A stretch of DNA of 64,000 bases from a virus. The stretch lies in IMG/VR virus record IMGVR_UViG_3300002138_000190, positions 1-64,000 of that record; one strand, given 5' to 3'. Of this stretch, positions 1 to 64,000 are shown in pieces. The notes beneath the pieces are model-generated. The model had not been told where the DNA came from and ran no database searches. It saw nothing but the letters and a program-made list of their open reading frames with translations. How positions within the stretch are numbered: position 1 is the stretch's first letter; every line of letters starts with the position of its first letter. The position numbers were made by a program, and so were the translations under genes.

Positions 1-480
1 ACAGTTACAGTACCAGAAACAATTTGCGTACCAGTAGGAACTGCTGTTACGCTGCCATCTACAGTTACAGTATTGCTTACAGAAACAGTTTGTGTACCAG
101 TAGGAACGGCTGTTACAGTACCATCCACAGTTACAGTACCAGAAACAATTTGCGTACCAGTAGGAACTGCTGTTACTTCGCCATTGACAGTTACAGTATT
201 GCTTACAGAAACAGTTTGTGTACCAGTAGGAACTGCTGTTACGCTGCCATCTACAGTTACAGTATTGCTTACAGAAACAGTTTGCGTTCCAGTAGGAACT
301 GCTGTTACGCTGCCATCCACAGTTACAGTACCAGAAACAATTTGCGTACCAGTAGGAACTGCTGTTACTTCGCCACTTACAGTTACGATACTGCTTACAG
401 AAACAGTTTGTGTTCCAGTAGGAATTGCTGTTACTTCGCCATTTACGGTTACAGTACCAGAAACAATTTGCGTACCACTA
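1..480. repeat. In-frame tandem repeats of 54 and 60 bases
   Basis: Two closely related units alternate irregularly. A 54-base unit ends in a CCAGAAACAATTTGCGTACC block and a 60-base unit carries a TTGCTTACAGAAACAGTTTG block. Both encode repeats of the minus-strand virion protein, and the unit lengths are multiples of three. Near identity between copies suggests recent expansion or homogenisation by recombination. Confidence 0.85.
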
Positions 481-722
481 GAAGTAGCAGTAATATTTCC
501 TGTTATGGCAATTGGAGTCATTCCAGCAATACCTTGAATTGTAACAATGCCAGTTGCAGCAGTACCAGCAACACCAGTACCAACAACAGGTTGGGTAAAT
601 GATGAACTGTCTACTTTTAACGCATTATTTGACACATCAACTATTAGTGCAGTTTGTCCTGCACCGCCAGTATATCCGCTGCCAAAAATATTAATTCCTA
701 ATCCTGTTACTATATCAGCCAT
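1..722 (-). CDS. Virion repeat protein, partial (3' end outside window)
   Basis: The frame is open from an ATG at 722 to the left edge, and AGGAG-like GGAGATA (726-732) precedes the start. The first ~75 residues are Gly/Ala/Thr-rich (MADIVTGLGINIFGSGYTGG), followed by alternating beta-rich repeats of about 18 and 20 residues (TVNGEVTAVPTGTQIVSG and TVDGSVTAVPTGTQTVSVSN types). The N-terminus and repeats resemble the protein at 15433-15879 in style. This looks like an extracellular virion fibre or decoration protein built from short beta units; that role is inference. At least 240 residues lie in the window and the C-terminus is missing. Plus-strand frames here are shadows of the repeat. Confidence 0.8.
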   Translation of the reverse strand, partial: MADIVTGLGINIFGSGYTGGAGQTALIVDVSNNALKVDSSSFTQPVVGTGVAGTAATGIVTIQGIAGMTPIAITGNITATSSGTQIVSGTVTVNGEVTAIPTGTQTVSVSSIVTVSGEVTAVPTGTQIVSGTVTVDGSVTAVPTGTQTVSVSNTVTVDGSVTAVPTGTQTVSVSNTVTVNGEVTAVPTGTQIVSGTVTVDGTVTAVPTGTQTVSVSNTVTVDGSVTAVPTGTQIVSGTVT

Positions 723-735
723 GATTATCTCCTTG

Positions 736-972
736 TTATGGGGTTGTTGGTTTTAGTTCCTGTTTCTGCAATTCTCTTTGTTCAGCAATGTTTCTTTCTG
801 ATTCTTTTGTTAAATTGTGCTGAGCTTCTATTTCTACTCTGCATCTTTCAATTTCTTCTTCCAATTCAATTATTCTAATTTCTTTAGCTTGAACAATTGA
901 CAATGCAATAAGTTTAGAGTATTCATGCTTTTTTATGACATATTCTCTAGATTTTGTATTTAAGTCAGCCAT
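736..972 (-). CDS. Small coiled-coil protein
   Basis: A 78-residue protein rich in Glu, Lys and Arg. A heptad-like segment spans residues ~28-70 (VQAKEIRIIELEEEIERCRV), predicting one long alpha helix or coiled coil. It lies 13 bases upstream of the repeat protein at 722 on the same strand, so the two are probably co-transcribed. It might be a small virion or chaperone-like partner of that protein. I do not recognise a family. Confidence 0.65.
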   Translation of the reverse strand: MADLNTKSREYVIKKHEYSKLIALSIVQAKEIRIIELEEEIERCRVEIEAQHNLTKESERNIAEQRELQKQELKPTTP

Positions 973-1029
973 TTTATAAATTCCTTACTATTTTATATAT
1001 TATAATTATATATTATTGTGGTTTAAAAA
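973..1029. promoter_or_regulatory. Divergent AT-only intergenic region, likely promoters
   Basis: These 57 bases separate divergent starts at 972 and 1030 and consist almost entirely of A and T, including TATATATTATAATTATATATT. A -10-like element could serve either strand. No Shine-Dalgarno is evident before 1030. Assigned by position and composition only. Confidence 0.3.
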
Positions 1030-2391
1030 ATGATTAATGATTTAACTCAAATTCACAATGTTAACAAATTGTTGATTTCTCAAGAAAGATATTCTGAGGC
1101 TGAATTTTTTTTAAAAAATTTAGCTTATGAATCATTGCAAATTTTGGCTGCAATGTACAATCAGTTGGGTGACTTTAAATTAGCTGAAAAAAATTATTTA
1201 TTAAGTGATCAAGTTATTCCTCGGCATTGGCAGACTCACACAAATATTTGTGATACTTTATATAAGCTTAAAGATTTCAATGGTGCAGAAGAAAATATAA
1301 AACTTGCTTTGGAATGTCCTGAAGGATACAAGCAAGAAGTCATATACAATTTAGCAGTAATACAATCTGAGTTTCACAAAACTAACGAAAGTATGGAAAA
1401 CTACAGAAAGGTTTTTGAAATTAATCCAACCAATTATGTTGCACAATATAATTATGGTTGTGAATGTTTGAAAAATAATTTATTTGAAGAGGGTTGGAAG
1501 TATTACGAAAGTAGATTTGCTGCATTTGAAAGATTAAATAACTTACGAAAAGTTTTCAAGAATATTCCAGATTGGAATGGGGAAAGTTTAAAAAATAAAA
1601 AAATTATTTTGTATAACGAACAGGGAACAGGAGATTTAATTCAGTTTTTAAGGTTTGCTAAAATATTAAAAGAACAAAAAGCAAAAATTTTAATAACTTG
1701 TGATTCATCATTTAAAGAGATAATTGATCATGTTGATTTCGTGGATGAAACTATTTCTGATCAGTCAGAAATAGATAAAAAAACAAAAAATTATGATTAT
1801 AAATGTAGTGTTGCAAGTTTGCCTTATTATTTAAAAATAAATAACAAGAAGCAATTAGAATGCAAAAAATACATTGACATAAAAGAAAAATTTAAAATAA
1901 AGAAAAGTAAAAATAAAAAAATAGGAATTGTTTATGCTGGTAGTGGCAATCACACTTATGATTGGAGAAGGTCGATATTTTTTAGTAAACTTAAACCTTT
2001 GGCAGATTTGCAAAAATATGATTTTTATGTGCTACAAAAATTTACTGAAAGAAAAAGAAAATGGATGAATGTTGTTGTAGATCCATTTGATGTTCCTCTT
2101 TATGAAAATTGGGTTGATTTATCTAAAAATTTAACAAGTTATTATGATACTGCATGTGTTATTAATTCTCTTGATTTAGTTATAACTGTTGATACATCAA
2201 TTGCTCATTTAGCTGGTGCTATGAACAAGAAAACATGGTTGTTGCTTGATTATAATAATGATTGGAGATGGGGATTAACATCTGATAAGACTTATTGGTA
2301 TCCATCTTTAAAAATATTCAGACAAAAAAGTTTGAATTATGAATGGAATGAAGTGATTCAAGAAGTTAAAAAAGAATTAGATGATTTTTAA
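1030..2391 (+). CDS. TPR-glycosyltransferase (GT9/OGT-like architecture)
   Basis: A 453-residue protein. Residues ~1-155 form tetratricopeptide-like helical repeats. Residues ~165-450 match the glycosyltransferase domain found in many bacterial TPR proteins: EQGTGD at 197-202, a GIVYAGSGNH turn near 298, RRSI, and the C-terminal signature DLVITVDTSIAHLAG near 385 followed by a DWRWG motif and FRQ. The family transfers sugars from nucleotide donors, and a TPR region plus a GT-B domain recalls O-GlcNAc transferase, where TPRs hold protein substrates. The neighbouring methyltransferase on the opposite strand overlaps its last 15 bases. A paralog lies at 10574-12052. Donor and acceptor are unknown; modification of virion proteins or host surface glycan are both possible. 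Confidence 0.8.
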   Translation: MINDLTQIHNVNKLLISQERYSEAEFFLKNLAYESLQILAAMYNQLGDFKLAEKNYLLSDQVIPRHWQTHTNICDTLYKLKDFNGAEENIKLALECPEGYKQEVIYNLAVIQSEFHKTNESMENYRKVFEINPTNYVAQYNYGCECLKNNLFEEGWKYYESRFAAFERLNNLRKVFKNIPDWNGESLKNKKIILYNEQGTGDLIQFLRFAKILKEQKAKILITCDSSFKEIIDHVDFVDETISDQSEIDKKTKNYDYKCSVASLPYYLKINNKKQLECKKYIDIKEKFKIKKSKNKKIGIVYAGSGNHTYDWRRSIFFSKLKPLADLQKYDFYVLQKFTERKRKWMNVVVDPFDVPLYENWVDLSKNLTSYYDTACVINSLDLVITVDTSIAHLAGAMNKKTWLLLDYNNDWRWGLTSDKTYWYPSLKIFRQKSLNYEWNEVIQEVKKELDDF

Positions 2392-3177
2392 TTTAAGTTC
2401 AGCAATATCAGTTTCTTTTATTTCAACTTCTTGAGGAACACAAAACAAATTCAAGCTTATGAATGTTGTTCCCATTTCTTTTATAAAAATATCTTCTCTG
2501 CATGCATAAAAATTATTTTGATTGAAAAATGCTGGATTGTGCTGGTAGATTTTATAATTAAGTTCATTTTTGATAAAATCAATTAAATCTTTTGATTTTT
2601 CTGCTCTGTCATTTTCAACATACAGATAAGGTTTATCGTTTAAAATCTTTACTTTTCCACCTTTGAGCACATTCAATTCCATACCTTCAACATCTATTTT
2701 AATAAAAGAACATTTTTTAGGAGTAGAAATTAAATCAAGTGTTGTTAAATTTACTGTATAGCCTGTTTCTACTTTTTCTTCTAAGTTTAATTGAATTCCA
2801 CCATGATTTTGAATTTCTTCGTGATTGTATTCTGGAATATTTATAGCTCCAGAATTTTCTCCTAATGCATATTGAAAGCAATGAACATTAGTTAAATTGT
2901 TAATTGCCATGTTCCCACAAAGAGTGTAGAAATTATGTCTTTCTGGTTCTAACGCAATAACAAAACCACTCTTAGTAGTTAATCTAGAAAAAAGGGTTGT
3001 GAACGATCCAATGTTTGCACCAACATCAAATACTGAATCACCTTCCTTGATGAATTTTTTATATAAAATTGCTTCTTCTTCTGAATATTCACCAAAATTT
3101 TCAAAAGATTTTCCTTGGTAAATATCTTTTCTATTATAAATCATTAATCCATATCGACATCGTTGTATTGTATTCAT
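2377..3177 (-). CDS. FkbM-family methyltransferase
   Basis: A 266-residue SAM-dependent methyltransferase of FkbM type. The SAM-binding motif I is VFDVGANIGSFT (~residues 50-61), followed by an acidic ALEPERHN motif II and the family hallmark FIKIDVEGMELNVLKGG. FkbM enzymes O-methylate sugars and other small groups, so it plausibly caps glycans made by the neighbouring TPR-glycosyltransferase. It is convergent with and overlaps that gene by 15 bases. It sits just downstream of the structural gene at 3190-3795 (12-base gap) and is probably in the same transcript. Confidence 0.85.
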   Translation of the reverse strand: MNTIQRCRYGLMIYNRKDIYQGKSFENFGEYSEEEAILYKKFIKEGDSVFDVGANIGSFTTLFSRLTTKSGFVIALEPERHNFYTLCGNMAINNLTNVHCFQYALGENSGAINIPEYNHEEIQNHGGIQLNLEEKVETGYTVNLTTLDLISTPKKCSFIKIDVEGMELNVLKGGKVKILNDKPYLYVENDRAEKSKDLIDFIKNELNYKIYQHNPAFFNQNNFYACREDIFIKEMGTTFISLNLFCVPQEVEIKETDIAELKLKII

Positions 3178-3189
3178 GCTTTAAAATAG

Positions 3190-3795
3190 TTAAACTGTAG
3201 AATTTTTATATCCCAATAAAGTGCCTTCGTAGTTTGCTGCTGGAGGGTTTCCCCCAAAAGTAGAAAGCAATGAACAAGTAATTTTAATCTGATATCCAGA
3301 TGGCAATTTTAAAATTGGAATTGGAAATTGCATGTTGTGGTTTAAGTTAGAAGCATTAGTTCTAATTGATAATAAAGTAGTTTCTAATAGGGATAAATCA
3401 TAATATTTTACTTGATAGATTGCTGGTAAATCACCACTCACACTAAATCCATTGAAATTAAATACGGAATCTACAGGAACAATATAAGAAACAAGTGTTG
3501 TTGAACTTATAATTACATTTGTTATACTTGAAAAAATTGGTATTAAATTAGAAACATAAGGAATATTTCTTGTTGCTATGCCATATTCACATCCTTCAAC
3601 ATGATCATTGATTACACTTGCAATATCTTCAGCATCTTCGCCAGCTATTACTGTTCTAGCTCTATGCCTTAATTGCGTAATTGGGCCAGGGCCAATTGGA
3701 TAGTCAACTTTCGTTTCATCCATGATAGAACCGCCAGAGCCAAGGTTAAGCTCTGTGAATGTTGATTTTGTAGTAATTGGGGTATTGTTGCACAT
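3190..3795 (-). CDS. Hypothetical virion-type protein
   Basis: 201 residues, with a Cys-Asn-Asn start, then Thr/Ser/Gly-rich and beta-strand-rich sequence (for example VVVSYIV-like and LPSGYQIKITCS stretches). The composition is that of the other structural proteins here, but no family is recognised. A run of CTTTTT before the start gives AAAGAAAAAG on the coding strand, a possible weak ribosome-binding site. It is likely transcribed with the FkbM methyltransferase downstream. Confidence 0.6.
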   Translation of the reverse strand: MCNNTPITTKSTFTELNLGSGGSIMDETKVDYPIGPGPITQLRHRARTVIAGEDAEDIASVINDHVEGCEYGIATRNIPYVSNLIPIFSSITNVIISSTTLVSYIVPVDSVFNFNGFSVSGDLPAIYQVKYYDLSLLETTLLSIRTNASNLNHNMQFPIPILKLPSGYQIKITCSLLSTFGGNPPAANYEGTLLGYKNSTV

Positions 3796-3843
3796 AATTT
3801 TTTTCTTTTTCTTTTTCTTTTGCTTTAAAATATATATTTTATA

Positions 3844-4929
3844 ATGAGCAAAAATTTAAACGATATATTTTGTAAATTACTTCCTTATAAAAAAGAAAAT
3901 CTTTTTTCTGTATTATCTAGTAGGCAAGCTATAGGTTGGCAAATTAAATTATTCAATGTTCCAGAATTATGGCAGTTTTCTCAAGGTGATAATGTTAAAA
4001 TAGCAGTTTTAGATACTGGTATTGATTTAAATCATGAAGATTTAAGGGAAAACATAGTTGAAGGTAAGAATTTTGTTGATTTGAGTCAATCCCCCTATGA
4101 CAAATGTGGACATGGAACTCATTGTGCAGGAATTATAGCTGCAAGTAACAATGATATTGGCATAGTAGGTGTAGCTCCAAAAACTAAAATTATGCCTGTG
4201 AAAGTTTTGGATGATAACGGCAATGGCAATATGGAATCTGTTTTAAAAGGATTGCAATGGGCAGGAGAAAATGGAGCAGATTTAATTTGCATGTCACTTG
4301 GAACACCAGAACCAATTGAAGAAATTAGAAAAGAAATACAAAACTTAGTTGCAAATAAAATTATTGTTTTTTGTGCTGCTGGCAATGCTGGCAATACAGA
4401 AAATTTGCTTTATCCAGCAGCATATTCTGAAACAATATCAATTGGTGCAATTGATGAAAATTGTTTAAGGGCAGATTTTAGCTGCACAGGCCCAAATTTA
4501 GACTTTATTGCACCAGGAGTTAAAATATATAGCACTATACCTGAAAATGCATATTCTTTTATGTCTGGAACTAGCATGGCTTGTCCATTTGCAGTTGGAG
4601 TTGCTGCTTTAGTTTTATCTTCAAAGCGACAATATGAAAAAAATATAAAATTAACTGCTGATGAATACAGAGAAATATTTAAAACCCATGCATTGCCAGC
4701 AAAAAACATAGACAAGCTACTGACTAATAAAGGCCCAAGATTTTGGCAAGGGCTAGGAATTATAAACCCATCAGAATTTGTTGATTGGGTTACACAAAAA
4801 AATGTAAAAGAGATTAAACAGAAAATTACAGATTTGTATGATTTTGTCGAAAAATTTACAGAAAAAGAATTATTGAAAACTCTTCATGAAGAGAAAAAAA
4901 TGTTAGATTCATTGCTTAATAATTTTTAA
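3844..4929 (+). CDS. Subtilisin-like serine protease (S8)
   Basis: A 361-residue S8 peptidase with the complete triad: Asp57 in AVLDTGI, His93 in GHGTHCAG and Ser244 in SGTSMACP. The oxyanion Asn181 is in AAGNAGN. No signal peptide or long propeptide is visible; the catalytic domain begins after ~45 residues and ends near 300, with a charged helical tail (~310-361). A cytoplasmic or virion-associated processing or host-directed protease is likely. It is single-gene, flanked by divergent and convergent neighbours. Divergent spacing to 3795 is 48 bases of mostly A/T, with no Shine-Dalgarno. Confidence 0.9.
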   Translation: MSKNLNDIFCKLLPYKKENLFSVLSSRQAIGWQIKLFNVPELWQFSQGDNVKIAVLDTGIDLNHEDLRENIVEGKNFVDLSQSPYDKCGHGTHCAGIIAASNNDIGIVGVAPKTKIMPVKVLDDNGNGNMESVLKGLQWAGENGADLICMSLGTPEPIEEIRKEIQNLVANKIIVFCAAGNAGNTENLLYPAAYSETISIGAIDENCLRADFSCTGPNLDFIAPGVKIYSTIPENAYSFMSGTSMACPFAVGVAALVLSSKRQYEKNIKLTADEYREIFKTHALPAKNIDKLLTNKGPRFWQGLGIINPSEFVDWVTQKNVKEIKQKITDLYDFVEKFTEKELLKTLHEEKKMLDSLLNNF

Positions 4930-5344
4930 GGTACTCTTTTAACTCAGAAATTATTTCTTCTTTGTCTTTTATTTTTTCTAAATCTTTTAACACACAAGCA
5001 ACTAAAGCTGATTTATGGTGAATTCCAAGAGGAATTTTACTAAAATTTTCATCTTTTAAATTTTGACAATTTTGAATTAATATTTTTATTTCATCGTAAA
5101 AAAATGAATAACATAATGGACAACCAATTTTAGATTGTTGAATTATTTCAAGTAAATTAATGTCACAATTAGGACATTTTTTATTAATTGTACTTTTAGA
5201 AAGCATAAGTTGTTGAGGCAATTTATTGGTTAAACAGTTCAAACAACACAAACTACTTTTAGTTTGGCCATTTTCTAGTATGTTTTCCACTAAAATATTT
5301 TTTATCTCATTGCAAATAGTTTTATCATAAAAGCAAATATTCAT
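4916..5344 (-). CDS. McsA-like zinc protein
   Basis: 142 residues with CxxC knuckles: CCLNC near 33-37, CPNC near 57-60 and GCPLCYSFF near 74-82. The GCPLCY...F pattern, a following helix and an IHHKSA turn resemble McsA, the zinc-binding activator of the protein-arginine kinase McsB. It ends in a Glu/Lys helix that could correspond to McsA's UvrB/C-like tail. No McsB-like kinase is seen in the window. Its start overlaps the stop of the IPT/RCC1 gene by four bases (ATGA), so translation is probably coupled. The McsA assignment is by motif only. Confidence 0.5.
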   Translation of the reverse strand: MNICFYDKTICNEIKNILVENILENGQTKSSLCCLNCLTNKLPQQLMLSKSTINKKCPNCDINLLEIIQQSKIGCPLCYSFFYDEIKILIQNCQNLKDENFSKIPLGIHHKSALVACVLKDLEKIKDKEEIISELKEYLKNY

Positions 5345-8235
5345 TTTTCTACTACCTCATAATTACCATTTATGATTAAATTACAACCATCATTTTCAAC
5401 TGCTATTGTATTAGGATAAATAATTCTTCGCAACCATATTGCTAAAAAGTCACCAGGATTTAACAAAGGTAAATAAACTGGAGATGAAATGGGGGCATCA
5501 TAAAATGTTATTGATGTTGGTTCTCTATCTGCTGTTAAAATTTTACTTGCAACAATGTTTATTGGCCCTCCTTCAACATTTTTTATGATAGAAATACTTG
5601 GTAGTGGTGTTAAAGTATATCCATCAAGAACAAGTAAGGGATGCGATTTATAACCAGCAGATCCATTAAAGGTAATTTCAAAAATAGAATTGAAATCATT
5701 GGAGCTTCCTGAAACTGTAACATTTTCTAATCCTTCTACCTTTGTAATCGAATAATTAAAATTATAAAGCCATATAGAAAAATTTGTATTGTAAATCACA
5801 GTAAAAGGTTTTTCATCATAAGAAAAAACAATTTCTTGCCCATTTGTAAAAGGGCCATTCAAAATCGTAATGCTTTGTATTTCATTAACAAAATTAAATC
5901 CTAAATCTATAACACTACCTAAAAAGAAGTCATTAAGAGACAGATATAAATAATAAATTTTATTTGAAGATGTGTTCTTTAAAAAAATACATCTATAATC
6001 AGTTAATCCTTCTGAATAAAAAGTACCTTCTACAGAATTGAAAATGTTGTTTTTCCCAACATTAACAGTAACATTGCTAGATTCCCCACCTAAAGATTTT
6101 TTTGGGTCGGTATTGTTTAGACCCCCAGAATAAAAAAACTTAGCAAACGCATTTAGTTTTTGTCTTACAAAAGGATTTGCGGTTGTTGTTGTCGTTGTTG
6201 GTGCTGTTGTTGTTGTTGTTGTTGTCGTTGTTGTCGTTGTTTCTGGAGAAAATCCAAAAACAGTATAACTGCTTATGCTGCTTACATTATCTAGATTCCA
6301 GTTTAAAGATGAATTGTTTTCTTGGGCATAGTCATAATTATAAATTAACAAAGGTGTGTAACTAGTAGAGAATTTGTTTGCTGGTATGTATTTTTGAAAA
6401 CTTTTACCACTAGGAAATCCAAAATATAAGTCAACTGTGTAATTTGAAATTACTTCTATGCTTGCTGATTCCCCAGCAAAATTCATATGAAAACTTATTT
6501 GCCCATATGAGTTATTATCATAAGATATATATGAAGTAAATCCACCAAGTGGCAACAAGGAAATTGCTTGATTAATCGCATTTACAATGCTTGTGTTCTT
6601 AACAGGCTGATTGATTATATATTCACTATCATTACTAAGATCTATAGAAAATGTTTGCACTATATCATTTATTGAATTATTAGAAGTGCCAGAAAGTATA
6701 ATTGTAAAAGTAATTATAGGGCCATTAGATATCACATAAGAACTTTGAGGTGGAATAACACCATTGCCGTATATCACATAAGATTGTCCAATTAAAATAA
6801 GACCATTACCGCTTGACCCCACATAAATAGAATCAGGAAATCTTGTATTTAAAGATTCTATTTTAGCTGGCAATAAATAATCTGGAACTCCATTGCCAAT
6901 AGAATTAATATAGCCCCATGCATATAAATTGCCATTAATTCTTGTTCCATATGAAAATGTATTTGATGCAAAAACTTTAGCCCAATCATCAAAAGGTTCT
7001 ATTTTTACAAAACTATTAGTAGAATTTGGTGTTCCATTGCCAAGTTGATAGTTTGAGTTTAAACCGAGTGCATATAATTTTCCACCATCTCTTATAGCTA
7101 AAAGGTGACTGTTTGTGCATGTGATATATTCCCAGTCAGAAAATTCAGACCAATTTGTAGGAATTGCTCCAAGGTAAGCCCCCCAAGCATATATTTCTCC
7201 ATTTTCTCTAAGTGCAAAAGAAATTTGCATCCCACTACAAATCATTTTCCAATCATTGTATAAAGTTATTGGGCCTTGTATGCCTGACCAACTGCCATTG
7301 TTGTTTCCTAATTGTCCTCGACTGTTAGATCCCCAAGAATAAAGCAATCCATCTTGTGTTATTCCTAAACTATGATCATGCCCAATTACTATTTTATCCC
7401 ATCCTTGACCATTTGGAGCATAAATTCGATTTGATTGACTACTGTAAATTGGAAGGTTATTGATAAAATTTCTTATCCAATTGTCATAGTTGTTTGATCC
7501 ATAAAGTGGAACATAATTAAATATGTTGGAGCCGAAGGCTCCTAGTCCTAATTTGTCAGCAAAGTTATCTCCCCACAAATATGCATTTCCTGGTTCATTT
7601 CCAAATATTGCAACATGGCTTAATCCATTTGTGTAAACATATTTGCAATCTAAGTTATTAAGCTTTTTGTATGGTTTATAATTTGGATTTATGTCAATGT
7701 TAGGTTCTTGGCCAGATTCATAAAGATAAGTTCCACTATTATTATCACCTATTATAAAAAGAGAAACACTTCCTCCAGATGATATGCCTTTACAGTTCTT
7801 GTAAGTAATTGGACTATTGTAATTGTAAAAAGGATCAACATTTTTTATTAGGTTTGGATAAGAAGTATTTGTGCTTGTTTGTATTCCAAAGCTGCCTAGA
7901 TTGTTATTACCCCATGCGTACAAGCTAAAATTTTCTAGGATTGGTATTGGTGTTGTCGTTGTCGTTGTTGTTGGTTCTATTGTAGTTTTATAGGTGAAAA
8001 CATTGGGATAATAAAAAGCTATATCCAGTTCTTTAATGTAAAACAATGCAACAAGACCTTCTGAGTGTTCTGTTGTTACTGCTGTTATAGTGTTAGAGTC
8101 TACAACTATAACATCTGTGCAAAAAGAATTATCTAGGGATAAGTTTGAAATTGATGTAAAACCTGATCCTGTTATTGTTATTGGTGTGCCACCAGTTGTC
8201 AGGCCATAATTTGGTGTTATGTATGGAATTGTCAT
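5341..8235 (-). CDS. Large IPT/TIG + RCC1-repeat virion protein with Thr tracts
   Basis: 964 residues. An IPT/TIG Ig-like domain occupies ~1-85 (GGTPITITGSGF). A Thr tract (~89-96) leads into RCC1-type blades over ~100-480, with repeated LYSWGSNSRGQLGN, IYAWGAYLG, LYALGLNSNYQLGN and LYAWGYINSIGNG signatures. A beta-rich middle and a second Thr tract with TAPTTTTTT (~665-690) lead to a C-terminal beta-rich region. RCC1 repeats form seven-bladed propellers that bind protein or other partners; on a phage this suggests a surface adhesin or baseplate-associated protein. The Thr tracts are flexible linkers and potential O-glycosylation sites. The downstream McsA-like gene is coupled to it. Confidence 0.8.
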   Translation of the reverse strand: MTIPYITPNYGLTTGGTPITITGSGFTSISNLSLDNSFCTDVIVVDSNTITAVTTEHSEGLVALFYIKELDIAFYYPNVFTYKTTIEPTTTTTTTPIPILENFSLYAWGNNNLGSFGIQTSTNTSYPNLIKNVDPFYNYNSPITYKNCKGISSGGSVSLFIIGDNNSGTYLYESGQEPNIDINPNYKPYKKLNNLDCKYVYTNGLSHVAIFGNEPGNAYLWGDNFADKLGLGAFGSNIFNYVPLYGSNNYDNWIRNFINNLPIYSSQSNRIYAPNGQGWDKIVIGHDHSLGITQDGLLYSWGSNSRGQLGNNNGSWSGIQGPITLYNDWKMICSGMQISFALRENGEIYAWGAYLGAIPTNWSEFSDWEYITCTNSHLLAIRDGGKLYALGLNSNYQLGNGTPNSTNSFVKIEPFDDWAKVFASNTFSYGTRINGNLYAWGYINSIGNGVPDYLLPAKIESLNTRFPDSIYVGSSGNGLILIGQSYVIYGNGVIPPQSSYVISNGPIITFTIILSGTSNNSINDIVQTFSIDLSNDSEYIINQPVKNTSIVNAINQAISLLPLGGFTSYISYDNNSYGQISFHMNFAGESASIEVISNYTVDLYFGFPSGKSFQKYIPANKFSTSYTPLLIYNYDYAQENNSSLNWNLDNVSSISSYTVFGFSPETTTTTTTTTTTTAPTTTTTTANPFVRQKLNAFAKFFYSGGLNNTDPKKSLGGESSNVTVNVGKNNIFNSVEGTFYSEGLTDYRCIFLKNTSSNKIYYLYLSLNDFFLGSVIDLGFNFVNEIQSITILNGPFTNGQEIVFSYDEKPFTVIYNTNFSIWLYNFNYSITKVEGLENVTVSGSSNDFNSIFEITFNGSAGYKSHPLLVLDGYTLTPLPSISIIKNVEGGPINIVASKILTADREPTSITFYDAPISSPVYLPLLNPGDFLAIWLRRIIYPNTIAVENDGCNLIINGNYEVVEK

Positions 8236-8320
8236 ATTTTTTTAATATTCCCTAAATTACTTGTTTTATGCTAAATATTTAATTATAATTAAATATTACT
8301 ATTATTATGGAGATATTCCT

Positions 8321-9118
8321 TTGAAAATAGGTATTAATTCATCTTTTATAATTACTCAATTTGATGAATTAATAAAACCAAAATTTTACTTGGATAAAAT
8401 TCATAATAATTATAACGCTTATGTAGGCTGCGATCAACACACATTAAAATGCGAAATTAATTCTGAAAATGAATTTGATCTTTCTGAAAAAGTATTTGAT
8501 TTAATCAATAATTTAAATGATTCTTTTAAAGATATAGATTGCGAACTTACAAATAAAAAATATTATGAAGTAGATGATTTAGATGAATTTGATGATAAGT
8601 TTCAAAATGCATATGATTTTGAAAGAAAATTTAAAAAATATAGTTTTATTGTAACTAATGGATTTTTAAAAGTTACTGATGATTTGTTTCTTAAAAAAGA
8701 AAATATAAAAATATTTGTTTATTTGTTAGATTTATTCTTGGGAATACCATTTACTTTGATTGACAATGAACAGGGTCAAATCATAAGAAGGCTTTATTAC
8801 AAGTGTGGGGATTATTCAAAATATCAAAATACAATTGAATATAAATTATTAAGTAACAATTGGCTTTTTGATGTGAAAAAAATAAATCTTGTTTATGGAA
8901 TAGTTGAATTTTGTTTTGACTTTTTAAAATCTGAAAAATATAAAAAGTTTTATGAAGTTGAAAATGAAATTGTTTATATTTATGGATATGATTTTAACGA
9001 ATTAAATAATATTATTAATAAATTAAAAGTTGACAAAGCTGGAAGATATATGCGTTTTATTAATAATTTCTTGCCACAAAATCTTTGCAAAGACTTGGAA
9101 AAAATAAAAGCTCCTTGA
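8321..9118 (+). CDS. Amidoligase-like (COOH-NH2 ligase) protein
   Basis: I place the start at TTG 8321, six bases after GGAGAT (8309-8314), giving 265 residues beginning MKIGINSSF. An in-frame TTG at 8261 would add a Tyr-rich leader that is less plausible. The pattern GCDQHTLKCEIN early, then RRLYYKCGDYSK and TIEYKLLSNNWL, resembles the phage COOH-NH2 ligase-type (glutamine-synthetase/ATP-grasp-like amidoligase) family, in which a GADxE/EIR module is followed by R-YGKAGDYR and EYRTLSNFW. If so, it would form amide bonds on a small molecule or peptide. Several acidic positions look degenerate. It ends in a shared terminator with the gene at 9157. Confidence 0.5.
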   Translation: MKIGINSSFIITQFDELIKPKFYLDKIHNNYNAYVGCDQHTLKCEINSENEFDLSEKVFDLINNLNDSFKDIDCELTNKKYYEVDDLDEFDDKFQNAYDFERKFKKYSFIVTNGFLKVTDDLFLKKENIKIFVYLLDLFLGIPFTLIDNEQGQIIRRLYYKCGDYSKYQNTIEYKLLSNNWLFDVKKINLVYGIVEFCFDFLKSEKYKKFYEVENEIVYIYGYDFNELNNIINKLKVDKAGRYMRFINNFLPQNLCKDLEKIKAP

Positions 9119-9139
9119 TGTTATCAAAGAGCTTTTATT
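9103..9139. terminator. Bidirectional rho-independent terminator
   Basis: AATAAAAGCTC (9103-9113) pairs with GAGCTTTTATT (9129-9139), and an inner TTGAT/ATCAA extends the stem. A and T runs on opposite sides let it act on both convergent transcripts (genes ending 9118 and 9157). It overlaps the stop codon of the plus-strand gene. Confidence 0.75.
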
Positions 9140-9156
9140 AAATTTAATTATTTTTA

Positions 9157-10068
9157 CTATGCGTTTTCTGCATTTTTCATATCTTCTATGTTTTGTGCTT
9201 TTTGCATTTTTGCCATAGCAATATTAAGATGTTTAAGCATCATTTGCTTTATGCTAGGAAACTTCATGTTTGGGTTTTGATTTTGATATGTGTGGTAAAG
9301 ATTTGTAAGACTCATTATTGCAAGGTTTTTTGTTTGGGCAGTACCTTTTACTCCTGCATTATCTGCTCCAGCTAGAGTAGCTAATTTTATAGCTCTTCCA
9401 TAAGTCTCATTAACTTTTTTAGCTTGACCACCAACACTTCTGTAATTATTTTCTTCATTGACATTATTTATGCCATCGTAATTACCTTCAAAAAACTTAG
9501 GGTCATACATGGAAGCAACACTTTTTTTCCATTCATCTAAAGTTGGAATGCTAGAAAAACTAGTATTTCCTTCTTCCATGTAATCACAACTTTTTTCAGC
9601 TTTCATACATTTCTTCTTTCCTTTACTTGAATTTTTTTTATTTTCTTCTACATGATGATGATTATGATGATGATTTGTATGGTCTTCATCGTCTTCATCG
9701 TCTTCATCGTCTTCATCGTCTTCATCATCTTCGTCATCTTCGTCATCTTCGTCATCTTCAATGTCTTGCATGTCTTCTTCATCATCTTCAATGTCTTCTT
9801 CATCATCTTCAATGTCTTTTACATCTTCATCATCTTTCATTTCATCTTCCATTTCATCTTCATCTTCTGTTGGAATTTCATCACCCATCCAGTTAGGAGC
9901 AGAATTTTCTGGATAGGAATCACCTAGAGTTCTGAATGAGTTTACATCAAAATTGCCTTGGGCAATTGGCCCACCTATAGAATTTGGGGTTATTGGCCCA
10001 CCTAGCACACCTCCGCAAAGTCCAAAATAGCTTTCATTAACTTTTTTCCATTTATCAAAATTTAACAT
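9157..10068 (-). CDS. Acidic internal protein with capsid-targeting-like N-terminus
   Basis: The start is the ATG at 10068, preceded by GGGAGGAATT; a further in-frame ATG at 10080 lies within that ribosome-binding site. 303 residues. The N-terminus MLNFDKWKKVNES has F4, W7 and E12 as in the T4 capsid-targeting peptide. The middle (~70-130) is an Asp/Glu tract with DDE repeats, followed by a His-rich stretch (HHHNHHH) and a Lys-rich segment. The C-terminal ~130 residues are mixed and helical. A packaged, possibly metal- or DNA-buffering internal protein is inferred. Confidence 0.75.
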   Translation of the reverse strand: MLNFDKWKKVNESYFGLCGGVLGGPITPNSIGGPIAQGNFDVNSFRTLGDSYPENSAPNWMGDEIPTEDEDEMEDEMKDDEDVKDIEDDEEDIEDDEEDMQDIEDDEDDEDDEDDEDDEDDEDDEDDEDHTNHHHNHHHVEENKKNSSKGKKKCMKAEKSCDYMEEGNTSFSSIPTLDEWKKSVASMYDPKFFEGNYDGINNVNEENNYRSVGGQAKKVNETYGRAIKLATLAGADNAGVKGTAQTKNLAIMSLTNLYHTYQNQNPNMKFPSIKQMMLKHLNIAMAKMQKAQNIEDMKNAENA

Positions 10069-10101
10069 AATTCCTCCCAAGGGTTATTGTTTATATACTG
10101 T

Positions 10102-10368
10102 TCATTCTTTATTTTTTAAAGCTTTTATTCTTGCTTGTTCGTAAACGCTTCTTCTTAGTATGTTGCTTCGTGTATTTGCCAATGAATTTATATTTACATT
10201 TTGATTTAAAGACATTGGTGTATTGTTAATAGGTAGCTTTGCTGTGTTGTTTTGTTGATTTAAATTTGTATTTTGTATTGGAACAGAAGTTATTCTGGTT
10301 GGTATTGGTGCAGGAGAAAATGGTATTCTTTTATTGCCAGGGCCAGCTTTTTTATTACATCCACACAT
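10102..10368 (-). CDS. Small CGCNK-motif protein
   Basis: 88 residues beginning MCGCNKKAGPGNKR, then Pro/Asn/Gln-rich low-complexity sequence and a basic helical C-terminus (RRSVYEQARIKALKNK). The Cys-Gly-Cys start could bind metal or form a disulfide. Its neighbour at 10378-10563 carries the same CGCNK motif internally. AAGGAG lies just upstream (10374-10379 region on the minus strand). Function unknown. Confidence 0.6.
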   Translation of the reverse strand: MCGCNKKAGPGNKRIPFSPAPIPTRITSVPIQNTNLNQQNNTAKLPINNTPMSLNQNVNINSLANTRSNILRRSVYEQARIKALKNKE

Positions 10369-10377
10369 AATTACTCC

Positions 10378-10563
10378 TTATAGAAATATTTTTCTGTTGT
10401 TTAGTTTATTTATTATATTTTCTTTTTTATTATCAATTTTATTTAATAAAGTTTCATTGTCGATATTTTTGTTACAGCCACATTCATTTTTTGAAATATT
10501 ACGATTTTGATTGATAATATTTTGGTAGTTTGGAAATTTTATTTTTATTATTTTTTTAGACAT
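10378..10563 (-). CDS. Small CGCNK-motif protein 2
   Basis: A 61-residue, Asn/Lys/Ile-rich basic protein with ECGCNKN at residues 27-33, the same motif as the neighbour at 10102-10368 (nine-base gap, same strand). No Shine-Dalgarno is visible, and only 10 bases separate its start from the divergent gene at 10574. Function unknown. Confidence 0.5.
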   Translation of the reverse strand: MSKKIIKIKFPNYQNIINQNRNISKNECGCNKNIDNETLLNKIDNKKENIINKLNNRKIFL

Positions 10564-10573
10564 ATAATTATAT

Positions 10574-12052
10574 ATGGAAACAAAAAAACTAATAGATCAA
10601 GCAATTAAAAAATGCTATGATTACTTGGGAAAAGATAAGTTTCTACATGCTAGAATTATTTCTTCTCAAATAATAAAAATTGATTCTAATTGTCATGATG
10701 CACATATGGTATTGGGGCTATGTTGTTTAAAAGATCAAAATGTTGAAAAGGCAAAAGAATTTTTCTTAAAGTGTTTAGAATGTGAAACTTTAAAAGAATC
10801 TGCATACAATAATCTTTCTATATGTTATTCAAAAATAAAAAAGCATCATGATTCAATAAATTGTATTTGGAATTGTTTAAGTTTAAATTCTACTAAAGAT
10901 TATTATTGGTCACATTTAGCAATGCAATATAAAGAATTAAATTATTTTAGCAAAGCAGATGAATGTTTTGTGAAAGCTTTAGATTTAAATCCAAGTGCAA
11001 TTAATCTTTCAAATTATGCAGCTTTTTTAGGAGATAATGGGGATTATAAAAAAGCAACTTTTTATTTTGAAAAAAGCTTAAAAAAAGATCCAAGTTTTTT
11101 TGGGCCATACATAGATTTATTTCATGTTTATGCATTAAACAATCGTTACTCCCATAAGTTGTGGGATTTTTACGAAAAAAGATTTGATGTTTACAGTCAG
11201 TTGAAATGGGTTAAAGAAAAAAATTTAAAATCTCCTAAAAATATTTTAGAATGTAAAAATAAAAAATGTGTTATTTATTGTGAGCAAGGTATTGGTGATG
11301 GGTTAATGTTTATGCGTTATTTAAAATTAATGCCTTCTTATGTAAAATATGTAATTTCTTGTGAACCTGAAATGAAAAGTATTTTTGAAAAATTAAATGT
11401 AAATGTCATTACAAGCTTAAAGAATAAAAAATTTGATTTTTACATTTCTTTATTAAGTCTTCCTTTTTTATTGAAAAAACCATCTATCCCAAAACCTTTT
11501 TTTCCTATTACTTCTAAAATTAAAAAATTCAATAACAAAATAGGTGTATGTTGGAGTGGTTCCCCTGCTCATGCCTTTGACAAACACAGGTCAATTTATT
11601 TTAAAAAGTTTTATGAAATTTTTAAAAACAAAAACAATTTAGAAATTTTTAGTTTAGTTAAAAATTATTCATGCCGAAAATATGTAGAATCAAATGAAGT
11701 TATTGATTTATCAAGTGGTGCTTTGGAAGAAGATGGATTAATTAACATTGGAAATCACATGAAAGATGTTGAGTCTACAACTAAGATAATTTTAGATAAA
11801 AAAATAAGTTTGGTTATAACTGTTGATACAATGATAGCTCATTTAGCATTAAGCATGGGAATTGAAACTTGGTTGTTGTTGTCTAAAAAATCTGATTGGA
11901 GATGGGGTTTAAAAAATAAAAGTAAGTGGTATGGAAACAATTTAAAAATATTTAGACAGACAAAGTTAGATGAATGGGATGATGTTTTAAATAAAATAGA
12001 GGAATATTTGAGTGAATATTCCTCTATTAAAAAATTAAAAATTAGGACTTAA
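10574..12052 (+). CDS. TPR-glycosyltransferase, paralog of 1030-2391
   Basis: 492 residues. TPR-like helical repeats span ~1-190 with typical A-x-x-F/Y positions (SKADECFVKALDLNPSA). The glycosyltransferase domain spans ~215-480: CEQGIGDG near 237, GVCWSGSPAH, a KHRSI motif, LVITVDTMIAHLA and DWRWG plus FRQ. It differs from its paralog mainly in the TPR region, suggesting different protein substrates or partners for the same chemistry. The start codon is 10 bases from the divergent gene and has no Shine-Dalgarno. Its 3' end overlaps the gene at 12042 by 11 bases. Confidence 0.8.
   Translation: METKKLIDQAIKKCYDYLGKDKFLHARIISSQIIKIDSNCHDAHMVLGLCCLKDQNVEKAKEFFLKCLECETLKESAYNNLSICYSKIKKHHDSINCIWNCLSLNSTKDYYWSHLAMQYKELNYFSKADECFVKALDLNPSAINLSNYAAFLGDNGDYKKATFYFEKSLKKDPSFFGPYIDLFHVYALNNRYSHKLWDFYEKRFDVYSQLKWVKEKNLKSPKNILECKNKKCVIYCEQGIGDGLMFMRYLKLMPSYVKYVISCEPEMKSIFEKLNVNVITSLKNKKFDFYISLLSLPFLLKKPSIPKPFFPITSKIKKFNNKIGVCWSGSPAHAFDKHRSIYFKKFYEIFKNKNNLEIFSLVKNYSCRKYVESNEVIDLSSGALEEDGLINIGNHMKDVESTTKIILDKKISLVITVDTMIAHLALSMGIETWLLLSKKSDWRWGLKNKSKWYGNNLKIFRQTKLDEWDDVLNKIEEYLSEYSSIKKLKIRT
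11995..12028 (-). terminator. Terminator hairpin inside the opposing gene's 3' end
   Basis: A perfect 14-base-pair stem: AATAGAGGAATATT (11995-12008) with its complement at 12015-12028 and a six-base loop. On the minus strand it is followed by TTTATTT, so it suits the gene ending at 12042. It lies wholly within the coding end of the TPR-glycosyltransferase. Confidence 0.65.
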
Positions 12053-12332
12053 CTTTTTTAGTCTTTGAAACAACCTTTTCTTTTGGCAAAATAATATCAG
12101 CAGAACGATTGTATTCATTTGCTCTAGCATTACAAGCTGAAACAATTGCTTGAGTTGTAGCAAACAAGGTACAATCACTACCAATTCGTCTTAGTTTAGT
12201 GGCTGCAAAGCCATTTAACAAAGCGGTTGCTTCGTAATATGTCTTGCCCTTAACTATTTTTTTGCCAACCTTAAATGTTACAGGGGAACGATTTGAGGTT
12301 GCAGTACTGCCAGTCTTACAAACAATAGCCAT
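12042..12332 (-). CDS. Small basic protein of unknown function
   Basis: 96 residues, with a strong AAGGAG seven to eight bases before the ATG at 12332, suggesting high expression. The sequence is beta-rich with Lys clusters at the C-terminus (VVSKTKKVKS) and two Cys. It could be a head decoration or DNA-associated virion protein, but no family is recognised. Confidence 0.65.
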   Translation of the reverse strand: MAIVCKTGSTATSNRSPVTFKVGKKIVKGKTYYEATALLNGFAATKLRRIGSDCTLFATTQAIVSACNARANEYNRSADIILPKEKVVSKTKKVKS

Positions 12333-12377
12333 TTTAGATACTCCTTAAAAGAAACTGTTAATTTATTATAACCATTT

Positions 12378-12920
12378 TTAAGTTTTTAAAAAATTATAAA
12401 CAGATAAATTTATTAATTTTCTTCTGTTTGCATTGCAATTAAACATTGGCATTAATATTTTTTTACTAAAAGGTCTTGTTCTTTTTTCTGAGTATAAATC
12501 AAATGCATTTAAATATTTATTTTTAAAATTAAGCAACTTAATTTTTCTAATATTAAAAATTTTATAAATTTTTTCAAGAAATATATCAAAGTATTGGTGG
12601 GCTTTGTTAATTTCATTTTCTTTTGTGAATTTTATTAGAAAATTTAAGCTATAGTGGTTGAAAAAAATATTTTTGAATTCATTAGACAACAATGACATAT
12701 TTATAATTAATAATTGCTTGTCTTTTTTAGACTTTAATAAAAGTGGCTTAAACGAAACCACTAGAGTATTTTTTGACTTTAATTTGTGATTTGTACAAAA
12801 TATACATTTTTTAAAATTGTTATTGTGCCATGTTTCGCAAACAGGACATAAATGTTTTGAAAATTTACTTAAATTTTCTAATTCTAATATTTCAGGAGTT
12901 AAAATTGTTTTTTCTTGCAT
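12378..12920 (-). CDS. Zinc-knuckle protein of unknown function
   Basis: 180 residues. CPVC (25-28) and CIFC (39-42) form a rubredoxin-like zinc knuckle pair near the N-terminus, followed by a long basic, helical region ending in an R-R-K-rich segment. This arrangement suggests nucleic-acid or protein binding. It lies 45 bases upstream of the gene at 12332 on the same strand and is divergent from 12960. Confidence 0.6.
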   Translation of the reverse strand: MQEKTILTPEILELENLSKFSKHLCPVCETWHNNNFKKCIFCTNHKLKSKNTLVVSFKPLLLKSKKDKQLLIINMSLLSNEFKNIFFNHYSLNFLIKFTKENEINKAHQYFDIFLEKIYKIFNIRKIKLLNFKNKYLNAFDLYSEKRTRPFSKKILMPMFNCNANRRKLINLSVYNFLKT

Positions 12921-12959
12921 ACATATATTAAATTATTGTTCTGTTTTAATAGAGGGTAA

Positions 12960-13199
12960 ATGCTAAATTTTTTAGATTGGGCAAAACAAGAAAGTCTTAA
13001 TTTGCCAATATTTTCAGAAGATAAGCGAAATTATGGTAAATGCACCTATCCAGCTAACACTAAGCAATTAGATGTACAGTATCCACCTTCGTATTTAGCA
13101 GTACATAATCCTGATATTTTAGCAAAAATGAATCAGGGAGATTGTAAAAGCACAGGACATAAAAGAAAAAGAAATAGAAAAAGAAAAGGAAAAAAATAA
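12960..13199 (+). CDS. Internal-type protein with targeting-like N-terminus and basic tail
   Basis: 79 residues. The N-terminus MLNFLDWAKQES has F4, W7 and E11. A middle YPANTKQLDVQYPPSY segment is shared with the next gene. The last 12 residues are nearly all Lys/Arg (KRKRNRKRKGKK), typical of DNA-contacting internal proteins. GAGGG precedes the start. The stop and the next start overlap by one base (TAATG). A packaged DNA-binding protein is inferred. Confidence 0.75.
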   Translation: MLNFLDWAKQESLNLPIFSEDKRNYGKCTYPANTKQLDVQYPPSYLAVHNPDILAKMNQGDCKSTGHKRKRNRKRKGKK

Positions 13200-13447
13200 T
13201 GTTGAATTTTAATGATTGGGTTAAAGAAAATTACAATGAAGATAACTTCAAAGAAAATGCTACAAAAAGAGCAGGAACAAAATCTTGGGCATATCCTACT
13301 GGTTATATAAGAAGTCAATATCCAAGTAACTATTTCCCACCATATTCTGCAACAGCAGCATACAATATGAAGGATAAAACTCAGGCTAGTGTTGATTCTG
13401 AAATAGGCAAAGTAAGTTACAAAAACTTTAATTCTACTGAAGCTTAA
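13199..13447 (+). CDS. Internal-type protein, paralog of preceding gene
   Basis: 82 residues beginning MLNFNDWVKENYNE (F4, W7, E10). Its AYPTGYIRSQYPSNYFPPYS segment aligns with the preceding protein, so the pair arose by duplication; the basic tail is absent and is replaced by a Ser/Thr/Lys-mixed end. It is translationally coupled to the upstream gene and ends before a bidirectional terminator. Confidence 0.75.
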   Translation: MLNFNDWVKENYNEDNFKENATKRAGTKSWAYPTGYIRSQYPSNYFPPYSATAAYNMKDKTQASVDSEIGKVSYKNFNSTEA

Positions 13448-13461
13448 TTAAAATTTATTTG

Positions 13462-13496
13462 AAAAATCCCTGCTTTACAGTAGGGATTTTTTATTT
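13462..13496. terminator. Bidirectional rho-independent terminator
   Basis: AAAAATCCCT (13462-13471) pairs perfectly with AGGGATTTTT (13482-13491) around a 10-base loop and sits between convergent genes ending at 13447 and 13500. Both flanks supply U-tracts. Confidence 0.85.
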
Positions 13497-13499
13497 ACG

Positions 13500-13880
13500 C
13501 TATATCATATCTTCCCAATTATTTTCTTCATCATCATCATCATCTTCGTCATCTTCATCGTCTAAATGTTCTACAATTGTTTTTTTAAGTCTCATTTTGT
13601 AATCATATTCTACAATACTGAAGTTTTTCTTTTTCTTAATATCACAAGTTTCCCAATATCCCCATTGCAAGTCGTTTTGAGGGTTTTGCACAAGCAATCC
13701 CAATTTAGCATATTTTAAAATAATTTTCTCAACTATGATTTCTTTTATTTTTAATTCTTTGGACATTCCTGTTACCGATCTAAATTTCCATTTCTTATCT
13801 CTGGTTAGAGATTTAAAAATTTTTTCTTCTATTTCGCCTTCTTTTGTTCCTTTGGGGAAAATATCATACCAGTTTTTCAT
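13500..13880 (-). CDS. Probable winged-helix protein with acidic tail
   Basis: 126 residues. Residues ~18-75 read as a winged-helix pattern: helix (EEKIFKSLTR), a SVTGMSKELKI turn, a helix (EIIVEKIILKYAKLGLL) and a wing ending WGYW. The C-terminus is an Asp/Glu run. It starts MKNWYDIF, which only loosely resembles the targeting-like peptide seen nearby. It could be a small regulator or DNA-binding internal protein; function not established. Confidence 0.55.
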   Translation of the reverse strand: MKNWYDIFPKGTKEGEIEEKIFKSLTRDKKWKFRSVTGMSKELKIKEIIVEKIILKYAKLGLLVQNPQNDLQWGYWETCDIKKKKNFSIVEYDYKMRLKKTIVEHLDDEDDEDDDDDEENNWEDMI

Positions 13881-13912
13881 AAATTATTCTCCAATAGTAT
13901 CTATTATATCAT

Positions 13913-14407
13913 ATGAACAGAAGACCAAAAATTCAAAAATTGAGTAAAACAGACAAAATGCTTTTAAATAAGCAGCAAAAAGAAAACGCTTTCAAAGGAT
14001 CTGGAATATATGTTTTTGAAAACAACATAAATGCTGATCTGATGTTGCCAAAGGCAACATTGGGCAATCAGAAAATTATCCCTCCAAAGGGGAAATTTAG
14101 AGGGGATTCTTTCTTTTTATCTATGGTTAAAACTAATACCTTGAGGCTAATTGAAGTCATTCAGTCTGAAGAAGATGTTTTGAAAATTGCAAATGAAAGT
14201 ATAAATAAAGAAGGAGACAATATGAACAATAAGCTTTTATTAGATCAACCAGCAATAATTACAGACAAGGGAACAGTAGAACATGTTCAAGTTGTAAGTA
14301 TTCCCAATAGTAAAAATGAAAATTTAAACATTGGAGAAAAAGAAGAAAATAAAAATATTCTTTTGGTTGAAGATCCTATTGGAAGTATTGAATTAATTAA
14401 TGATTAA
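13913..14407 (+). CDS. Hypothetical protein
   Basis: 164 residues with a Lys/Arg-rich start (MNRRPKIQKLSKTDK), a beta-rich middle and an acidic C-terminus. No family is recognised. The start is divergent from 13880 with 32 bases between and has no Shine-Dalgarno. It ends by overlapping the Nudix gene by 11 bases. Confidence 0.55.
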   Translation: MNRRPKIQKLSKTDKMLLNKQQKENAFKGSGIYVFENNINADLMLPKATLGNQKIIPPKGKFRGDSFFLSMVKTNTLRLIEVIQSEEDVLKIANESINKEGDNMNNKLLLDQPAIITDKGTVEHVQVVSIPNSKNENLNIGEKEENKNILLVEDPIGSIELIND

Positions 14408-14804
14408 AATTGTGATTTTTAATATTAATAAAACTATTTATAAACTTCCTGTAAAATGGAAGTTTATTTTTTAATCTATTATGTAAATTATACTCTTTGC
14501 AATTTTCAAATTTTACCCATTTATACTTTACATGTTCATTGCTTAGTTCACAATCAAAAATTTCATCAATCAAACATATAAATGTAGTAAAATTTTTATC
14601 ATTGTTTAAATCAGGAAATTTACCGATACATTTTTTTTTATCAGCACTAAACTTAGTTTCTTCAAAAGTTTCTCTGTGTGCATTTTCCCAAGGGGATTCA
14701 TCATTTTCTTTTTTACCACCAGGAATACTCCAAATTCCTTTTGCATCTTTTAAAATTAAAAAGTTAACTCCGTCTGTTAGTAAAATACCAGCTGCTTTTC
14801 TCAA
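14397..14804 (-). CDS. Nudix hydrolase
   Basis: 135 residues. The Nudix box is G30-x5-E36-x7-R44-E45-T-F-E48-E49, preceded by WSIPGG. The Gly normally near the end of the box is Lys51. Nudix enzymes hydrolyse nucleoside diphosphates linked to another group, such as NAD, capped RNA, oxidised dNTPs or nucleotide sugars; the substrate cannot be told here. A nucleotide-sugar role would fit the glycosyltransferases in the window, but that is inference. The start overlaps the upstream gene's stop by four bases (ATGA). Confidence 0.85.
   Translation of the reverse strand: MRKAAGILLTDGVNFLILKDAKGIWSIPGGKKENDESPWENAHRETFEETKFSADKKKCIGKFPDLNNDKNFTTFICLIDEIFDCELSNEHVKYKWVKFENCKEYNLHNRLKNKLPFYRKFINSFINIKNHNFNH
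14440..14472 (+). terminator. Terminator inside the opposing Nudix gene
   Basis: ATAAACTTCC (14440-14449) pairs with GGAAGTTTAT (14458-14467), followed by TTTTT. It is 33 bases past the stop of the plus-strand gene at 14407 and lies within the Nudix coding sequence. Confidence 0.7.
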
Positions 14805-15367
14805 GTTTTTGGGCCTCTCTTTAAGTTTATTCCTTTTAATTTTTCTTTGCTTTTATCAGGTTCGTGTTTTAAATTAGTTATCATTTTTTTAAGTTCTGAA
14901 GCAATTCCTGCTGCATTTTCTTCACCTTCATATTTTTCACTTTTTGTAACATGAACTGTTTTTTTATCTTTGTTGTAATATCCTTTGCTAATAACAAACA
15001 TTTTAAGTTTTTCATTAAAGCTAACAATTCCAGCCCAACCACCGTCATCCCAATTTCTTGCACTTACCAATACTCTTAAAGGCTTCTCAGAAAAAACCAT
15101 TTTTACATGGAAATCTGCTTTTTTTAGTGCTGCACTTACATAACCAAGTACAATTTTGGCATAGTTTGACAATGATTCATCTTTGGTGGTTCTGTAATTA
15201 ATCTCTACACTATATCTTGTATTTTGTGCAGATTCATTTACCGTATTGTTTTTAAAATAATCTAAACAGATATTGGAAAAATCTAAAATTTTTATTTGTG
15301 AAAATTCTTGAGCGTTTTCTAAAAATGTTTTTAGGTCTTCAAATTTGTATTCATTAAAACTTTTCAT
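14801..15367 (-). CDS. Unknown protein with targeting-like N-terminus
   Basis: I start at ATG 15367; an in-frame TTG at 15385 adds six residues. 188 residues beginning MKSFNEYKFEDLKTFLEN (F4, Y7, E10), close to the T4 internal-protein signal. The rest is a mixed alpha/beta domain (an RNWDDGGWAGIVSF core) with a Lys-rich tail. Possibly a packaged protein. It is coupled to the Nudix gene downstream. Confidence 0.65.
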   Translation of the reverse strand: MKSFNEYKFEDLKTFLENAQEFSQIKILDFSNICLDYFKNNTVNESAQNTRYSVEINYRTTKDESLSNYAKIVLGYVSAALKKADFHVKMVFSEKPLRVLVSARNWDDGGWAGIVSFNEKLKMFVISKGYYNKDKKTVHVTKSEKYEGEENAAGIASELKKMITNLKHEPDKSKEKLKGINLKRGPKT

Positions 15368-15432
15368 ATTGTATTTATTTTTCAATCATCAAAATATCAT
15401 AACTTAAATAAATATTTAATAAAGGAGATAAT

Positions 15433-15879
15433 ATGGGTGACTTAAGTTTAGGACAATCTGATGTAAGTGTGGTAATTTCAGATACATCGTTAGCTGGAAA
15501 TATTGCTGTTTTAACCAATACAGATGGTGGCTATGGATTAACTACATATGAAGGAAGTAGAGGGCAAAAAACTTCTGCTAGTAGTATTCCTGTCGTTATA
15601 TCATCTGATCAAGCAGTTCAAACAACTATTGTAAGTGGGCAAGCTACAATAGGTACAGTAGCAACTCAACTAACATCAAATACTTTAAAACAAGGAGTAA
15701 TTATAAAAGCTTCAAATGCTAATACAGGAATTTTGTATTTAGGTGCAAGTGGAGTAACCACAGGAAGTGGTTTTGAATTAAGTGGGGGTGAAACTATAAC
15801 TGTACCAGTTAATAACACAAATATACTTTATGTTATTGCATCTTCTGCGAATCAAGTAGTTTCATTTATAGGAAATTAA
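15433..15879 (+). CDS. Virion structural protein, related to the left-edge protein
   Basis: 148 residues behind a strong AAAGGAGATAAT. Beginning MGDLSLGQSD, it is Ser/Thr/Val-rich, with two or three short beta repeats (IPVVISSDQAV, TIVSGQATIGTV) and a C-terminal jelly-roll-like region (GFELSGGETITVPV). It resembles the repeat protein at 1-722 in composition. Likely a decoration or fibre component; not assigned further. Confidence 0.65.
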   Translation: MGDLSLGQSDVSVVISDTSLAGNIAVLTNTDGGYGLTTYEGSRGQKTSASSIPVVISSDQAVQTTIVSGQATIGTVATQLTSNTLKQGVIIKASNANTGILYLGASGVTTGSGFELSGGETITVPVNNTNILYVIASSANQVVSFIGN

Positions 15880-16496
15880 TTTAATTTTTTAATTAAAAAT
15901 GGATGTTTTTCTTTTGCATTGTTAAATTTATCGTTATTGGGTTTATCTTTTCTGCCTTTTACATGTTTAATGCTAAATGGACTGTCATCCATTGCTTTGT
16001 TGTGTTTTTCGTTATCAGGCTTATCTTTTCTACCTTTTAAATGTTTAATGCTAAATGGACTTCCGTCAAAAGCTTTATTGTGCATGTCGTTATTATTGTT
16101 TTTTTGAGTTGGTTTTAAATGTTTGATACTGAATGGATTTCCATCACCACCTTTGTTGTGTGCATCATTGTTTGGTTTTGTTCTACTGCCTTTTAAATGA
16201 GTTATCTTAAAAGGCTTTTTTTCTCCTGATTTATTGTGTATTTCATTATTATTGCTTGGTTGATTTGGTTTTAAATGATTTATCTTAAAGGGATTTTTTT
16301 CACCGATATTGTTCCATAACCTATCATCTTTGCTAATATATATAATTGCATCAGCTGAACCAGGTATAAAATAAGCTGGTGGTAGCAAGCAAAGGCCAGC
16401 ATATCCACAAGGATAAAGTAATGTTTTGCCAGCTGTTCTACTTGCACCTTCTAGAAAATTGTGCTAATCATTAATTAGCCAATTTTTAAATCCCAT
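15876..16496 (-). pseudogene. Tandem-repeat protein with in-frame amber codon
   Basis: An ATG at 16496 (one base after the upstream stop) opens MGFKNWLIND and then hits TAG at 16464-16466 (codon 11). The same frame continues without interruption as HNFLEGASRTAGKTLLYP through a hydrophobic stretch into six repeats of ~28 residues (PFSIKHLKGRKDKPNN types) to the stop at 15876. The repeats are intact and basic, so the coding frame is clearly maintained. The first 10 residues resemble the targeting-like peptide. Options: amber readthrough or suppression, internal TTG start at 16388, recent mutation, or sequence error. TAG ends other genes here (for example 20513, 41185, 42034), so global reassignment is unlikely. 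Confidence 0.65.
15891..16320. repeat. Six in-frame repeats of ~84 bases
   Basis: The minus strand encodes six ~28-residue units containing a PF-x-I-x-H-L-K core and an N-N/D-x-H-N-K spacer. The last units are most alike, suggesting recent expansion at that end. Confidence 0.75.
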
Positions 16497-16497
16497 T

Positions 16498-16737
16498 TTA
16501 CTTTTTCAAATCTTTTAACATGTGATTAGCCGTATTAGTTGCATCTTCTTTATCGTCTGCATAATAATCAGCTTTTTCTCCAATATGTTTTCCATCTTTA
16601 AAAAACTTTACTATAAATTCATCATCATCTTTATAAATTTTTGCTGTATTGTTTCCAAGTTTAATTGTATCGATTAATCTTGCATCTTCTAAAACAATAC
16701 TTTCTCTTGATTCAAAATATTCTCTAAATGTTTTCAT
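16498..16737 (-). CDS. Small internal-type protein, best match to T4 targeting peptide
   Basis: 79 residues beginning MKTFREYFESRE, nearly superimposable on T4 internal protein III's MKTYQEFIAE: K2, T3, aromatic 4 and aromatic 7. IVLED at 14-18 is a possible gp21-type cleavage site. The remaining ~60 residues form a compact beta-beta-alpha domain (TAKIYKDDDEFIVKFF). It lies one base upstream of the amber-containing gene. Confidence 0.75.
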   Translation of the reverse strand: MKTFREYFESRESIVLEDARLIDTIKLGNNTAKIYKDDDEFIVKFFKDGKHIGEKADYYADDKEDATNTANHMLKDLKK

Positions 16738-16772
16738 TATCTACCTTTTTAAAATATTGACCTTATTTAAAA

Positions 16773-17648
16773 TTAACCAAAAGTAATTGGAAGAATATCA
16801 CCCCAACGAGTAAGTAATCTTTCTTCCCAATCTTTTTTTTCTTGTAAACCTTCTGCAAGAATTGTGTCGCCATCAAGTTGTATTCCACCATTAGGGCCAG
16901 GTGGATTTTTAATTTTTGACCTAATTCTTCCCAGCATGATTTTTGCAAAAGCTATAGCACCCTCTTGCATGGCAGCAGTTACTCTGTTCCAATCTTTATT
17001 TTTTTGAACATAGTGAACAATTACTGAATGACTACGCATTGGAATAGGATACAGTTTTACTGTGTCATAATTGCCCATCCATTCCCAACCTCCTGTATTT
17101 GATGCTAAATTGCTATACATTTGCTCATATTGTTTGTAAAGAGTCCATTCGCCAGCCCTTCCCCAAATAGGCTGAAGAGGGTCTATCATACCCCCTTGAA
17201 TTGAGCTATAAGCACCACCAGGATAAAAATATTCAAGGGGTATTGCCCCACCAAGATCACTAGCAGAAAAATTAAACGAAGGAACTTGTTTGTAGTGTAT
17301 GTTTCTAATGTATCCTACATCTGGTGGCATTTTATAAATTGATTGGCCAGGATTTGTATTGAAAACATAATATTGAAAAAATTCTCTTGGTGCGTATTCT
17401 TCAAAAATTTGCAAGCATAAATCAACTGAAGCAGCTAGTTGTTGATCATCTAGTTCAATCCTAATAACAGGAGCACCTAACATCAAAAGGACATAATCTT
17501 TTATTTGGCTTATAACTTTGCTGCGATTTTTTCTTGGCCCAAGCTGTTTGATGTCAAGAGGATCTGAAACACCTAAATTATCACCATGATCACATGATGA
17601 TTCTAAAGTACTCGGTCTTTTAAAAAACATTCCATTATTATAATTCAT
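16773..17648 (-). CDS. Probable neck / head-tail connector protein
   Basis: 291 residues. The segment ~47-95 (YVLLMLGAPVIRIELDD, QQLAASVDLCLQIFEEYAP) follows the pattern of phage neck proteins annotated as gp13-like: a helix, a 'LGAPV' turn and an acidic helix, then a Tyr/Phe/Pro-rich beta region with YPIPMRSHSVIVHYVQ near the end. The length is close to that of T4 gp13 (309). The call is by pattern only. The alternative is a baseplate-hub accessory protein. Divergent from the 846-residue gene at 17693. Confidence 0.55.
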   Translation of the reverse strand: MNYNNGMFFKRPSTLESSCDHGDNLGVSDPLDIKQLGPRKNRSKVISQIKDYVLLMLGAPVIRIELDDQQLAASVDLCLQIFEEYAPREFFQYYVFNTNPGQSIYKMPPDVGYIRNIHYKQVPSFNFSASDLGGAIPLEYFYPGGAYSSIQGGMIDPLQPIWGRAGEWTLYKQYEQMYSNLASNTGGWEWMGNYDTVKLYPIPMRSHSVIVHYVQKNKDWNRVTAAMQEGAIAFAKIMLGRIRSKIKNPPGPNGGIQLDGDTILAEGLQEKKDWEERLLTRWGDILPITFG

Positions 17649-17692
17649 ACTAATATATATTGTAATTAGTTTTTTAAAATTTTAAGGAAATT

Positions 17693-20233
17693 ATGTTAAT
17701 TAAATATTGTAGTGATTTTAAGCCAAATAGTAAATTTATTTTTGAGTGTTTTGAATATCTCAACGAAGAATTAATGTTTGAAGCTAGAATCTTAGATGTT
17801 CATAAAATACCTATTAAAACAGATGAAAGTAACAGAAAATTTCTTTATAATTTTGATCCTAGATTTTGGAAACAGGCTGCAATTAAAAGATTTGACTTGC
17901 TTTATGAAGCATTAAAAGAAAGAGAAAAAATCAGAAAAAAAGAATATGACAAGTATTACGAAAAGGAATTAAAAGCACTTACTAAAGATTTAAAGAAAAA
18001 TCCAATTTTAAGATTTTTATCTTCTGATGTTCAGTCTGCCATGAGTAAAAATACTGTTCACAGACAAGTTATGGAAAGAATAGCTAAGATAACAGATGAA
18101 GAATTCTGGCAAGGAATTGGTAAAAAATACATTAGTAAAATGGAATTTATATTTGATGCTCCTGGTGGAAAGCAAGAAATTTATGAAGCAAATCCTGATA
18201 TTAAAAGCTTAATTGACAATTTAGAGGGTATTGTAGGTGAATCAGGAGGTATTGATTTATCAAACCCACATGAAGTAAGCTTTGAAACTGTTAGTGATGC
18301 TACAGGTGAAGTAAAGAAAAAAATTAAAAGAAAAACAAATGGATTTGAATTTCCCGAAGATGAAACTATTGCTCTAATGCAAAAAAAATTATTAGTTGGA
18401 ATAGCAAATGGTCTTCTTACTAATAAAAAAATTACTTCTCATATAACCAGAGAAAATGGCGAGATGAAAAAACATGATGTAACTCATGTTGCATCAAGTG
18501 TTGTTTTTTCAAAAAATCATAAAATTAACGATGTTTTTGCTTTTACCCATGAACAAAAAAGAATTTTTAAAAACTTAAGAAAAATTTTTAATAATTACAA
18601 AGAATATTACAACAATGCAAATGATGAATCTAGAAAAATTAGCCTTTTGAAATCTTTAATTGATGACCTGAAAAATGAATTGCCTTTTTTACAATCTTTT
18701 AAAAATTGCAATGATTATAAAGAATGTGAAAGATTTTTTCATGATGCTACAATTGATTCTAATAGTAATATTTATAAAAATTCAGGTTCAGCGATTACTT
18801 CTAATGTTCCAGCTAAAGGCAAGAATTTACAAAATCCCGATATTGGAATCCCTGATAAATTTTTTGCAGATGAAAGTATAATTGAAACCTTAAGTTGGTT
18901 TTTATCTGCAAAACAACTTGTAGAGTGGGCTAAACAAGGTGAATTAAAGAATGCAAACGATGAACCAATTGTTTATGATAAAGAAAAAGAAGATTTGATA
19001 TTTCCTGAATTAAAAATTCCAACATTTCAAAAAGAAATAAAATATAAAGTAAGTAAGCCAGCGATAAAAGGTGGTGGATTTGAAGAAAAAACTAAAACAG
19101 TAAGTGTTCCTGTTTTGTTTAATGGTACTTTTGTAAAAGAACATGATGAAAATAATCCTGAGCATGTAGAAAATCATCGTGAATTGCAAAAAAGAGGTTT
19201 TATCTATAATCCAAGAACTAAACAAAAGGAACATAGATTTGTAAATGCTGAAGATTTAGAAAAATCTGGTCATCAAGGAATGGATCATGATAGATTTGGT
19301 GTATATTATCCCCCACCACATATGTCTGGAGTAGAATTTTTAGATTTAAAAGATCCAGAAATTAAAAATAGACTTGAGTCATTAATTAGAGATGAAGGTT
19401 TGTGTAGACTTGATATGAAGGTTGATAGCGAAAACAATACAAGCGTTAATTTTATTCCAGCAAGCCATACAGATAATAACACTATTCTTTGTGGTGTTGC
19501 ACAAACTATAAAAGATAATTTAACAAGTGGTCAGAGAATTGATCGAAGAAAGATGACTGAAGAAGACAACTATCTTTTGGCTCATTTTCCAATTATTTAC
19601 AAGATTGTAACTTTACATCTTTTGAGCAATTTAAACAGCAATAAGGTACAGTTTCCAAAACAAAGGAGGGCATACATATCACAGATTGTGACAGATTTTA
19701 AACAAAAAAATCTTGCTGGCAAGGGAACCAGAAAAAAAAGACAATTGCAAGGTGGAAATGAAATGCTTCTTGGTGGAGATCCTAATGATACTCAAAATGA
19801 AATGAGTAACTTAATTAATAAACTAAAGTTTACTCTTTTAAGACTTTGCGATGCAAGGCAAAGAGGGGTTTGTACCCCATGTAACCCTGATGATTATACT
19901 TGTGAGATTAAGGCAGCTTATCCTATAGAAAAAGTTATTGAAAAAGCAGAGGAAATTGATGCAGCTACAGATCATGCTGATAAAAATCTAAAACCATCTA
20001 ATTTAGAAAATCAAGTTTTAGAAACAGATAAAATGAAAACTATGTTAATAGCTCTGGCAGTATCTAAAGATTTTGAGAAAAAGCCAACAAATAAAAAAAA
20101 TCTAAAAGATATTAATGAAAAAATAGAAGAAATTTCTACCAAAATAGAACAATTGTTCCTAAGCGAAAAAAGTAAAAATGGCAGCATGATAGATGTTGTG
20201 AAAAATATTTTAAGAATTATGGGAATTATGTAA
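17693..20233 (+). CDS. Large protein of unknown function
   Basis: 846 residues, start preceded by AAGGAAATT. Residues 17-33 (FIFECFEYLNEELMFEA) contain possible prohead-protease sites (LNE, MFE-A). The body is charged and mainly helical, with several KKK stretches, a CTPCNPDDYTC Cys cluster (~735-745) and a coiled-coil-like C-terminus. No polymerase, nuclease or helicase motif is seen. It might be an ejected internal protein in this large phage. Followed one base later by 20235. Confidence 0.6.
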   Translation: MLIKYCSDFKPNSKFIFECFEYLNEELMFEARILDVHKIPIKTDESNRKFLYNFDPRFWKQAAIKRFDLLYEALKEREKIRKKEYDKYYEKELKALTKDLKKNPILRFLSSDVQSAMSKNTVHRQVMERIAKITDEEFWQGIGKKYISKMEFIFDAPGGKQEIYEANPDIKSLIDNLEGIVGESGGIDLSNPHEVSFETVSDATGEVKKKIKRKTNGFEFPEDETIALMQKKLLVGIANGLLTNKKITSHITRENGEMKKHDVTHVASSVVFSKNHKINDVFAFTHEQKRIFKNLRKIFNNYKEYYNNANDESRKISLLKSLIDDLKNELPFLQSFKNCNDYKECERFFHDATIDSNSNIYKNSGSAITSNVPAKGKNLQNPDIGIPDKFFADESIIETLSWFLSAKQLVEWAKQGELKNANDEPIVYDKEKEDLIFPELKIPTFQKEIKYKVSKPAIKGGGFEEKTKTVSVPVLFNGTFVKEHDENNPEHVENHRELQKRGFIYNPRTKQKEHRFVNAEDLEKSGHQGMDHDRFGVYYPPPHMSGVEFLDLKDPEIKNRLESLIRDEGLCRLDMKVDSENNTSVNFIPASHTDNNTILCGVAQTIKDNLTSGQRIDRRKMTEEDNYLLAHFPIIYKIVTLHLLSNLNSNKVQFPKQRRAYISQIVTDFKQKNLAGKGTRKKRQLQGGNEMLLGGDPNDTQNEMSNLINKLKFTLLRLCDARQRGVCTPCNPDDYTCEIKAAYPIEKVIEKAEEIDAATDHADKNLKPSNLENQVLETDKMKTMLIALAVSKDFEKKPTNKKNLKDINEKIEEISTKIEQLFLSEKSKNGSMIDVVKNILRIMGIM

Positions 20234-20234
20234 A

Positions 20235-20513
20235 ATGTTTAATTTTGACAGTTTATTTGGCATGAAAAACAAGGCAGTTATTGATTATTTTAAAAAAATA
20301 TTGCCTAAAAATGCTGGGGTACACAAAGAAGTAATTCAAAGATTGTGCACTCACATACAAACAGAGAATGATTTAATAAAACTTGCATCGATGATTAATG
20401 ATGTTTATGCAGAAGGTTATTCAACAGCATTGCTTCATTGTAAGGCTAAATTAGAAGAAAGAGGGATAAAGTTTAATATAAGTTCTGATGATAAGTCTAA
20501 TCTTCAAAATTAG
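20235..20513 (+). CDS. Small helical protein
   Basis: 92 residues beginning MFNFDSLFGMKNK. It is helical, with one TGA-free frame and TAG as stop. It starts one base after the 846-residue gene ends, so it is likely co-transcribed and perhaps a partner. Family unknown. Its last bases overlap the convergent gene at 20497. Confidence 0.6.
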   Translation: MFNFDSLFGMKNKAVIDYFKKILPKNAGVHKEVIQRLCTHIQTENDLIKLASMINDVYAEGYSTALLHCKAKLEERGIKFNISSDDKSNLQN

Positions 20514-21108
20514 GGGTTATACTGCTAATCTTGGCATGAAAAACATTGCCATCAAATTTAACTTCTGAGTTAATAATCTTCCACCATCGTTTCTCAGAAT
20601 TTTTGGGATAAATAATTGATTCATTTTCTATTTTAATATTAGTCCAAAAAGATATTTGGAAATCTGTTATTTCCAGCAATACTGCATCAAATTTAAACTT
20701 TTCTCCATATCTTATAGTTTTTTTAATATCTCCATATAAAGAATCTTCTTTAATTGAAACACTTGCTGGAAGGCAATGAATAATTGTTTTTTTAATTTGA
20801 CTATTTTTAATTTCTTGCTTAATTTCTTGCTTAATTTCTTGCTTAATTTCTTGCTTAATTTCTTGCTTAATTTCTTCTTTAACTTCTTGTTCAGTTTCTT
20901 TAATCTTAGGTGATTTATCTTCAATTGTAATTTCATCTTTATTTAAGTTTAATAATACTGTTTTATTGGTTGTTTTTTTAAAATGATCAATTGTTTCATC
21001 GAAATTCATATTGTGAATTTTAAAATTATTCCATAAATTTTGATTTTTCATTATTGGATTTGGGCCTTTAAGCCTATATTCAGAACCGTTTTTGTTTTTA
21101 ATTACCAT
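20497..21108 (-). CDS. Two-domain protein with EIKQ repeat linker
   Basis: 203 residues. The N-terminal ~45 residues (NKNGSEYRLKGPNPIMKNQ) form a small beta domain. The middle (~75-105) is six near-perfect EIKQ repeats, expected to be a rigid single helix or coiled coil. A C-terminal ~90-residue domain follows (TIRYGEKFKFDAVLLEITDF). The linker is encoded by a 12-base tandem repeat. Likely virion or baseplate-associated, but no family assigned. Confidence 0.65.
   Translation of the reverse strand: MVIKNKNGSEYRLKGPNPIMKNQNLWNNFKIHNMNFDETIDHFKKTTNKTVLLNLNKDEITIEDKSPKIKETEQEVKEEIKQEIKQEIKQEIKQEIKQEIKNSQIKKTIIHCLPASVSIKEDSLYGDIKKTIRYGEKFKFDAVLLEITDFQISFWTNIKIENESIIYPKNSEKRWWKIINSEVKFDGNVFHAKISSITPNFED
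20806..20876. repeat. 12-base tandem repeat TTAATTTCTTGC
   Basis: About six head-to-tail copies encode the EIKQ linker on the minus strand. Copy number is prone to slippage. Confidence 0.85.
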
Positions 21109-21175
21109 GTTAAAAAGAAAATATAAAAAGTATATAATATATTATACTAAAGCAATAATTTAATTGGAGTTTTTT
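21109..21175. promoter_or_regulatory. Divergent AT-rich region, possible promoter
   Basis: Between starts at 21108 and 21176. It contains AAAGTATATAATATATTATACT, a -10-like run suitable for the strong downstream gene, and TTGGAG as its ribosome-binding site. No clear -35 element. Low-confidence positional call. Confidence 0.3.
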
Positions 21176-21574
21176 ATGACATTAATAGTGCCTTTAAGCG
21201 GAGAAGAAAAGATTTTAAAGTATATGCTTAACAATGAATCTTCTTTAGATCAAGTTATTCACTTATATCAAAATGATATATCTTTATCCCAAACAACAGT
21301 TGTTGGAAATTTTGTTGAACTAACTGCATCGGGATATCTGCCAGTTACATTATCAGGTGGTTCATGGTCATTTTCGCCTGGTGCTCAAGCCAGTACTGCA
21401 TCTTATACCGAACAAACATTTACATTTACGACAAGTGCAACTGCATATGGATATTATGTGACTACAACATCTAATGACCTTTTATGGGCAGAAAGATTTA
21501 CAAATGCACCATTTGTATTGCCAGGTTCAGGTGGACAAGTAGCAATTGCTTTAAACATTAACATAACAGGTTAA
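21176..21574 (+). CDS. Phage structural protein (head/tail fibre type)
   Basis: 132 residues starting at ATG 21176 after TTGGAG (21164-21169; a TTG there is the ribosome-binding site, not the start). The pattern MTLIVPLSGEEKILKYMLN, LYQNDISLSQTTVVGNF, GYLPVTLSGGSW, YTEQTFTFTTSA, GYYVTT and ERFTNAP matches a family of small phage structural proteins, often annotated as head-fibre or tail proteins, with a conserved GYY and W/F core. First of three plus-strand virion genes. Confidence 0.7.
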   Translation: MTLIVPLSGEEKILKYMLNNESSLDQVIHLYQNDISLSQTTVVGNFVELTASGYLPVTLSGGSWSFSPGAQASTASYTEQTFTFTTSATAYGYYVTTTSNDLLWAERFTNAPFVLPGSGGQVAIALNINITG

Positions 21575-21588
21575 ATTCAAAGGAATTT

Positions 21589-22122
21589 ATGATTTTTAAA
21601 GAAGATGGAAAACCTTATAGTACTTCTGGAACTTTGAAGCAATTTGATGATTCAATTCCAGAAAGAAGTTTGTTTAATGATTGGGATGCTGAAAGTATTA
21701 AAATTGGTGGATCTCCAATTAATTACTATGAAGTTTTTATTGATTCTGGCAATATTGATCCTATTTACTTAGAATCTAGGGGTAAAATATTTAGTCAGAA
21801 TCCAATACAGTTATATTGTTTTTATGAGCCAATTCCAAGTCAAAATTTACAATCCGCATATGGACTTGATAGTCCTGATGAAATGATATTTGAATTTAAT
21901 TATTATGATGTTTTGCAAAAAATTGGTTATGCCCCCAAAATTGGATCGAGATTTCACACTCCTTTTCTAAACGAAGATTGGGTCATCGTTGAAAGAAAGT
22001 TGGGTGAATTCAAATTGTATCAAGCTACAAGACTTCAAGTCATTTGTAGTAGATTTCAAGAAGATCTTGTTTCAGGTACTTCTATTTCTAAAGAAGAAAA
22101 ATCTGATTTTAAAATTAATTAA
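21589..22122 (+). CDS. Probable neck or baseplate structural protein
   Basis: 177 residues, AAAGGAATTT before the ATG. It is beta-rich with PINYYEVFID, IQLYCFYEPIPSQN, DEMIFEFNYYDV and GSRFHTPFLNEDW segments typical of head-completion or neck proteins (gp14-like position near a gp13-like gene). Identity not proven. Likely co-transcribed with its neighbours (14- and 8-base gaps). Confidence 0.5.
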   Translation: MIFKEDGKPYSTSGTLKQFDDSIPERSLFNDWDAESIKIGGSPINYYEVFIDSGNIDPIYLESRGKIFSQNPIQLYCFYEPIPSQNLQSAYGLDSPDEMIFEFNYYDVLQKIGYAPKIGSRFHTPFLNEDWVIVERKLGEFKLYQATRLQVICSRFQEDLVSGTSISKEEKSDFKIN

Positions 22123-22130
22123 GGAGTTTT

Positions 22131-22733
22131 ATGAGCAATAGTTTTTATAAGTTATTTGAGAAAATGCAAAGTATGACAGAACAAGATGATTTAAATAATT
22201 CATCTCAGAAAGTTATGCAGCCTAATGTTACTAATAAATCTAGTGGAAATATGAATGATCCTAATATGCAATTAGGAGCAAAAAATAACATTATGGGAAA
22301 AGCAGATAGTGACATTTCTGGGATGGGTGATCCATCTAATATGGATGATTTTCCAGATGAAGACAATGAAGACAATGAAGACAATTTGTCTATTCCAGAG
22401 GGAGATGTGGACATTGATACTATAGTTGCAAGTTTAACTAATATTAAAAAAATGATTCCTAAGTTTAAAACTATGGATAAAGATAAATCTGAGCAACTTG
22501 ATGATTTAATCAAACAAACAACTAATTTGGTTTCTAGTTTTTCAGATGAAAACGATGAAGATTCAGATGGAAATGATGAAGAATTAGATGATGATTTAGG
22601 TGATAAAGATCCCTCTTTTAATGATGAAGAAGGCCCACCAATAAAACAAACAAATGGAATGGAAGATATGTCTAAGGATATGTCATCTGAATTGCCAGCA
22701 ATCAATCCACCTGATCAAAAACAAGAACAGTAA
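22131..22733 (+). CDS. Acidic protein with targeting-like N-terminus
   Basis: 200 residues, AAGGAG before the start. The N-terminus MSNSFYKLFEKMQSM has F5, L8 and E10. The rest is Met/Asn/Asp/Glu-rich and mostly disordered, with DEDNEDNEDN and SDENDEDSDG runs and a helix at ~85-120. Its composition resembles T4 internal or core proteins. A packaged or scaffold-associated protein is inferred. Confidence 0.65.
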   Translation: MSNSFYKLFEKMQSMTEQDDLNNSSQKVMQPNVTNKSSGNMNDPNMQLGAKNNIMGKADSDISGMGDPSNMDDFPDEDNEDNEDNLSIPEGDVDIDTIVASLTNIKKMIPKFKTMDKDKSEQLDDLIKQTTNLVSSFSDENDEDSDGNDEELDDDLGDKDPSFNDEEGPPIKQTNGMEDMSKDMSSELPAINPPDQKQEQ

Positions 22734-22734
22734 T

Positions 22735-22866
22735 ATGATTTTTAAAAAATTTAAGCCCAAAATAAAAAATAATTTTAAATTTAAGGCTGAAAATATAACT
22801 TCATTTGATTTAAAAAAAAAGAAAATCCCATTGTTGGTTTTCTTTAATAAAAATAAAAATATTTGA
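22735..22866 (+). CDS. Possible 43-residue basic peptide
   Basis: An ATG at 22735 opens a Lys/Phe-rich frame (MIFKKFKPKIKNNFKF...) of 43 codons ending in TGA at 22866. It overlaps a nested inverted repeat that may be a terminator, and AT-rich sequence alone could give such a frame. Weak candidate. Confidence 0.3.
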   Translation: MIFKKFKPKIKNNFKFKAENITSFDLKKKKIPLLVFFNKNKNI

Positions 22867-22880
22867 AGTTATATTTTTTT
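22791..22880 (+). terminator. Nested inverted repeat with T-run
   Basis: Outer arms AAATATAACTTCA (22791-22803) and its complement at 22864-22876, followed by Ts. Inner arms AAAGAAAA / TTTTCTTT flank a CC/GG-containing loop. It could be a terminator for the 21176-22733 operon, with alternative folds. Confidence 0.5.
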
Positions 22881-22912
22881 TGTTATTTTTTAAAAATAAC
22901 TATATTATTTCA

Positions 22913-23131
22913 ATGAATGATAAAACTACAGAAGAACTTGAAGATTGTTTTTTCATACCAAATGAAGAAACTGATTCTATTGCTACTTGCTGTTTAAAAT
23001 GTTATCAGGAAAAATTTAAGAATCAAGGAGGAATGTTTTGGAATGGATCTAGTCGGGGGTATGGCCCTTGGGAAATAAAATGTAACTCTTGTGAAAAAAT
23101 AATACAAAAAGGGCCAGATGCAAATAAGTAA
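22913..23131 (+). CDS. Small zinc-binding protein
   Basis: 72 residues from ATG 22913 (an upstream in-frame ATG at 22880 lies in a hairpin region). CCLKC at 25-29 and CNSC near 57-60 give a CxxC pair of zinc-ribbon spacing, with a GSSRGYGPWEIK turn between. Its end overlaps the next gene by 14 bases. Function unknown. Confidence 0.6.
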   Translation: MNDKTTEELEDCFFIPNEETDSIATCCLKCYQEKFKNQGGMFWNGSSRGYGPWEIKCNSCEKIIQKGPDANK

Positions 23132-23798
23132 CTTGTTTAAAAATAAAAGTAAATGTTTTAAATTAGGAAAATTACATGTAAAAAAAATATTTGAAAAATT
23201 AGTTGCTAATTTTTTTGTAGAGTTAAATATTAACAAAACTAGTATTCTAGAATATATTGGGAAAAATGAAAATTGTCTTTTACACTTTAAAGATAAAAAA
23301 AATTGTGAGCTTTTTAGACTAATTAGAGACAATCACGAAAACATAACAACTTCCTATAAACACATTAATTCTTCTAGCCCTAATGATGACAAAACACATG
23401 ACTTGTTGTTAAATTACATAAAACAAAAAAACAACAAAGAAAATATTGAAGATTCATTGTCAGTTAAGAGTTATAGCAACAAAAAAAACAACACAGCAAA
23501 CATTAGTCATATTGTTAAATTGTCAAATAAAATATCTAACTACAACATAACAGATTTTTCTTCTTTAGATGTAATTAAAGCTTTTAATGAAAAAGATAAT
23601 ATTATTATAATTCATTTTGGAAGTTTAGAACAAAGTAATTTTCTGAAAATACATGGAAGTTATATGCAATTTCACAAAGCTAAAATTATGATAATTGGTG
23701 ATTTCTTAGATAATTTTAAAGTTAATTTGAAAAAATATGGGTTCAAGCCTTACTTAAAAAAGACAATTGGAAATTTTATTTGGGCCAAAAATTTTTGA
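23118..23798 (+). CDS. Hypothetical protein
   Basis: 226 residues, Lys/Asn-rich, with a helical N-terminal ~110 residues, a disordered Ser/Asn/Lys linker (~105-135) and an alpha/beta C-terminal domain (DNIIIIHFGSLEQSNFLK, KIMIIGDFLDNFK). The latter resembles a small Rossmann-like fold, but no catalytic motif is clear. Part of a three-gene plus-strand run. Confidence 0.55.
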   Translation: MQISNLFKNKSKCFKLGKLHVKKIFEKLVANFFVELNINKTSILEYIGKNENCLLHFKDKKNCELFRLIRDNHENITTSYKHINSSSPNDDKTHDLLLNYIKQKNNKENIEDSLSVKSYSNKKNNTANISHIVKLSNKISNYNITDFSSLDVIKAFNEKDNIIIIHFGSLEQSNFLKIHGSYMQFHKAKIMIIGDFLDNFKVNLKKYGFKPYLKKTIGNFIWAKNF

Positions 23799-24097
23799 AT
23801 AAATTAAAAGTTTATAAAGTTAGATACAAAACACTTAAAGCTAAAAAAAAATATAAAGCAGCTTTAAACAAAGGCAGTAATTTTTTAATTTTATGTGGCT
23901 TTTCTACTAGGGAAATTTATAGTTTATTACTTAAAGCAATTCTGCCAAATGATAAAAGACTTATTAAAAATAAGAAAAAATTAAAAAGTTTTATAGTTAA
24001 TGATGGTTTTGAAAAATATATTTTTGTCTTGAGAAAAGAAAATATTAATGAATTTTTAAATTCACAATTAAATGTACCCTTTTTTTTCAGCTTGTAA
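23780..24097 (+). CDS. Hypothetical basic protein, start uncertain
   Basis: 105 residues from TTG 23780, preceded by TTGGA; an alternative TTG at 23795 would overlap the previous stop by four bases. It is strongly Lys-rich (VRYKTLKAKKKYKAALNK), with an alpha/beta core like the C-terminus of the previous protein (SNFLILCGFSTREIYSLL). Possibly a diverged duplicate of that domain. Convergent overlap with 24068. Confidence 0.45.
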   Translation: MGQKFLNKLKVYKVRYKTLKAKKKYKAALNKGSNFLILCGFSTREIYSLLLKAILPNDKRLIKNKKKLKSFIVNDGFEKYIFVLRKENINEFLNSQLNVPFFFSL

Positions 24098-24394
24098 AAT
24101 TTCTTGCATGGTGATATTTCTTCCAACCATTTCAGAAACACAACTTAAATAATGCTTTGCTATATCTTTTTTTATTTCATTTCCTAATCCCATTCTATGA
24201 GCTTCTAGATAGGCTGCGTAGTCTATTGAATATTCCATCACCTCTCCATTAATTACAACTTTTTTTTCCAATGAACCATCAGGATGCATGATATATCCTA
24301 TTTTAAAACTTACCTTGCCTTCTGGAATATCTTTTTCCTTAAGTAAATATTGAGGTGGTATATGGTTTAAGTTTGGATTTTCTTTATTTTCCAT
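24068..24394 (-). CDS. Hypothetical protein
   Basis: 108 residues with a beta hairpin (FKIGYIMHPDGSLEKKVVIN) and a helical second half (AHRMGLGNEIKKDIAKHYL). No family recognised. It follows a terminator at 24419-24453, so it should have its own promoter. Confidence 0.55.
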   Translation of the reverse strand: MENKENPNLNHIPPQYLLKEKDIPEGKVSFKIGYIMHPDGSLEKKVVINGEVMEYSIDYAAYLEAHRMGLGNEIKKDIAKHYLSCVSEMVGRNITMQEILQAEKKGYI

Positions 24395-24418
24395 GAATTA
24401 TAATAGTTTTATAGAAAA

Positions 24419-24453
24419 AAAATATCTTTCTTTTTTTTCAAGAAAGATATTTT
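24419..24453 (-). terminator. Rho-independent terminator
   Basis: AAAATATCTTTCTT (24419-24432) pairs with its complement at 24440-24453 around a seven-base loop. T-runs follow on the minus strand. It lies downstream of the gene remnant at 24485-24658. Confidence 0.7.
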
Positions 24454-24484
24454 CAAAATACATTTTTTTACGGATGTGCTGTAA

Positions 24485-24658
24485 TTAGTATGGATAAAAT
24501 GCAGCTATTGCATCTTTAAAAGCAGTAATATCTACTATATTTGATAAATTTCTTACATTTTCTGGTTTAATATTATTTTTAATTCTTAGAAAAGAATTCT
24601 CTACTGCTCCGTTTCCTGTACCTTCTGTTGATGTAGCACCTATGAGAATTATTTGAAC
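24485..24658 (-). pseudogene. Gene remnant without a start codon
   Basis: A minus-strand frame of 57 codons (VQIILIGATSTEGTGNGAVE ... DAIAAFYPY) ends in TAA and has a good terminator downstream, but there is no ATG, GTG or TTG after the preceding in-frame stop at 24659-24661. It reads as the C-terminal end of a protein with a Gly/Thr-rich loop. Position beside a homing endonuclease suggests the front was lost on insertion. Parent family unknown. Confidence 0.5.
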
Positions 24659-24734
24659 TTATTTTATATATTTTTTAAAAAAATAAATATGTGTTTTTTG
24701 GTATTAATTCCTACCAATTTACAGTAAATAATAT
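24659..24734. other. AT-rich spacer before homing endonuclease
   Basis: 76 bases of mostly A/T with TATATATTTTTTAAAAAAATAAATATG. No gene. It completes the 24395-24734 gap, whose other contents are the terminator and gene remnant. Confidence 0.4.
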
Positions 24735-25322
24735 ATGTTAGAAGAATGGCAGACAAATCCTGATAACTTAAGAATTTTAAAATTATCTAATAGACAAAAG
24801 CAAACTATTTTTGGAACTCTTTTAGGATCATCTAGTGTAATTCATCCTAATAAATCTAAGAATCCACATCTTCTTATGAGATGTAACAAAAGTGAAAATG
24901 TAAATTGGTTAAGGTGCAAGGCAGAAGAATTAAAAATATTATCAAGGCCAAAGAGTTTTATAGAAGATGAAACTGGATTTAGATGGAATTCATTTTCTAA
25001 TTATATTTTTGTTGATTTTAAAAATTTATTTTATAAAAATGGAATTAAAAAAATTGAAATGGAAGTTTTAGATGGTTTGGGGGATTTAGGTATTTGTACT
25101 TGGTTTTTAGATAGAGGTGTAAATGTAAAAAATATTTATGGTTTTAAAACAATAGGATATGATAAAAAATCTATTGAAAACATAATAAAATATTTTAATC
25201 TTATTAACTTGCCCATATTTAAAAATAAAACAGGATATTTATTATTTGAAAATGAAACAATATCAGACAAATTTTTAAAAATAATAAGCAATTGCATTCC
25301 ACTTGTTTTGAGATCAAGCTAA
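24735..25322 (+). CDS. LAGLIDADG-family homing endonuclease
   Basis: 195 residues. It begins with the typical LSNRQKQTIFGTLLGSS (residues 17-33), then MRCNKSENVNWLRCKAEEL, and the second helix DLGICTWFLDRG (117-128), matching single-chain LAGLIDADG enzymes that start 'QKQIIFGTLLGDGS'. The Asp expected in the first motif is Ser32, while the second keeps Asp126, so cleavage may be lost or altered. A free-standing gene, not inside an intron or intein, next to a gene remnant; its end overlaps the acyl carrier gene by nine bases. Confidence 0.75.
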   Translation: MLEEWQTNPDNLRILKLSNRQKQTIFGTLLGSSSVIHPNKSKNPHLLMRCNKSENVNWLRCKAEELKILSRPKSFIEDETGFRWNSFSNYIFVDFKNLFYKNGIKKIEMEVLDGLGDLGICTWFLDRGVNVKNIYGFKTIGYDKKSIENIIKYFNLINLPIFKNKTGYLLFENETISDKFLKIISNCIPLVLRSS

Positions 25323-25565
25323 TACAATGTTTTTATTTGTTAAATTAAATAACTTTTCTATATCAGTCTCAGAATTTATTTGATTAAATACCCCTTCTGA
25401 TATTTCTATGTTAAACTTTTCTTCAATGTCATAAAACAATTGCATGTAGTCAAGTGAATCTAAATTTAGATCACTTAATTTTGTATTTATGTTAACTTCC
25501 TCTTTATCTACATGTAATAGCTCACATATTACTTCTTTAAACTCAATTACATTTAGATTTTTCAT
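25314..25565 (-). CDS. Acyl carrier protein
   Basis: 83 residues from ATG 25565, preceded by AAGGAA. The ACP fold is clear: helix I, then DLNLDSLDYMQL with Ser37 as the 4'-phosphopantetheine attachment site, an acidic helix II (DIEEKFNIEIS) and helix IV. ACPs carry acyl or amino-acyl groups as thioesters. No partner synthase is visible here, so it may intercept host acyl metabolism or load a phage-specific group. Host holo-ACP synthase would be needed. Confidence 0.9.
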   Translation of the reverse strand: MKNLNVIEFKEVICELLHVDKEEVNINTKLSDLNLDSLDYMQLFYDIEEKFNIEISEGVFNQINSETDIEKLFNLTNKNIVLA

Positions 25566-25697
25566 AGATAATTCCTTTTGAAAATTAGCAATAAACAAAA
25601 GTATACAAAATAATTTTACTTTGTCAATTAATATTTTGTGGATTTTTCAAAAGATATTATATTTTGATAATTTGAATGCATTGTTAATAAATAAAAT

Positions 25698-26279
25698 ATG
25701 TATATTTCATTCAAAAATTGGTTAGAAGTAAATACTTTTGGAACTAAAGAAGTTGACGAAAGTAAAATTGATGTTATTTATGATAAAGCCAAAATTAGTG
25801 TTAAATTAGTGCAGATGTTTAACGAGAAGCTTCTTTATAACATTAATACTATTATACCCTTGCAATCTGGTGTTTATGGGCTTTATAGCTCTGCTAAAAA
25901 TCAAAAAGTAATAGATCAAAGTGAAGCAGAAAAAATAAGATTAAAATTTGGAAATGATGTTATTGAAAAACATAAAGTTAATATGATTCCTAATGTTGTT
26001 TTAAAACAACAAATACCTAATCTTGATTTAAATAAAATACATCCATCTGACACTATTGAAGTAAATATTAGTAAAATATTGAAGGAGCTTGGAAATACAA
26101 AAAGAGCAGTAATAGAAATTGCAAGTACCATTGTTCATGAAGCAACTCATGAAAATGAATTGCAAACAAAAGGATCAACCAATGAAATTGGCCCCAAAGC
26201 TGCGGAAGTTCAATTTTTAAATTGGGTTAAATTACATCAAGATATTGTTAATAATTTAATGCGGGATTTACCTGACTAA
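25698..26279 (+). CDS. Zinc metallopeptidase with targeting-like N-terminus
   Basis: 193 residues. The N-terminus MYISFKNWLE (F5, W8, E10) resembles the T4 capsid-targeting peptide. HEATH at 147-151 is a zincin active site (two His ligands and catalytic Glu), and an acidic third ligand is likely at E163 or E170 in the following EIGPKAAEVQ helix. The fold before it is alpha/beta, about 140 residues. It could be packaged and ejected to act on host proteins or the cell wall. Single gene with its own AT-rich promoter region. Confidence 0.75.
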   Translation: MYISFKNWLEVNTFGTKEVDESKIDVIYDKAKISVKLVQMFNEKLLYNINTIIPLQSGVYGLYSSAKNQKVIDQSEAEKIRLKFGNDVIEKHKVNMIPNVVLKQQIPNLDLNKIHPSDTIEVNISKILKELGNTKRAVIEIASTIVHEATHENELQTKGSTNEIGPKAAEVQFLNWVKLHQDIVNNLMRDLPD

Positions 26280-26302
26280 TTAATTTTTAAAAATTAATAT
26301 TT

Positions 26303-27181
26303 TTATGGTGGTGGAGCTTCTGTTGTTGTTGGTGCTTCCGTTGTTGTTGGTGCTGCCGTTGTTGTTGGTGCTGCCGTTGTTGTTGGTGCTGCCGTTGTTG
26401 TTGGTGCTGCCGTTGTCGTTGTGCCTATTTGACAGCTTAAATAAATACAAGTTGAAAAATCACCTAAACCGAACCTCTCAATAATATAAGATCCATTAAC
26501 ATCTATAAATGTTCCATTAGGATGATCCATAGTAGGGCAACCAGAAACTGTAATTGTATCCCCTACTGAAAAATTTGGAAGATTGTCAACCCATCCATAA
26601 GAATTATTTGGACTAATCCATAATTGTATGGAGCCTTGTAATGCACTCTCTGGAATATATGTTGTATCTCCTTGCCATCCACTTATAAAAGAAACAAATG
26701 ATTTGCATGAAGACCAACCATCAAAGTATTTATTTGGTTGAATTTCAGGTTCAACTATTACTCCATTAGATGAAGATATTGTAAAACCACTTTGCAATGG
26801 TACATTATACGAGCCACAAAACCATTTAGAAAAAGGTGCACATAGGTTACAAACATAAGCATCATCATCATTTTCAGCAACATTAGGAAAATTTTCATCA
26901 CCGTAATAAATTGTAGCAGGGTCAACCTCATCACCATAGTATACAACTTGGACAGTTCTTTTATTTCTTGGAACATTTAAAACAAGAGATTTGTAAAGAT
27001 TTAAAGCTTCTTTGCCACAACAGGTAATTATGTCATTGTTTTTAACAGGATGAGATATTCCTGCTATATAAAATTCTTGATTTTTTAGTCTATATAAAGT
27101 ATTTTCTAATGTGTCAGGAAGTAAATCCCCAATTATTGATTGTCCTGTAGATACCTTAAATGTAATCATTGGATATGACAT
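26303..27181 (-). CDS. Virion protein with mucin-like TTTAAP tail
   Basis: 292 residues. A beta-rich body (~1-250) with Cys-rich patches (CNLCAPFSKWFC, CKSF, SCQIG) is followed by a C-terminal tract of TTTAAP and TTTEAP repeats ending PPP. The tract is disordered and rich in Thr, like O-glycosylated mucins, and resembles Thr linkers in the 5341-8235 protein. Located directly downstream of the major capsid region on the minus strand, so it could be a head-surface protein. Not assigned to a family. Confidence 0.65.
   Translation of the reverse strand: MSYPMITFKVSTGQSIIGDLLPDTLENTLYRLKNQEFYIAGISHPVKNNDIITCCGKEALNLYKSLVLNVPRNKRTVQVVYYGDEVDPATIYYGDENFPNVAENDDDAYVCNLCAPFSKWFCGSYNVPLQSGFTISSSNGVIVEPEIQPNKYFDGWSSCKSFVSFISGWQGDTTYIPESALQGSIQLWISPNNSYGWVDNLPNFSVGDTITVSGCPTMDHPNGTFIDVNGSYIIERFGLGDFSTCIYLSCQIGTTTTAAPTTTAAPTTTAAPTTTAAPTTTEAPTTTEAPPP
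26318..26420. repeat. 18-base tandem repeat encoding TTTAAP
   Basis: About six copies of GTTGTTGTTGGTGCTGCC-type units in the coding frame of the minus-strand gene. Confidence 0.8.
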
Positions 27182-27294
27182 AACATTCCTTTTACGATGT
27201 ATAAAATTTTTCGATATATTATTTAGTTTTTAAGTACATGTATTTATATTTTTTTTAAAATTATTTTTTATATATTTACAACCAATAAATCAAA

Positions 27295-27480
27295 TTATGT
27301 AAAAATAAGTTTCTTAGAAGTTTTACATTTATGACAATAATAAAACTTATTCTTCATAATGTTTTCTTGAGCTTTATGTTTTTGAATAGTTTTATCTAAG
27401 TTGCAGTTTTTACACTTAATAACAATGATATTTCTGGAGCCAATAGAACAATAGGCTTCTCTGAATTTTGACAAGTTCAT
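27295..27480 (-). CDS. Small zinc-ribbon protein
   Basis: I choose ATG 27480 after AGAGAAATAAA; upstream in-frame ATGs (27516, 27537) would extend it by up to 19 residues. 61 residues with CKNC and CHKC separated by ~22 residues, a treble-cleft or zinc-ribbon spacing, and a Lys-rich tail. Possibly nucleic-acid binding. It lies just past the capsid-gene terminator. Confidence 0.55.
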   Translation of the reverse strand: MNLSKFREAYCSIGSRNIIVIKCKNCNLDKTIQKHKAQENIMKNKFYYCHKCKTSKKLIFT

Positions 27481-27545
27481 TTTATTTCTCTTTGTTTTTT
27501 TTATCCCCTTAAACATTATAATAAAATTTTTTAACATGTCAATAA

Positions 27546-27575
27546 AAAAACTCGCCTGTTTCCAGACGAGTTTTT
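27546..27575 (-). terminator. Terminator of the major capsid gene
   Basis: AAAAACTCGCCTG (27546-27558) pairs with CAGACGAGTTTTT (27563-27575), GC-rich for this genome, with a T-run on the minus strand. It starts 26 bases after the capsid stop codon. Confidence 0.9.
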
Positions 27576-27600
27576 GTTTTTTAAAATTATTGTGAATTTT

Positions 27601-29031
27601 TTACACAATAAAGTTTGCAATGGATAACCTAGCATAAAACTTGCTACCTTCACGCAAAAGTTTCTTACCATAACGAGTAAGAATACCTCGTCTTGGACAG
27701 AAGCTCTCAGGATCAAGAACGGTAGGAGTTTGTGTCAAAGGTACATATGGGCAGTAGAAATAACCGCTATCCATGTAACTATCACCCTTGTAGCCCATCA
27801 ACAACTGATTGGTTGGGAACAATGGGTCTTTATATAATCTCCAGCGATTATTAATCGTACCAACATACTGTACACCTAAAGAAGAGGTGAAAGTTTCAGA
27901 AGGTGCAGGAGCGAAACCAGCAGTTGCGGTTTCAAATACGCTTGCAACTTCAGGGGATGTTACGATAAAATTCGCTCCACCACGAAGAGTTTTACGATGA
28001 ATAACATTAGATACTTCAGTTACCTTAACATATAAGGATTCATACTTTTCTTTAACGGTTTCGCCAAGAGCAGTAGAATAATCCCAAGCTGCAACAGTAC
28101 CAGCATTGTTTCTAAGGTCAGTCAAAATTTCACGATCAATTTCAAGATTGATTTCTTGTGCCAATACAGCTGTCAATTCAGCTTCAGCATCAAGATTGTG
28201 TTGGCTACGAAGATCTTGTTGAGCTTCATAAGACCACACAGCTTTGAGCTTACGAGTCTTAGCAGCAATTTCTTCAGATTCAATAACAAGATTGATTTCA
28301 GGAAGATCCTGATTACATTCCATGTTATATTCATAGCTAATAGTGGTATTATGTGTGCCAGGTGTACCACTCCAAGTAAAGCTAACAAGACCAGTAGCTA
28401 AATCTAAAGTAGCAGCTGTCACAGTTTGTGCTGGCGAGCCAATAGTTACTGGTATAAATACACCATTAGAACTAAAGCTAAAGGTTTGTGACATTGTTCC
28501 AGCAAGATAAATACTTCCAGTAATAGTACCAGCAAGAACTGGTGTGTGTTCTAATACAAAAGTAGTTGCAGCAGCAGCACCAGCATCAGGATGGTTTTCG
28601 TTTTGAACGAATTGGCTACTGTAATAGATGCTCAAGTTAGCAGTACCATCTGCTAATTGTTGCAAACTATTTGCATCATCGCCAGGAAAGCCACCATTGT
28701 TGGAAGCTCCACGGATAGACCCCTTGTTAGAGGAATAACGGAACCTAAGATAGTATACTAATCCTGTAGGCCCAAGAAGGGGTTGTACAGAAACAATTTT
28801 ATTAGCAATTAATTGGGGATAGATTCTTCTAACCAATGGAATGCTAATGCGTTTGAACTGAGCAACATCACTTGTGTCAGTTGAAACTTCGTTAATAAGT
28901 CTTTGGTTCTCAAGAAGCACAGCTGTAGCAGAACGGAGATAACGATCACCGATCCCATCAAGAATGCCAGTTGAGGACCAACGAGATTCGAGTTCTTTAG
29001 ACTCGTTTAAAAATTTTGAAATAGTATTCAT
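27601..29031 (-). CDS. Major capsid protein (T4 gp23-like)
   Basis: 476 residues. The segment LVRRIYPQLIANKIVSVQPL followed by GPTGLVYYLRFRY (~66-98) is the gp23 core signature. By alignment with T4 (FLTE before the mature N-terminus), prohead protease should cut after Glu48 in RLINE-V. The propeptide begins MNTISKFLNES (F7, E10), like the targeting peptides here. Residues ~157-235 are an inserted Ig-like module (EHTPVLAGTITGSIYLAG ... ISYEYN) also present in the protein at 63340. Codon and base composition are less AT-rich than neighbours, fitting very high expression. Confidence 0.93.
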   Translation of the reverse strand: MNTISKFLNESKELESRWSSTGILDGIGDRYLRSATAVLLENQRLINEVSTDTSDVAQFKRISIPLVRRIYPQLIANKIVSVQPLLGPTGLVYYLRFRYSSNKGSIRGASNNGGFPGDDANSLQQLADGTANLSIYYSSQFVQNENHPDAGAAAATTFVLEHTPVLAGTITGSIYLAGTMSQTFSFSSNGVFIPVTIGSPAQTVTAATLDLATGLVSFTWSGTPGTHNTTISYEYNMECNQDLPEINLVIESEEIAAKTRKLKAVWSYEAQQDLRSQHNLDAEAELTAVLAQEINLEIDREILTDLRNNAGTVAAWDYSTALGETVKEKYESLYVKVTEVSNVIHRKTLRGGANFIVTSPEVASVFETATAGFAPAPSETFTSSLGVQYVGTINNRWRLYKDPLFPTNQLLMGYKGDSYMDSGYFYCPYVPLTQTPTVLDPESFCPRRGILTRYGKKLLREGSKFYARLSIANFIV

Positions 29032-29050
29032 TTTGTTTTAGCCTTTTAAA

Positions 29051-29953
29051 TTAAAGTTTTTTAATGCCAGATAAAACTAGCAATTCGTTGTTTTCGTCAC
29101 CTTTTCCAGAGTTATATTCCGCAATAACCTGTACTTTATTGGTATCGACATGACCTCTCCCCGATACATTCTTTGCTTTCTCAGTTCTTTCTTTCTGTTC
29201 GCTGATAAATTTGTTTCTTTTATCAGATTTCGATTCACTATTGTTTTTGTTTTCATTAACATAATGATTGAATTTTTTAACCGATTCATGAAGTTTAGTG
29301 TTGTCTGTCGAAAGTCTAATATTTCTAGCTTCCAACAAACGAACTTGATTTCTTAATTCTTCAATAGATTTAGAAGCTTCATTTAATTTAGAAGAAGTAG
29401 CAAAAGTACATTCTTCGTTCTTTAAATAGCTAGAAGTAATATCAGCAATTTTGTCCAAGGCAAGCTTGTGTTCTACAAGTGCTGGATCGCTGAGGATATC
29501 TTTCTTAGCTTGTTCGTAAATTTCTACACCCTTTTGTTGCAAGAATTGATCAACTTTTTCTACAATATAGTTTTTCATTTCTGCAAGTTTACCATCATAT
29601 TCTTCATAAAGTTCGGTTTCGATGTCTTTATTTTTTTCTCTTTCTGAAAGTAACATGCTATATGCTTCTTCATATCCTTCTTCAAGAGTTTTGTTAAACT
29701 CTTCAGATTGGAGTTCAAGTCTATTTCTGAGATCAGAAATAATAGCATATGCTTCTTGGTATCCTGTGTAAGCTGTTTTTTCAGCACTTTCCAAATCTTG
29801 AGAAAGTTGTGAATATGCATCTTCAAGATTTTTGTTATATTCTTTTTCCATTTCTTCTTTAGCTGAACCTAACATATCCTGTACAGCTGAAGAAACTTCG
29901 TTGAATTGATTTTCAGGAAGTAATTTTTTCAAAGCTTCTGTAATTTTGTCCAT
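29051..29953 (-). CDS. Prohead core scaffold (T4 gp22-like)
   Basis: 300 residues, mostly long acidic helices/coiled coil (~30-240), starting MDKITEALKKLLPENQ, similar to gp22's N-terminus. Position between protease and capsid matches T4 genes 21-22-23. It assembles the prohead core and is degraded by the protease during maturation; IxE/LxE sites are plentiful. The C-terminus (residues ~245-300) is compact and ends in VLSGIKKL, expected to contact capsid protein. AGAGG precedes the start. Confidence 0.85.
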   Translation of the reverse strand: MDKITEALKKLLPENQFNEVSSAVQDMLGSAKEEMEKEYNKNLEDAYSQLSQDLESAEKTAYTGYQEAYAIISDLRNRLELQSEEFNKTLEEGYEEAYSMLLSEREKNKDIETELYEEYDGKLAEMKNYIVEKVDQFLQQKGVEIYEQAKKDILSDPALVEHKLALDKIADITSSYLKNEECTFATSSKLNEASKSIEELRNQVRLLEARNIRLSTDNTKLHESVKKFNHYVNENKNNSESKSDKRNKFISEQKERTEKAKNVSGRGHVDTNKVQVIAEYNSGKGDENNELLVLSGIKKL

Positions 29954-29955
29954 TC

Positions 29956-30609
29956 CTAACCTCTCTTTAAATTGGAAGTATAATTATTGATAATCCCGCC
30001 TAACGCAGCAATTAACGCATCTTTGTTAACTTTATCTATGCTTGAAGATGTATTTTTTACTGAATAATTTGGAATAAATTGTGGAGAATGTGAAAAACCT
30101 TCTCCAGTAATTTTTTGCTGAAACGCTCCGTGAGTTGATGGATCAGCAACAACATCAAATGTTATAAGCTTATATCCTTCAGATATAACCAAATGACCTT
30201 GTTCGTTTGTTTTACCGCTACCAACACCACGACTACTTATTCCTGGTGGAATACCGTCTTCTAATAAAGCACGAAGGGTTCTCCCATATGGAGTGTTTAA
30301 AGTTTCTCCTTCGCCCATTAAATTATTGCCATCCCACCAAAGTTTAGTAATAACATGAGAAGCTTTTTCATAATGAACAATAGAATCAGTTGGATGATCA
30401 AGTTCACCAACTAAACCTCTTTTTTTTATCAAATCACTTAAAGCTTCAACATTTTGCCTTAAAACATTTTCGCTGTATATTCTGCCATTTTTGTTAACTT
30501 CATTTACGGCTTGAAATTTACCACGAAAACGCATTCTGCCATTAGAACCTTCGTTAATTTGCATATTAACATTATTATTTTGACAAGAATCTACAAGTAG
30601 CATGCTCAT
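29956..30609 (-). CDS. Prohead maturation protease (T4 gp21-like, S77)
   Basis: 217 residues. GELDHPTDS (His72) and PPGISSRGVGSG (Ser125/126) are the catalytic His and Ser motifs of the S77/herpesvirus-assemblin fold, followed by a FDVVADPST strand. It is activated in the prohead, cuts scaffold, capsid and internal proteins after Glu in L/I-x-E contexts. AAAGGAG lies seven bases before the ATG, and the gene is two bases from the scaffold start. Its specificity is central to the targeting-peptide hypothesis. Confidence 0.9.
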   Translation of the reverse strand: MSMLLVDSCQNNNVNMQINEGSNGRMRFRGKFQAVNEVNKNGRIYSENVLRQNVEALSDLIKKRGLVGELDHPTDSIVHYEKASHVITKLWWDGNNLMGEGETLNTPYGRTLRALLEDGIPPGISSRGVGSGKTNEQGHLVISEGYKLITFDVVADPSTHGAFQQKITGEGFSHSPQFIPNYSVKNTSSSIDKVNKDALIAALGGIINNYTSNLKRG

Positions 30610-30620
30610 ATAAATCTCCT

Positions 30621-32318
30621 TTACTTTTCACTATCGTTAAGATGTTTAAAGCTTTGATCTAGTGTCATACCATTTTTTGGAAGATATGGGTTAGATAAAT
30701 TAGGCCAAGTGTCATTGCCCTGATTGGTAGCTAAATTATCAGAATCTGTAACATTTGGACTATCATCATTAATTTTTGGTTTTACATCTTTTAAGATGTA
30801 TGGGTTTGAAAGATTTGGGAATATGTCTTTGCCACCAGATGTATGTGCGGAACCCATTTCAGCATCTAAATTTCCCGAATAGGATTTTCCGTCAGAAACA
30901 GGAGCAGCAGATTTCCAATCGCCATTGTATTTGCTTGGGAAAGCATCAACTTTAGCTAGTTTATCTGTATAAGGATTGCTTCCGTTTACACTTGTATGAA
31001 CTTTGTCAGACACATTCCAATCTTTTTGTGCCAAGGGAACATTAGATTCTACGATTGATGTTAAAATATTATTTGCTTCAACAAGAACATTGAAATCAAT
31101 GTTTCTTTCTTTGTTTAAAATTTCTTCAACAGATTCTAGAACATTTTCAAGTCTAGCTTTAACAAGCTTATCATTTAAGCTAGAAGCAATTTTATGTGCA
31201 TCAACTAAAGATGAGAAAGCATCATGAAACGCAGTTATTTCTCTGCGATAATCTTCATCAATTTTAGGATAAACAATTTCACTTACTTCAGCAAACTTTT
31301 CGTAATCATTGCTATTTTCTAAACCAGCAGTTTTGAAAACTTTAGCTACACGGTCTTCGTAGATATTGTGAGCAGTACGAAGAATAGCATCAGCCATAAA
31401 TTCACAACTTGAATCGTCATAATTGTGAGCGTTTGCGTTGTTTAAGCATTCTTTTACGATGCCAGATAATTCTCTTTTTGTAAAATAAACAATACTTGGC
31501 CAAGCACTTACAATATTTTCTAAAGTTGCTTCAATAAGAGCAACATCAGAAATTGCATTTGCATGACGAAGATCATTCATAGCCTTGGAAAAAATATTTT
31601 CTTTGACTACCTTTTTCATTTTTGATCGTTGGTAGGTAATTTCAGAACTTGGAACTTTCCAGTCAAAAGAAAGAATTTTTCCTTCATTTCTTATTTTTAG
31701 AGTTGGAATTTTTACTGAAACAATATTGTTTTCGTTGTCTTCATTTACCTTAACCATATTTTTCAAAGGAGAACCCTTTTTATAGTTAATTAGTTCTGCA
31801 ATGTTTTCGCAAACAGCTTTCCATTCAACAAGTTTTCTTTTGTTAATATTTTTGCTGAATTGAGAAAACTCATTGATTTTTTCATTTTGTTTGGTTTCGA
31901 CAATTTTATTTCTTTTTCCTCTTATGCTTTCTCTGAAAACTTTTTTATTCAAAGGAAGTTTGATATAGGAATTGAAGAAACTGTCAGCATTTTCATTTTT
32001 ATCATCAATTATTGACTCAAGCATGGATGATAAACTTTGCAATGAAGATATTCTCTGACTTTCTTCATTTACAATTAATTCTTTTATGTTTTCCAAAAGA
32101 AGATTTTGATTATCTACTTTATAAGAAGCGTGAACAAAGTTACTGTCTGGTGTTACAAATGTAACTTCATTTTCATTAATACAATGTACAGTCAAACTTT
32201 CTACCTTCAATTTTTCGGCAATTATTTCAGCAGCTTCGTTTATTTCTTTCAAAGCTACATTAATAGATCTTTTTTCTAAGCCGTTAATAACATCTATGTC
32301 TATTAGTTTTCTCTTCAT
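30621..32318 (-). CDS. Prohead core-associated internal protein
   Basis: 565 residues from ATG 32318 after GGGGAG (an upstream TTG at 32336 is the ribosome-binding site). It is mainly helical with a disordered C-terminal third that contains two near-copies of a D/T-x-x-P-N-L-S-N-P-Y motif (FPNLSNPYILK and WPNLSNPYLPK). Located where T4 has core genes 67/68 ahead of the protease. A core or internal protein role is inferred from position. Several possible protease sites. Confidence 0.6.
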   Translation of the reverse strand: MKRKLIDIDVINGLEKRSINVALKEINEAAEIIAEKLKVESLTVHCINENEVTFVTPDSNFVHASYKVDNQNLLLENIKELIVNEESQRISSLQSLSSMLESIIDDKNENADSFFNSYIKLPLNKKVFRESIRGKRNKIVETKQNEKINEFSQFSKNINKRKLVEWKAVCENIAELINYKKGSPLKNMVKVNEDNENNIVSVKIPTLKIRNEGKILSFDWKVPSSEITYQRSKMKKVVKENIFSKAMNDLRHANAISDVALIEATLENIVSAWPSIVYFTKRELSGIVKECLNNANAHNYDDSSCEFMADAILRTAHNIYEDRVAKVFKTAGLENSNDYEKFAEVSEIVYPKIDEDYRREITAFHDAFSSLVDAHKIASSLNDKLVKARLENVLESVEEILNKERNIDFNVLVEANNILTSIVESNVPLAQKDWNVSDKVHTSVNGSNPYTDKLAKVDAFPSKYNGDWKSAAPVSDGKSYSGNLDAEMGSAHTSGGKDIFPNLSNPYILKDVKPKINDDSPNVTDSDNLATNQGNDTWPNLSNPYLPKNGMTLDQSFKHLNDSEK

Positions 32319-32503
32319 AATTTTTTTACTCCCCAATAGGTTTCAACAATAATTAATTCTATATATTGAAGAAATCTTTAATTTTCTTACAAAATAAATG
32401 ATTTTTGTGATTTATAATCTTTTCAAATATATTTTAAATTCTAAACAGTAAATAACTTGAAATCATATAAAGTTACAATATGTATTAGTGAAAGTTATAA
32501 TTT
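32319..32503. promoter_or_regulatory. Divergent upstream region of the head operon
   Basis: 185 bases without genes between starts at 32318 and 32504, one of the longer gaps. It is AT-rich with repeated TATAT/AAATAT runs and should hold promoters for the head operon (minus) and the gene at 32504 (plus). No individual element can be fixed by eye. Confidence 0.4.
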
Positions 32504-32812
32504 ATGACATCTTTTAAAAATTTTTTAAATTGTAGAGAAGCATTTCAAGTTGGAGTTGAAAAAGATTACCAATATGACATGGAAGAAATATTTCAAGCAG
32601 CTAAATTTTATATTGTTAAAAATCCAAAAAAAATGAAAGATTTTTTAACTAAAGAAGCAGAAAGAGATGATGACTTGAAAAGCAATATTCACTTTTCATC
32701 TTTATTAAATAAAAATAAAAATACTGAAGATAATCCTATTAAGCCTTTAGGAGATTTTGTTGGTTATGATATGGGTAAGCCAACACAATCTCCCATAGGG
32801 GATTTAGATTAA
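32504..32812 (+). CDS. Small internal-type protein with targeting-like N-terminus
   Basis: 102 residues beginning MTSFKNFLNCREAF (F4, F7, E12 before Ala, a good gp21-type cut). A helical acidic/basic body and a Pro/Gly end (PTQSPIGDLD) follow. It lies next to the head operon on the opposite strand. A packaged protein is inferred. Confidence 0.7.
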   Translation: MTSFKNFLNCREAFQVGVEKDYQYDMEEIFQAAKFYIVKNPKKMKDFLTKEAERDDDLKSNIHFSSLLNKNKNTEDNPIKPLGDFVGYDMGKPTQSPIGDLD

Positions 32813-34017
32813 CTTCCTTTTATGGAAGCAATTTCTTGTAATATTTTTGAAATATTATTTTCATTTGACTTTAAAATGTTTTTAATCAAAGGCAATTCTT
32901 TTTCAATTTCTTGATATTGAAAAACTGTTTGGATGTTATTCTCCGATAAAAACAAGATAACATCTTTTCTTTTTGTTTTTTGGTGAAGTCTACCGTTTGG
33001 AAATTTATCACACATTGGGAATGCAAGTTTAAAGATTTCTGGCTGTGATAAATTATAAGAAACCATTGGATTTCCTGGTATTTTAGTAATTTCCTTCTTA
33101 TTCAATTTGTAGAATCCTTTGTATTGACTAAAAGAAAATATTTTATTCTCTCTTAAAAGACAAAGAAAATCTTCAAGTGAAATTATTTCCTTGTGTTTAA
33201 CTCTATCTTTGCCCCATACCAAATCTAGAAATTCTGAGAATTTTATCTTATTGATTCTGTGAAAATTAAGATTGATCTTGTGATCAGGATTATTTTTCAT
33301 GTAATCTTTGAAGTGCTTTGTAGATGTAATATTATTACTTAAGAAAATATCTTTTATTTCATCAATTGATGAAGTTTTAATTCTGTGAGGAAAATATTTA
33401 TCGAAGAAATCGGATTCTCCCATGTTAAATCTATCCCAAGGCCTTGAGGGAATAGAAATAGTATCTTTGTTTTCAAGATAAAACTTTCGGTGCATTCTAC
33501 TGGAACATAAATTATTATCTTGCATTATTTTTATTAATTCATCATCTGACACTTTATATTCTTTTTCACTCTTTTTAATTTTTGCTCTATCAGGTATTGC
33601 TAAGTCTAGAAAATCCCATGCTGGCATGTTGTATTTTATCCAAGGATTAGCATAAACACCATTTAAGTTGTCTTTGTTTTCGGTGTAGAATTTTTGGTAG
33701 TCTTTGATTGTATAGATTTTATTTGATCTTATTATTTCAAAATGATCTTCAATACTTAACCTAGTTTTCTTAATGTAAATTGATTTGTTCCTAGTTGGGA
33801 AAATTTTATTAAAGAATTGAATGCATGAGATATTATCTTGATTTAACAACCAAGGTTTTCTTGGTAATTGTTTCCCATCAATTTTACCTTCATTTTCCAC
33901 ACAAAACTTTAAATATTTTCTGTGGTTATGTAAATTCTTTTCCAGCAGAATATTAATAATTTCTTCTATTGAAAAATCACTACTGTTTTTGTTAAAAATA
34001 TGATTTCTGCTTGACAT
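32809..34017 (-). CDS. Protein of five ~65-residue repeats
   Basis: 402 residues, AAAGGAGAAGAA before the start. Five to six repeats share the pattern: I-x-E/D-x-x-x-I-x-x-x-N-K/N-I/L, then Y/H-x-K-F/Y-Y-x-x-N, then P-x-R/N-P-W-x-x-x-N-M, then D-F-x-D-L/K-x-x-P. Repeats begin near residues 14, 88, 152, 215, 280 and 350. They recall helical DNA-binding repeats such as the integrase repeat unit family, but this is not secure. It sits between the portal-side genes and the core genes. Confidence 0.65.
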   Translation of the reverse strand: MSSRNHIFNKNSSDFSIEEIINILLEKNLHNHRKYLKFCVENEGKIDGKQLPRKPWLLNQDNISCIQFFNKIFPTRNKSIYIKKTRLSIEDHFEIIRSNKIYTIKDYQKFYTENKDNLNGVYANPWIKYNMPAWDFLDLAIPDRAKIKKSEKEYKVSDDELIKIMQDNNLCSSRMHRKFYLENKDTISIPSRPWDRFNMGESDFFDKYFPHRIKTSSIDEIKDIFLSNNITSTKHFKDYMKNNPDHKINLNFHRINKIKFSEFLDLVWGKDRVKHKEIISLEDFLCLLRENKIFSFSQYKGFYKLNKKEITKIPGNPMVSYNLSQPEIFKLAFPMCDKFPNGRLHQKTKRKDVILFLSENNIQTVFQYQEIEKELPLIKNILKSNENNISKILQEIASIKGS

Positions 34018-34067
34018 TTCTTCTCCTTTGATTTAAAAGTAATAGTGTTATTATTGCAGAAATAATA

Positions 34068-35297
34068 TCAAATAGCAAGTAGTTCTTTTGATAATTCTGC
34101 AAAATGTGGAAAAGAAGTCCATTCTCCTTTGAAAAACTGTGATTTTCCTGCAAGATGGTAAATTAATAATATTTTTAAAAATTCATCTGTAAACAAACAT
34201 GAGCTATTTGATTCTTTTGAATAAAAAGTTCTAACGAAATTTTTAATTTCATCATAATCTTCGTTAAAATCAGTATTTTTTAAATTGTTGTTTAATAATT
34301 GATTTTTAATAAAAAACTCAGGTGTTCCTGAAAATCCAGCAAGTAAAGTACTCTTACAAATAATTTTATTTTCCATTATAATAAAAGGAAAATAAAAATG
34401 TCTCATCAGGGTGTAATTTTTATCTTTGTGATTTTTCAAAAAACTTAAATCTTCTGTTTCAAATTTAAAATTTCTCAAAACACTTTCTGAGTAAAAACTA
34501 AGAGGTAAATAACAACATAATAAATGTTGATTTTTAGAAAATCCACAAAATTCAAAATGGGCATGAGTAATAAATTCTGCAAAAGCATTGTGAATTGCTT
34601 TAAATTGTAATTGATTGTTGTTTAAAATTTGCAAAGCTGATGTTGATGCTACAAAATCTAAATCGGTTTCATCCACATTGTCGCCTTCAACTTCTTTTTT
34701 AAACAATCGTTCACAAATTCTTTCAACAGCATGCTTGGAAAAATGAATTTCATACTTTTTGCCATCGGCTTCTATATTTTTAAAATGTTGATATGTTGTT
34801 CCAAATTCTGATTTTGTTGTTTCAAGCTTTAGAAATTTAAAATATAAATTTCTATTTAAAAATCCCATTATGTAAAAATATTTTGGGAAATGATTTTGAA
34901 ATCCTGTTTTATTCCAAACAAAATTTTTAAAAAAGTTGATGATTGTTTGTGTACAGAAAAAATATAAATCTTTTTTTATTTTTATTTTTGTATGTTTTGA
35001 AAGCAATTCTACAATTGGAAGTTCTAATATTTTTTCTAATTCATAGCTTTTAATAAAACAAGGATTGATATTATTTTTCTTAATGTGTTTTAGAAATTCA
35101 TATGCTAATTTTTCTTGAACATTCTTTTCTTTTTTTGAATTAAGTTTAATTAAAAAATTTCTATAAAGCTTTTTAATTTGTAGATGTATTTTTTCTGGTG
35201 CATTCTCTATTGAGAATACTTCTAGGTTTGGAAATTTATTAAGAATTTCATTTTCATTTTTTTCTTTTTTTAATTTAGCTAGTCTATCCTTTGACAT
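34068..35297 (-). CDS. Hypothetical protein in head operon
   Basis: 409 residues from ATG 35297, six bases after AAGGAG; an ATG two codons earlier (35303) is too close. Helical, Lys/Phe-rich. HFSKHAVERICERLF (~185-200) resembles small RNase-like/DUF4258 'SKHALERMRER' motifs, and a HAHFEF stretch follows. Otherwise unrecognised. It separates portal from the repeat protein, in the T4 slot after gene 20. Confidence 0.5.
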   Translation of the reverse strand: MSKDRLAKLKKEKNENEILNKFPNLEVFSIENAPEKIHLQIKKLYRNFLIKLNSKKEKNVQEKLAYEFLKHIKKNNINPCFIKSYELEKILELPIVELLSKHTKIKIKKDLYFFCTQTIINFFKNFVWNKTGFQNHFPKYFYIMGFLNRNLYFKFLKLETTKSEFGTTYQHFKNIEADGKKYEIHFSKHAVERICERLFKKEVEGDNVDETDLDFVASTSALQILNNNQLQFKAIHNAFAEFITHAHFEFCGFSKNQHLLCCYLPLSFYSESVLRNFKFETEDLSFLKNHKDKNYTLMRHFYFPFIIMENKIICKSTLLAGFSGTPEFFIKNQLLNNNLKNTDFNEDYDEIKNFVRTFYSKESNSSCLFTDEFLKILLIYHLAGKSQFFKGEWTSFPHFAELSKELLAI

Positions 35298-35363
35298 AAG
35301 CATCTCCTTGATGATAAATTTTTGTTTATATTACAAAAAAATAACTTAAAATCAAGGATTTAA

Positions 35364-37904
35364 TTAGAAATATTCTTCTTCGCTGAAATCTATTTCTTCG
35401 TTGTCTTGTTCGGCTGCGTAATCTTCAATGCCCATGTCGAATAATTCTATTTCTTCAGGAGTTGGGTCTGGCAATGAACTTGGTTGGTTTGACTTTCCTG
35501 AACTTTGTTTGCCTATTTCAGGAACAGAAGGCAATTCTGATTCTTTGTCATTCAAAGCTGGCAATTCTCCTTCAGGAGATAAATCTGGATTTGGCCCTTC
35601 TGGTGTTGCTCCAATTTCTGGATTTTCTTTTGATTGTTCATCTGCTGGAATTCCAATTCCTAGCAATTGAGGATTTTGTCCTAATATTTGCATTTTGGCA
35701 TCTTCAAGTTTTTGAATTTTGAGCCTTGCTAACATTTCTTGAGTATCATCTATAGAATACTTTAAATATTTTGTTATGATGTCGTAATCAGATAGCAGTA
35801 AGGAAGATTTTATTGTTGATGCATTTGTAATTCTTGCAGTTATAACATCTGCTCTGCTTAATTCTCTCCAATCACTTGGAGGTGTCATTTTAATCATAAG
35901 GTCATTATAGCTTTCCTTGGGATAGCCTTTAAGCCTTAAATGTCTATGAGCTATTTCCCAAATGCCATCTTCTACCGCTGATTGAAATCTTTCAACAAGT
36001 CTAGCAAATCTGCTATCTTGAGAACTCAATGTCATTTTAGTTATTGAGAAATCATTTGCTTGAAAATAACTTAAGGGGAAATTCAAGGAAATAAATAATT
36101 TTTCTTTGAAGTAATTAACATCAGATACCTCACCAAGATTAGTAGCTCCTGGTAGTGTTTCAATTTTAGTTTGTGAATTAGGTCTTGTGGGTAGCCAAAA
36201 ATCTTCGTCAATTGCAGGAGCATGCCATCTTTCATCTATGGATGATGCACCACCTCCACCAAGATTACTTGTTGTAGCTTTTCGTTTTCTAAACTGTGAT
36301 TTCATTCTTTCAATAAAAGCTTCCGCTTTAAATGGTGGTAAAGTGCCAACATCTATATAAAAAATTCTTCTCTCAGTACTTCTGGATAATCTATAAACTA
36401 ACATTGCATCTTCGCATAACCGTAATTGTTGTGCTGGCCCTCTTGCTGGCTCAATTACACTTACACCATATGGATAAAATGTTTTTCTGTCTTCTCCAAT
36501 TCGCAAATGAACAATCTGTTCTGGAGCAAATCGTATCGCAGTTGCACTCATTAATTTTGCATCATCTGTGTCAACAACAGGAGAGGAAAGTAAAGATGTG
36601 TAATCTGGCCCTTCTTTACTTTGTTGGAACTCTATGCAATTTCCTTTTGTTGTTTCAATTCTGTACATAGAATCTGCTGGCAATCCTGTTATTTTGTAAA
36701 TACCTTCTGTGGGATTTTCTTGATTAATAATAATTTCCCAAAATAAATCTCCATGAGCTAAAAGATTTTTAAAATCAGACCATAATCTACGATTCATATT
36801 CAACATGCTTCTGTGAAAAAACAAAAAGTTCAACTCTTCTTTTACATCTTGATTTTCACAACGAATATCAAAAACATTGTTATCGTTGTTTCTTTGGCAG
36901 TTGTGTACAATAATCGAATCTGTTGCAAAATTATGATGTTTTTCAACAGTTAGATCATATACTTCTTGGATAGAACCTTTTTCTATACTTAAAACTTTTC
37001 TTCTGTCTTTAAATGTTTTTAAATATTTGATTTCCTTAAATGAAAAACCATGATTTTTCAATCTGTATTGAGTAGTTCGTCTGTGAACCTTTGTTTTCAT
37101 TGAGACATCTTTTATTTTCATGCCAGCAGATATCAATCTGGTGGTCATATTAATAAGATCATATTTATCAATGTCTTTTTCGGCTTTGAATTCATCAACA
37201 AATTGTCTTTCGTGAATCCAGCCTTTATTGTGAGTGAAAATTCTTGGATATTGTGAAATTTTTGATTGTGTTAAATCTTGATTAGGTTTTATTCTATAAA
37301 AAGGCATGATTTCATCAAATGGTTTGATTTTACCAGCTTCTATCCAACTTCCATCTCTTTTTAATATTTTGTGATCTTCTGTACATTCTAAAAAGGAAGC
37401 ATTGTCAAAATAAACTTTAATAGTTTGGCTAGTTTTTGTAATTCTTGGATCATATGCCCAACCCAATGTGTAATCTTTTTTCTCAGAATCATAACAATAA
37501 ACTAAAAATTTTTCATTTTTTTTTGTTTCGTAAAGTTCCTTCATAGTCTTTAAGCCAAAAGGAGTTGAAATTTTTGTATCACCTGAAATACAAGCTTCAT
37601 CAGAATAAATGTTTAAAACAGTTTCTATTTCTGGCATGGCTCTTAAACGATCATACTCTTTGTAACGAGACATTCTATTTGCAATAGTTGATAAATCAAT
37701 AAAATCATTGCTTTCTCTGAATCTAACTATTCTTTGATCTTGAGAGCCGTAAAACCCACCATCTGGGCTTAATGAAGGAACTGAATCAGGTTGTGAAATC
37801 CCTGCACCAATAATATCTTTGGTTGCTATTTTTTTAGTCAAAGGGTCTTCGGAAAAAGCATATGTGAATGTTTTATAAAAATCAGCCCAAATTGGAGATG
37901 GCAT
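35364..37904 (-). CDS. Portal protein (T4 gp20-like) with intein
   Basis: 846 residues, of which 105-335 are an intein, leaving 615 residues of portal. N-extein residues include IANRMSRYKEYDRLRAMPE and NIYSDEA; the C-extein resumes CQRNNDNNVFDIRCEN. LPLSYFQANDF (~650-660), ERIFYIDVGTLPPF and HGDLFWEI are portal-type motifs. The C-terminal ~110 residues are Pro/Glu-rich and acidic. Portal forms the dodecameric DNA channel and initiates head assembly. AGAGGAAA precedes the ATG. Placed downstream of terminase, as in T4. Confidence 0.9.
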   Translation of the reverse strand: MPSPIWADFYKTFTYAFSEDPLTKKIATKDIIGAGISQPDSVPSLSPDGGFYGSQDQRIVRFRESNDFIDLSTIANRMSRYKEYDRLRAMPEIETVLNIYSDEACISGDTKISTPFGLKTMKELYETKKNEKFLVYCYDSEKKDYTLGWAYDPRITKTSQTIKVYFDNASFLECTEDHKILKRDGSWIEAGKIKPFDEIMPFYRIKPNQDLTQSKISQYPRIFTHNKGWIHERQFVDEFKAEKDIDKYDLINMTTRLISAGMKIKDVSMKTKVHRRTTQYRLKNHGFSFKEIKYLKTFKDRRKVLSIEKGSIQEVYDLTVEKHHNFATDSIIVHNCQRNNDNNVFDIRCENQDVKEELNFLFFHRSMLNMNRRLWSDFKNLLAHGDLFWEIIINQENPTEGIYKITGLPADSMYRIETTKGNCIEFQQSKEGPDYTSLLSSPVVDTDDAKLMSATAIRFAPEQIVHLRIGEDRKTFYPYGVSVIEPARGPAQQLRLCEDAMLVYRLSRSTERRIFYIDVGTLPPFKAEAFIERMKSQFRKRKATTSNLGGGGASSIDERWHAPAIDEDFWLPTRPNSQTKIETLPGATNLGEVSDVNYFKEKLFISLNFPLSYFQANDFSITKMTLSSQDSRFARLVERFQSAVEDGIWEIAHRHLRLKGYPKESYNDLMIKMTPPSDWRELSRADVITARITNASTIKSSLLLSDYDIITKYLKYSIDDTQEMLARLKIQKLEDAKMQILGQNPQLLGIGIPADEQSKENPEIGATPEGPNPDLSPEGELPALNDKESELPSVPEIGKQSSGKSNQPSSLPDPTPEEIELFDMGIEDYAAEQDNEEIDFSEEEYF
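36900..37592 (-). mobile_element. Intein in the portal gene
   Basis: 231 residues. It begins Cys105 (CISGDTKISTPFG), has block B TEDH (175-178), block F EVYDLTVEKHHNF (314-326), and block G IIVHN followed by Cys336 (penultimate His334, terminal Asn335). All residues needed for splicing are present. The insert between blocks (~205-300) lacks LAGLIDADG motifs but holds a YPRIFTHNKGWIHER segment like the start of HNH endonuclease domains and a helix-turn-helix (RLISAGMKIKDVSMKTKVHR), so the homing nuclease looks truncated. Confidence 0.92.
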
Positions 37905-37944
37905 ACTAAATTTCCTCTTGTGTACTTAACTATCATATATATGT

Positions 37945-38553
37945 ATGCTATATTTTAACAGAAAAAAAGTGATTTTACTAATATCCCATTATGGATGTCA
38001 TGTTCTTGATTTGTACAACATTATGTTGTATCATTCGAGAATTAATGGGTTTTTCAATAATAATCCTGAAAGAACTGTGGATTACAATAACCCAACTTGT
38101 TCGTTTCTTAAGAAAAAAGATCATACATGGCAAGGAAAAGATAAAATTTACTTAGATACAATTTTTTTTAATTATAAAATTGGATGCAAAAGTTTATTTA
38201 AAAATGAGGATGTTGAATTTTTATTTTATTTGGGAAATGGAATTGAAACTCTTGATAAAATAAACAAACAAACAGGCTATAACGCTGATGTAGCAAAAAG
38301 ATATTATTCTTTTAGGTTAAGAAGAATTTGTGAAATTATGTGTCAAGTTCAAAATCCCAATGTTTACATAGAAGGTTATTCTGATAGTAAAAAATTGTGT
38401 TCTTATATTAATCAAAAATACAAGTTGTTTCCATCTTTAGATTTCATATTAAAATACGAAAAGGAAACACATGGAATTCCAGAAAATTGTTTTGAGAGAT
38501 ATTTTTCTTTTATGATTAGAATGAAAGAAATGAAAAAAATTAATATTTTTTAA
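37945..38553 (+). CDS. Hypothetical protein, possibly sulfotransferase-like
   Basis: 202 residues with an N-terminal beta strand (KKVILLISHYGCHVLDLYN) and helical remainder (YRSFRLRRICEIM-like). The first strand-loop could be a nucleotide-binding loop as in sulfotransferases, but no GxxGTGT motif is evident. Starts 40 bases from the divergent portal gene; ends overlapping 38550. Confidence 0.4.
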   Translation: MLYFNRKKVILLISHYGCHVLDLYNIMLYHSRINGFFNNNPERTVDYNNPTCSFLKKKDHTWQGKDKIYLDTIFFNYKIGCKSLFKNEDVEFLFYLGNGIETLDKINKQTGYNADVAKRYYSFRLRRICEIMCQVQNPNVYIEGYSDSKKLCSYINQKYKLFPSLDFILKYEKETHGIPENCFERYFSFMIRMKEMKKINIF

Positions 38554-38840
38554 TCTAATAAAATATTATTTGGAGTTGATGTGAAATTTTTTTCTATTTT
38601 TTTATTTAAAAAATCAGATTCTTTTTTTATTAAAGCATCTATTGTTTTTAAATTACCTTTTGTATTCTTTGGATCTTCTTTTGCACTTTCTTTTTTCTTT
38701 TTCAATTTATTTTTTTGTTTTAATTCGTTTATTTCAATTATTTGAAAAGCTTTTTGCAGTAGAGGTATAACATCTTTGTTTTCTCTCATGGAAAGATTTA
38801 CGGCTAATTTTAAAACATTTTTAAGTTGATTGTTATTCAT
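38550..38840 (-). CDS. Small coiled-coil protein between portal and terminase
   Basis: 96 residues from ATG 38840 after AAAGGTG. Helical, Lys-rich (KQKNKLKKKKESAKED), with a hydrophobic first helix. The position, overlapping nothing but abutting terL, suggests a DNA-packaging or portal accessory protein, but a small terminase is not shown. Confidence 0.5.
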   Translation of the reverse strand: MNNNQLKNVLKLAVNLSMRENKDVIPLLQKAFQIIEINELKQKNKLKKKKESAKEDPKNTKGNLKTIDALIKKESDFLNKKIEKNFTSTPNNILLD

Positions 38841-38850
38841 GAACGCACCT

Positions 38851-40692
38851 TTAAAGTATTTGATTTGCAATATTGGCTAAATATACATTAATTGTAATTA
38901 AAATACTCCAGCCAAATTCTTTCAGTATATCATTCTTATTTCTGTATTTGTTTATTAGCATTTCTTTTGTTTGTTCATCTAGATCATTTGAATCGTTATC
39001 AAAATCAAAATTGTCATCATGGAAAACAATCATTTTGTTCAAGCTTTCTTTAAGCTCTTCCCTTAATTGATTAATAGTTTGGCTCTGAACAACAACATTA
39101 CCTAAATTTGGTGACTTAATGTTAAAAGCAGAAATGTTATTGAACATGCTATCTCTTGCATATAAAGCTAAAGCAGTAGCCATGATTGCATCGTCATGTT
39201 TTCCTCTTTGTGCTTGTGCCTTTTTTGAAATTACATTGTATTCAAAAGTTTTTAATTCATTAACAAGCCTCATAGAATTTATTTTCAAAGAATCATTATA
39301 AATTTTTTGTTGAAATGTTTGAAGTATAATAGGTCTGTTTTGAACAGTTATTTTAACACCAGGTTTAGGATTTTTACTTGTGTGAGCGTTATTGTAAAAT
39401 AAGTTTTCGTAAAAATATTCATGTAATAAAGAATTTAGTATAGCACCACCTGTACTCATGTCTTCAACTACAATTAATGCCTTGTTATAAAAACTAGCAA
39501 TTTCTTTTGATACTTGAGCAAATTCATGAGTTGGAATGTTATTACTGTAAAATTCAGCTACTTGTTCTAATGTGTTTTGATTTATAATTTGCAAGCAAGA
39601 ATTATCTCCACCATCTCCAATTCCTTCAGCCGAATCCAATCCAGCTATGTATTCTTGTCCATCAACAGGTTCTTTCCAAATCCACAAAGCACCTTTTCCC
39701 ATGTCATTTTCAGATATATCGGATCTATTTGCCCAACTAGGAAGTATTTTTTTATATGGTATCTTCTTTTTGGTAGTTCTATCTAATTCAGTAAGTTTAT
39801 TACTTGAAATATAAGTTTCACCAGATCCTAGAAATACTCTCAAAACTTCCTGTAGAAAACCTCTTTCTCCTAATTGTGCTTTTTGTTCTATTGACCAGTT
39901 AGGATTTTTTGAATCACAGTAATCAGGATGCTCCCAATAATCTAAATCAATAACATTAAACATATTTAGTTTTTCTTTAGCAGCAGAATATGTTTCTTCA
40001 TACCAATTACCAACACCATTTACAGTTGAAATAACTACGCAATTACCCCCTGTGCTAAGTACAGGCCACATAGCTTTCCAATGTGTTTCCATGTCAGGGA
40101 TAAATGCTGCTTCGTCAATTATAAGCAAGCTTGTTGCTTTACCTCTGGCTGCTTCTGGAGAATAAAACATCATGTTGCCTCCAGTTTCCATAAATTGTTT
40201 TAAATGGTCATTCCACTTGCCACTATCTTTATTTGGCTTCAACCATTCAGGCAAATATTCAACTGCACGATCTACAATCATACCGATAATAGTGGCTTCT
40301 CTATCTGTTTTTGACAATAACATGATTTGTTGATCAAGTTTAAACATGCACCGCCACATTCCATACAACAATGTAACAGTAGTCAAACCACCCTGTCTAA
40401 ATTTACTTATAATGTTAAATCTTGAACTTTCATATTCTTGAATGCATTTGTTTTGATATTTGTATATTATAAACGGTATTAATCCTTTTGTTGGATGTAA
40501 TATTTTTACATATTTGTGGCAAAAGTAACTAAAGCTTTGAGTGCATTTTAAAATTTCTTTTTGTTGATTTTCAAAACTTAAATTATTTAAATCTTGTAAA
40601 GTTTCAGTTGTTGGGATTTCAAATTGATTGAAATCAAAGTGGAAAAAATTTTTATCGTATTTTTTTAAATAATTAGTCTTGAAATTTACCAT
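38851..40692 (-). CDS. terL: Large terminase subunit (T4 gp17-like)
   Basis: 613 residues. ATPase: Walker A-like SKFRQGGLTT (96-105), Walker B LLIIDEAAF (189-197) and coupling motif ISTVNGVGNWY. Nuclease: GLDSAEGIGDGGDNS (~349-363), VVEDMSTGG and C-terminal HDDAIMATALALYA, giving the RNase-H-like metal-binding acids. It powers DNA packaging and cuts the concatemer. First gene of the head transcript; a following ~30-residue hydrophobic end (ILITINVYLANIANQIL) is unusual. Confidence 0.95.
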   Translation of the reverse strand: MVNFKTNYLKKYDKNFFHFDFNQFEIPTTETLQDLNNLSFENQQKEILKCTQSFSYFCHKYVKILHPTKGLIPFIIYKYQNKCIQEYESSRFNIISKFRQGGLTTVTLLYGMWRCMFKLDQQIMLLSKTDREATIIGMIVDRAVEYLPEWLKPNKDSGKWNDHLKQFMETGGNMMFYSPEAARGKATSLLIIDEAAFIPDMETHWKAMWPVLSTGGNCVVISTVNGVGNWYEETYSAAKEKLNMFNVIDLDYWEHPDYCDSKNPNWSIEQKAQLGERGFLQEVLRVFLGSGETYISSNKLTELDRTTKKKIPYKKILPSWANRSDISENDMGKGALWIWKEPVDGQEYIAGLDSAEGIGDGGDNSCLQIINQNTLEQVAEFYSNNIPTHEFAQVSKEIASFYNKALIVVEDMSTGGAILNSLLHEYFYENLFYNNAHTSKNPKPGVKITVQNRPIILQTFQQKIYNDSLKINSMRLVNELKTFEYNVISKKAQAQRGKHDDAIMATALALYARDSMFNNISAFNIKSPNLGNVVVQSQTINQLREELKESLNKMIVFHDDNFDFDNDSNDLDEQTKEMLINKYRNKNDILKEFGWSILITINVYLANIANQIL

Positions 40693-40741
40693 GTTATATT
40701 ATATTATATTTCAAATAATTATATTTTATTAAGGAATAATT

Positions 40742-41185
40742 ATGCACAATGACGAATTAATTGAAATTTTAAAACAAGATTTGAAAAATGAAAGAAAACA
40801 CATGTTGTTTTATCTTACTCATGCAAGTACGATAACAGGCAACAATAGGATAAGTCTTAGAAATTTCCTTATGGGTGAAGCAGCATCAGAAATGAAGCAT
40901 GTGCAAGAATTTCAGGATTTTATTATTGGAATGAATGGCAAATTAGAAGATTCTGATGTTGAATTCGTAGATTTTCCAGTATTAACTGATGCTGAGCAAA
41001 TAATCAGATATGCTTATAATATGGAAATGGAAGTTGTTAGAAATTATTGTAATAGATTAAAAGATGCCGAATCACTAAATGACTTTGCATCTTTTAAATG
41101 GCTTGAAGTATTTCTTGAGCAACAAATTGAACATAGTAGATCAGATGCGGATAATTTAAAACAAATTTTATCAAATTTTAAATAG
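40742..41185 (+). CDS. Ferritin-like (bacterioferritin-type) protein
   Basis: 147 residues, AAGGAATAATT before the ATG. A four-helix pattern with E17 (LKNERKHMLFYL), E50-x-x-H53 (GEAASEMKHVQEF), E95/E97 (AYNMEMEVVRNY) and a last helix EQQIEHSR (126-133). The E17-E50-H53 spacing equals bacterioferritin's E18-E51-H54; the C-terminal ligand pair is ambiguous because Gln replaces a Glu. It may bind diiron or just keep the fold. A virion or stress role is possible. Divergent from the terminase gene. Confidence 0.7.
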   Translation: MHNDELIEILKQDLKNERKHMLFYLTHASTITGNNRISLRNFLMGEAASEMKHVQEFQDFIIGMNGKLEDSDVEFVDFPVLTDAEQIIRYAYNMEMEVVRNYCNRLKDAESLNDFASFKWLEVFLEQQIEHSRSDADNLKQILSNFK

Positions 41186-41215
41186 ATAAGTTAAGTTTAC
41201 TAAAAGGAAAATAAT

Positions 41216-42034
41216 ATGGCATTTTTTCAAAATCCGTTTGAGTTTACATTTAATGGGTCTTTGTTTGGAATTGGCCCTCAATATACTATTTCGTATAATA
41301 TAGGGGCAAACAGAAATAGCCCAAGTTATATTGCTGCTTATAATTTAGAGCCTTATGATTTATCTGAAGGTGCTGATTTGGTATTTAATGTTGCAACAGA
41401 TCCTGAAATGTTGCATTTTCATCCTTTTGCAGTAACTTTAACAGGAAGTACAATTGCTGCTGTTACTGCTGCGGAAATTGTATCAGTATTAAATGCAAAT
41501 AGTCAGTTTGCAGAATTTTTTAGTGCTAGATCTATCAAATTTAATTCTTCGGATGCAAAAAATACTGTTTTGATAGTTGCAAAAAATAGAACTTTCTTTA
41601 AGTGTTACATTTCTAACAAAGATGCTTGTTTTCCTCTTGCTATAAACAAATATGCACCAGTAAAAGAATTACCTGATTTATTTCAACAATATTCAATTCA
41701 GAATATTTATAGTTATTTAAATTTAGGAACTCAAAGAATTCTTTATCTTGATCCTTTAGATGAAGATGATGCCAAGGTAATTACAAATGCAGGATTTGAT
41801 CCTCTTTCTCAAACCCCAGATTGGAAATTATTGGCAAGTGCTTCTCCATTTTATACATTTACTAAAACTGTTTATTCTAGTGGAAGTATTGTTGATTATA
41901 AGCTTGCTTATAATGCTGGATCAAAAGTTGGACAGATGTGCAAAAAAACAGTTTATCAATATGCAGGGGCTAACATTACTGGTGTTTTAGAAATACCTTA
42001 TATTTTACAAGAAAGTGATTTAATTGAACCGTAG
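41216..42034 (+). CDS. Hypothetical virion structural protein
   Basis: 272 residues after AAAAGGAAAATAAT. Beta-rich with a NPFEFTFNGSLFGIGP start and an internal AVTLTGSTIAAVTAAEIVSVLN segment like those of other phage virion proteins. Last codon then TAG. Probably co-transcribed with the ferritin-like gene (30-base gap). Family not recognised. Confidence 0.6.
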   Translation: MAFFQNPFEFTFNGSLFGIGPQYTISYNIGANRNSPSYIAAYNLEPYDLSEGADLVFNVATDPEMLHFHPFAVTLTGSTIAAVTAAEIVSVLNANSQFAEFFSARSIKFNSSDAKNTVLIVAKNRTFFKCYISNKDACFPLAINKYAPVKELPDLFQQYSIQNIYSYLNLGTQRILYLDPLDEDDAKVITNAGFDPLSQTPDWKLLASASPFYTFTKTVYSSGSIVDYKLAYNAGSKVGQMCKKTVYQYAGANITGVLEIPYILQESDLIEP

Positions 42035-42036
42035 TT

Positions 42037-42558
42037 TCAAATTAAATCATCTCCCCATTTAGATCTTATTTTATCTATAAGTTCTTTTTCCATTCTTTCA
42101 ACACTAGCATTTTTCTTTTGTAATTTTTCTTCATTTACTTTTTTAAGTCTTTCTATACTTCTGATAAAAATAGCTTCAACAGAAGACTCCCATTCTTTTT
42201 CAGGTATGTAAGATAATAAATCATTAGATAATTCATGATATTTAACATATCCTTTATAATAAAGCTTAATTTCATTTTCATTTATTAAGTATTTTATTTC
42301 TAAATGATTTCCCAAGTTTACACCATCATAAAAATATCCTAATAGACAACTTGTATGATCTTCTGAAAATGTTTCAAATTGATTTTTTTCTTCAATATCA
42401 CCATAAACTAAATCTGTTTGATCTCTTCCAAAATAATCTTCAATTATGGAATTCCCAAACATTTGACAGATAATAGATAGTTTGCCTTGTGGCCCGAAAA
42501 AATTTTTATTAAGTGCTAAGGCTAATCTTTGTTCTTTTATTTTATTTTCAATGTTCAT
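42037..42558 (-). CDS. Hypothetical protein, start uncertain
   Basis: 173 residues from ATG 42558; a further in-frame ATG at 42627 would overlap the divergent metalloprotease start. Alpha/beta with a charged C-terminal helix (IRSIERLKKVNEEKLQ). Family unknown. Convergent with the structural gene ending 42034. Confidence 0.55.
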   Translation of the reverse strand: MNIENKIKEQRLALALNKNFFGPQGKLSIICQMFGNSIIEDYFGRDQTDLVYGDIEEKNQFETFSEDHTSCLLGYFYDGVNLGNHLEIKYLINENEIKLYYKGYVKYHELSNDLLSYIPEKEWESSVEAIFIRSIERLKKVNEEKLQKKNASVERMEKELIDKIRSKWGDDLI

Positions 42559-42604
42559 AATAGATACATTAGTAATATTTTTTAAATTTGAAAAAGGAAA
42601 TTCT

Positions 42605-44176
42605 ATGTTTAAAATTTGCAATATCATATTTAATTATGTTAAAAGATTTTTTACTTTTAAAAAGCCCATGTGTGTTAATGCAACAAGTAAGTTAACTTTA
42701 CATTACATAAATGATCCTTCAACCCCAAACATAAAAGAAAATGTTAATTTGCCTGTTAATAACTTCATGAAATTAAAAGTAAACAACATGACTGATGTTG
42801 GCGGTTCTGTTTTAGGATCAGTACAATGGCAAGCTGATAATGCATATATTTCTTTAACAAATTGTTTGAACTCATTACAAAAATTTTTCCCATCAAATAT
42901 AAAAAAATGGGCAGCAACAAATAATTTAGTTGTTTATCCAAGAGCAGGAAAAGATGCAAATGCTTATTACGATAGAAGTTCTTTAAAGTTTTTCTATTTT
43001 AATTCTTACGCTGATGGAAAATTAATTTATTCTGTCGAATCAAGTGATATTGTAACGCATGAATTAGGACATGCAATATTAGATGCAATAAGACCAGATT
43101 TTTGGAATGCTGCTGCATTTGAAATAGGTGCGTTTCATGAATCTTTTGGTGATTTGATAGCACTTTTAAACATTTTGCAATATGACACAGTAATTAACAC
43201 CATTTTAATTGATACAAAAGGAAATTTGAGGCAAAATAATTTTGTCTCGGAGTTAGCAGAGCAATTTGGAAGTGCCTTGGAAATTCCTCATGGACTTAGA
43301 AATGCTTTTAATTCTGAAAGTTATGTTAATCCTGATTTTCTTCCATCTGATGGAAAAGGTTTAATAAAAGAAATTCATAGTTTTAGTGTTGTTTGGACAG
43401 GTGCTTTTTATGATATTTTTGTTTCAATATATGAAAAATTAGGAAAATCAAAAGCTTCTTTGATTCAAGCTAGAGATATAGTAACTAAACTTTTATTTGA
43501 ATCTGTAACAAAAGTTCCTGCAACTGTGAAGTTTTTTAATTCGTTGGCAAAATGTATGATTGCTACTGATAAGAAAATAAATGGAAAGTTGTACAGTTCT
43601 ATACTTATAGATGTTTTCAAGAAAAGAAACATTTTAACTGCTTCTGATGTGCAGCAAATGAGTCTTTCCAACATATCGATTTTATCAGAAGAAAAAGAAA
43701 ATTATTTGTTTACAAGTAACAAAGAAATTTTTGTAAATTCAAATAACAACAAAATAAAAGTACAGTTGGCATGCGATTCATTTCATGATAATGAAAAAAA
43801 CAAATTAAATGCCCTTTCAATTTTTAGTGATGATATTGATTCTTATCAAGAAGCTGAATCTTTTGTTAATTATCTTTTTTCTAAAGATTTAATTGGCAAT
43901 GACAAAAAGCATAATTGGTTTATTGATAAAGATAATGACAATAAATTAACAAGAATTAAAATGCAAAGTGATTTTGGTTTTATAAACAACTGTACAATAA
44001 AAGGTCAACCTGAATATAAAAAATGCTGGAAGCCAGATAATAATTCGGGTTGTTGTCCTTATGGATGTCCGAAAACAGAAAATGAAGAGCCAACTAATTA
44101 TAAGTCTTGTGCTGTTCGTTATTCTGCTTGTAACAATAATGTTACTAGTTCTAGTTGCAATAATAAAATTTTATAA
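42605..44176 (+). CDS. Zinc metalloprotease with Cys-rich tail
   Basis: 523 residues from ATG 42605 after AAAGGAAATT; the same frame stays open upstream to 42482. HELGH (152-156) plus a downstream HESFGD (E179, D182) match the gluzincin (thermolysin/M4-like) arrangement, with a SSDIVTHELGHAI lead-in. A ~320-residue mixed region follows. The last ~45 residues hold ten or so Cys (CWKPDNNSGCCPYGCP, SCAVRYSACNNN), which suggests an exported or virion-exposed, disulfide-rich end. No clear signal peptide. It could degrade host or capsular proteins. Confidence 0.8.
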   Translation: MFKICNIIFNYVKRFFTFKKPMCVNATSKLTLHYINDPSTPNIKENVNLPVNNFMKLKVNNMTDVGGSVLGSVQWQADNAYISLTNCLNSLQKFFPSNIKKWAATNNLVVYPRAGKDANAYYDRSSLKFFYFNSYADGKLIYSVESSDIVTHELGHAILDAIRPDFWNAAAFEIGAFHESFGDLIALLNILQYDTVINTILIDTKGNLRQNNFVSELAEQFGSALEIPHGLRNAFNSESYVNPDFLPSDGKGLIKEIHSFSVVWTGAFYDIFVSIYEKLGKSKASLIQARDIVTKLLFESVTKVPATVKFFNSLAKCMIATDKKINGKLYSSILIDVFKKRNILTASDVQQMSLSNISILSEEKENYLFTSNKEIFVNSNNNKIKVQLACDSFHDNEKNKLNALSIFSDDIDSYQEAESFVNYLFSKDLIGNDKKHNWFIDKDNDNKLTRIKMQSDFGFINNCTIKGQPEYKKCWKPDNNSGCCPYGCPKTENEEPTNYKSCAVRYSACNNNVTSSSCNNKIL

Positions 44177-44185
44177 GGAGGTTTT

Positions 44186-44320
44186 ATGTTAAATATTTTG
44201 TTTTGGGTTGGTGTTGGCTTGGTAATAGGATGGCATGTACCTCAGCCTTTTTGGGTAAAATTTCTTTTTGAAAAAGTATTGGATTTAGTAAAACAAAAGA
44301 TTTTTGGCTTTAAGAAATAA
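44186..44320 (+). CDS. Small single-helix membrane protein
   Basis: 44 residues, too short for many gene finders, but AAGGAGG sits six bases before the ATG, nine bases past the protease stop. A hydrophobic helix (ILFWVGVGLVIGWHV) is followed by PQPFWVKFL and a basic end (KIFGFKK). Phages carry similar small proteins with a GW...PQP..VK pattern. Possible holin-like or accessory role; not determined. Confidence 0.7.
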   Translation: MLNILFWVGVGLVIGWHVPQPFWVKFLFEKVLDLVKQKIFGFKK

Positions 44321-44340
44321 ATTAAAATTTATTTCTTAAA
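44309..44340 (+). terminator. Hairpin after the small membrane protein
   Basis: TTTAAGAAATAAA (44309-44321) pairs with TTTATTTCTTAAA (44328-44340) around six bases. AT-only, so moderately strong; followed by TTTAT. Confidence 0.5.
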
Positions 44341-44408
44341 TTTATATTTGTATTTTTAAAAAATAATAATAAAATATATAAGGTGTTTATTTTTCAAAAG
44401 GAGAAATT

Positions 44409-44732
44409 ATGCTTTTGTCATTTAATATTGATAATAAAGAAAAATTGTCTTTGTATTACCAAGAAGTCAATAGTTACAATAGCGAAAGTGATTTTAACGA
44501 TGACGATTGGGAAAATTTAGATAAAGATGATGAAGACGATGATGAAGATGAAGACGATGAAGACGATGATGAAGATGAAGACGATGATGACGATGATGAA
44601 GATTATGAAGACGATGACGATTGGGATAATTTAGACGATGAAGACGATGAAGACGATGAAGACGATGAAGACGATGAAGACGATGAAGACGATGAAGACG
44701 ATGAAGACGATGAAGACGATGAAGACGATTAA
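44409..44732 (+). CDS. Extremely acidic repeat protein
   Basis: 107 residues, AAAAGGAGAAATT before the ATG. After ~28 ordinary residues it is almost wholly Asp/Glu (DEDDEDDED), with two DDWxNLD interruptions. Encoded by a 9-base GACGATGAA repeat. A polyanion of this kind could mimic DNA or buffer cations. It shares the tract type with 9157-10068. Confidence 0.65.
   Translation: MLLSFNIDNKEKLSLYYQEVNSYNSESDFNDDDWENLDKDDEDDDEDEDDEDDDEDEDDDDDDEDYEDDDDWDNLDDEDDEDDEDDEDDEDDEDDEDDEDDEDDEDD
44634..44729. repeat. 9-base repeat GACGATGAA
   Basis: About ten perfect head-to-tail copies in the coding frame of the acidic protein. Confidence 0.9.
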
Positions 44733-44753
44733 TTGTTTTCGCTGTCTGCAAAA

Positions 44754-44939
44754 TTAATAACAAGCCTTTCTGTTTGCAGGAAGGCTTGTTTTACGCTTAT
44801 CTTTTTTTGTAGGTGGTTTATTGCCCCAATCCTTATTTAAGGCTTGACCATCACCAATATCACCAATTGATTTAGTACCATCAGGACTATTATAAGAACT
44901 TGTAGCAACTTCTTTTAAATATTGATAAAATGTTAGCAT
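44754..44939 (-). CDS. Small internal-type protein with targeting-like N-terminus
   Basis: 61 residues beginning MLTFYQYLKEVATS (F4, Y7, E10 then Val), one of the best matches to the T4 signal. The rest is Gly/Ser/Asp then Lys/Arg-rich (PPTKKDKRKTSLPANRK). A 17-base divergent gap separates it from 44957. Its last codons coincide with a terminator hairpin. Confidence 0.7.
   Translation of the reverse strand: MLTFYQYLKEVATSSYNSPDGTKSIGDIGDGQALNKDWGNKPPTKKDKRKTSLPANRKACY
44759..44794 (+). terminator. Terminator for the acidic repeat gene
   Basis: AACAAGCCTT (44759-44768) pairs with AAGGCTTGTT (44781-44790), followed by TT. It overlaps the 3' coding end of the opposite gene. Confidence 0.75.
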
Positions 44940-44956
44940 TAATTGTATATATTTAC

Positions 44957-45472
44957 ATGACTAATAAAGATTTAAAAAATTGGCATGGAATTTTAAAAAT
45001 AGATGAGTTTACTGTTTTTGACAATAAAAAAATTATTTATCAAGAAAAAAATATTCACAACATGCTGCACCAACAAGGTGAGCTTTTAATACTAAATACT
45101 GTTTTTACAGGAAATAGTGCTCCAACTTCATTTTATATTGGGTTAGACAATAGAAATACATTGGGATTTACTGATACTTTAAGTAATTTGATAGATGAGC
45201 CACTTGGTAGTGGTTATATTAGGCAACAAATCTTACCGATACAATTGAACATTAGTTTAACATCTGGCAATAATTATCAAGTTTCTGGCCCAGTTGTAAA
45301 TTTCTCAGCAACAACAGGAATATGGGGTCCAGTTCAAAATTTATTTTTAACAACTGTGAGTTCAGAAAGCGGTGGAGTTTTAATTTCTTCTGCAAGATTA
45401 TCTGAGTCACTAACTCTTAGTCCACCTAATGTTGCTAGTTTGAAATTTTCTTTTGCTTTGTCAAATTGTTAA
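44957..45472 (+). CDS. Hypothetical fibre-type structural protein
   Basis: 171 residues from ATG 44957 (an upstream in-frame ATG at 44930 overlaps the divergent gene). GLDNRNTLGFTDTLSNL, followed by beta-rich GPVVNFSATTGIWGPV and SESLTLSP. The layout (N-terminal NIHNMLHQQGELLIL then GNSAPTSFYIGLDN) parallels the 62834 protein. Probable virion protein. Confidence 0.6.
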   Translation: MTNKDLKNWHGILKIDEFTVFDNKKIIYQEKNIHNMLHQQGELLILNTVFTGNSAPTSFYIGLDNRNTLGFTDTLSNLIDEPLGSGYIRQQILPIQLNISLTSGNNYQVSGPVVNFSATTGIWGPVQNLFLTTVSSESGGVLISSARLSESLTLSPPNVASLKFSFALSNC

Positions 45473-45848
45473 AAGAAAAGTAAAAACTTTCAATTAATTC
45501 ATCTTTAAATAAAAAATTTATCATGTGTATGAAATTTACATTATTTTTTTCAACTTTATAAGTATTTAAACATTTTAAAGGTAATTGTTTTTTTAAAATA
45601 TTTGTTTTTTTTAAATTTATACAATAGTGATTATCATTGCAGCTAACAGTTTCTTTAATTGATTCATCAAATTTAATTGTGTATTGAGTAAAAATTTCAG
45701 GTATTTTATTTTCTTGTTTTATCATTAAAGAATTTGTTTCACTTAAAATACCATAAGCAATAAAACTTTGTTTGTTTTTTAATAGATCAAGGCCTATTTC
45801 ATCAATCAAAATCGAATGGTTAATTATATTAACAAAATTTGTTTTCAT
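45435..45848 (-). CDS. Hypothetical protein
   Basis: 137 residues, mixed alpha/beta, no recognised motif, two CH/CC-like positions. Its start overlaps the nuclease stop by four bases (ATGA), so translation is coupled. The last ~38 bases overlap the convergent structural gene. Confidence 0.5.
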   Translation of the reverse strand: MKTNFVNIINHSILIDEIGLDLLKNKQSFIAYGILSETNSLMIKQENKIPEIFTQYTIKFDESIKETVSCNDNHYCINLKKTNILKKQLPLKCLNTYKVEKNNVNFIHMINFLFKDELIESFYFSFNNLTKQKKISN

Positions 45849-46609
45849 GATTTATAATAAGGACAAATATCATTGTAGTCACAAAACTTACAATGGTTTC
45901 CCACATTTGCTTTTGCCTTTTCTGGTTCTTTAGTTTTAATTTCTTCAAAAGTTTCTAATAAAGTTTTTTTACATTCATCTAATGTTTTATCGTTAAAGCT
46001 TACTGATATCATATTTCCACCTTCAAGATAAAACAAAGCTAATATTATTTTATCTCCTGAAATATTAAATTTATCTCTTACAACTAAACTATAAGCTTGC
46101 ATTTGCAAATCTTTTTTTATTGTATTTTTGTCTTTTCTATAAGGCCCAGTTTTAGTTGTTTTGTAATCTATGACAAAAAATTTTTCATTTTTCTTAAGAA
46201 TTCTATCAATGTAGCCTTTGAGTATTGTGTTATTTGGTGGATTTAAATCATGTTTAAATTCAAATTCAGTATCACCATCAAAGCCTAAGAAATCAGTTAT
46301 TTTTTTTAATTGTCTAATGTGGCTTGTTATTTTTTCATAATAACTTGTAGGCAGAGAAATTTTTGATGCTGGTTTAAATTTATCCAAGCTAATATTGCCA
46401 GTTAATATCTCTTTGGTAAAATACTCAAGTGTCTGAGATCCTTTTGAAGCAACATAAAGTTCAGCTGCTTTGTGTATTACTTGGCCATATGTGAAAAATA
46501 TTTGTTGAGGTTTGTTTGAAATTACTTTAAGATGATACTTGTACTTATATTGTTGTTGGCAAGTATCCCAACATTGTTTTCTACTAACACTTAGATAATC
46601 TATTTCCAT
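45845..46609 (-). CDS. PD-(D/E)xK nuclease, RecB/Cas4-like
   Basis: 254 residues. His46 (GQVIH), GYIDR with Asp135, DYKT (148-151) and QMQAY (169-173) are the RecB-family nuclease motifs. C240-x2-C243-x5-C249, with an N-terminal Cys13 or Cys17, form the iron-sulfur cluster seen in Cas4, AddB and related exonucleases. It likely degrades or trims DNA ends in replication, recombination or host-DNA breakdown. Divergent from the primase, 28 bases away. Confidence 0.85.
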   Translation of the reverse strand: MEIDYLSVSRKQCWDTCQQQYKYKYHLKVISNKPQQIFFTYGQVIHKAAELYVASKGSQTLEYFTKEILTGNISLDKFKPASKISLPTSYYEKITSHIRQLKKITDFLGFDGDTEFEFKHDLNPPNNTILKGYIDRILKKNEKFFVIDYKTTKTGPYRKDKNTIKKDLQMQAYSLVVRDKFNISGDKIILALFYLEGGNMISVSFNDKTLDECKKTLLETFEEIKTKEPEKAKANVGNHCKFCDYNDICPYYKS

Positions 46610-46637
46610 ATATTATTTTATGTAATGAGAAAGTAAA

Positions 46638-47642
46638 ATGCAAATTGATTCTGAAGCTTTTATAAATTGGGCAAAATCTAGATTTGATAAAGTAATTATC
46701 AAAGGTGATGAAATCAGGTTAAATTCTTTTTTTGCAGAAAAAGACAATAAATTTCATTTATGGTGTAATCCTAAAGGTGGTAAAAAAAACATTGGTTTTG
46801 GAGTATATCATTGTTTTAAAACAGATAAAAAAGGCACTTTGTTAAATTTAGTCATGGATGTTGAAAAATGTGATTTTTCAAAAGCATTGAAAATACTTAA
46901 AGGAACAATTCGAGCATCAGATAAAAATTTAAATCAAATTTTTAATTATCAAGAAACAGATTACAGTTTGAGAAACAAAAAAATAGAAATAAAAATTCCT
47001 GATAATTGTGAAATTATTGATGATTCTGATGATTATTATAAAAAATTAGCTAGAGATTATTTGACAAGTAGAAAAATTAATTACAATAACTTTTTTGTTT
47101 GCACTAATGGAAAGTACAAAGGAAGGATAGTAATTCCATATTTTGATTTTGATTTTTCTTCTTTGATTTATTTTAATACAAGAGCTTTATACGATACAAA
47201 ATTAAGGTACTTAGGGCCATCAAAAACAATCGGAGTTGGAAAAGAAGATGTTTTGTATTTGCCTAAAAGAATTAAAACTAACAAGATATACTTAACGGAA
47301 GGTGAGTTTGATGCCTGTTCATTAAGTTTGGCAGGATTTGATGCTATGGCTTGTGGTGGTAAAAATTTATCTGATATACAAGCTGCTATGATTGCTAATT
47401 TTGAAGTTTGTTTGTGTCTTGACTTGGATAGTGCTGGAACTCAAGCTATAAAAAACATGAAAACAAAATTAAATGCTTATAATTTAACAGGCAAAAGTGA
47501 TAGATTGACTATAATAAGACCAGCAGTTGGTTTTAAAGATTGGAATGAAATGCTTGTTAAGCATTCATCTAATATCTTGAAAACATATGTTATTAAGAAT
47601 GAAAAACCCTTGGAAAATTTAGATTTTTTAAATATATTATGA
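46638..47642 (+). CDS. DNA primase with TOPRIM domain
   Basis: 334 residues. An N-terminal degenerate zinc-ribbon region has HLWC and VYHCF (~40-60). The TOPRIM core has LTEGEFDACSLSLAGF (~219-234), ACGG and CLDLDSAG (~260-267), then IIRPAVGFKDWNEML. This fits DnaG-type/T4 gp61-type primases that prime lagging-strand synthesis. No helicase is coupled here. The next gene overlaps its stop by four bases. Confidence 0.85.
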   Translation: MQIDSEAFINWAKSRFDKVIIKGDEIRLNSFFAEKDNKFHLWCNPKGGKKNIGFGVYHCFKTDKKGTLLNLVMDVEKCDFSKALKILKGTIRASDKNLNQIFNYQETDYSLRNKKIEIKIPDNCEIIDDSDDYYKKLARDYLTSRKINYNNFFVCTNGKYKGRIVIPYFDFDFSSLIYFNTRALYDTKLRYLGPSKTIGVGKEDVLYLPKRIKTNKIYLTEGEFDACSLSLAGFDAMACGGKNLSDIQAAMIANFEVCLCLDLDSAGTQAIKNMKTKLNAYNLTGKSDRLTIIRPAVGFKDWNEMLVKHSSNILKTYVIKNEKPLENLDFLNIL

Positions 47643-47884
47643 ATACAAACTTAAGTTTTTTTGTCGATAAAGTGTGCACTATATTTGTTGGCAAGACAAA
47701 TAGAAATTTTACAGAAGATCAAAATTTAGCTTATTTTATAGGCAAAATTTTAAGCATAAGTGATTCTGGCATTTTAACAGAACATCCTGGTACTAAATGT
47801 AAAACTTATTTCAACATGCATTCTGTAATTTGTATTGCAGAAGAAAAAGTTGTAATGCAGAAGCCAGAAGTAAAAAATAATTAA
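47639..47884 (+). CDS. Hypothetical protein coupled to primase
   Basis: 81 residues, overlapping the primase by ATGA. Beta-rich, KVCTIFVGK and GILTEHPGTKCKTYF; perhaps a small SH3/OB-like domain. No family recognised. Convergent overlap with 47881. Confidence 0.55.
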   Translation: MNTNLSFFVDKVCTIFVGKTNRNFTEDQNLAYFIGKILSISDSGILTEHPGTKCKTYFNMHSVICIAEEKVVMQKPEVKNN

Positions 47885-48699
47885 TTAAGTAAGAATTTTA
47901 TTTCTTTAACATCACCAGAATTAATCAAATCAATAAAACTACCATTTCTTTTTGATTTTAAAATTCTTGTTATTTTTTCTTTCGCATCATCCGTAATTAC
48001 TATTCCCAAGTTTTCTATTTCTTGTGTAATTAAATCTAATTCATCTTGGAAATTATTTGGAATTTCTGCTTCTTTGGGAACATCTATAGATGATGGCTTA
48101 GGAACATCTATAGATGATGGCTTAGGAACTCTTATAGATGCTGGTTTAGGTACTCTTATAGATGATTTAGGAGCTTCTATAGGAGATTGCTTAGTTCTTT
48201 TTTTATCTGGTATAAATTCTGGTTTCTTTTGGGGATTTTCCTGTGAAATAAAATCCATATAACTAGGTTTATCTTGACTGGCAATTTTCAAAATATTGTT
48301 TAATTCGCTCTGAATGTAATTTACATCAAAATTAAATTTTGTTTTGTAATTGTAGATGAATCCTTTTTTCCAAGTTGAAAATATATTTTTTACTTGTTCA
48401 AGACTTTCTTTGTCGCATATTGCTTCACTTAAAAGATTTGCTTCTTCATTTATAAATTTAAATTCTTCTAAATTTATATTTCTGTTTTCGCCTAAAAACT
48501 TATGATACCAATTTTTTATCTTGTCAAAAAAAGTTTTTTTTGCGTATGTTTTATTGTCTTTGTTTGTGCAGTAATTTAAAAAATTTTGAAAAAAATCATT
48601 TTCATCTTCAGATGTAAATATATTATCTGATTGTCTTTTCATTTTTTCAAGTTTTTCATTGATTTTACCAATGATGTTTGCAATTTTAGAAGTTTCCAT
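47881..48699 (-). CDS. Protein with VPKPSSI repeats
   Basis: 272 residues. Helical N-terminal ~150, then about five copies of [I]RVPKP-S/A-S-I (190-225), and a C-terminal helical bundle. The repeat is a probable flexible linker. Last gene of the actin-like operon. Unrecognised. Confidence 0.6.
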   Translation of the reverse strand: METSKIANIIGKINEKLEKMKRQSDNIFTSEDENDFFQNFLNYCTNKDNKTYAKKTFFDKIKNWYHKFLGENRNINLEEFKFINEEANLLSEAICDKESLEQVKNIFSTWKKGFIYNYKTKFNFDVNYIQSELNNILKIASQDKPSYMDFISQENPQKKPEFIPDKKRTKQSPIEAPKSSIRVPKPASIRVPKPSSIDVPKPSSIDVPKEAEIPNNFQDELDLITQEIENLGIVITDDAKEKITRILKSKRNGSFIDLINSGDVKEIKFLLN

Positions 48700-48707
48700 A
48701 AAAGTAG

Positions 48708-49163
48708 TTATTTTTTATGTCTCAAAAAACTTCCTATCTTTTTCAAAGACATTAGTTTTGAATCAAAATTGTGAAATTCACTATTGGCATATTGTAGGTT
48801 TAAGTCTTGAAATTGATCGTTTTCTTCGTTTGAAAAGATTTCAAAAAAATAACTTTTTCCTTTTCTGCCTAATATTCTGAATTTATGCATTAACAAATAT
48901 GCTGCTGCACCTAAATCTGTAACATAATATTTAGATTCAATTGGATGATTGAAATCTTCTAATTTTTTAATTCCCATCAAACAATGATCAAAATAATGAA
49001 ATTCACTTACAAGATAGCTTATTTTTAGTTCGTCAAATTTTCTTTCATCGTTTTGATCTACTTCAAAATGAAAATCTTTTTCTTTTTTGCCTAATAAATC
49101 ATATCCTTGCATCAAAATATATGCTGCTACACCTAAGTCTGAAACTGTTTTTGTAATTTTCAT
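48708..49163 (-). CDS. Tandem DUF5659-like protein
   Basis: 151 residues from ATG 49163. Two copies of a ~70-residue unit: T-V-S/T-D-L-G-x-A-A-Y-I/L-L-M-x-x-x-x-L-G-x-K-x-K-x-x-x-F-E, later EFHxFDxxLMxxKK. The SDLGVAAYILM signature matches DUF5659, found in phages and mobile elements. The start overlaps the actin-like ATPase stop by four bases, so the two are coupled and may work together. Confidence 0.65.
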   Translation of the reverse strand: MKITKTVSDLGVAAYILMQGYDLLGKKEKDFHFEVDQNDERKFDELKISYLVSEFHYFDHCLMGIKKLEDFNHPIESKYYVTDLGAAAYLLMHKFRILGRKGKSYFFEIFSNEENDQFQDLNLQYANSEFHNFDSKLMSLKKIGSFLRHKK

Positions 49164-50167
49164 TTGGTGGACATCTCCGCAGCTATTAAACACCCTCTTG
49201 CTACTGAAAACAGAGGATCATGAGGTCTGATTACTTTTCCAATTGGAATGCTTAATTCAGCACTTTTGATTACTTCTTCAAAAACTTCTGTGAAACCATC
49301 AATACTTGAAGTTCCTCCAGCAATAATAAAATCAATTGGATCAGATATTCTTACAGACTTGCCAGCATTTGCCAGTCCGTTTTTTATCATAGTTACTGTT
49401 TTTTCTATCATTAACTTATATTGTGTTTGAATAGCTCTTTCGATTAAATTTTTTGGATCTTTGTTCAAGCTAACTTTCATTTTTTCTTTGTTTATAAAAG
49501 TAGCACTTTCCCCAGTAGCTCTTGCAGCTTGTTTATCAATCCAATCTCCAGAATTTACAATGGCAAATTGAAAAATTGGATTTCCATACATTGCAAAGCA
49601 AATATTAACCATCCCCCCACCAAAAGATGCTGAAATGGCAGTATAGTTCTTATCTGCTGCTTCTGCATATACAAGAGCTAATGCTTCATTAATTGGTCTT
49701 GCTTCTATCTTATTGCCATTAGTGCTTTCATAAGCATTAAATATGGCTTCTAATACCTTACTGTGATAATCAGCATCAGTTTCTTGATTTATTGCATTAG
49801 ATGGGATACAGTAATATAATAATCCATTATCATCTAAGTCACCAATTAAACTATGAATCATAATGCTTAAAATTTGAAAAGCATCTTTTTCTTTTGGATT
49901 TACACAGCCATCTGACATGGGTCTTTTTAATTCTAAACTTGGTAAAGTATATGCCATGTTTACTGCTGCTTCTCCTAAAGCATATGCTACCTTATCCTTT
50001 TCAATAAGGGGCACTCCTGCATTTTTCATCATGTTAAAGACAAATTTATTTTCAGTTGGGAGTTCTAAAAAAGCATTGATTTCTTTTTTATAAGAAAAAT
50101 TATTTTCTTTGTTTCTATGACAACAAACTAAATTGTAAGTTCCAACATCAAAAGATATTATTTTCAT
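49160..50167 (-). CDS. Actin-like ATPase (ParM/Alp-type)
   Basis: 335 residues; I start at ATG 50167, directly before phosphate-1 motif FDVGTYNLV (6-14). A longer frame reaches 50197. Other actin-fold motifs: SASFGGGMVNICF (phosphate 2), PINEALALVYAEA (connect 1) and DFIIAGGTSSIDGF (adenosine). Such proteins form filaments that segregate plasmids or position phage DNA. The small gene upstream and DUF5659 gene downstream could be its adaptors. Confidence 0.85.
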   Translation of the reverse strand: MKIISFDVGTYNLVCCHRNKENNFSYKKEINAFLELPTENKFVFNMMKNAGVPLIEKDKVAYALGEAAVNMAYTLPSLELKRPMSDGCVNPKEKDAFQILSIMIHSLIGDLDDNGLLYYCIPSNAINQETDADYHSKVLEAIFNAYESTNGNKIEARPINEALALVYAEAADKNYTAISASFGGGMVNICFAMYGNPIFQFAIVNSGDWIDKQAARATGESATFINKEKMKVSLNKDPKNLIERAIQTQYKLMIEKTVTMIKNGLANAGKSVRISDPIDFIIAGGTSSIDGFTEVFEEVIKSAELSIPIGKVIRPHDPLFSVARGCLIAAEMSTK

Positions 50168-50180
50168 CTTGACACTTCTT

Positions 50181-50420
50181 TCATTCTTGCTTTCCAAATT
50201 TTACTTTGTCTTTGTTTTTTATAGCTGAAAAATCTGGTACTTGCCAGATAGTTTTTTCTTCTTCTGTTTTTAATATAGTTTCTTCATTGGTTTTTTTCAA
50301 GTAACCAGATGAATTAAATTCTCCATTCATATTTACATTTAAGTCAATACTCAGATGAATTTTAATTTCTCCATCTTTTGTGATTATTTTTATGTTGTCA
50401 TGATTAATATATGATGCCAT
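50181..50420 (-). CDS. Small protein upstream of the actin-like ATPase
   Basis: 79 residues, beta-rich start (KIITKDGEIKIHLSIDLNV) and Lys/Glu-rich end. Just upstream of the filament gene (13-base gap), as ParR-like adaptors can be in other orders, but it has no visible ribbon-helix-helix. Unrecognised. Confidence 0.55.
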   Translation of the reverse strand: MASYINHDNIKIITKDGEIKIHLSIDLNVNMNGEFNSSGYLKKTNEETILKTEEEKTIWQVPDFSAIKNKDKVKFGKQE

Positions 50421-50427
50421 AGATTTC

Positions 50428-51384
50428 CTAAATATTATATTTATCTAGTAATAAGTTTATTTTATCTGTTATTTCTTCTTCTGTAATCATAGTCATGCAT
50501 GGTTTTTGAGGGGTATCATGAGGAATTGGACAATTAAAATAATTCCAACAAGGCCCACCACATGGCCAGTTATTATTTTTTCGGTGTTTTTGAATTAATA
50601 TGCAATCGTAATATTTACAATAAATATCTCCGTCAATATATCCAAAAATACCCAAAAGTGGCTTTTTTAGACCACCAGCACAATGTAGATGACCAGTATC
50701 AACTGATATTACTGCATCTGCTAAGTGATGTGTTGCTATTACATCTTTGAAATTGTTAACAGTTAAAATAGGATAATTTTTATCATAAAGTCTTAAATCT
50801 TTTTGATCGTGAAGAACCAAACAATTTATTTTTATTTTTTCTAAAAAACTAATAATAAAGTTTATTTGAAAATCGGGTAAATCTTTTGCTTGATTTGCTG
50901 AAAAAGGACAAAAAATTATTGTTTTTCCGTTTTTAAATTTTTTAACTTCTTTCATTAATGTTTTCATTTTGTCTATGGATTCTATATTTGGATTCAAATG
51001 CATATTGTGATTTTTCAATTCAATTCCACATTTTTTAGCCCAAATATCACTTCTGTGTACAAAACATTCTTTTTTGTGTACTGATTCATAAGTAATGCAT
51101 ATGTCGCTTAAATTTATTGAATTAATATAATTTTTTCTGTTGATTTTTTCATAATCTATTATTTCATCAACATAGGGATGGCTTGCAATAGAATGGTATT
51201 TAACAGGAATTGCCCAATGAATTGAGAATTCTGGATAAGTTTTTTTAATGTCTTCAAAAATCATTCTCATCATTAATATATCCCCAAAACCTCCTGTTCT
51301 TCTTCGGAACAAAATTTGTTTACTTTTTTTGCAATAATTTTCTAAGTTAATGTCTTTTTCAAAAGTGTTTTTAAATAATGTCAT
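50428..51384 (-). CDS. Glycosyltransferase family 9 (heptosyltransferase-like)
   Basis: 318 residues. RRTGGFGDILMMRMIFED near the N-terminus, HWAIP, then the acceptor/donor regions and DAVISVDTGHLHCAGGLKKPLLGIFG (signature near 232-258), as in ADP-heptose:LPS heptosyltransferases. A Cys-rich C-terminus (CGGPCWNYFNCPIPHDTP) could bind metal. Role: sugar transfer, maybe to surface glycans or phage proteins. Confidence 0.85.
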   Translation of the reverse strand: MTLFKNTFEKDINLENYCKKSKQILFRRRTGGFGDILMMRMIFEDIKKTYPEFSIHWAIPVKYHSIASHPYVDEIIDYEKINRKNYINSINLSDICITYESVHKKECFVHRSDIWAKKCGIELKNHNMHLNPNIESIDKMKTLMKEVKKFKNGKTIIFCPFSANQAKDLPDFQINFIISFLEKIKINCLVLHDQKDLRLYDKNYPILTVNNFKDVIATHHLADAVISVDTGHLHCAGGLKKPLLGIFGYIDGDIYCKYYDCILIQKHRKNNNWPCGGPCWNYFNCPIPHDTPQKPCMTMITEEEITDKINLLLDKYNI

Positions 51385-51396
51385 GATCTAAAATAG

Positions 51397-51427
51397 AAAA
51401 AGAGTGCAAATAGATTGCACTCTTTTT
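51397..51427 (-). terminator. Rho-independent terminator
   Basis: AAAAAGAGTGCAA (51397-51409) pairs with its complement at 51415-51427 around five bases, with U-tract on the minus strand. It ends the transcript of the structural gene at 51446-52012. Confidence 0.85.
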
Positions 51428-51445
51428 ATTTATTTTTAATTAAAA

Positions 51446-52012
51446 TTAACAGTCTATATTAACACCAGCAATAATTTGAATAGAAGCTCCAGCTGCTGTT
51501 GCTGCATTAAATGCAATAGAAGAAACATTAATGTCACCATTGTTGAATACTTGAGTGGCACTTGCATCAATTGAAAATACAGCTGCTGTAGATCCATTTA
51601 GTTTCACATTTATTGCGGATGCTCCATTGTTGGTAATTTGGATAAAATTAGCAACACCATTGAAATTTGTTATGTAATCTACAGCGGTTACAAAACTTGT
51701 GGTAACAGTTGAAACAGCTGTTACAATTGGAATACTGTATGGTTCATTATTTATGCAAACACCACCATCATCCTCCATAATTTCTAGGAAAGATGTTTCT
51801 TCAGTTGCAGTTCCTATTGGTGCTGATACAAACTGTTTGTAATAATTGCTTCCGTAGAATTCAGTACCATCTGCCATTTCCATAATCTTCCCACTACAAG
51901 AAGTAATGTATGCAGTTCGTTGAATACTGGTATTAAGTTGTATATTTGTAGCTGAATTAAGATCGAGCTTGCCTTGAACACTATTATTTAATTTAACTTT
52001 GAAAAGACTCAT
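51446..52012 (-). CDS. Virion structural protein
   Basis: 188 residues with a strong AAAGGAG. MSLFKVKLNN start; Ser/Thr/Ala-rich beta sequence ending with Ig/jelly-roll-like repeats (FIQITNNGASAINVKLNG, STQVFNNGDINVSSIAF). Own terminator implies an independently expressed abundant protein, such as a decoration protein. Assignment is by composition. Confidence 0.6.
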   Translation of the reverse strand: MSLFKVKLNNSVQGKLDLNSATNIQLNTSIQRTAYITSCSGKIMEMADGTEFYGSNYYKQFVSAPIGTATEETSFLEIMEDDGGVCINNEPYSIPIVTAVSTVTTSFVTAVDYITNFNGVANFIQITNNGASAINVKLNGSTAAVFSIDASATQVFNNGDINVSSIAFNAATAAGASIQIIAGVNIDC

Positions 52013-52063
52013 ACATTTCTCCTTTAATAATTTTATATTATCGTATAACTCTATTTATTGTAA

Positions 52064-52657
52064 TTAATTTAAAATTTCATGATTTGGAAACAGTTTTTTG
52101 TAAAGATTTATACTTGTTGATTTTTCATTAAATAAAAATGTTGGTATTCCATAAAAAGCTGCTGCAAATAACTCTGGTGATTCAATTCCTGTGATAGCAC
52201 CTATTTCTTGTTTATTGTTAACTTTTTCAACAATTTCATAACCTTTTTTGCACATTTCATTTTTTATTTTTGTAATTTCTAAATCTGTCAAAGACTTATT
52301 TATTGAATTTTTAACTAATAAACATTTTTTTGAAATTTGTTTTTTAATTTCAAAATAAAAATCAAATTTTTCAAAATTAATTAAATTTTCAATTGGATTT
52401 GATATAAAATTTTCTTTTAAATCAAAAACATAACCAAACATTTGATTTTCTTGCAAAAAGGTTTTAGAAATTACATTTTTTTTACTTTTGAATTTGTCAT
52501 AAATTTTTGTGTTATAACAATAATAAATATTTAAATTTTCGTATGTTTTTTCTAATAAATCTCTTAAATTAGATAATATTACAGGATAAATAAAATTATC
52601 ACCTAAATATGAAATACAGTAGTTTTTATAAATGTTTTTGTAATTTGATAATATCAT
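52064..52657 (-). CDS. Possible degenerate glycosyltransferase-like protein
   Basis: 197 residues. GAITGIESPELFAAAFYGIPTFLF near the C-terminus resembles the sugar-binding 'G.ES...AAA.GIP.I' region of GT-B enzymes, but an N-terminal donor site is not obvious and the protein is short. Starts 13 bases from a divergent small gene. Uncertain. Confidence 0.45.
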   Translation of the reverse strand: MILSNYKNIYKNYCISYLGDNFIYPVILSNLRDLLEKTYENLNIYYCYNTKIYDKFKSKKNVISKTFLQENQMFGYVFDLKENFISNPIENLINFEKFDFYFEIKKQISKKCLLVKNSINKSLTDLEITKIKNEMCKKGYEIVEKVNNKQEIGAITGIESPELFAAAFYGIPTFLFNEKSTSINLYKKLFPNHEILN

Positions 52658-52670
52658 GAGTTAAAATAAT

Positions 52671-52844
52671 ATGGAAGACAATATTTTAAAAGACACAGCA
52701 TCTAATTTTTTAGATGCTGCAAATGCATTAGAAGAATTTTTAAATAATTTTGAAATAGACAGCATTGATAAAGATCAAACTGTCCAAGAAATTTTTAAAA
52801 ATATTAAAAAAAATAAAAATTTACTTTTTAAAGAATTGGAATAA
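52671..52844 (+). CDS. Small helical acidic protein
   Basis: 57 residues (MEDNILKDTASNFLDAANAL...), helical and acidic with a Lys-rich end. The TAA is directly followed by the next ATG at 52845. No Shine-Dalgarno. Likely real because of tight coupling. Confidence 0.55.
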   Translation: MEDNILKDTASNFLDAANALEEFLNNFEIDSIDKDQTVQEIFKNIKKNKNLLFKELE

Positions 52845-53204
52845 ATGCAAAATTTTTTATACATGCCTAGAAGAGATAGAAAAGGAATGATACTTGTAAT
52901 GGTGTTTGATGGAGAAAAAGTTACAAGAACCAGCATTAAAAACTTTGCAATTATTGGATTAAATAGTGAAAAAACAAAAACTTTAGAAGATTTTTATAAG
53001 CCTTATCGCATGAATTATGATTTTGTAATAGAATCTGCTGTTGATTTTGACACTTTAAAAAAAAGACTTTTAGAAAAGGGATTTAGAAATTTACCTATTA
53101 CAAATAGGCCAGTTTTTTCAAATTGGCAAAAAGAAAATCCAAAAAACTTTTTACAATCTCAAAAAATAATGTTGCAAAAAAAGAATTTGTTTGATATAAA
53201 ATAA
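52845..53204 (+). CDS. Hypothetical protein
   Basis: 119 residues, basic, alpha/beta (MPRRDRKGMILVMVFDGEKV, VIESAVDFDTLKKRLLEKGF). No family. Coupled to the small gene upstream. Confidence 0.55.
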   Translation: MQNFLYMPRRDRKGMILVMVFDGEKVTRTSIKNFAIIGLNSEKTKTLEDFYKPYRMNYDFVIESAVDFDTLKKRLLEKGFRNLPITNRPVFSNWQKENPKNFLQSQKIMLQKKNLFDIK

Positions 53205-53249
53205 TCTGGTGAAAGAATTACCCCTTTAATAGGATTGCAGGAGAAAAAT

Positions 53250-53849
53250 ATGCAAGAGACTATTTCAACGGTTAATGCTGGTTCTTGTTCTATTGGAAAT
53301 CCAACCAATGTTTCAAAAGAACAAGGGCAGAAGAACTATCAAACATCAGTAAAAAACCAAGAAGATTATTATAAAAATTTAATAATATCTATATTGGCAT
53401 TTTGCGTTATCGCATTAGCAGCATTTGCTATTTTCCAAAACAATAAAATTGAAGGATTAAGTTTGGTCAATTCAGTTAATTCTGCTGGTGGAAAGCTAAA
53501 CGATGATAACTTTAGAGAAGTTTATTATAATTTGCTAATGGACATTAGGAATAACAACAGGCAATCTGATGTTGAAAACAGTAAAAATGCTGGCAGGGTG
53601 GATGGAATTTTGTCAGTTATTTCCAACCAAAAACCTGATTCTAATGATTTTACTAAAATTTGGCATGAAGGATATTATCGTGGCATGAATCAATTGGAAG
53701 ATGCAAGAGTTGCAGAATATGTTCGAGGTTATCATGCAGCATGTGATGATCTTAATTGTCCTTCAACTGCAAAAGAAAAAGCTTATAATGGAATTAATAA
53801 TAAAATTGGTGTTGATAACTCTGAGATACCAGTTGAAATTAAAAAGTAA
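53250..53849 (+). CDS. Single-pass membrane protein
   Basis: 199 residues from ATG 53250 after CAGGAGA. A single hydrophobic helix (~43-62, NLIISILAFCVIALAAFAIF) follows a Ser/Gln-rich head; a ~135-residue soluble region follows with Gly/Tyr-rich helical EGYYRGMNQLED. Signal-anchor type. Function not known; could be lysis-related or superinfection exclusion. Confidence 0.6.
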   Translation: MQETISTVNAGSCSIGNPTNVSKEQGQKNYQTSVKNQEDYYKNLIISILAFCVIALAAFAIFQNNKIEGLSLVNSVNSAGGKLNDDNFREVYYNLLMDIRNNNRQSDVENSKNAGRVDGILSVISNQKPDSNDFTKIWHEGYYRGMNQLEDARVAEYVRGYHAACDDLNCPSTAKEKAYNGINNKIGVDNSEIPVEIKK

Positions 53850-53865
53850 CCATTAATTTATTATT

Positions 53866-53897
53866 AAAAAAGCACTATTAAAATTTAGTGCTTTTTT
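53866..53897. terminator. Bidirectional rho-independent terminator
   Basis: AAAAAAGCACTA (53866-53877) pairs with TAGTGCTTTTTT (53886-53897), extendable to 15 base pairs. Between convergent genes ending 53849 and 53896. Confidence 0.85.
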
Positions 53898-54183
53898 AAT
53901 AACTTTTATGTTTTGTGTCATTTTCTTCAATTGAAAAAATTCCCTTTTTCGTCTTTATTGTTAGAATATTATTTACAGATTCAATTATTGTTCCACCATT
54001 TTTTCTAAAACATTTTGCTATTTCAAATATGTTTCCCTCATGAACTTCTATTTTTTCAATTAAAATTGAAAATTTTATTTTTGAATATACTTTTTCTGAA
54101 ATGTTTTTTTCATTTTCGTTTATGGAATTTTTTTTCAACCATTTGTCAAAACCATCATAAGATAAAAAATTATTGTTGTTCAT
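53896..54183 (-). CDS. Small protein, loosely targeting-like start
   Basis: 95 residues from ATG 54183 (overlapping the upstream gene by 14 bases). MNNNNFLSYDGFDKWLKKNSINENE includes a DGFDKWLKK stretch similar to the packaged-protein signals but displaced. The rest is an alpha/beta domain (EGNIFEIAKCFRKNGG). Uncertain class. Confidence 0.5.
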   Translation of the reverse strand: MNNNNFLSYDGFDKWLKKNSINENEKNISEKVYSKIKFSILIEKIEVHEGNIFEIAKCFRKNGGTIIESVNNILTIKTKKGIFSIEENDTKHKSY

Positions 54184-55084
54184 GAAAATCTTCTTTAAAT
54201 TCCTCTTCATTTATATAGGTTGCATAATAAAAACTTTTATCAATTCCAAAATATTTTATTTTTGTTTCTGGTTTGTTTTTCATAAACCAAAATATATTTG
54301 CGTTGATAATTTCGTCTGCTAGAATTTGTTGAGGATATTGATACATGTTATTTTTTAAAATTGCACCATTTTTATTTTCTTTGTAGCCATCAGAACAAGA
54401 CATTAAGTAAATATTCTTGGCATTGCCATAATAACAATTTATTAAAGCAGCACAAATAGGATTTCTATAATCATCTATGTGCTTTGAATAATCATTTTTT
54501 ATTGGTGCTTGATAATTTTTATTGGGAGTAGAATGATAAACATATAATCCTGCTCCGTAATTGTAATTTTTAAAAAACTCTGGATGAGTTTTAGTACTTG
54601 CCAACAATCTTGGAAATATTCTTTTGTTTATGCTGCTTAAACAATCTTTGTAGGGATTATTTATTACAAAAAGACTTGGCAAATACTTGTTCTTATTCCA
54701 AAGTTTTAGTGAATTGTTTGTTAAAATAATATATGGATTGCGTATTTTTACAGAATTAATTAAATTTAATGTTTTTTCAAATTCAAAACCATCAGATACT
54801 ATAAATACTGTTTTATCAAATAAATTTTCAGCTTCGTAAGTAGAATTCTTGTGATAACTATTGATAATTTCATTATTGATAATCGTACTAATTTCATGCT
54901 CTAAATAAAAATTGTTTAAATCTAAAGCAGAAGCATGGTTTATACCAAAATCTCTTACCCAAATTTTTTTATTATCTGTTAAAGCATATTGATTTCCCGA
55001 ATGATGATTGCGAATTGAAATTTTAAATTTTTCATTTCTTGTTTTTACATGGTATGATTGCAAAACACGGATAGTCTTCTCCAT
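54170..55084 (-). CDS. Possible DUF115/MAF-like glycosyltransferase
   Basis: 304 residues from ATG 55084 six bases after TTGGAG. Strands such as TVFIVSDGFEFEKTLNLI, PYIILTNNSLKLWNKNKYLP and NIYLMSCSDGYKENKNG follow the shape of the DUF115/motility-accessory (Maf) family, which glycosylates surface proteins. Overlaps the upstream fibre gene's end by 53 bases in another frame. Low-confidence family. Confidence 0.4.
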   Translation of the reverse strand: MEKTIRVLQSYHVKTRNEKFKISIRNHHSGNQYALTDNKKIWVRDFGINHASALDLNNFYLEHEISTIINNEIINSYHKNSTYEAENLFDKTVFIVSDGFEFEKTLNLINSVKIRNPYIILTNNSLKLWNKNKYLPSLFVINNPYKDCLSSINKRIFPRLLASTKTHPEFFKNYNYGAGLYVYHSTPNKNYQAPIKNDYSKHIDDYRNPICAALINCYYGNAKNIYLMSCSDGYKENKNGAILKNNMYQYPQQILADEIINANIFWFMKNKPETKIKYFGIDKSFYYATYINEEEFKEDFHEQQ

Positions 55085-57443
55085 TTTCATCTCCAAGGAT
55101 TTTTTTATAGTCTAACTCAATTTTAACTTCAATTGGACTGCCTTTGTATACCATTTCAATTTCTGGATTTTCAGGCATTTTTAAGTTTATTTCTGATGGT
55201 ATTGATCCTCTTATTTCAATAAAATCAGGAATTCCAGTAATACTGATTGATTGAGGAATATTTCCAATATCAAACTTAATCATGCATGGCAATTCAATGT
55301 CACTCTCTAATCTAATAATACTTGGTATATTTTCTGATTTTAAAAATATAGTATTTGGCATGTTCCCAGCATCTATTTGGATAATACTAGGAAAATCACT
55401 TACAATTTTAATTTCAGTTGGAAGTTTGTCTTCAAGTTTTATTTTTATGTCTTTTATTTCGGGCATTTGTATCTGAATGTATTCAGGAATATCATGTAAT
55501 ACTTGAATGTCTCTAATTTCAGGTACTATTAAGTTAATTTCTTTTGGAATACCATTTGTATCGTAATCCATTTCCATTCTTAAATCAGTAAAATTTAATT
55601 TATCGGAATCTCCATGCAATGAATTTTTTGCATTATTGGCTGCATACAAAGCAGAAGATGGACATACAATGTTTACAGTACATTTAACTACTGGGGGAGT
55701 ACCCCAGTAAACACTAATCATTGGCGGGCTATTATAATTAAGATTAATTGTATTAGGAATACTACTGCCACCAGCTATTATGATTGTATCTGGTATTTTA
55801 GAATCTGTAAAACTAATTATAGATGGAATTGTTTGCCCAATTAAAATAATTTCACTTGGGAAACAACCACCAACAACAGATATGACAGATGGAATAGTGC
55901 CTTCAATTTTTATTGTAGATGGAACATTAACAGGGCCAAATGAAATTGGGCCGAAAGATGGAGCAGGGCCAAATAGAATTGGGCCTAAAGCTGGAGTAGG
56001 GCCAAAAACAACTGGGCCTAAAGATGGAGCAGGGCCAAAAACAATTGGGCCTAAAGATGGAGTAGGGCCAAAGTTAATTGGGCCTAAAGATGGAGCAGGG
56101 CCAAAGTTAATTGGGCCTAAAGCTGGAGCAGGGCCAAAGTTAATTGGGCCTAAAGCTGGAGCAGGGCCAAATGTAATAATTGAAGGCAATGTAACACCAA
56201 CAAGTGTAATAATTGAAGGTATTGTCGGTGTAAGGCTAATAATGCATGGTATTATAGGTGTAAGGCTAATAATGCATGGTATTATAGGTGTAAGGCTAAT
56301 AATGCATGGTATTATAGGTGTAAGGCTAATAATACTTGGTATTATCGGAAAATTAGCAAAAGATATAATACTTGGTATTATTGGTATATTTGTGAAAGAT
56401 ATAATACTTGGTATATTTATTGGGGAAAAACTAATAAATGAAGGTATGTTTACTGGACCAAAAGAAATTATACTAGGTATGGGTGGTACTATGCTAATTA
56501 TGGATGGAACATTTATATAAATACTTGGAATAGATGGAAAACTAGGAACATTTATGCAAGGAAAAACAATTGGAGGTATGTTTATGCTTCCAACTGGAAT
56601 ATTAGGGTTTGGTATAGAAAAATTAGGTATGGCAGGACAAGATGGGATAGTTAAATTTAAGGTTTGTTGTTGTTGTGCTATTCTAGGTTCTGATGGATTT
56701 GCCCTTTGCAAAGCAGTTTGTACAGTTGTACATTTAGGGGATAATACTGTTACAACAGGATCAATACTAGAAGACAAAGCATATATTTTTCTTCCTGACA
56801 AAGTACTCGTTGTACTATCCCCATCGCCAAAATCAATAGTAAATGATGTATAAACACCATTTATTTGCAAATTGTAACTTGCTAAAATACCAGTATTTAA
56901 ATTAGTTTCCAAAATTGTAAATGTGAAATTGATTTCAGGACATCCATAATCATCTAAAATTGGAGGTGTTAAAAATAAGTTTCTAATTTTCCAATCTAAG
57001 GTTGTTTGATCTATGTCAAAGTCAATTCCTATAAATTTTTCTAAATTAACAATTGCTTTTACTAATTGATTGTGATGTTCAGCTACAACAAATCCTCTGA
57101 TTGAAGTTCCAGCTTTATTAAAACGACTTGGTTCTCCACCTAAGTTTCTTATGCAATTTTTTAATGCAATTATTTTACCAGTTACATATTCTTTTTCTAC
57201 ATTGTTGTAATATAATAATTCACCGTTAATTGTAGCAAAACCATTAATTGGCCAAGGATCTTCTGTTAGATATTTATTTGTATACGGCAAAATGTAAATT
57301 ATTTCAGACCATGCAAAGTTATCTGATGCCAAAAATGATTCTGTGGTATTTTTTACTTTAAATAGAGTATAGTCTGTGTCAATTCCGTAAGGATACACAG
57401 GTTGTGGTATAAAATTTTGATTTTGATTGCTTAATTCACCCAA
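55032..57443 (-). CDS. Large fibre protein with repeat shaft
   Basis: 803 residues. The N-terminal module (~1-160) ends in VVAEHHNQLVKAIVNLEKFIG, shared with the two paralogs upstream. A PKD-like domain contains IDFGDGDSTT. The shaft has ~10-residue IPxIISLTPI repeats and seven 11-residue GPAPALGPINF repeats, then a beta-rich end with further IPxxI motifs (MPNTIFLKSENIPSIIRLE). Such periodic hydrophobic/Pro sequences form beta-spiral shafts. Tail fibre or adhesin is likely. Confidence 0.75.
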   Translation of the reverse strand: MGELSNQNQNFIPQPVYPYGIDTDYTLFKVKNTTESFLASDNFAWSEIIYILPYTNKYLTEDPWPINGFATINGELLYYNNVEKEYVTGKIIALKNCIRNLGGEPSRFNKAGTSIRGFVVAEHHNQLVKAIVNLEKFIGIDFDIDQTTLDWKIRNLFLTPPILDDYGCPEINFTFTILETNLNTGILASYNLQINGVYTSFTIDFGDGDSTTSTLSGRKIYALSSSIDPVVTVLSPKCTTVQTALQRANPSEPRIAQQQQTLNLTIPSCPAIPNFSIPNPNIPVGSINIPPIVFPCINVPSFPSIPSIYINVPSIISIVPPIPSIISFGPVNIPSFISFSPINIPSIISFTNIPIIPSIISFANFPIIPSIISLTPIIPCIISLTPIIPCIISLTPIIPCIISLTPTIPSIITLVGVTLPSIITFGPAPALGPINFGPAPALGPINFGPAPSLGPINFGPTPSLGPIVFGPAPSLGPVVFGPTPALGPILFGPAPSFGPISFGPVNVPSTIKIEGTIPSVISVVGGCFPSEIILIGQTIPSIISFTDSKIPDTIIIAGGSSIPNTINLNYNSPPMISVYWGTPPVVKCTVNIVCPSSALYAANNAKNSLHGDSDKLNFTDLRMEMDYDTNGIPKEINLIVPEIRDIQVLHDIPEYIQIQMPEIKDIKIKLEDKLPTEIKIVSDFPSIIQIDAGNMPNTIFLKSENIPSIIRLESDIELPCMIKFDIGNIPQSISITGIPDFIEIRGSIPSEINLKMPENPEIEMVYKGSPIEVKIELDYKKILGDENGEDYPCFAIIPCKNKK
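55936..56345. repeat. 33-base and 30-base tandem repeats (fibre shaft)
   Basis: Seven ~33-base copies encode GPAPALGPINF units (about 55936-56170), then four 30-base copies encode IPCIISLTPI units (about 56215-56345), all in frame on the minus strand. Not a CRISPR array, because the spacing is codon-periodic and spacers are absent. Confidence 0.85.
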
Positions 57444-57481
57444 ATTTTCACCTTTTCCATAATGTATTTATAATAGTTGTA

Positions 57482-59713
57482 TTAATAATTACCCATATAC
57501 CATTGTTTTAATCTTGTTCTATTTGGCAAAGAAGAAAAAGTTAAATCTATGTTGTTGAATTTAATAAATGTTTTAGGACTATAATCATAAGATATATATG
57601 CTAAATGATCATTATCAGATGTTGCTAATAAAGTATTATTTTCATTATTAAAGCCAATTACATTTTTATCTTGTAGTGAAACAAATGAAACAGAGTTGTT
57701 GCCTGTGCCAGCAGTATACCAAACACTTCCAATATCATCAAAAACTGATATAGCTCCAGAATTATTAAAGAAAAATAGCCCATTGCTCATATTTACTAAA
57801 TCACCTTCAAGCTTAACTGAGCCAGCAATATCTGTTAATTTTCTTAATCCACTAATTGCATTTCCAACTGTTGCTATAGTTCCATAAAAGCTAAAAATTC
57901 TTAAATTCGTTCCGCTAATGATATTTCTCAATATATATCCTGCATTATTTTTCCATGTTGTTCTGTAAATAGAAAAATCACCAGTTAAATTTTCACCTGT
58001 TGAAGGGTTAAAACTACTTGGATTTACTGTTAAGTCTAATGCTGTTCCTTGAAAATTTGAACTATTAAATGTTGTATTTGAAACAGATTGAGTTGTTAAA
58101 TTAAAAACTTGTAAATTTAAATTAGTTGGAGATGAAAAAGGAACAGTTGCTGTATTGGGCAAGCCAAACATAAAATAAGCAAACGAACCAGTATTTAGAA
58201 AAGTCCAGTTGTATGGTCTTAAAAAACTAGTTTGAGTACTATATGTTTTTTCAAACCCATTAAATATATTAACATTTATTTCTTCAACTGTTCGAGGTTC
58301 TATATTTGTTCTTCCACTAGCCCAAAACAAATAAGAATTTCCTGAAAATCCACTAGTTTGATAGGTAGCTGGACAAAATCCTACATTTCTTGCAAATTCA
58401 TATTTTTGAATATCTTCATTTGCTGTTCCATTCAAAAAAGAATTGTCTGTTCCTAAGTTTAATATTGGTGTTTGTGGTGTTTTAAATGTTTCTGAGATTA
58501 GACCAAATTCAGTTACTTGTACTTGGGATGTAGATTGATCACCATATAATAACAATGTGTAAAGCCACATCCAAATATTTTTGTTTTCTATAATATCAAT
58601 TGCATCGTTAACAGTTGTAATCCTAAAAGAATTTGATAATGTGTCACATCGTAGTATGACATCAAAAATGCCACCTGTATCATACAAAGCAGTAGTGACA
58701 ATATCGTTTCCATGTGTTAAATCATCAGAAAAATTCCAGTTATAAAATTCAATAGGATCAATTGGATTTCCATATTGATCTACTTCTTCTCCAGCATAGG
58801 TTCTGCCAGTAGAAGGATTTATTCCAGATGGAATGCGAAAATAAATTAAACTGTTTGTAGGTGCTCTAACAGTTAATCCTGTAGTGGATTGATATGGTTG
58901 TTCGTCAATATATATTTTTGCAATATCTGGTGCTGGAAATCTTGCATCAATTAAATCTTCAAAAATTAAAGAATCGCTGCCAAATTTATTTTTTATTGTG
59001 TATTTTACAGTATAAACACCACTTATTTCATAAGTTTTTGTAATTATTTGATTTGAACTTAATGTTTCGTCTGAATCATTTTTGTAATTGAATGTTTTTA
59101 TATCTCCATCACCAAAATCCCAAGTAGTTTTTATAGCATTATCAGCATTGTCAGTTGCTGTCCTAAAGCTTAAATCTGTAAAATCAACAGTAAAAGGTAC
59201 AATTCCTATTTTTTTATTTGCTGATATCCAAGCTTTTGGCTTCAACGCAACACTTCTCAAATAATTTATTCTTTCTTCTAAAGATCCTACTTTTGGAATT
59301 AATCCAACATCTCCATAAATGCCAGAAAATTTTTCAATATTTACAATTGAGTCTTTAATAGCGTTGTGATGTTGTGCTACAACATTCATTATTAGGGTTG
59401 TTATTTTTGCTTTTTTAGAAACATTTGGAAAGCCTTCTAATATTTCAATATTGTTGAAAGTGCTAGTAGCATTATCTTTTGAATTGTAGAAAAAACTAAT
59501 AGCTCTTTCATCAATTTCTGCACATTGATCTGTTAGTGTTATGATACCACTTGGTGGAAACATGGCCATTTCTGTTGCAGAAGCATTTGAAACTATTGTT
59601 TTGTCACCAACATTGTAATCTTTAGCTAAGCTTGTTACTAATGAGTCTTTAACAACATAAGTATTAGTATCTGTGTCAATTATATCTGGATATGTAATTT
59701 TTGGTAATGTCAT
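57482..59713 (-). CDS. Fibre/adhesin paralog with PKD domain
   Basis: 743 residues. The conserved N-terminal module ends at NVVAQHHNAIKDSIVNIEKF. A PKD domain carries TTWDFGDGD and a VKYTIKN strand (~180-250). A large beta-rich C-terminus follows with YNWNFSDDLTHGND and many Asn/Thr/Ser. It starts one base after the stop of its upstream paralog (TGA..ATG coupling). Likely distal part of the tail-fibre or surface fibres. Confidence 0.75.
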   Translation of the reverse strand: MTLPKITYPDIIDTDTNTYVVKDSLVTSLAKDYNVGDKTIVSNASATEMAMFPPSGIITLTDQCAEIDERAISFFYNSKDNATSTFNNIEILEGFPNVSKKAKITTLIMNVVAQHHNAIKDSIVNIEKFSGIYGDVGLIPKVGSLEERINYLRSVALKPKAWISANKKIGIVPFTVDFTDLSFRTATDNADNAIKTTWDFGDGDIKTFNYKNDSDETLSSNQIITKTYEISGVYTVKYTIKNKFGSDSLIFEDLIDARFPAPDIAKIYIDEQPYQSTTGLTVRAPTNSLIYFRIPSGINPSTGRTYAGEEVDQYGNPIDPIEFYNWNFSDDLTHGNDIVTTALYDTGGIFDVILRCDTLSNSFRITTVNDAIDIIENKNIWMWLYTLLLYGDQSTSQVQVTEFGLISETFKTPQTPILNLGTDNSFLNGTANEDIQKYEFARNVGFCPATYQTSGFSGNSYLFWASGRTNIEPRTVEEINVNIFNGFEKTYSTQTSFLRPYNWTFLNTGSFAYFMFGLPNTATVPFSSPTNLNLQVFNLTTQSVSNTTFNSSNFQGTALDLTVNPSSFNPSTGENLTGDFSIYRTTWKNNAGYILRNIISGTNLRIFSFYGTIATVGNAISGLRKLTDIAGSVKLEGDLVNMSNGLFFFNNSGAISVFDDIGSVWYTAGTGNNSVSFVSLQDKNVIGFNNENNTLLATSDNDHLAYISYDYSPKTFIKFNNIDLTFSSLPNRTRLKQWYMGNY

Positions 59714-59714
59714 T

Positions 59715-60740
59715 TCAACTCACAATTAATTCTTGTTGGAGATAAACACTTTTTACATTTTGTGATTCAAGAGTATCCAAAAGATAAGGTTGGTATTTGC
59801 CAGGTTCTTGATATTGATAAGTTACAACATGGATATTTGGATCTATATAATTTTCAGTTGTGCCATCACCAAACGAAAAAAATCTGTTTGTTATATTTAA
59901 ATTTGTTTGATCAACAAAAATAAAGGTAGTTGGAGCAATATTTAATTTTTGGGCAGTTGATTTTGAAATACCGCCAACTCTAGGTAAAACATAAAAGAAA
60001 GGAGCTTTTTGTTCAACATTTGAATTTATATAATTTGCTTTTGTGATAATTCCTTGTCCACCTAAGCTATTAATAACATTTAATTGAACAGTAAATAAGC
60101 CTTCTTCTGTATAAGTATGAATTGGGTTTTCTTCTGAAGAAGTAGAAGTATCGCCAAAATCCCAAAAATATTTATTACCTTTGCCAAGTGTGTAATTTTT
60201 AAAATTAACTTTAAATGGAGGGGAGCCAGATATAGGATATGCTCTAAATATTGGTTTTGGGTTTAAAATAGTTGTTTCTAATGAATTCAAAATGCCATTT
60301 AAAGATTGTTCTAATGGTTCTGATTTTTTACCTAATTTATTTTCAATGTTCAACACAGCATCTTTGATGGAATTATGATGTTCTGCAAAAACCCCTGAAT
60401 AAACTGGTGTGTCTTTTGGCCATTGTAAAATTCTACTGTTTTGAAATCCTCTAACAAGATCCATAAATGTATTGTCTGTTTTTTTAAAATAATAAACAAA
60501 CTCACTTATTCCATCTTTTGATTTTAAAGATCCTATTTTTAAAATTCCTTGAGATGGAAAATTAGTGGCATCTTCAATTGTGATTTTTTTAGAACCCATG
60601 CCTATACCAATTTTCAATTTTCCTTCAGCTAAATTTCTCGCTTCAAATAATGTTTGATACGAATCAATATTTGAAGGGAAGTCAGACAAATATCCTGTTT
60701 GGTAATATGGATCATATGATGATATTTTTTGTAACGACAT
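59715..60740 (-). CDS. Fibre/adhesin paralog with two PKD-like domains
   Basis: 341 residues. N-terminal module ending FAEHHNSIKDAVLNIENKLG, a PKD domain with YFWDFGDTSTSSEENP and HTYTEEGLFTVQLNV, and a second with FFSFGDGTTENYIDP ending in YQYQEPGKYQPY. Shortest of the three paralogs, probably the proximal adaptor. Confidence 0.75.
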   Translation of the reverse strand: MSLQKISSYDPYYQTGYLSDFPSNIDSYQTLFEARNLAEGKLKIGIGMGSKKITIEDATNFPSQGILKIGSLKSKDGISEFVYYFKKTDNTFMDLVRGFQNSRILQWPKDTPVYSGVFAEHHNSIKDAVLNIENKLGKKSEPLEQSLNGILNSLETTILNPKPIFRAYPISGSPPFKVNFKNYTLGKGNKYFWDFGDTSTSSEENPIHTYTEEGLFTVQLNVINSLGGQGIITKANYINSNVEQKAPFFYVLPRVGGISKSTAQKLNIAPTTFIFVDQTNLNITNRFFSFGDGTTENYIDPNIHVVTYQYQEPGKYQPYLLDTLESQNVKSVYLQQELIVS

Positions 60741-60769
60741 AATATATTTATATTTAAACTCTATTTAAT

Positions 60770-61450
60770 TTAATTGGTTTTTGTGTTTTCTTTGTTAACT
60801 TGCACAAGCTTGTCTTGTATGTTTTTTAATGAATTTACAAGTTGAAGTTTTATTTGATTGTTATCTGGCAAAGCTAAAACAGTTTTGCAAAGTTCTAAAT
60901 CAGTTGGTAGGTTTAATAACAATCTCAAATTAATTTCTGATCCTAATTTTGCAGACCAAAGTTCGTTTTGAAGATTAAAATCATCCCAATTTTTAATTTT
61001 TTCTATTTTTTCTAATTCAGAAAAGTTTTTAACAAAGAAAATTAGCTCTTCTTCAATCATTCTTTTCTTTTTGAGTAGTTTTTCTTTTATTATATCTTTT
61101 TTATTGTTTGTTCTTTCTAGTCTTTTCTTCTTTATTTCAATAATTTTAGATTTAAGGTGATTATTTTCAATTTTAATGTTTTTATTTAAATTTTTAATCT
61201 TACTTTCTAAAATTTTAATTTTTACTTCAAGTATTTCGTAATTTTCATCAAAATGTATGATTTCTTCTTCTAATGATATTAAAGTTTCTAATCTAGGTGA
61301 TATTTCTCTAACACATTGCCATAGCTTAGATTGAATTGTTGGTTCTTTTCCCAACACAAAATGTCCTAGTTGGTAATAAGAATGCCTATCTTTAAGATCA
61401 ACTGTTTTAAGAATATTTTCAGCTTGATCAGTTACTGTTAATTCGTTCAA
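60770..61450 (-). CDS. Coiled-coil protein of fibre cluster
   Basis: 226 residues. Short globular start, then a ~90-residue coiled coil (65-155; LEVKIKILESKIKNLNKNIK), and a helical end. It overlaps the upstream gene by ATGA. Could be a fibre chaperone or hinge connector. No family match. Confidence 0.6.
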   Translation of the reverse strand: MNELTVTDQAENILKTVDLKDRHSYYQLGHFVLGKEPTIQSKLWQCVREISPRLETLISLEEEIIHFDENYEILEVKIKILESKIKNLNKNIKIENNHLKSKIIEIKKKRLERTNNKKDIIKEKLLKKKRMIEEELIFFVKNFSELEKIEKIKNWDDFNLQNELWSAKLGSEINLRLLLNLPTDLELCKTVLALPDNNQIKLQLVNSLKNIQDKLVQVNKENTKTN

Positions 61451-61956
61451 AATTTAACTCCCACTATTGATTTAAAAGTTCCACCAAGTTTAATTGCACC
61501 ATTTGCCCATAATAGCTTAATAACATCTTCAGGATTTTCTTTGCCGAAAAATCCAATTTCATTGTAAAAATTTTTATTTATAAGCAAACATTCAATTGGG
61601 TTTTTAAAAAAATCCCATAATCTGTTTTTAACAGGAAAGATTATATCTTTTTCAGATTCAACAAAATCTGAAAATTTTCTTATAATTGATTTTGGCAAAT
61701 GCAATCCACTTAATACTATGAAACACCAATCTTTGGTACTTTGGGTAATTGCTTTGTCAAACAACACAAATTTTTCTTTGCTTTGTACAACTGTAAGTTT
61801 AAAATCACAATCAATTTCTGTATTAGTAATTATTTGTTTGTCATATTCTGCAAAAATATTTTTGTGGTGGAACAATGTTTCTTTAATGCTATTTTGATTA
61901 CCATCTAAAGAAACTACTGAAATACAAACATCTAATTTTTTTGGCCAATTAATCAT
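61447..61956 (-). CDS. Hypothetical protein, possible GT-A-like fold
   Basis: 169 residues from ATG 61956 after AAAAGGAATT. Alpha/beta with LDVCISVVSLDGN, KFVLFDKAI and a DWCFIVLSGLHLP strand, faintly similar to small GT2-like domains without a DxD. Coupled to the coiled-coil gene. Unassigned. Confidence 0.4.
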   Translation of the reverse strand: MINWPKKLDVCISVVSLDGNQNSIKETLFHHKNIFAEYDKQIITNTEIDCDFKLTVVQSKEKFVLFDKAITQSTKDWCFIVLSGLHLPKSIIRKFSDFVESEKDIIFPVKNRLWDFFKNPIECLLINKNFYNEIGFFGKENPEDVIKLLWANGAIKLGGTFKSIVGVKF

Positions 61957-62012
61957 AATAATTCCTTTTAATTTCTTATTATAATTGATTGGCAACAATA
62001 AATCAATATGAT

Positions 62013-62804
62013 TTATGGAATTAATGACACATCAAAATCAATTTTGATTACATCATAAGGAGATAATTCATATTCTAAATAAAAACCAATTAAATCTACA
62101 TCAACAGTAAATTTGTTAGATGTCCATGTGTTAATAGTATTTGGGTCATAAGAAGGTCTATAATTTTCAACATCACTATAAATTTGAACACCATTTACGA
62201 AAACTCTTAGTGAATTTTCCATTATTGGCTTTGATAATCCAGTAGTATAGTTTCTATAATCAGGTATTAAATATTTTGCTGTTGGAGTAACTGCATAGTA
62301 ATGTTGATGTGCAGCTTCTTTAGGGAACTTAAGTTCTGCTGTAATATTATTTGGGCTTGTAACTATCCATTCTAATGAATTGCTATTATTAAATTTTATA
62401 TTTCCACTTGGAAAATAAACGGCATTGCTAATGCTTTCAAATTCTATTGTTAATTTATTTGCTTCACCTTGAATTAAATTTAATTTTTGTCTTTCAGATA
62501 ATTCCATTCTTACATAATCAACATCATTATAGCTTCCATCTGTATGGTGTCCAATATTGTGAAGTGTATTGTTAACTTCAGACACGATTAAATTTCCATT
62601 AGCTGTTAAGCTTTGATTTAATCTAGATGTTAAGTCTAATCTACTGCCAGCAGAAAAATTTAAAATTTCGGTATTTCTATCAACTGCATCACTAATTACA
62701 TCTTCACGAATTGCAATAGTTGAAATTGGAAGATTGTCATAAAGAAAGTGGTATGGTTCAATACCAGTAAATGTCGGTATCGGGAATAAATTAATATTTG
62801 GCAT
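62013..62804 (-). CDS. Virion/fibre-associated structural protein
   Basis: 263 residues. The first ~70 residues (IAIREDVISDAVDRNTEIL) are helical; the rest is beta-rich with LRVFVNGVQIYSD and IGFYLEYELSPYDV. The FVNG-V-x-Y pattern occurs in phage base or fibre proteins that end in IDFDV. Likely virion protein in the fibre operon. Confidence 0.6.
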   Translation of the reverse strand: MPNINLFPIPTFTGIEPYHFLYDNLPISTIAIREDVISDAVDRNTEILNFSAGSRLDLTSRLNQSLTANGNLIVSEVNNTLHNIGHHTDGSYNDVDYVRMELSERQKLNLIQGEANKLTIEFESISNAVYFPSGNIKFNNSNSLEWIVTSPNNITAELKFPKEAAHQHYYAVTPTAKYLIPDYRNYTTGLSKPIMENSLRVFVNGVQIYSDVENYRPSYDPNTINTWTSNKFTVDVDLIGFYLEYELSPYDVIKIDFDVSLIP

Positions 62805-62833
62805 ATTTTATTTATTACTTTTGCTTAAATAAA

Positions 62834-63343
62834 TTACAAAATATTGATATTCCAACTGAATGTAATTTGAATTTGACTTGTTTTTGCTATTCCACTAAAA
62901 GTTGATAACGAATACAAATCATTACTTCCCATTTGCAACCCAATTTCACTAATTGAATATCCATTGCCATCATTAAAGCCTAGTACTGCTGTAAAAATTG
63001 CTTGGCTTGAATTGTTTGGGTTTATCAAAGAATTAACTTGTTTTGTTGCTACTGTAATTCCGTACATGCCATTTTGATTTGCATTTACTGCTCTTGGAAC
63101 ACCGCCAACTTCACCACCGTTTCCAAAAAGCATGTTTTTTACGAAAAAAGGAAAAGCATACTCAAACTGCCCACTTGTGTTAGAACAAGCTTGTAGGGTA
63201 TGAGTTAAGGCCTTAATGATTGCTTCCCTGCCAGTTTTTAAAATGGCATTTTTGAAAGGCTTTATTGTTTTATTGCCATTCTTATCTTCGATGGTAATTT
63301 CTCCATAGCCTATTGATTGAATGTTAGAATTAATTTCGTTCAT
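62834..63343 (-). CDS. Virion structural protein
   Basis: 169 residues, IGYGEITIEDKNGNKTIK, then NAILKTGREAIIKALTHTLQ, GNGGEVGGVPR and a beta-rich FTAVLGFNDGNGYSISEIGL. Phage baseplate and fibre-associated proteins share the ISEIGL element. Start overlaps the upstream stop by ATGA. Similar in shape to 44957. Confidence 0.65.
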   Translation of the reverse strand: MNEINSNIQSIGYGEITIEDKNGNKTIKPFKNAILKTGREAIIKALTHTLQACSNTSGQFEYAFPFFVKNMLFGNGGEVGGVPRAVNANQNGMYGITVATKQVNSLINPNNSSQAIFTAVLGFNDGNGYSISEIGLQMGSNDLYSLSTFSGIAKTSQIQITFSWNINIL

Positions 63344-64000
63344 GTTAAATTTCCTTCAAATGTTTGGCCATCAACTGTTTCTATTTTAAAACCAATATTT
63401 TCTTCTTGCTTTATAATATCATTGATCTTGCTATTTTCCCCTTGTTTTTCCAAAGAAGAAATAAAATTTGCTCCGAATGCAAATGAACTTGAATTACAAA
63501 TGTTTAGCACCATATTATTTTCATCAACACCAGTTATTTCATCAAAACCAGTTTTATCTACGGAACAAACAGTAGAATTTTCTTGTGTGCTGTATTCATA
63601 GTCAATTTCAAAAAAATAATTTGTAGGTATGCTGCTCCAAGAAAATAAAATTTGGCCTGTGGAAAATACAATTTCTCCAGATATTACCCTAGAATAATTT
63701 GTATTAACATCGTTAAATTTAAAAATTCCAGAAGGACTTATTGAAAAAGTTTGAATCATTGATTGCCTGTAATATATTCTACCATTTACGCTTCCTGCTA
63801 CAACAGGAGTATTTTTTAATGTGACATTGGTAATTTTATTGGTGTGATTTGCTTGAAAAGATTCATTTACAACTTTTTTATATTTATTATTCTGAAATGC
63901 ATACTCATTTTTTGTCAATTGAATTGAGTTGACAGAAAGAGATGTTCCACCAGCTAATTGTGTAGTTAAATCTAATTTTAGACCACCTAATATCAAATAA
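63340..64000 (-). CDS. Virion protein with capsid-like Ig module, 5'-partial
   Basis: At least 220 residues; the frame is still open at the right edge (TTG at 63996 is the only start in view), so it is probably partial. Residues ~58-136 (counted from that TTG) are an Ig-like module (KNTPVVAGSVNGRIYY, QTFSISPSG, STGQILFSW, FEIDYEYS), matching the insertion in the major capsid protein. The C-terminal segment is helical (NSKINDIIKQEENIGF). Tail or head surface component. Confidence 0.7.
   Translation of the reverse strand, partial: YLILGGLKLDLTTQLAGGTSLSVNSIQLTKNEYAFQNNKYKKVVNESFQANHTNKITNVTLKNTPVVAGSVNGRIYYRQSMIQTFSISPSGIFKFNDVNTNYSRVISGEIVFSTGQILFSWSSIPTNYFFEIDYEYSTQENSTVCSVDKTGFDEITGVDENNMVLNICNSSSFAFGANFISSLEKQGENSKINDIIKQEENIGFKIETVDGQTFEGNLT

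Follow-up and report, generated by a model that had tools for sequence, protein, structure and literature searches.

FlmG of Caulobacter crescentus is an O-glycosyltransferase of flagellin in which a TPR half, which binds the acceptor, is joined to a GT-B half; the acceptors in flagellin O-glycosylation are Ser and Thr residues (PMC7591256). Among phages, glycosylation of virion proteins is described for mycobacteriophages (Freeman et al. 2023, as cited in PMC12691614). How O-glycosyltransferases choose their acceptors is an open question. We consider here two TPR-containing glycosyltransferases, GT1 and GT2, encoded in a window of 64,000 nucleotides (positions 1 to 64,000 of the IMG/VR record IMGVR_UViG_3300002138_000190), together with the genes around them (Table 1). 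The source is a large lake phage. A search for DNA similarity of the window to phages gave no result, and neither did a search in viral contigs for close relatives of GT2 and of the chimeric virion-like protein, nor did profile searches of genome contigs.

Table 1. Features of the window, with positions, strand and main properties
Feature	Position	Strand	Properties
Thr-rich beta-repeat protein	3..722	-	22.5% Thr; cut by contig end; divergent neighbour of GT1
Small protein	736..972	-	between Thr-rich gene and GT1; 45-48% identity in two relatives
GT1	1030..2391	+	453 aa; TPR N-terminus and GT9-like GT-B domain
FkbM-type methyltransferase	2377..3177	-	PF05050, E 7.6e-18, 65.6 bits (cut-off 22.7); convergent with GT1
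Subtilase	3844..4929	+	PF00082; conserved in GT2 block of relatives
Chimeric virion-like protein	5341..8235	-	TIG, Thr tract (89-95), RCC1 repeats, Thr tract (666-685), conserved core (700-958)
COOH.NH2 ligase-like protein	8261..9118	+	phrog_3815; conserved in GT2 block
GT2	10574..12052	+	492 aa; about 5 TPRs and GT9-like GT-B domain
Capsid-adjacent protein	26303..27181	-	N-terminal anchor and (TTTAAP)n tail
Major capsid protein	27601..29031	-	phrog_138; 75% identical to capsid of huge phage LR756511 (595 kb)
Stand-alone GT9-like protein	50428..51384	-	PF01075, 28.4 bits (cut-off 22); without TPRs
Unclassified protein	54170..55096	-	no informative PHROG

Fold and family of the two enzymes

The sequence-only reading described GT1 and GT2 as OGT-like paralogs joining TPRs to a GT-B domain. 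The domain composition and the paralogy hold: the catalytic halves share 33% identity over 314 aa (E 2e-39). GT1 carries the motifs EQGTGD, VDTSIAHLAGAM, DWRWGL and FRQ; the AF2 model of GT2 has a mean pLDDT of 92.6. The enzymes resemble OGT in their TPRs and in overall layout, as OGT and SPINDLY rank first in the full-length fold search and a TPR superhelix lies N-terminal to the GT-B domain, but the likeness does not extend to the catalytic domain. Membership of the catalytic domain in the OGT family (GT41) is ruled out, since only GT9 enzymes appear at E <= 0.001 when the isolated domain is used in the fold search: the GT9 heptosyltransferases WaaC/RfaF make up all seven matches, and the domain thus has the GT9 fold. 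Profile matches to OGT end where the TPRs end, a GT-domain profile search of PDB sequences did not find OGT, and the Pfam search gave no GT41 match to either enzyme. At the sequence level the similarity to GT9 is weak, GT1 missing the PF01075 cut-off of 22 bits with 20.0 bits and GT2 having no match to PF01075 in the Pfam search.

Two further enzymes that had been read from the letters, a GT9 enzyme and an FkbM methyltransferase, are borne out by their Pfam scores (Table 1). The DUF115-type gene suggested for the unclassified protein is not, there being neither a Pfam match at E <= 0.1 nor an informative PHROG.

The GT9 family is best known for LPS heptosyltransferases, LPS being the classical substrate of its enzymes. 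This speaks for a rival reading, in which GT1 and GT2 alter glycans of the host surface, be it LPS, O-antigen or capsule, so as to mask receptors or exclude superinfection, with the FkbM enzyme and the sugar-nucleotide genes serving the same end. The TPR-containing capsule synthase (8qoy) that occurs among the full-length fold matches likewise counts against the reading that we prefer below.

Candidate protein and glycan acceptors

A catalytic-domain HMM built from viral sequences only matches a Caulobacter TPR-glycosyltransferase (E 5e-42, 274/286 positions), whose gene has three flagellin genes in tandem at a distance of about 1 kb. To judge by its genus, its size and order of domains and the flagellin synteny, it is probably the FlmG ortholog. 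GT1 and GT2 present two features of an FlmG-type enzyme: a TPR N-terminus joined to a GT-B domain, and a catalytic domain homologous to that of the flagellin-linked Caulobacter enzyme. The TPR-glycosyltransferase family is common in viral contigs, and many of its members adjoin tail or virion genes; a tail-fibre assembly chaperone family accounts for eight downstream neighbours.

A sugar-nucleotide island, which the sequence-only reading overlooked, is located outside the window, between about 86 and 110 kb in the record. It encodes UDP-galactopyranose mutase, RmlD, epimerases, DegT aminotransferases, a NeuD-type acetyltransferase and sulfotransferases. WbqC and RfbH/LegC-type genes are present too; they are typical of O-antigen loci and, along with the mutase, count in favour of a host-glycan substrate. 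On the other hand, the flippase and the initiating transferase of lipid-linked synthesis (PF01943, PF02397) are absent from 10 records, control genomes being positive, although the host could supply them. The TPR arrays, the flagellin-linked homolog and the many homologs next to tail or virion genes also point to proteins, and we regard an action on host glycans as unlikely.

GT1 has the FkbM gene as a linked partner in this record and in three relatives, and in one the two are fused. Fusions of FkbM with a TPR-glycosyltransferase amount to seven viral proteins in two domain orders. Among neighbours of the family, FkbM genes number 15/436 at one step from the glycosyltransferase, 5/390 at two and 0/1450 at three to nine. 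We presume that the FkbM enzyme O-methylates the sugar added by GT1.

Taken as a whole, we believe with moderate confidence that GT1 and GT2 are soluble FlmG-type O-glycosyltransferases of virion surface proteins, the FkbM enzyme O-methylating the sugar of GT1; none of the three proteins has membrane segments. The original suggestion that phage proteins are O-glycosylated remains the best reading, given the Caulobacter flagellin homology, the tail and virion neighbours, the sugar-nucleotide genes and the lack of lipid-linked machinery. In the cytoplasm the TPR superhelix would bind one given structural protein of the phage; the acceptor is presumably a virion protein. The GT9-like GT-B domain would then take a sugar from its nucleotide donor and attach it to Ser or Thr before or during assembly, and in the case of GT1 the linked FkbM enzyme would O-methylate it. 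Both the host and the sugar-nucleotide genes of the phage itself may supply the donors. By capsid identity LR756511 is the closest of the published huge phages, and it gave no match to the family; the function is therefore optional.

Other targets (phage DNA bases, peptidoglycan precursors or a small metabolite) seem to us very improbable. Phage GT-B enzymes that act on DNA do exist, the T4 glucosyltransferases being an example; GT-B folds take varied substrates, and the weaker fold matches of the catalytic domain include antibiotic and flavonoid glycosyltransferases. The TPRs and the linkage to tail genes nonetheless favour protein acceptors, and no genes for hypermodification of bases came to notice in passing.

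Threonine tracts and adjacent genes

The sequence-only reading placed Thr tracts in virion proteins and took them as the substrates, with different TPRs choosing between them. The tracts themselves are real: the densest stretch holds 18 Thr per 20 residues in the chimeric protein and 11 per 20 in the capsid-adjacent one, values reached by 0/1000 shuffles in each case. That both are virion proteins is a reading of sequence context. The capsid-adjacent protein is assigned to the virion because its gene adjoins the major capsid gene, and the chimeric one because of its TIG, RCC1 repeats and a core with weak similarity to tail proteins.

It is conceivable that GT1 and GT2 glycosylate these two tracts, each selected by its own TPRs, but we find this rather improbable. 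Thr/Pro/Ala-rich tracts do resemble mucin-type acceptors. The tracts and the enzymes share one record, and Ser/Thr are the acceptors of flagellin O-glycosylation (PMC7591256). Four relatives, however, keep GT2 with a version of the chimeric protein that lacks both Thr tracts and RCC1; the core is a separate gene of 268-279 aa in four relatives. A relative whose capsid is 99% identical lacks the gene of the capsid-adjacent protein, and in another relative the anchor bears a different C-terminus. Around some 200 viral homologs of the glycosyltransferases Thr tracts are nearly absent, and they are also rare in the capsid clade. The tract DNA is simple repeat, (GTT)20 at 6182-6241 and 18 bp x 5.6 at 26322-26421, and the tracts are placed as linkers or tails. 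On co-occurrence and synteny we reject the Thr tracts as a common substrate, and the same evidence goes against the choice between the two tracts by different TPRs. T4-like capsid-targeting N-termini were considered separately; eight observed against 3.5 +/- 1.85 expected is not convincing.

A better candidate had been overlooked. The gene with the highest Thr content in the record adjoins GT1, and this neighbourhood is conserved in two relatives; its product, the beta-repeat protein, appears to be the best acceptor candidate for GT1. We dropped the idea that glycosyltransferases of the family generally have a Thr-rich gene upstream: the count is 37/71 at 80% clustering (p 1.6e-13) and 6/31 at 50% clustering (p 0.13), and one lineage of "MGRPLKIQK" genes drives it.

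One deep clade of the family has a different partner, a tail-like gene with RCC1 repeats immediately upstream of the glycosyltransferase. Over the loci counted, an RCC1 gene is the same-strand upstream neighbour in 13/152 and the downstream neighbour in 0/153. The reverse search from RCC1 loci found the glycosyltransferase in 18/30, directly downstream in 16. RCC1 was rejected as a partner of GT1 and GT2: although an RCC1 gene is located between them, the RCC1-linked enzymes form a single clade outside which both fall, and the records with GT2 relatives contain no RCC1.

Significance and comparison with known systems

It is tempting to propose that the widespread phage TPR-GT9 family carries out modular virion glycosylation, and we do so tentatively. 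The TPR part would pick the tail or surface protein of the adjoining gene, and a fused or linked FkbM would cap the sugar by O-methylation. The 2OG-Fe(II) oxygenase that comes next in the RCC1 clade hints that glycosylation of the beta-propeller tail proteins may depend on hydroxylation. Compact enzyme-partner pairs that diverged long ago appear to be encoded by adjacent genes in many phages, among them the cultured cyanophages S-SRM01 and BUCT-ZZ01; acceptor choice is therefore directly testable. If the proposal is true, sugar-coated tail proteins would matter for how phages recognise their hosts and are themselves recognised by the immune system, and for phage ecology; the FkbM fusions would be ready-made two-step enzymes adding methylated sugars to proteins. 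We found no account of phage TPR-glycosyltransferases with FkbM or RCC1 in the literature. In one literature match "RCC1" stood for algal strain numbers.

As to known systems, virion protein glycosylation is established in some phages; the mycobacteriophages of the cited work are different phages from ours. OGT and SPINDLY (GT41) likewise have a TPR superhelix followed by GT-B, whereas the catalytic domain of GT1 and GT2 is GT9-like by fold and sequence. WaaC/RfaF have the catalytic fold in common with the phage enzymes (TM about 0.6) and also a DTxxxHLAG-type motif; the phage enzymes differ in their added TPRs, weak sequence similarity and virion-gene neighbourhoods. FlmG has the same soluble layout as GT1 and GT2, a TPR N-terminus and a GT-B C-terminus. 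The differences from it are that the families listed for the phage sugar island include no NeuB-type gene, that the phage motif is VDTxIAHLA against PSNASSCLA in the Caulobacter protein, and that the enzymes of this family are phage-encoded, with linkage or fusion to an FkbM methyltransferase.

The two transferases and their source

We believe that the observations are best read as O-glycosylation of the phage's own proteins by TPR-guided phage enzymes; this core of the sequence-only reading has gained independent support. The source phage is tailed and belongs to a large-genome lineage. Its major capsid protein shares 75% identity with the one in the uncultured 595-kb phage LR756511, related capsid genes occur on contigs of up to 532 kb, and the record encodes a T4-type portal, terminase, prohead protease and a gp25-like baseplate protein. 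The window covers bases 1 to 64,000 of an IMG/VR record of 115,879 bp, which may itself be a fragment.

Both transferase ORFs (GT1 and GT2 in the table) are genuine. The TPR matches of GT2 are strong; that of GT1 is slightly below the curated cut-off, and its GT9 match is sub-threshold. The two proteins share 33% identity over 314 residues, chiefly in the catalytic half. The AlphaFold2 model of GT2 (mean pLDDT 92.6) presents TPR-type helices followed by a GT-B fold, and a full-length fold search is topped by SPINDLY and OGT with low TM-scores. The term "OGT-like" is appropriate to this architecture but not to the catalytic domain: a separate model of the latter (pLDDT 86) gives seven fold matches at E ≤ 0.001, all to the heptosyltransferases WaaC and RfaF, and the sequence-profile search reaches OGT in the TPRs only. 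The two enzymes do not belong to the OGT catalytic family; their mode of action may be OGT-like.

Features of the window, of its record (G000) and of related viral loci
Feature	Position	Strand	Remark
GT1	1030-2391	+	TPR and GT-B
FkbM methyltransferase (PF05050)	2377-3177	-	
Subtilase	3844-4929	+	one of two proteases
RCC1-repeat protein	5341-8235	-	TIG, RCC1 repeats, Thr tracts
GT2	10574-12052	+	TPR and GT-B
(TTTAAP)n-tailed protein	26303-27181	-	
T4-type portal	35364-37904	-	intein; Intein_splicing and LAGLIDADG matches in window protein set, insert seen in ORF
Metallopeptidase, likely M36/M4-type	42482-44176	+	second protease
Likely actin-like ORF (by sequence)	49160-50197	-	Volactin (PF25216, E 4.3e-60) and MreB matches among window proteins
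Repetitive protein, possible fibre	55032-57443	-	30-36 bp DNA repeats encoding 'PSIISF'-type motifs
Nucleotide-sugar/glycan island (L004, L005)	~86-110 kb of G000		outside window
Radical-SAM-like protein	~100.3 kb of G000		in island; placed by N-terminal sequence
Leucine-rich-repeat protein	~103.7 kb of G000		in island; placed by N-terminal sequence
Thr-rich 'MGRPLKIQK' gene, viral locus L103	1404-2156	-	divergent from TPR-GT; one of 24 such viral loci, one phage lineage
RCC1/TPR-GT cassette, L007 (S-SRM01)	4512-12939		conserved

The Thr tracts

The Thr tracts of the RCC1-repeat protein and of the (TTTAAP)n-tailed protein had been proposed as the substrates, which we could not uphold. In the former, one tract connects the TIG domain with the RCC1 repeats and another connects these repeats with a conserved core; its relatives consist of the core alone. 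A relative whose capsid is 99% identical lacks the gene of the latter, and in another relative the first 84 residues are retained (46% identity) but continue into a different C-terminus. At the DNA level the tracts are simple repeats, and a role as linkers and tails explains them better. In about 200 GT-bearing viral loci only weak Thr-rich stretches occur (at most 12 Thr in 20), and runs of six Thr are found in few records. In the capsid clade, 7 of 20 records carry a GT, and the sole record with a periodic tract is not among them. Co-occurrence therefore lends the tracts no support as substrate, although it does not exclude their modification where they are present.

Gene neighbourhoods and the host-glycan alternative

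In two relatives (G006, G010) the GT1 ortholog has, as in the window, an FkbM methyltransferase gene on one flank and a small conserved gene plus a Thr-rich repeat gene on the opposite flank; in a third (G011), methyltransferase and GT are fused into one 735-aa protein. Across viral loci, FkbM genes lie only one or two genes from a GT, with one distant exception, and seven FkbM-GT fusions were found (FkbM first in six, last in one). The adjacency and the fusions are strong evidence that FkbM and GT share a joint function; considering the general activity of FkbM-type enzymes, this would most simply be O-methylation of the transferred sugar.

In four relatives (G006, G014, G015, G018) the GT2 orthologs are part of a conserved block that also holds a COOH.NH2 ligase-like gene and a homolog of the C-terminal 260 residues of the RCC1-repeat protein; three of the four blocks include the subtilase. 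Epimerase-like genes lie near GT2 in three of these relatives: that of G014 is a confirmed nucleotide-sugar epimerase, and the other two are its homologs. The N-terminus of a further gene, in G018, is nucleotidyltransferase-like.

The island encodes UDP-galactopyranose mutase, RmlD-like and other epimerases, LegC/PseC/RfbH-type aminotransferases, a NeuD-type acetyltransferase, WbqC, GT2-type transferases, sulfotransferases and dioxygenases. Flippase (PF01943) and initiating-transferase (PF02397) families are absent from ten records, the control genomes being positive, and by a simple hydropathy scan every island protein has at most one membrane segment. Many of the island genes would also suit an O-antigen role, and what is missing could come from the host; the host-glycan alternative therefore retains some weight. 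The possible DUF115-type gene at 54170 was not confirmed.

Another GT clade has a clear-cut neighbour gene. In 13 of 152 non-redundant loci the GT is immediately preceded by an RCC1-repeat gene in the same orientation (gap -31 to +75 bp); in none does such a gene lie immediately downstream. The reverse search from RCC1 genes finds a GT in 18 of 30 loci, immediately downstream in 16. These GTs form a deep clade (97% local support), with the cultured cyanophages S-SRM01 and BUCT-ZZ01 represented in it; GT1 and GT2 do not belong to this clade. Being confined to a single GT lineage, the linkage is one old association kept through long divergence rather than many independent ones. A tail-assembly chaperone gene often comes next; in S-SRM01, and probably in its relatives, the gene after the GT is instead that of a 2OG-Fe(II) oxygenase. 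S-SRM01 and cyanophage-like contigs (L329-L333) conserve a cassette of RCC1, TPR-GT, 2OG-Fe(II) oxygenase, several unclassified genes and RCC1, which suggests that RCC1 proteins are hydroxylated and glycosylated. In contigs L342-L346 the gene directly after RCC1 matches the oxygenase in size (148 aa), and there is no GT; hence the two modifications may be separable.

Family spread and the Caulobacter enzyme

The TPR-GT family is widespread, with at least 578 relatives in the search of viral contigs; it is also present in bacteria, among them Proteobacteria, cyanobacteria and Verrucomicrobia. One Caulobacter genome encodes a TPR-GT about 1 kb away from a tandem array of three flagellin genes. 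A catalytic-domain HMM built from viral sequences only matches this TPR-GT over the whole domain (E 5e-42). Considering genus, architecture and synteny, we infer that this protein is FlmG. Caulobacter FlmG is a TPR and GT-B enzyme that binds flagellins by its TPR half and is both necessary and sufficient to glycosylate them when pseudaminic acid is present (PMC7591256). The layout of TPR and GT-B is common to FlmG and to GT1 and GT2.

Follow-up and report, generated by a model that had tools for sequence, protein, structure and literature searches.

The window, a stretch of 64,000 nucleotides from a virus record of 115,879 b, encodes T4-type head genes and a set of other proteins beginning with a similar short peptide, referred to here as the tag. 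The genes are listed below with coordinates, strand and description. Tag scores in bits come from a matrix that was trained on a 595-kb relative (LR756511) alone, with the record left out of training.

9157..10068, minus: 303-aa acidic protein, N-terminus MLNFDKWKKVNES; marginal tag with F4, W7 and V-N-E, 4.4 bits
12960..13199, plus: 79-aa basic-tailed protein, N-terminus MLNFLDWAKQES; tag 10.3 bits; paralog of the 13199 protein
13199..13447, plus: 82-aa protein, N-terminus MLNFNDWVKEN; tag 16.2 bits
14801..15367, minus: 188-aa protein, N-terminus MKSFNEYKFE; tag 7.6 bits
15876..16496, minus: interrupted tagged frame, tag MGFKNWLIND and then an in-frame stop (real or a sequencing error); missed by the first-pass annotation
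16498..16737, minus: 79-aa protein, N-terminus MKTFREYFESRESIVLED; 18.7 bits, the top-scoring tag of the record
22131..22733, plus: 200-aa acidic protein, N-terminus MSNSFYKLFEK; matches the first-pass pattern only, 0.0 bits
25698..26279, plus: 193-aa HExxH protein, N-terminus MYISFKNWLE; tag 11.6 bits
27601..29031, minus: major capsid protein, T4-type (phrog_138, 7.9e-84)
29051..29953, minus: probable prohead core protein, judged by its gp22-like position between the capsid and protease genes; best PHROG match 7222 (unknown function, 8e-4)
29956..30609, minus: gp21-like prohead protease (phrog_207, 1.8e-47)
32504..32812, plus: 102-aa protein, N-terminus MTSFKNFLNCRE; tag 5.8 bits
35364..37904, minus: portal protein (phrog_213, 3.6e-70) with an intein-like insertion seen by inspection
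44754..44939, minus: 61-aa protein, N-terminus MLTFYQYLKE; tag 10.6 bits
53896..54183, minus: 95-aa protein, F-x-x-W core shifted to residues 12-15; -1.9 bits

The first-pass annotation described about ten of these proteins as sharing an N-terminal pattern of two aromatic positions and a Glu, and all nine N-termini that it quoted are found at the starts it gave. Coded as a rule, this pattern occurs in 13 of the 131 genes called in the record, while 2.2 are expected from the rate in 477 windows starting at internal methionines (p 3.7e-7). A stricter regular expression (aromatic, two residues, aromatic, Glu within five) matches 12/131 genes against 2.2 expected (p 2.4e-6), and column-permuted N-termini of the record gave a maximum of 8 matches in 2000 runs. 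The matrix trained on LR756511 points the same way: at least 7 bits are reached by 10/131 record genes and by 1/477 internal windows. Gene starts were taken from our own simple caller, so some tags will have been missed and a few matches will be false; we suspect that some regular-expression matches, 98327 and 114222 among them, arose by chance. Expectation maximization (EM) on the record by itself (131 genes) gave no clear motif. Further tagged genes lie elsewhere in the record, outside the window (82363, 112016, 113874 and 114717). The first-pass observation is confirmed, and its extent is greater than described there.

Membership needs some correction. Seven of the ten listed proteins score between 5.8 and 18.7 bits, but 22131 and 53896 do not score and 9157 is marginal; in eight of the ten, two aromatics stand three residues apart close to residue 4, the exceptions again being 22131 and 53896. 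The shifted core of the 53896 protein is kept in its relatives in two other phage genomes, G012 and G013. The bodies of the proteins are unrelated, as had been claimed, except that the neighbours 12960 and 13199 resemble each other (36% over 47 aa, E 1.6e-4).

Several of the window proteins have tagged relatives. The 13199 protein is related to LR756511 487260, whose N-terminus is MVKTFMQWAEE. After the stop in the MGFKNWLIND gene the frame is open over 15876-16388, and its counterpart in genome G001 (39875-40495) is tagged and has no interruption. The body of the 16498 protein matches PHROG 7884 (unknown function, 8.2e-15). In the 25698 family the core is present in 10/10 aligned sequences and a [VIM]-D-E motif is conserved (E21 in the window protein), while the 14801 protein is laid out as tag, variable linker, hydrophobic-x-Glu (E45) and conserved domain. 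For both families the start of the relatives was set at the first Met before the core, a choice that favours the motif, but the in-frame upstream peptide is also visible without it. In a structural model of the 25698 protein (mean pLDDT 72, medium confidence) residues 1-24 are disordered. We considered whether this protein is a known metalloprotease; beyond the conserved HExxH, the medium-confidence model had no Foldseek match against PDB at E 0.001 or better.

The same tag is much more abundant in giant relatives. LR756511 has about 60 tagged genes among 892 (excess p 3.6e-23), a count made with a matrix trained on the same genome; 38651, 52268 and 543819 are doubtful members. Unseeded EM recovers the motif from the N-termini of LR756511 and not from internal controls. 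The same matrix, at a threshold of at least 7 bits, marks 28 genes in G012 (1.4 expected) and 25 in G013 (1.5 expected), where the first-pass pattern is borderline (17/572, p 0.056). The proposed comparison with related genomes shows the aromatic core kept in 29 of 34 best-hit pairs, to be set beside genome-wide rates of 56/484 and 38/572, and in two of the five pairs lacking it the start was miscalled and the tag lies further upstream. A wider BLAST listing, with paralogs included and tags from 7 bits, has 35/56 relatives at 5 bits or more and 21/56 below. By the best-hit pairs, the tag persists in most relatives although the bodies diverge. In T4, used as a control, MKTYQEFIAE was recovered twice, and the LR756511-trained matrix gave no excess. 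No excess of tags was found in phiKZ, in phage G (400 of 497 kb) or in LR756500, a huge phage of 24% G+C. Three genomes (G002, G003 and G004) were poorly called, with a coding fraction of 0.40 to 0.63 at best, and were excluded from tag counts; G008, with 0/14 genes tagged, is too small a set to judge.

T4 directs internal proteins into its head with a peptide whose targeting determinants are residues 4 and 7, according to an excerpt of PMC9026906. The tag matches these determinants, the window does encode the gp21-like protease that the first-pass annotation had noticed, the tag is kept in relatives and it is associated with virions in a cyanophage (see below). Together these strongly support the earlier T4-type reading. 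We consider it very probable that the shared peptide belongs to a greatly enlarged cargo system with T4-type capsid targeting, and infer packaging, cutting in this phage and ejection. The aromatic pair, three residues apart and near residues 4 and 7, would steer numerous proteins of unrelated sequence into the prohead during its assembly; the protease would then cut past a hydrophobic-x-Glu, either directly after the tag or beyond a linker, and the mature protein, once freed, would be carried in the head and pass into the host together with the DNA.

Regarding the cut, the capsid protein has a site, L-I-N-E/VSTD, that aligns with F-L-T-E/AE of T4 gp23. Of the 60 LR756511 tags, 50 have a hydrophobic-x-Glu after the core, where shuffling gave a mean of 29 and a maximum of 38; the corresponding counts are 16/17 in G012 and 11/12 in G013. 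These counts are partly circular because the matrix itself favours Glu. Cutting after Glu 9-12, as first proposed, stays one possibility, but the conserved hydrophobic-x-Glu lies further on in two families of window proteins, at residue 21 for 25698 and residue 45 for 14801. We gave up the fixed position for a variable hydrophobic-x-Glu site.

Published virion spectra of cyanophage S-CREM2 allow packaging to be approached from another side. The matrix marks 5/52 virion and 2/166 undetected proteins (p 0.009), and the strict regular expression 5/52 and 3/166 (p 0.02). A T4-type pattern, chosen after those N-termini were seen, matches 5/30 non-tail virion proteins against 1/167, the tail set (22/52) being our own division of the published list; with our gene starts the test is weaker (3/29 against 1/121, p 0.02). 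The virions are reported to hold NMNAT-like, kinase, SAM hydrolase and Cas9 proteins, although carry-over could not be excluded by the authors, whose main text does not mention a tag (PMC10665884). All four non-lytic virion enzymes match the T4-type pattern, with the same reservation that it was chosen afterwards, while the matrix leaves the kinase (1.4 bits) and Cas9 (-4.6 bits) unmarked.

Other explanations of the tag can be suggested. If tags mark parts of the prohead core or scaffold, most of the proteins would be degraded and few or none ejected. Acidic window proteins such as 9157 and 22131 could indeed be prohead core proteins: both are very acidic, and the head genes are flanked by tagged genes (25698 and 32504). 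T4 core proteins, as excerpted in PMC9026906, are cut to fragments and mostly removed from the head. However, tags stand on recognisable enzymes in relatives and on enzymes detected in purified S-CREM2 virions, and tagged LR756511 proteins are basic by comparison (net charge +1.2 per 100 aa, against -1.2 for the others), so we regard this as unlikely for the set as a whole.

Short aromatic amphipathic N-termini can have other roles, and the peptide might be another signal, for membrane association or a phage compartment for instance, that merely resembles the T4 tag. Consistent with this, gp21 relatives were found in G007 and LR756500, neither of which has a tag excess. On the other hand, the window protease has no match at E 0.001 in phiKZ and none in phage G, which also are without excess; the tag is commoner among S-CREM2 virion proteins; the hydrophobic-x-Glu comes after the tag core; and the T4 internal proteins bearing the tag are head proteins in the same excerpt (PMC9026906). 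Such a signal seems very improbable to us. Chance resemblance in AT-rich, aromatic-rich N-termini is barely credible: some random matches occur in any genome (1.9 to 2.2 expected in the record), but the excesses in the record and LR756511, the conservation of the tag and its lack of excess in AT-rich LR756500 speak against it. We rejected chance and composition on three comparisons, with internal Met windows, with permuted columns and with other huge phages.

Tagged proteins in relatives include a CCA-adding enzyme, a HAD RNA-repair protein, a Pnk-like kinase and an Acb1-like phosphoesterase; the CCA enzyme that the record itself encodes bears no tag. The HAD and 2H proteins of LR756511 had no PDB sequence match at E 0.1; a search of viral contigs returned no relatives of the 2H protein, one nevertheless being present in G012, and for the Acb1-like protein of G005 only its own contig. 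Since RNA-repair and anti-defence enzymes are among the tagged proteins of relatives, the phage of this record and its giant relatives probably deliver a prepared toolkit to the host together with their DNA.

A TAnATA box lies 2-14 nt upstream of the start in 40/60 tagged and 46/815 other genes of LR756511, and before most tagged genes in G012 and G013 as well. In the record this excess falls short of significance (4/11 against 17/120, p 0.08), as it does in G001, G003, G005 and S-CRM01. A T4-type late sigma factor, to which the box might be linked, gave no tblastn match at E 0.01 in any of four genomes (the record, LR756511, G012 and G013).

We offer a broader suggestion only tentatively. In giant T4-type phages and many cyanophages, one N-terminal tag might pre-load a swappable kit for counter-defence and takeover, active from the onset of infection before phage genes are expressed. 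Its genes would be transcribed late, from promoters lying immediately at the start codon (leaderless). The parts of the kit would be tRNA end-repair by the CCA-adding enzyme, RNA healing by the Pnk-like kinase, HAD protein and 2H phosphoesterase, an Acb1-like destroyer of the CBASS signal, NAD+-related enzymes, SAM hydrolase, proteases and even Cas9. With a readable tag, the proteins that a phage injects could be looked for by sequence search; for one 595-kb phage the tag predicts about sixty of them as cargo, against the few known in T4. It offers an explanation of puzzling enzymes in cyanophage virions, and suggests that RNA-repair and anti-CBASS activities may come in together with the DNA rather than being synthesized afterwards in the infected cell. 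Natural pairs of tag and cargo are a stock for tests in laboratory phages.

Other phages also load proteins into the head. In phiKZ and SPN3US, which have inner-body and ejection proteins, many head proteins are likewise cut after Glu, and the phiKZ motif is S/A-x-E in the excerpt cited (PMC9026906). We rejected head propeptides of this type: the protease here is gp21-like without a phiKZ match, in the capsid site the second position before Glu is a large hydrophobic residue, and phiKZ lacks the tag excess. In P1 an N-terminal peptide of DarB brings this large protein, and also a reporter, into the head, but, unlike the tags described here, the Dar N-termini yielded no consensus according to PMC9024508. 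Virion-associated enzymes are found in the T4-like cyanophages S-CREM2 (PMC10665884) and S-SCSM1 (PMC9602691), and the N-termini of the former fit the T4-type pattern. Also among the nearest known systems are the internal proteins IPII and IPIII of T4, on which the capsid-targeting sequence was described by Mullaney and Black 1996 (via the excerpt of PMC9026906). They share with the tagged proteins an N-terminal peptide of 10-20 residues, aromatics at 4 and 7, a hydrophobic-x-Glu, a gp21-type protease and unrelated bodies. Unlike in T4, the second aromatic is often W with Glu often right after W-L, some families have a linker and a later candidate cut site, enzymes are among the tagged proteins, and the tagged genes are counted in tens where T4 has a few.

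The virus record is 115,879 b long, with a G+C content of about 28%, and the window is its first 64 kb. The following T4-type head genes of the window were recognized with PHROGs.

Capsid protein: phrog_138, 7.9e-84
Protease: phrog_207, 1.8e-47
Portal, 35364-37904 (-): phrog_213, 3.6e-70
Large terminase: phrog_2, 7.1e-38

The first-pass annotation had claimed a gp21-like protease, and the phrog_207 match bears this out. When 4.7 kb of head genes was used as a DNA query, the sole match among phage records was LR756511, an uncultured, unannotated phage of 595,163 b whose protease and capsid protein are 54% and 75% identical to those of the window. The analysis covered this record in its entirety, with several further ones serving as relatives or controls. 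Inspected translations show an intein-like insertion in the portal gene, likewise in its relative in G005. Some other genes were labelled by inspection.

3844-4929 (+): subtilisin-like protease, untagged (from motifs)
25314-25565 (-): small acyl-carrier-protein-like protein
42605-44176 (+): HExxH metallopeptidase-like protein, untagged (from motifs)
44409-44732 (+): low-complexity protein made up of Asp/Glu repeats and extremely acidic, adjoining the tagged gene 44754
86500-109222 of the record (right part; loci L028, L029): long series of glycan- or sugar-biosynthesis-like genes

A pair similar to the acidic protein and 44754 is seen in G005; the acidic protein is possibly a prohead core partner.

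The first-pass annotation had noticed a shared N-terminal pattern (aromatic, aromatic or Leu, then Glu) resembling the capsid-targeting tag of T4, and this pattern is real. Used as a rule, it fits 13/131 called genes of the record, where internal-Met windows predict 2.2 (p 3.7e-7). Relatives are also in excess, with 52/892 in LR756511 (14.1 expected), 21/484 in G012 (7.7 expected) and a borderline 17/572 in G013 (11.0 expected, p 0.056). The huge-phage controls phiKZ, phage G and LR756500 have no excess. A stricter expression (aromatic, two residues, aromatic, Glu within five) gave the following counts.

Matches to the strict expression
Record: 12/131, 2.2 expected, p 2.4e-6
G001 (near-identical contig): 8/62, 0.6 expected
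LR756511: 57/892, 11.0 expected, p 3.6e-23
G005: 5/51, 0.9 expected
G012: 35/484, 4.6 expected
G013: 17/572, 6.6 expected
T4: 8/244, 2.0 expected, p 1e-3 (MKTYQEFIAE twice among the matches)
S-CRM01: 7/219, 2.1 expected, p 5.5e-3
phiKZ: 4/315, 3.3 expected, no excess
Phage G (400 kb searched): 5/470, 6.5 expected, no excess
LR756500: 6/621, 6.6 expected, no excess
G007: 1/107, 0.7 expected, no excess

A gp21 relative is present in two of the four without excess, LR756500 and G007 (the others being phiKZ and phage G). Unseeded motif discovery on the N-termini of LR756511 returned [TDN]-F-[KRN]-[EDQ]-[WFLY]-[LIV]-[EK]; no comparable motif came from internal-Met controls, and the record's 131 genes, taken by themselves, yielded no clear one.

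How large is the tagged set? With a position matrix trained on LR756511 N-termini and a threshold of 7 bits or more, 67 genes of that phage qualify against 4.5 expected, a comparison that is not independent of the training, and from this the real tags number about 60. Doubtful matches are 38651, whose relative lacks the motif; 52268, which has paralogs lacking it but whose G013 counterpart keeps it; and 543819, where it is kept in G012 and G013 and absent in the record. Transferred to the record, the matrix marks 10/131 genes versus 1/477 internal windows (Fisher 1.5e-6), or nine genes versus none with the record's own background; in G012 and G013 it marks 28 and 25 genes, against 1.4 and 1.5 expected.

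The tag is also conserved. For LR756511 tags of at least 10 bits whose best-hit relative is less than 85% identical over at least 40 aa, the aromatic core is kept at the start in 29/34 relatives, the background rates being 56/484 (G012) and 38/572 (G013). Two of the five misses have a wrongly called start with the tag directly upstream; G013 215892 has F-x-x-W a few residues further in; the fourth is the relative of the doubtful 38651. The fifth is the record's own CCA-adding homolog (85104-86363, L028), which is untagged and aligns with the tagged enzymes of LR756511, G012 and G013. Here the tag seems to be truly missing, so lineages may differ in whether they package this enzyme. A broader listing, including paralogs and weaker tags, has 35/56 relatives keeping the tag. 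In the family of window protein 25698, F/W-x-x-W/F lies near the start of 10/10 aligned sequences and a conserved [VIM]-D-E directly precedes the conserved domain, with a variable stretch of a few to nearly 40 residues between the two motifs; the AlphaFold model of 25698 has low confidence for residues 1-24 and higher confidence for the rest. The 14801 family (three sequences) has hydrophobic-x-Glu upstream of a conserved TRYS block. At 15876-16496 (-) the tag MGFKNWLIND is followed by an in-frame stop, and in 98% identical DNA of G001 the tagged frame is uninterrupted; the body of this gene consists of repeats.

A candidate cut site accompanies the core. Hydrophobic-x-Glu occurs within 14 residues of it in 50/60 LR756511 tags, where shuffling gives a mean of 29.1 and at most 38, and in 16/17 G012 tags and 11/12 G013 tags. 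The stricter [LI]-x-E is found in 27/77 tagged versus 128/794 untagged proteins, with no excess further downstream (11/77 versus 118/794). T4 gp23 is cleaved at F-L-T-E. Of 25 aligned capsid proteins, 18 have L-[IVMFY]-N-E at the column of this site and five, T4 and S-CRM01 included, have another hydrophobic-x-Glu; of the remaining two, LR756500 has no site and the other does not extend over the column. The T4 protease cleaves after L/I-x-E (PMC9026906).

Tagged genes of LR756511 have a TAnATA box ending 2-14 nt upstream of the start codon in 40/60 cases versus 46/815 others (p 3e-30), and 31/60 versus 132/815 have no Shine-Dalgarno match. With gene-free upstream sequence the box is found in 22/30 versus 22/424, and with no Shine-Dalgarno match in addition, in 18/18 versus 13/80. 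This is repeated in G012 (11/17 versus 37/450) and G013 (8/12 versus 53/544); in the record, G001, G003, G005 and S-CRM01 the excess does not reach significance, and tblastn at E 0.01 found no late sigma factor in the record, LR756511, G012 or G013. The box resembles the T4 late promoter core. With this spacing, transcription would begin at the start codon or close to it, so leaderless late messages are possible.

What do the tags sit on? Of 40 proteins run against Pfam, from the 60 LR756511 proteins scoring at least 10 bits, 33 had no match above cut-off and seven did; matches elsewhere follow.

Pfam matches
LR756511: PolyA_pol/CCA, 9.8e-26 (PDB CCA-adding enzymes, 9e-23)
LR756511: HAD_SAK_1, RNA repair, 1.6e-15
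LR756511: Peptidase_C39 family, 5e-14
LR756511: DUF5661, 4.8e-11
LR756511: tRNA_lig_CPD, 7.7e-9
LR756511: Pribosyltran, 2.9e-7
LR756511: KOW domain, 8.8e-7
G005: kinase, AAA_33, 1.2e-10 (PDB T4 polynucleotide kinase, 2e-4)
G005: phosphoesterase, Acb1 1.9e-9 and 2_5_RNA_ligase2 1.2e-10
G012: AAA_33/zeta-like kinase, 3.3e-11
G012: tRNA_lig_CPD, 8.1e-10
G012: cytidylyltransferase, 9.2e-12 (tag by regular expression only)
Record 112016, outside the window: GP88, 1.3e-7

Nine window proteins (eight plus 44754) gave nothing above the Pfam cut-off. The CCA enzyme was found at seven loci, with the tag seen in six (L144-L149) and L150 counted neither way; these overlap, L146 lying within G012, L147 within G013 and L148 being identical to L146.

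Virion data exist for S-CREM2, a T4-like cyanophage for which mass spectrometry lists 52 virion proteins (PMC10665884, in part). With annotated starts and a threshold of 5 bits, the LR756511 matrix marks 5/52 virion proteins versus 2/166 undetected ones (p 0.009); for the strict expression the counts are 5/52 versus 3/166 (p 0.02). A T4-type pattern, [FY]xxF[LIVMF]xE within the first 30 residues, chosen after the S-CREM2 N-termini had been seen, fits 5/30 non-tail virion versus 1/167 undetected proteins (p 3.2e-4), 0/22 tail or lysis virion proteins and, with self-called gene starts, 3/29 versus 1/121 (p 0.02). This post-hoc pattern fits all four non-lytic virion enzymes (SAM hydrolase, APH-like kinase, cytidylyltransferase and Cas9), of which the matrix marks only two; the Cas9-like protein (L195, 7704-10313 (-)) has its core at about residue 18. 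The pattern also fits 4/4 NMNAT-like N-termini (S-CRM01, S-SZBM1, P-SSM2, ACG-2014f), and the product of the S-CRM01 kinase gene begins MISFDQFLSEK. Passages of PMC9602691 and PMC10665884, respectively, place NMNAT in S-SCSM1 virions and, by citation, a kinase in S-CRM01 virions. The S-CREM2 authors suggest that the four non-lytic enzymes may enter the cell, carry-over being something they could not exclude; capsid targeting and related terms are absent from the main text of their paper (PMC10665884).

T-even phages were already known to have tagged internal proteins with a role in anti-restriction (PMC9026906, PMC9391042). The phrase capsid targeting is absent from the accessible parts of a comparative survey of jumbo phages, which treats RNA repair and CCA enzymes (PMC7824862), and of a 2026 review that takes up co-injected proteins (PMC13282480). 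Our searches found no literature combining capsid targeting sequence with huge phage, and only PMC9026906 with cyanophage. Within the mostly open-access literature on capsid targeting, RNA repair with packaging, anti-CBASS, Acb1 and tRNA repair, no report of the tag expansion turned up among the papers listed. For the window's own proteins we infer packaging, exact cuts and ejection. Because of its scale, its enzyme cargo and its fit with unexplained virion enzymes, the system is a strong, testable lead. It is T4-type targeting and hence not a new kind, and the T4 tag differs in its details from the LR756511-type tag, the LR756511 matrix showing no excess in T4.
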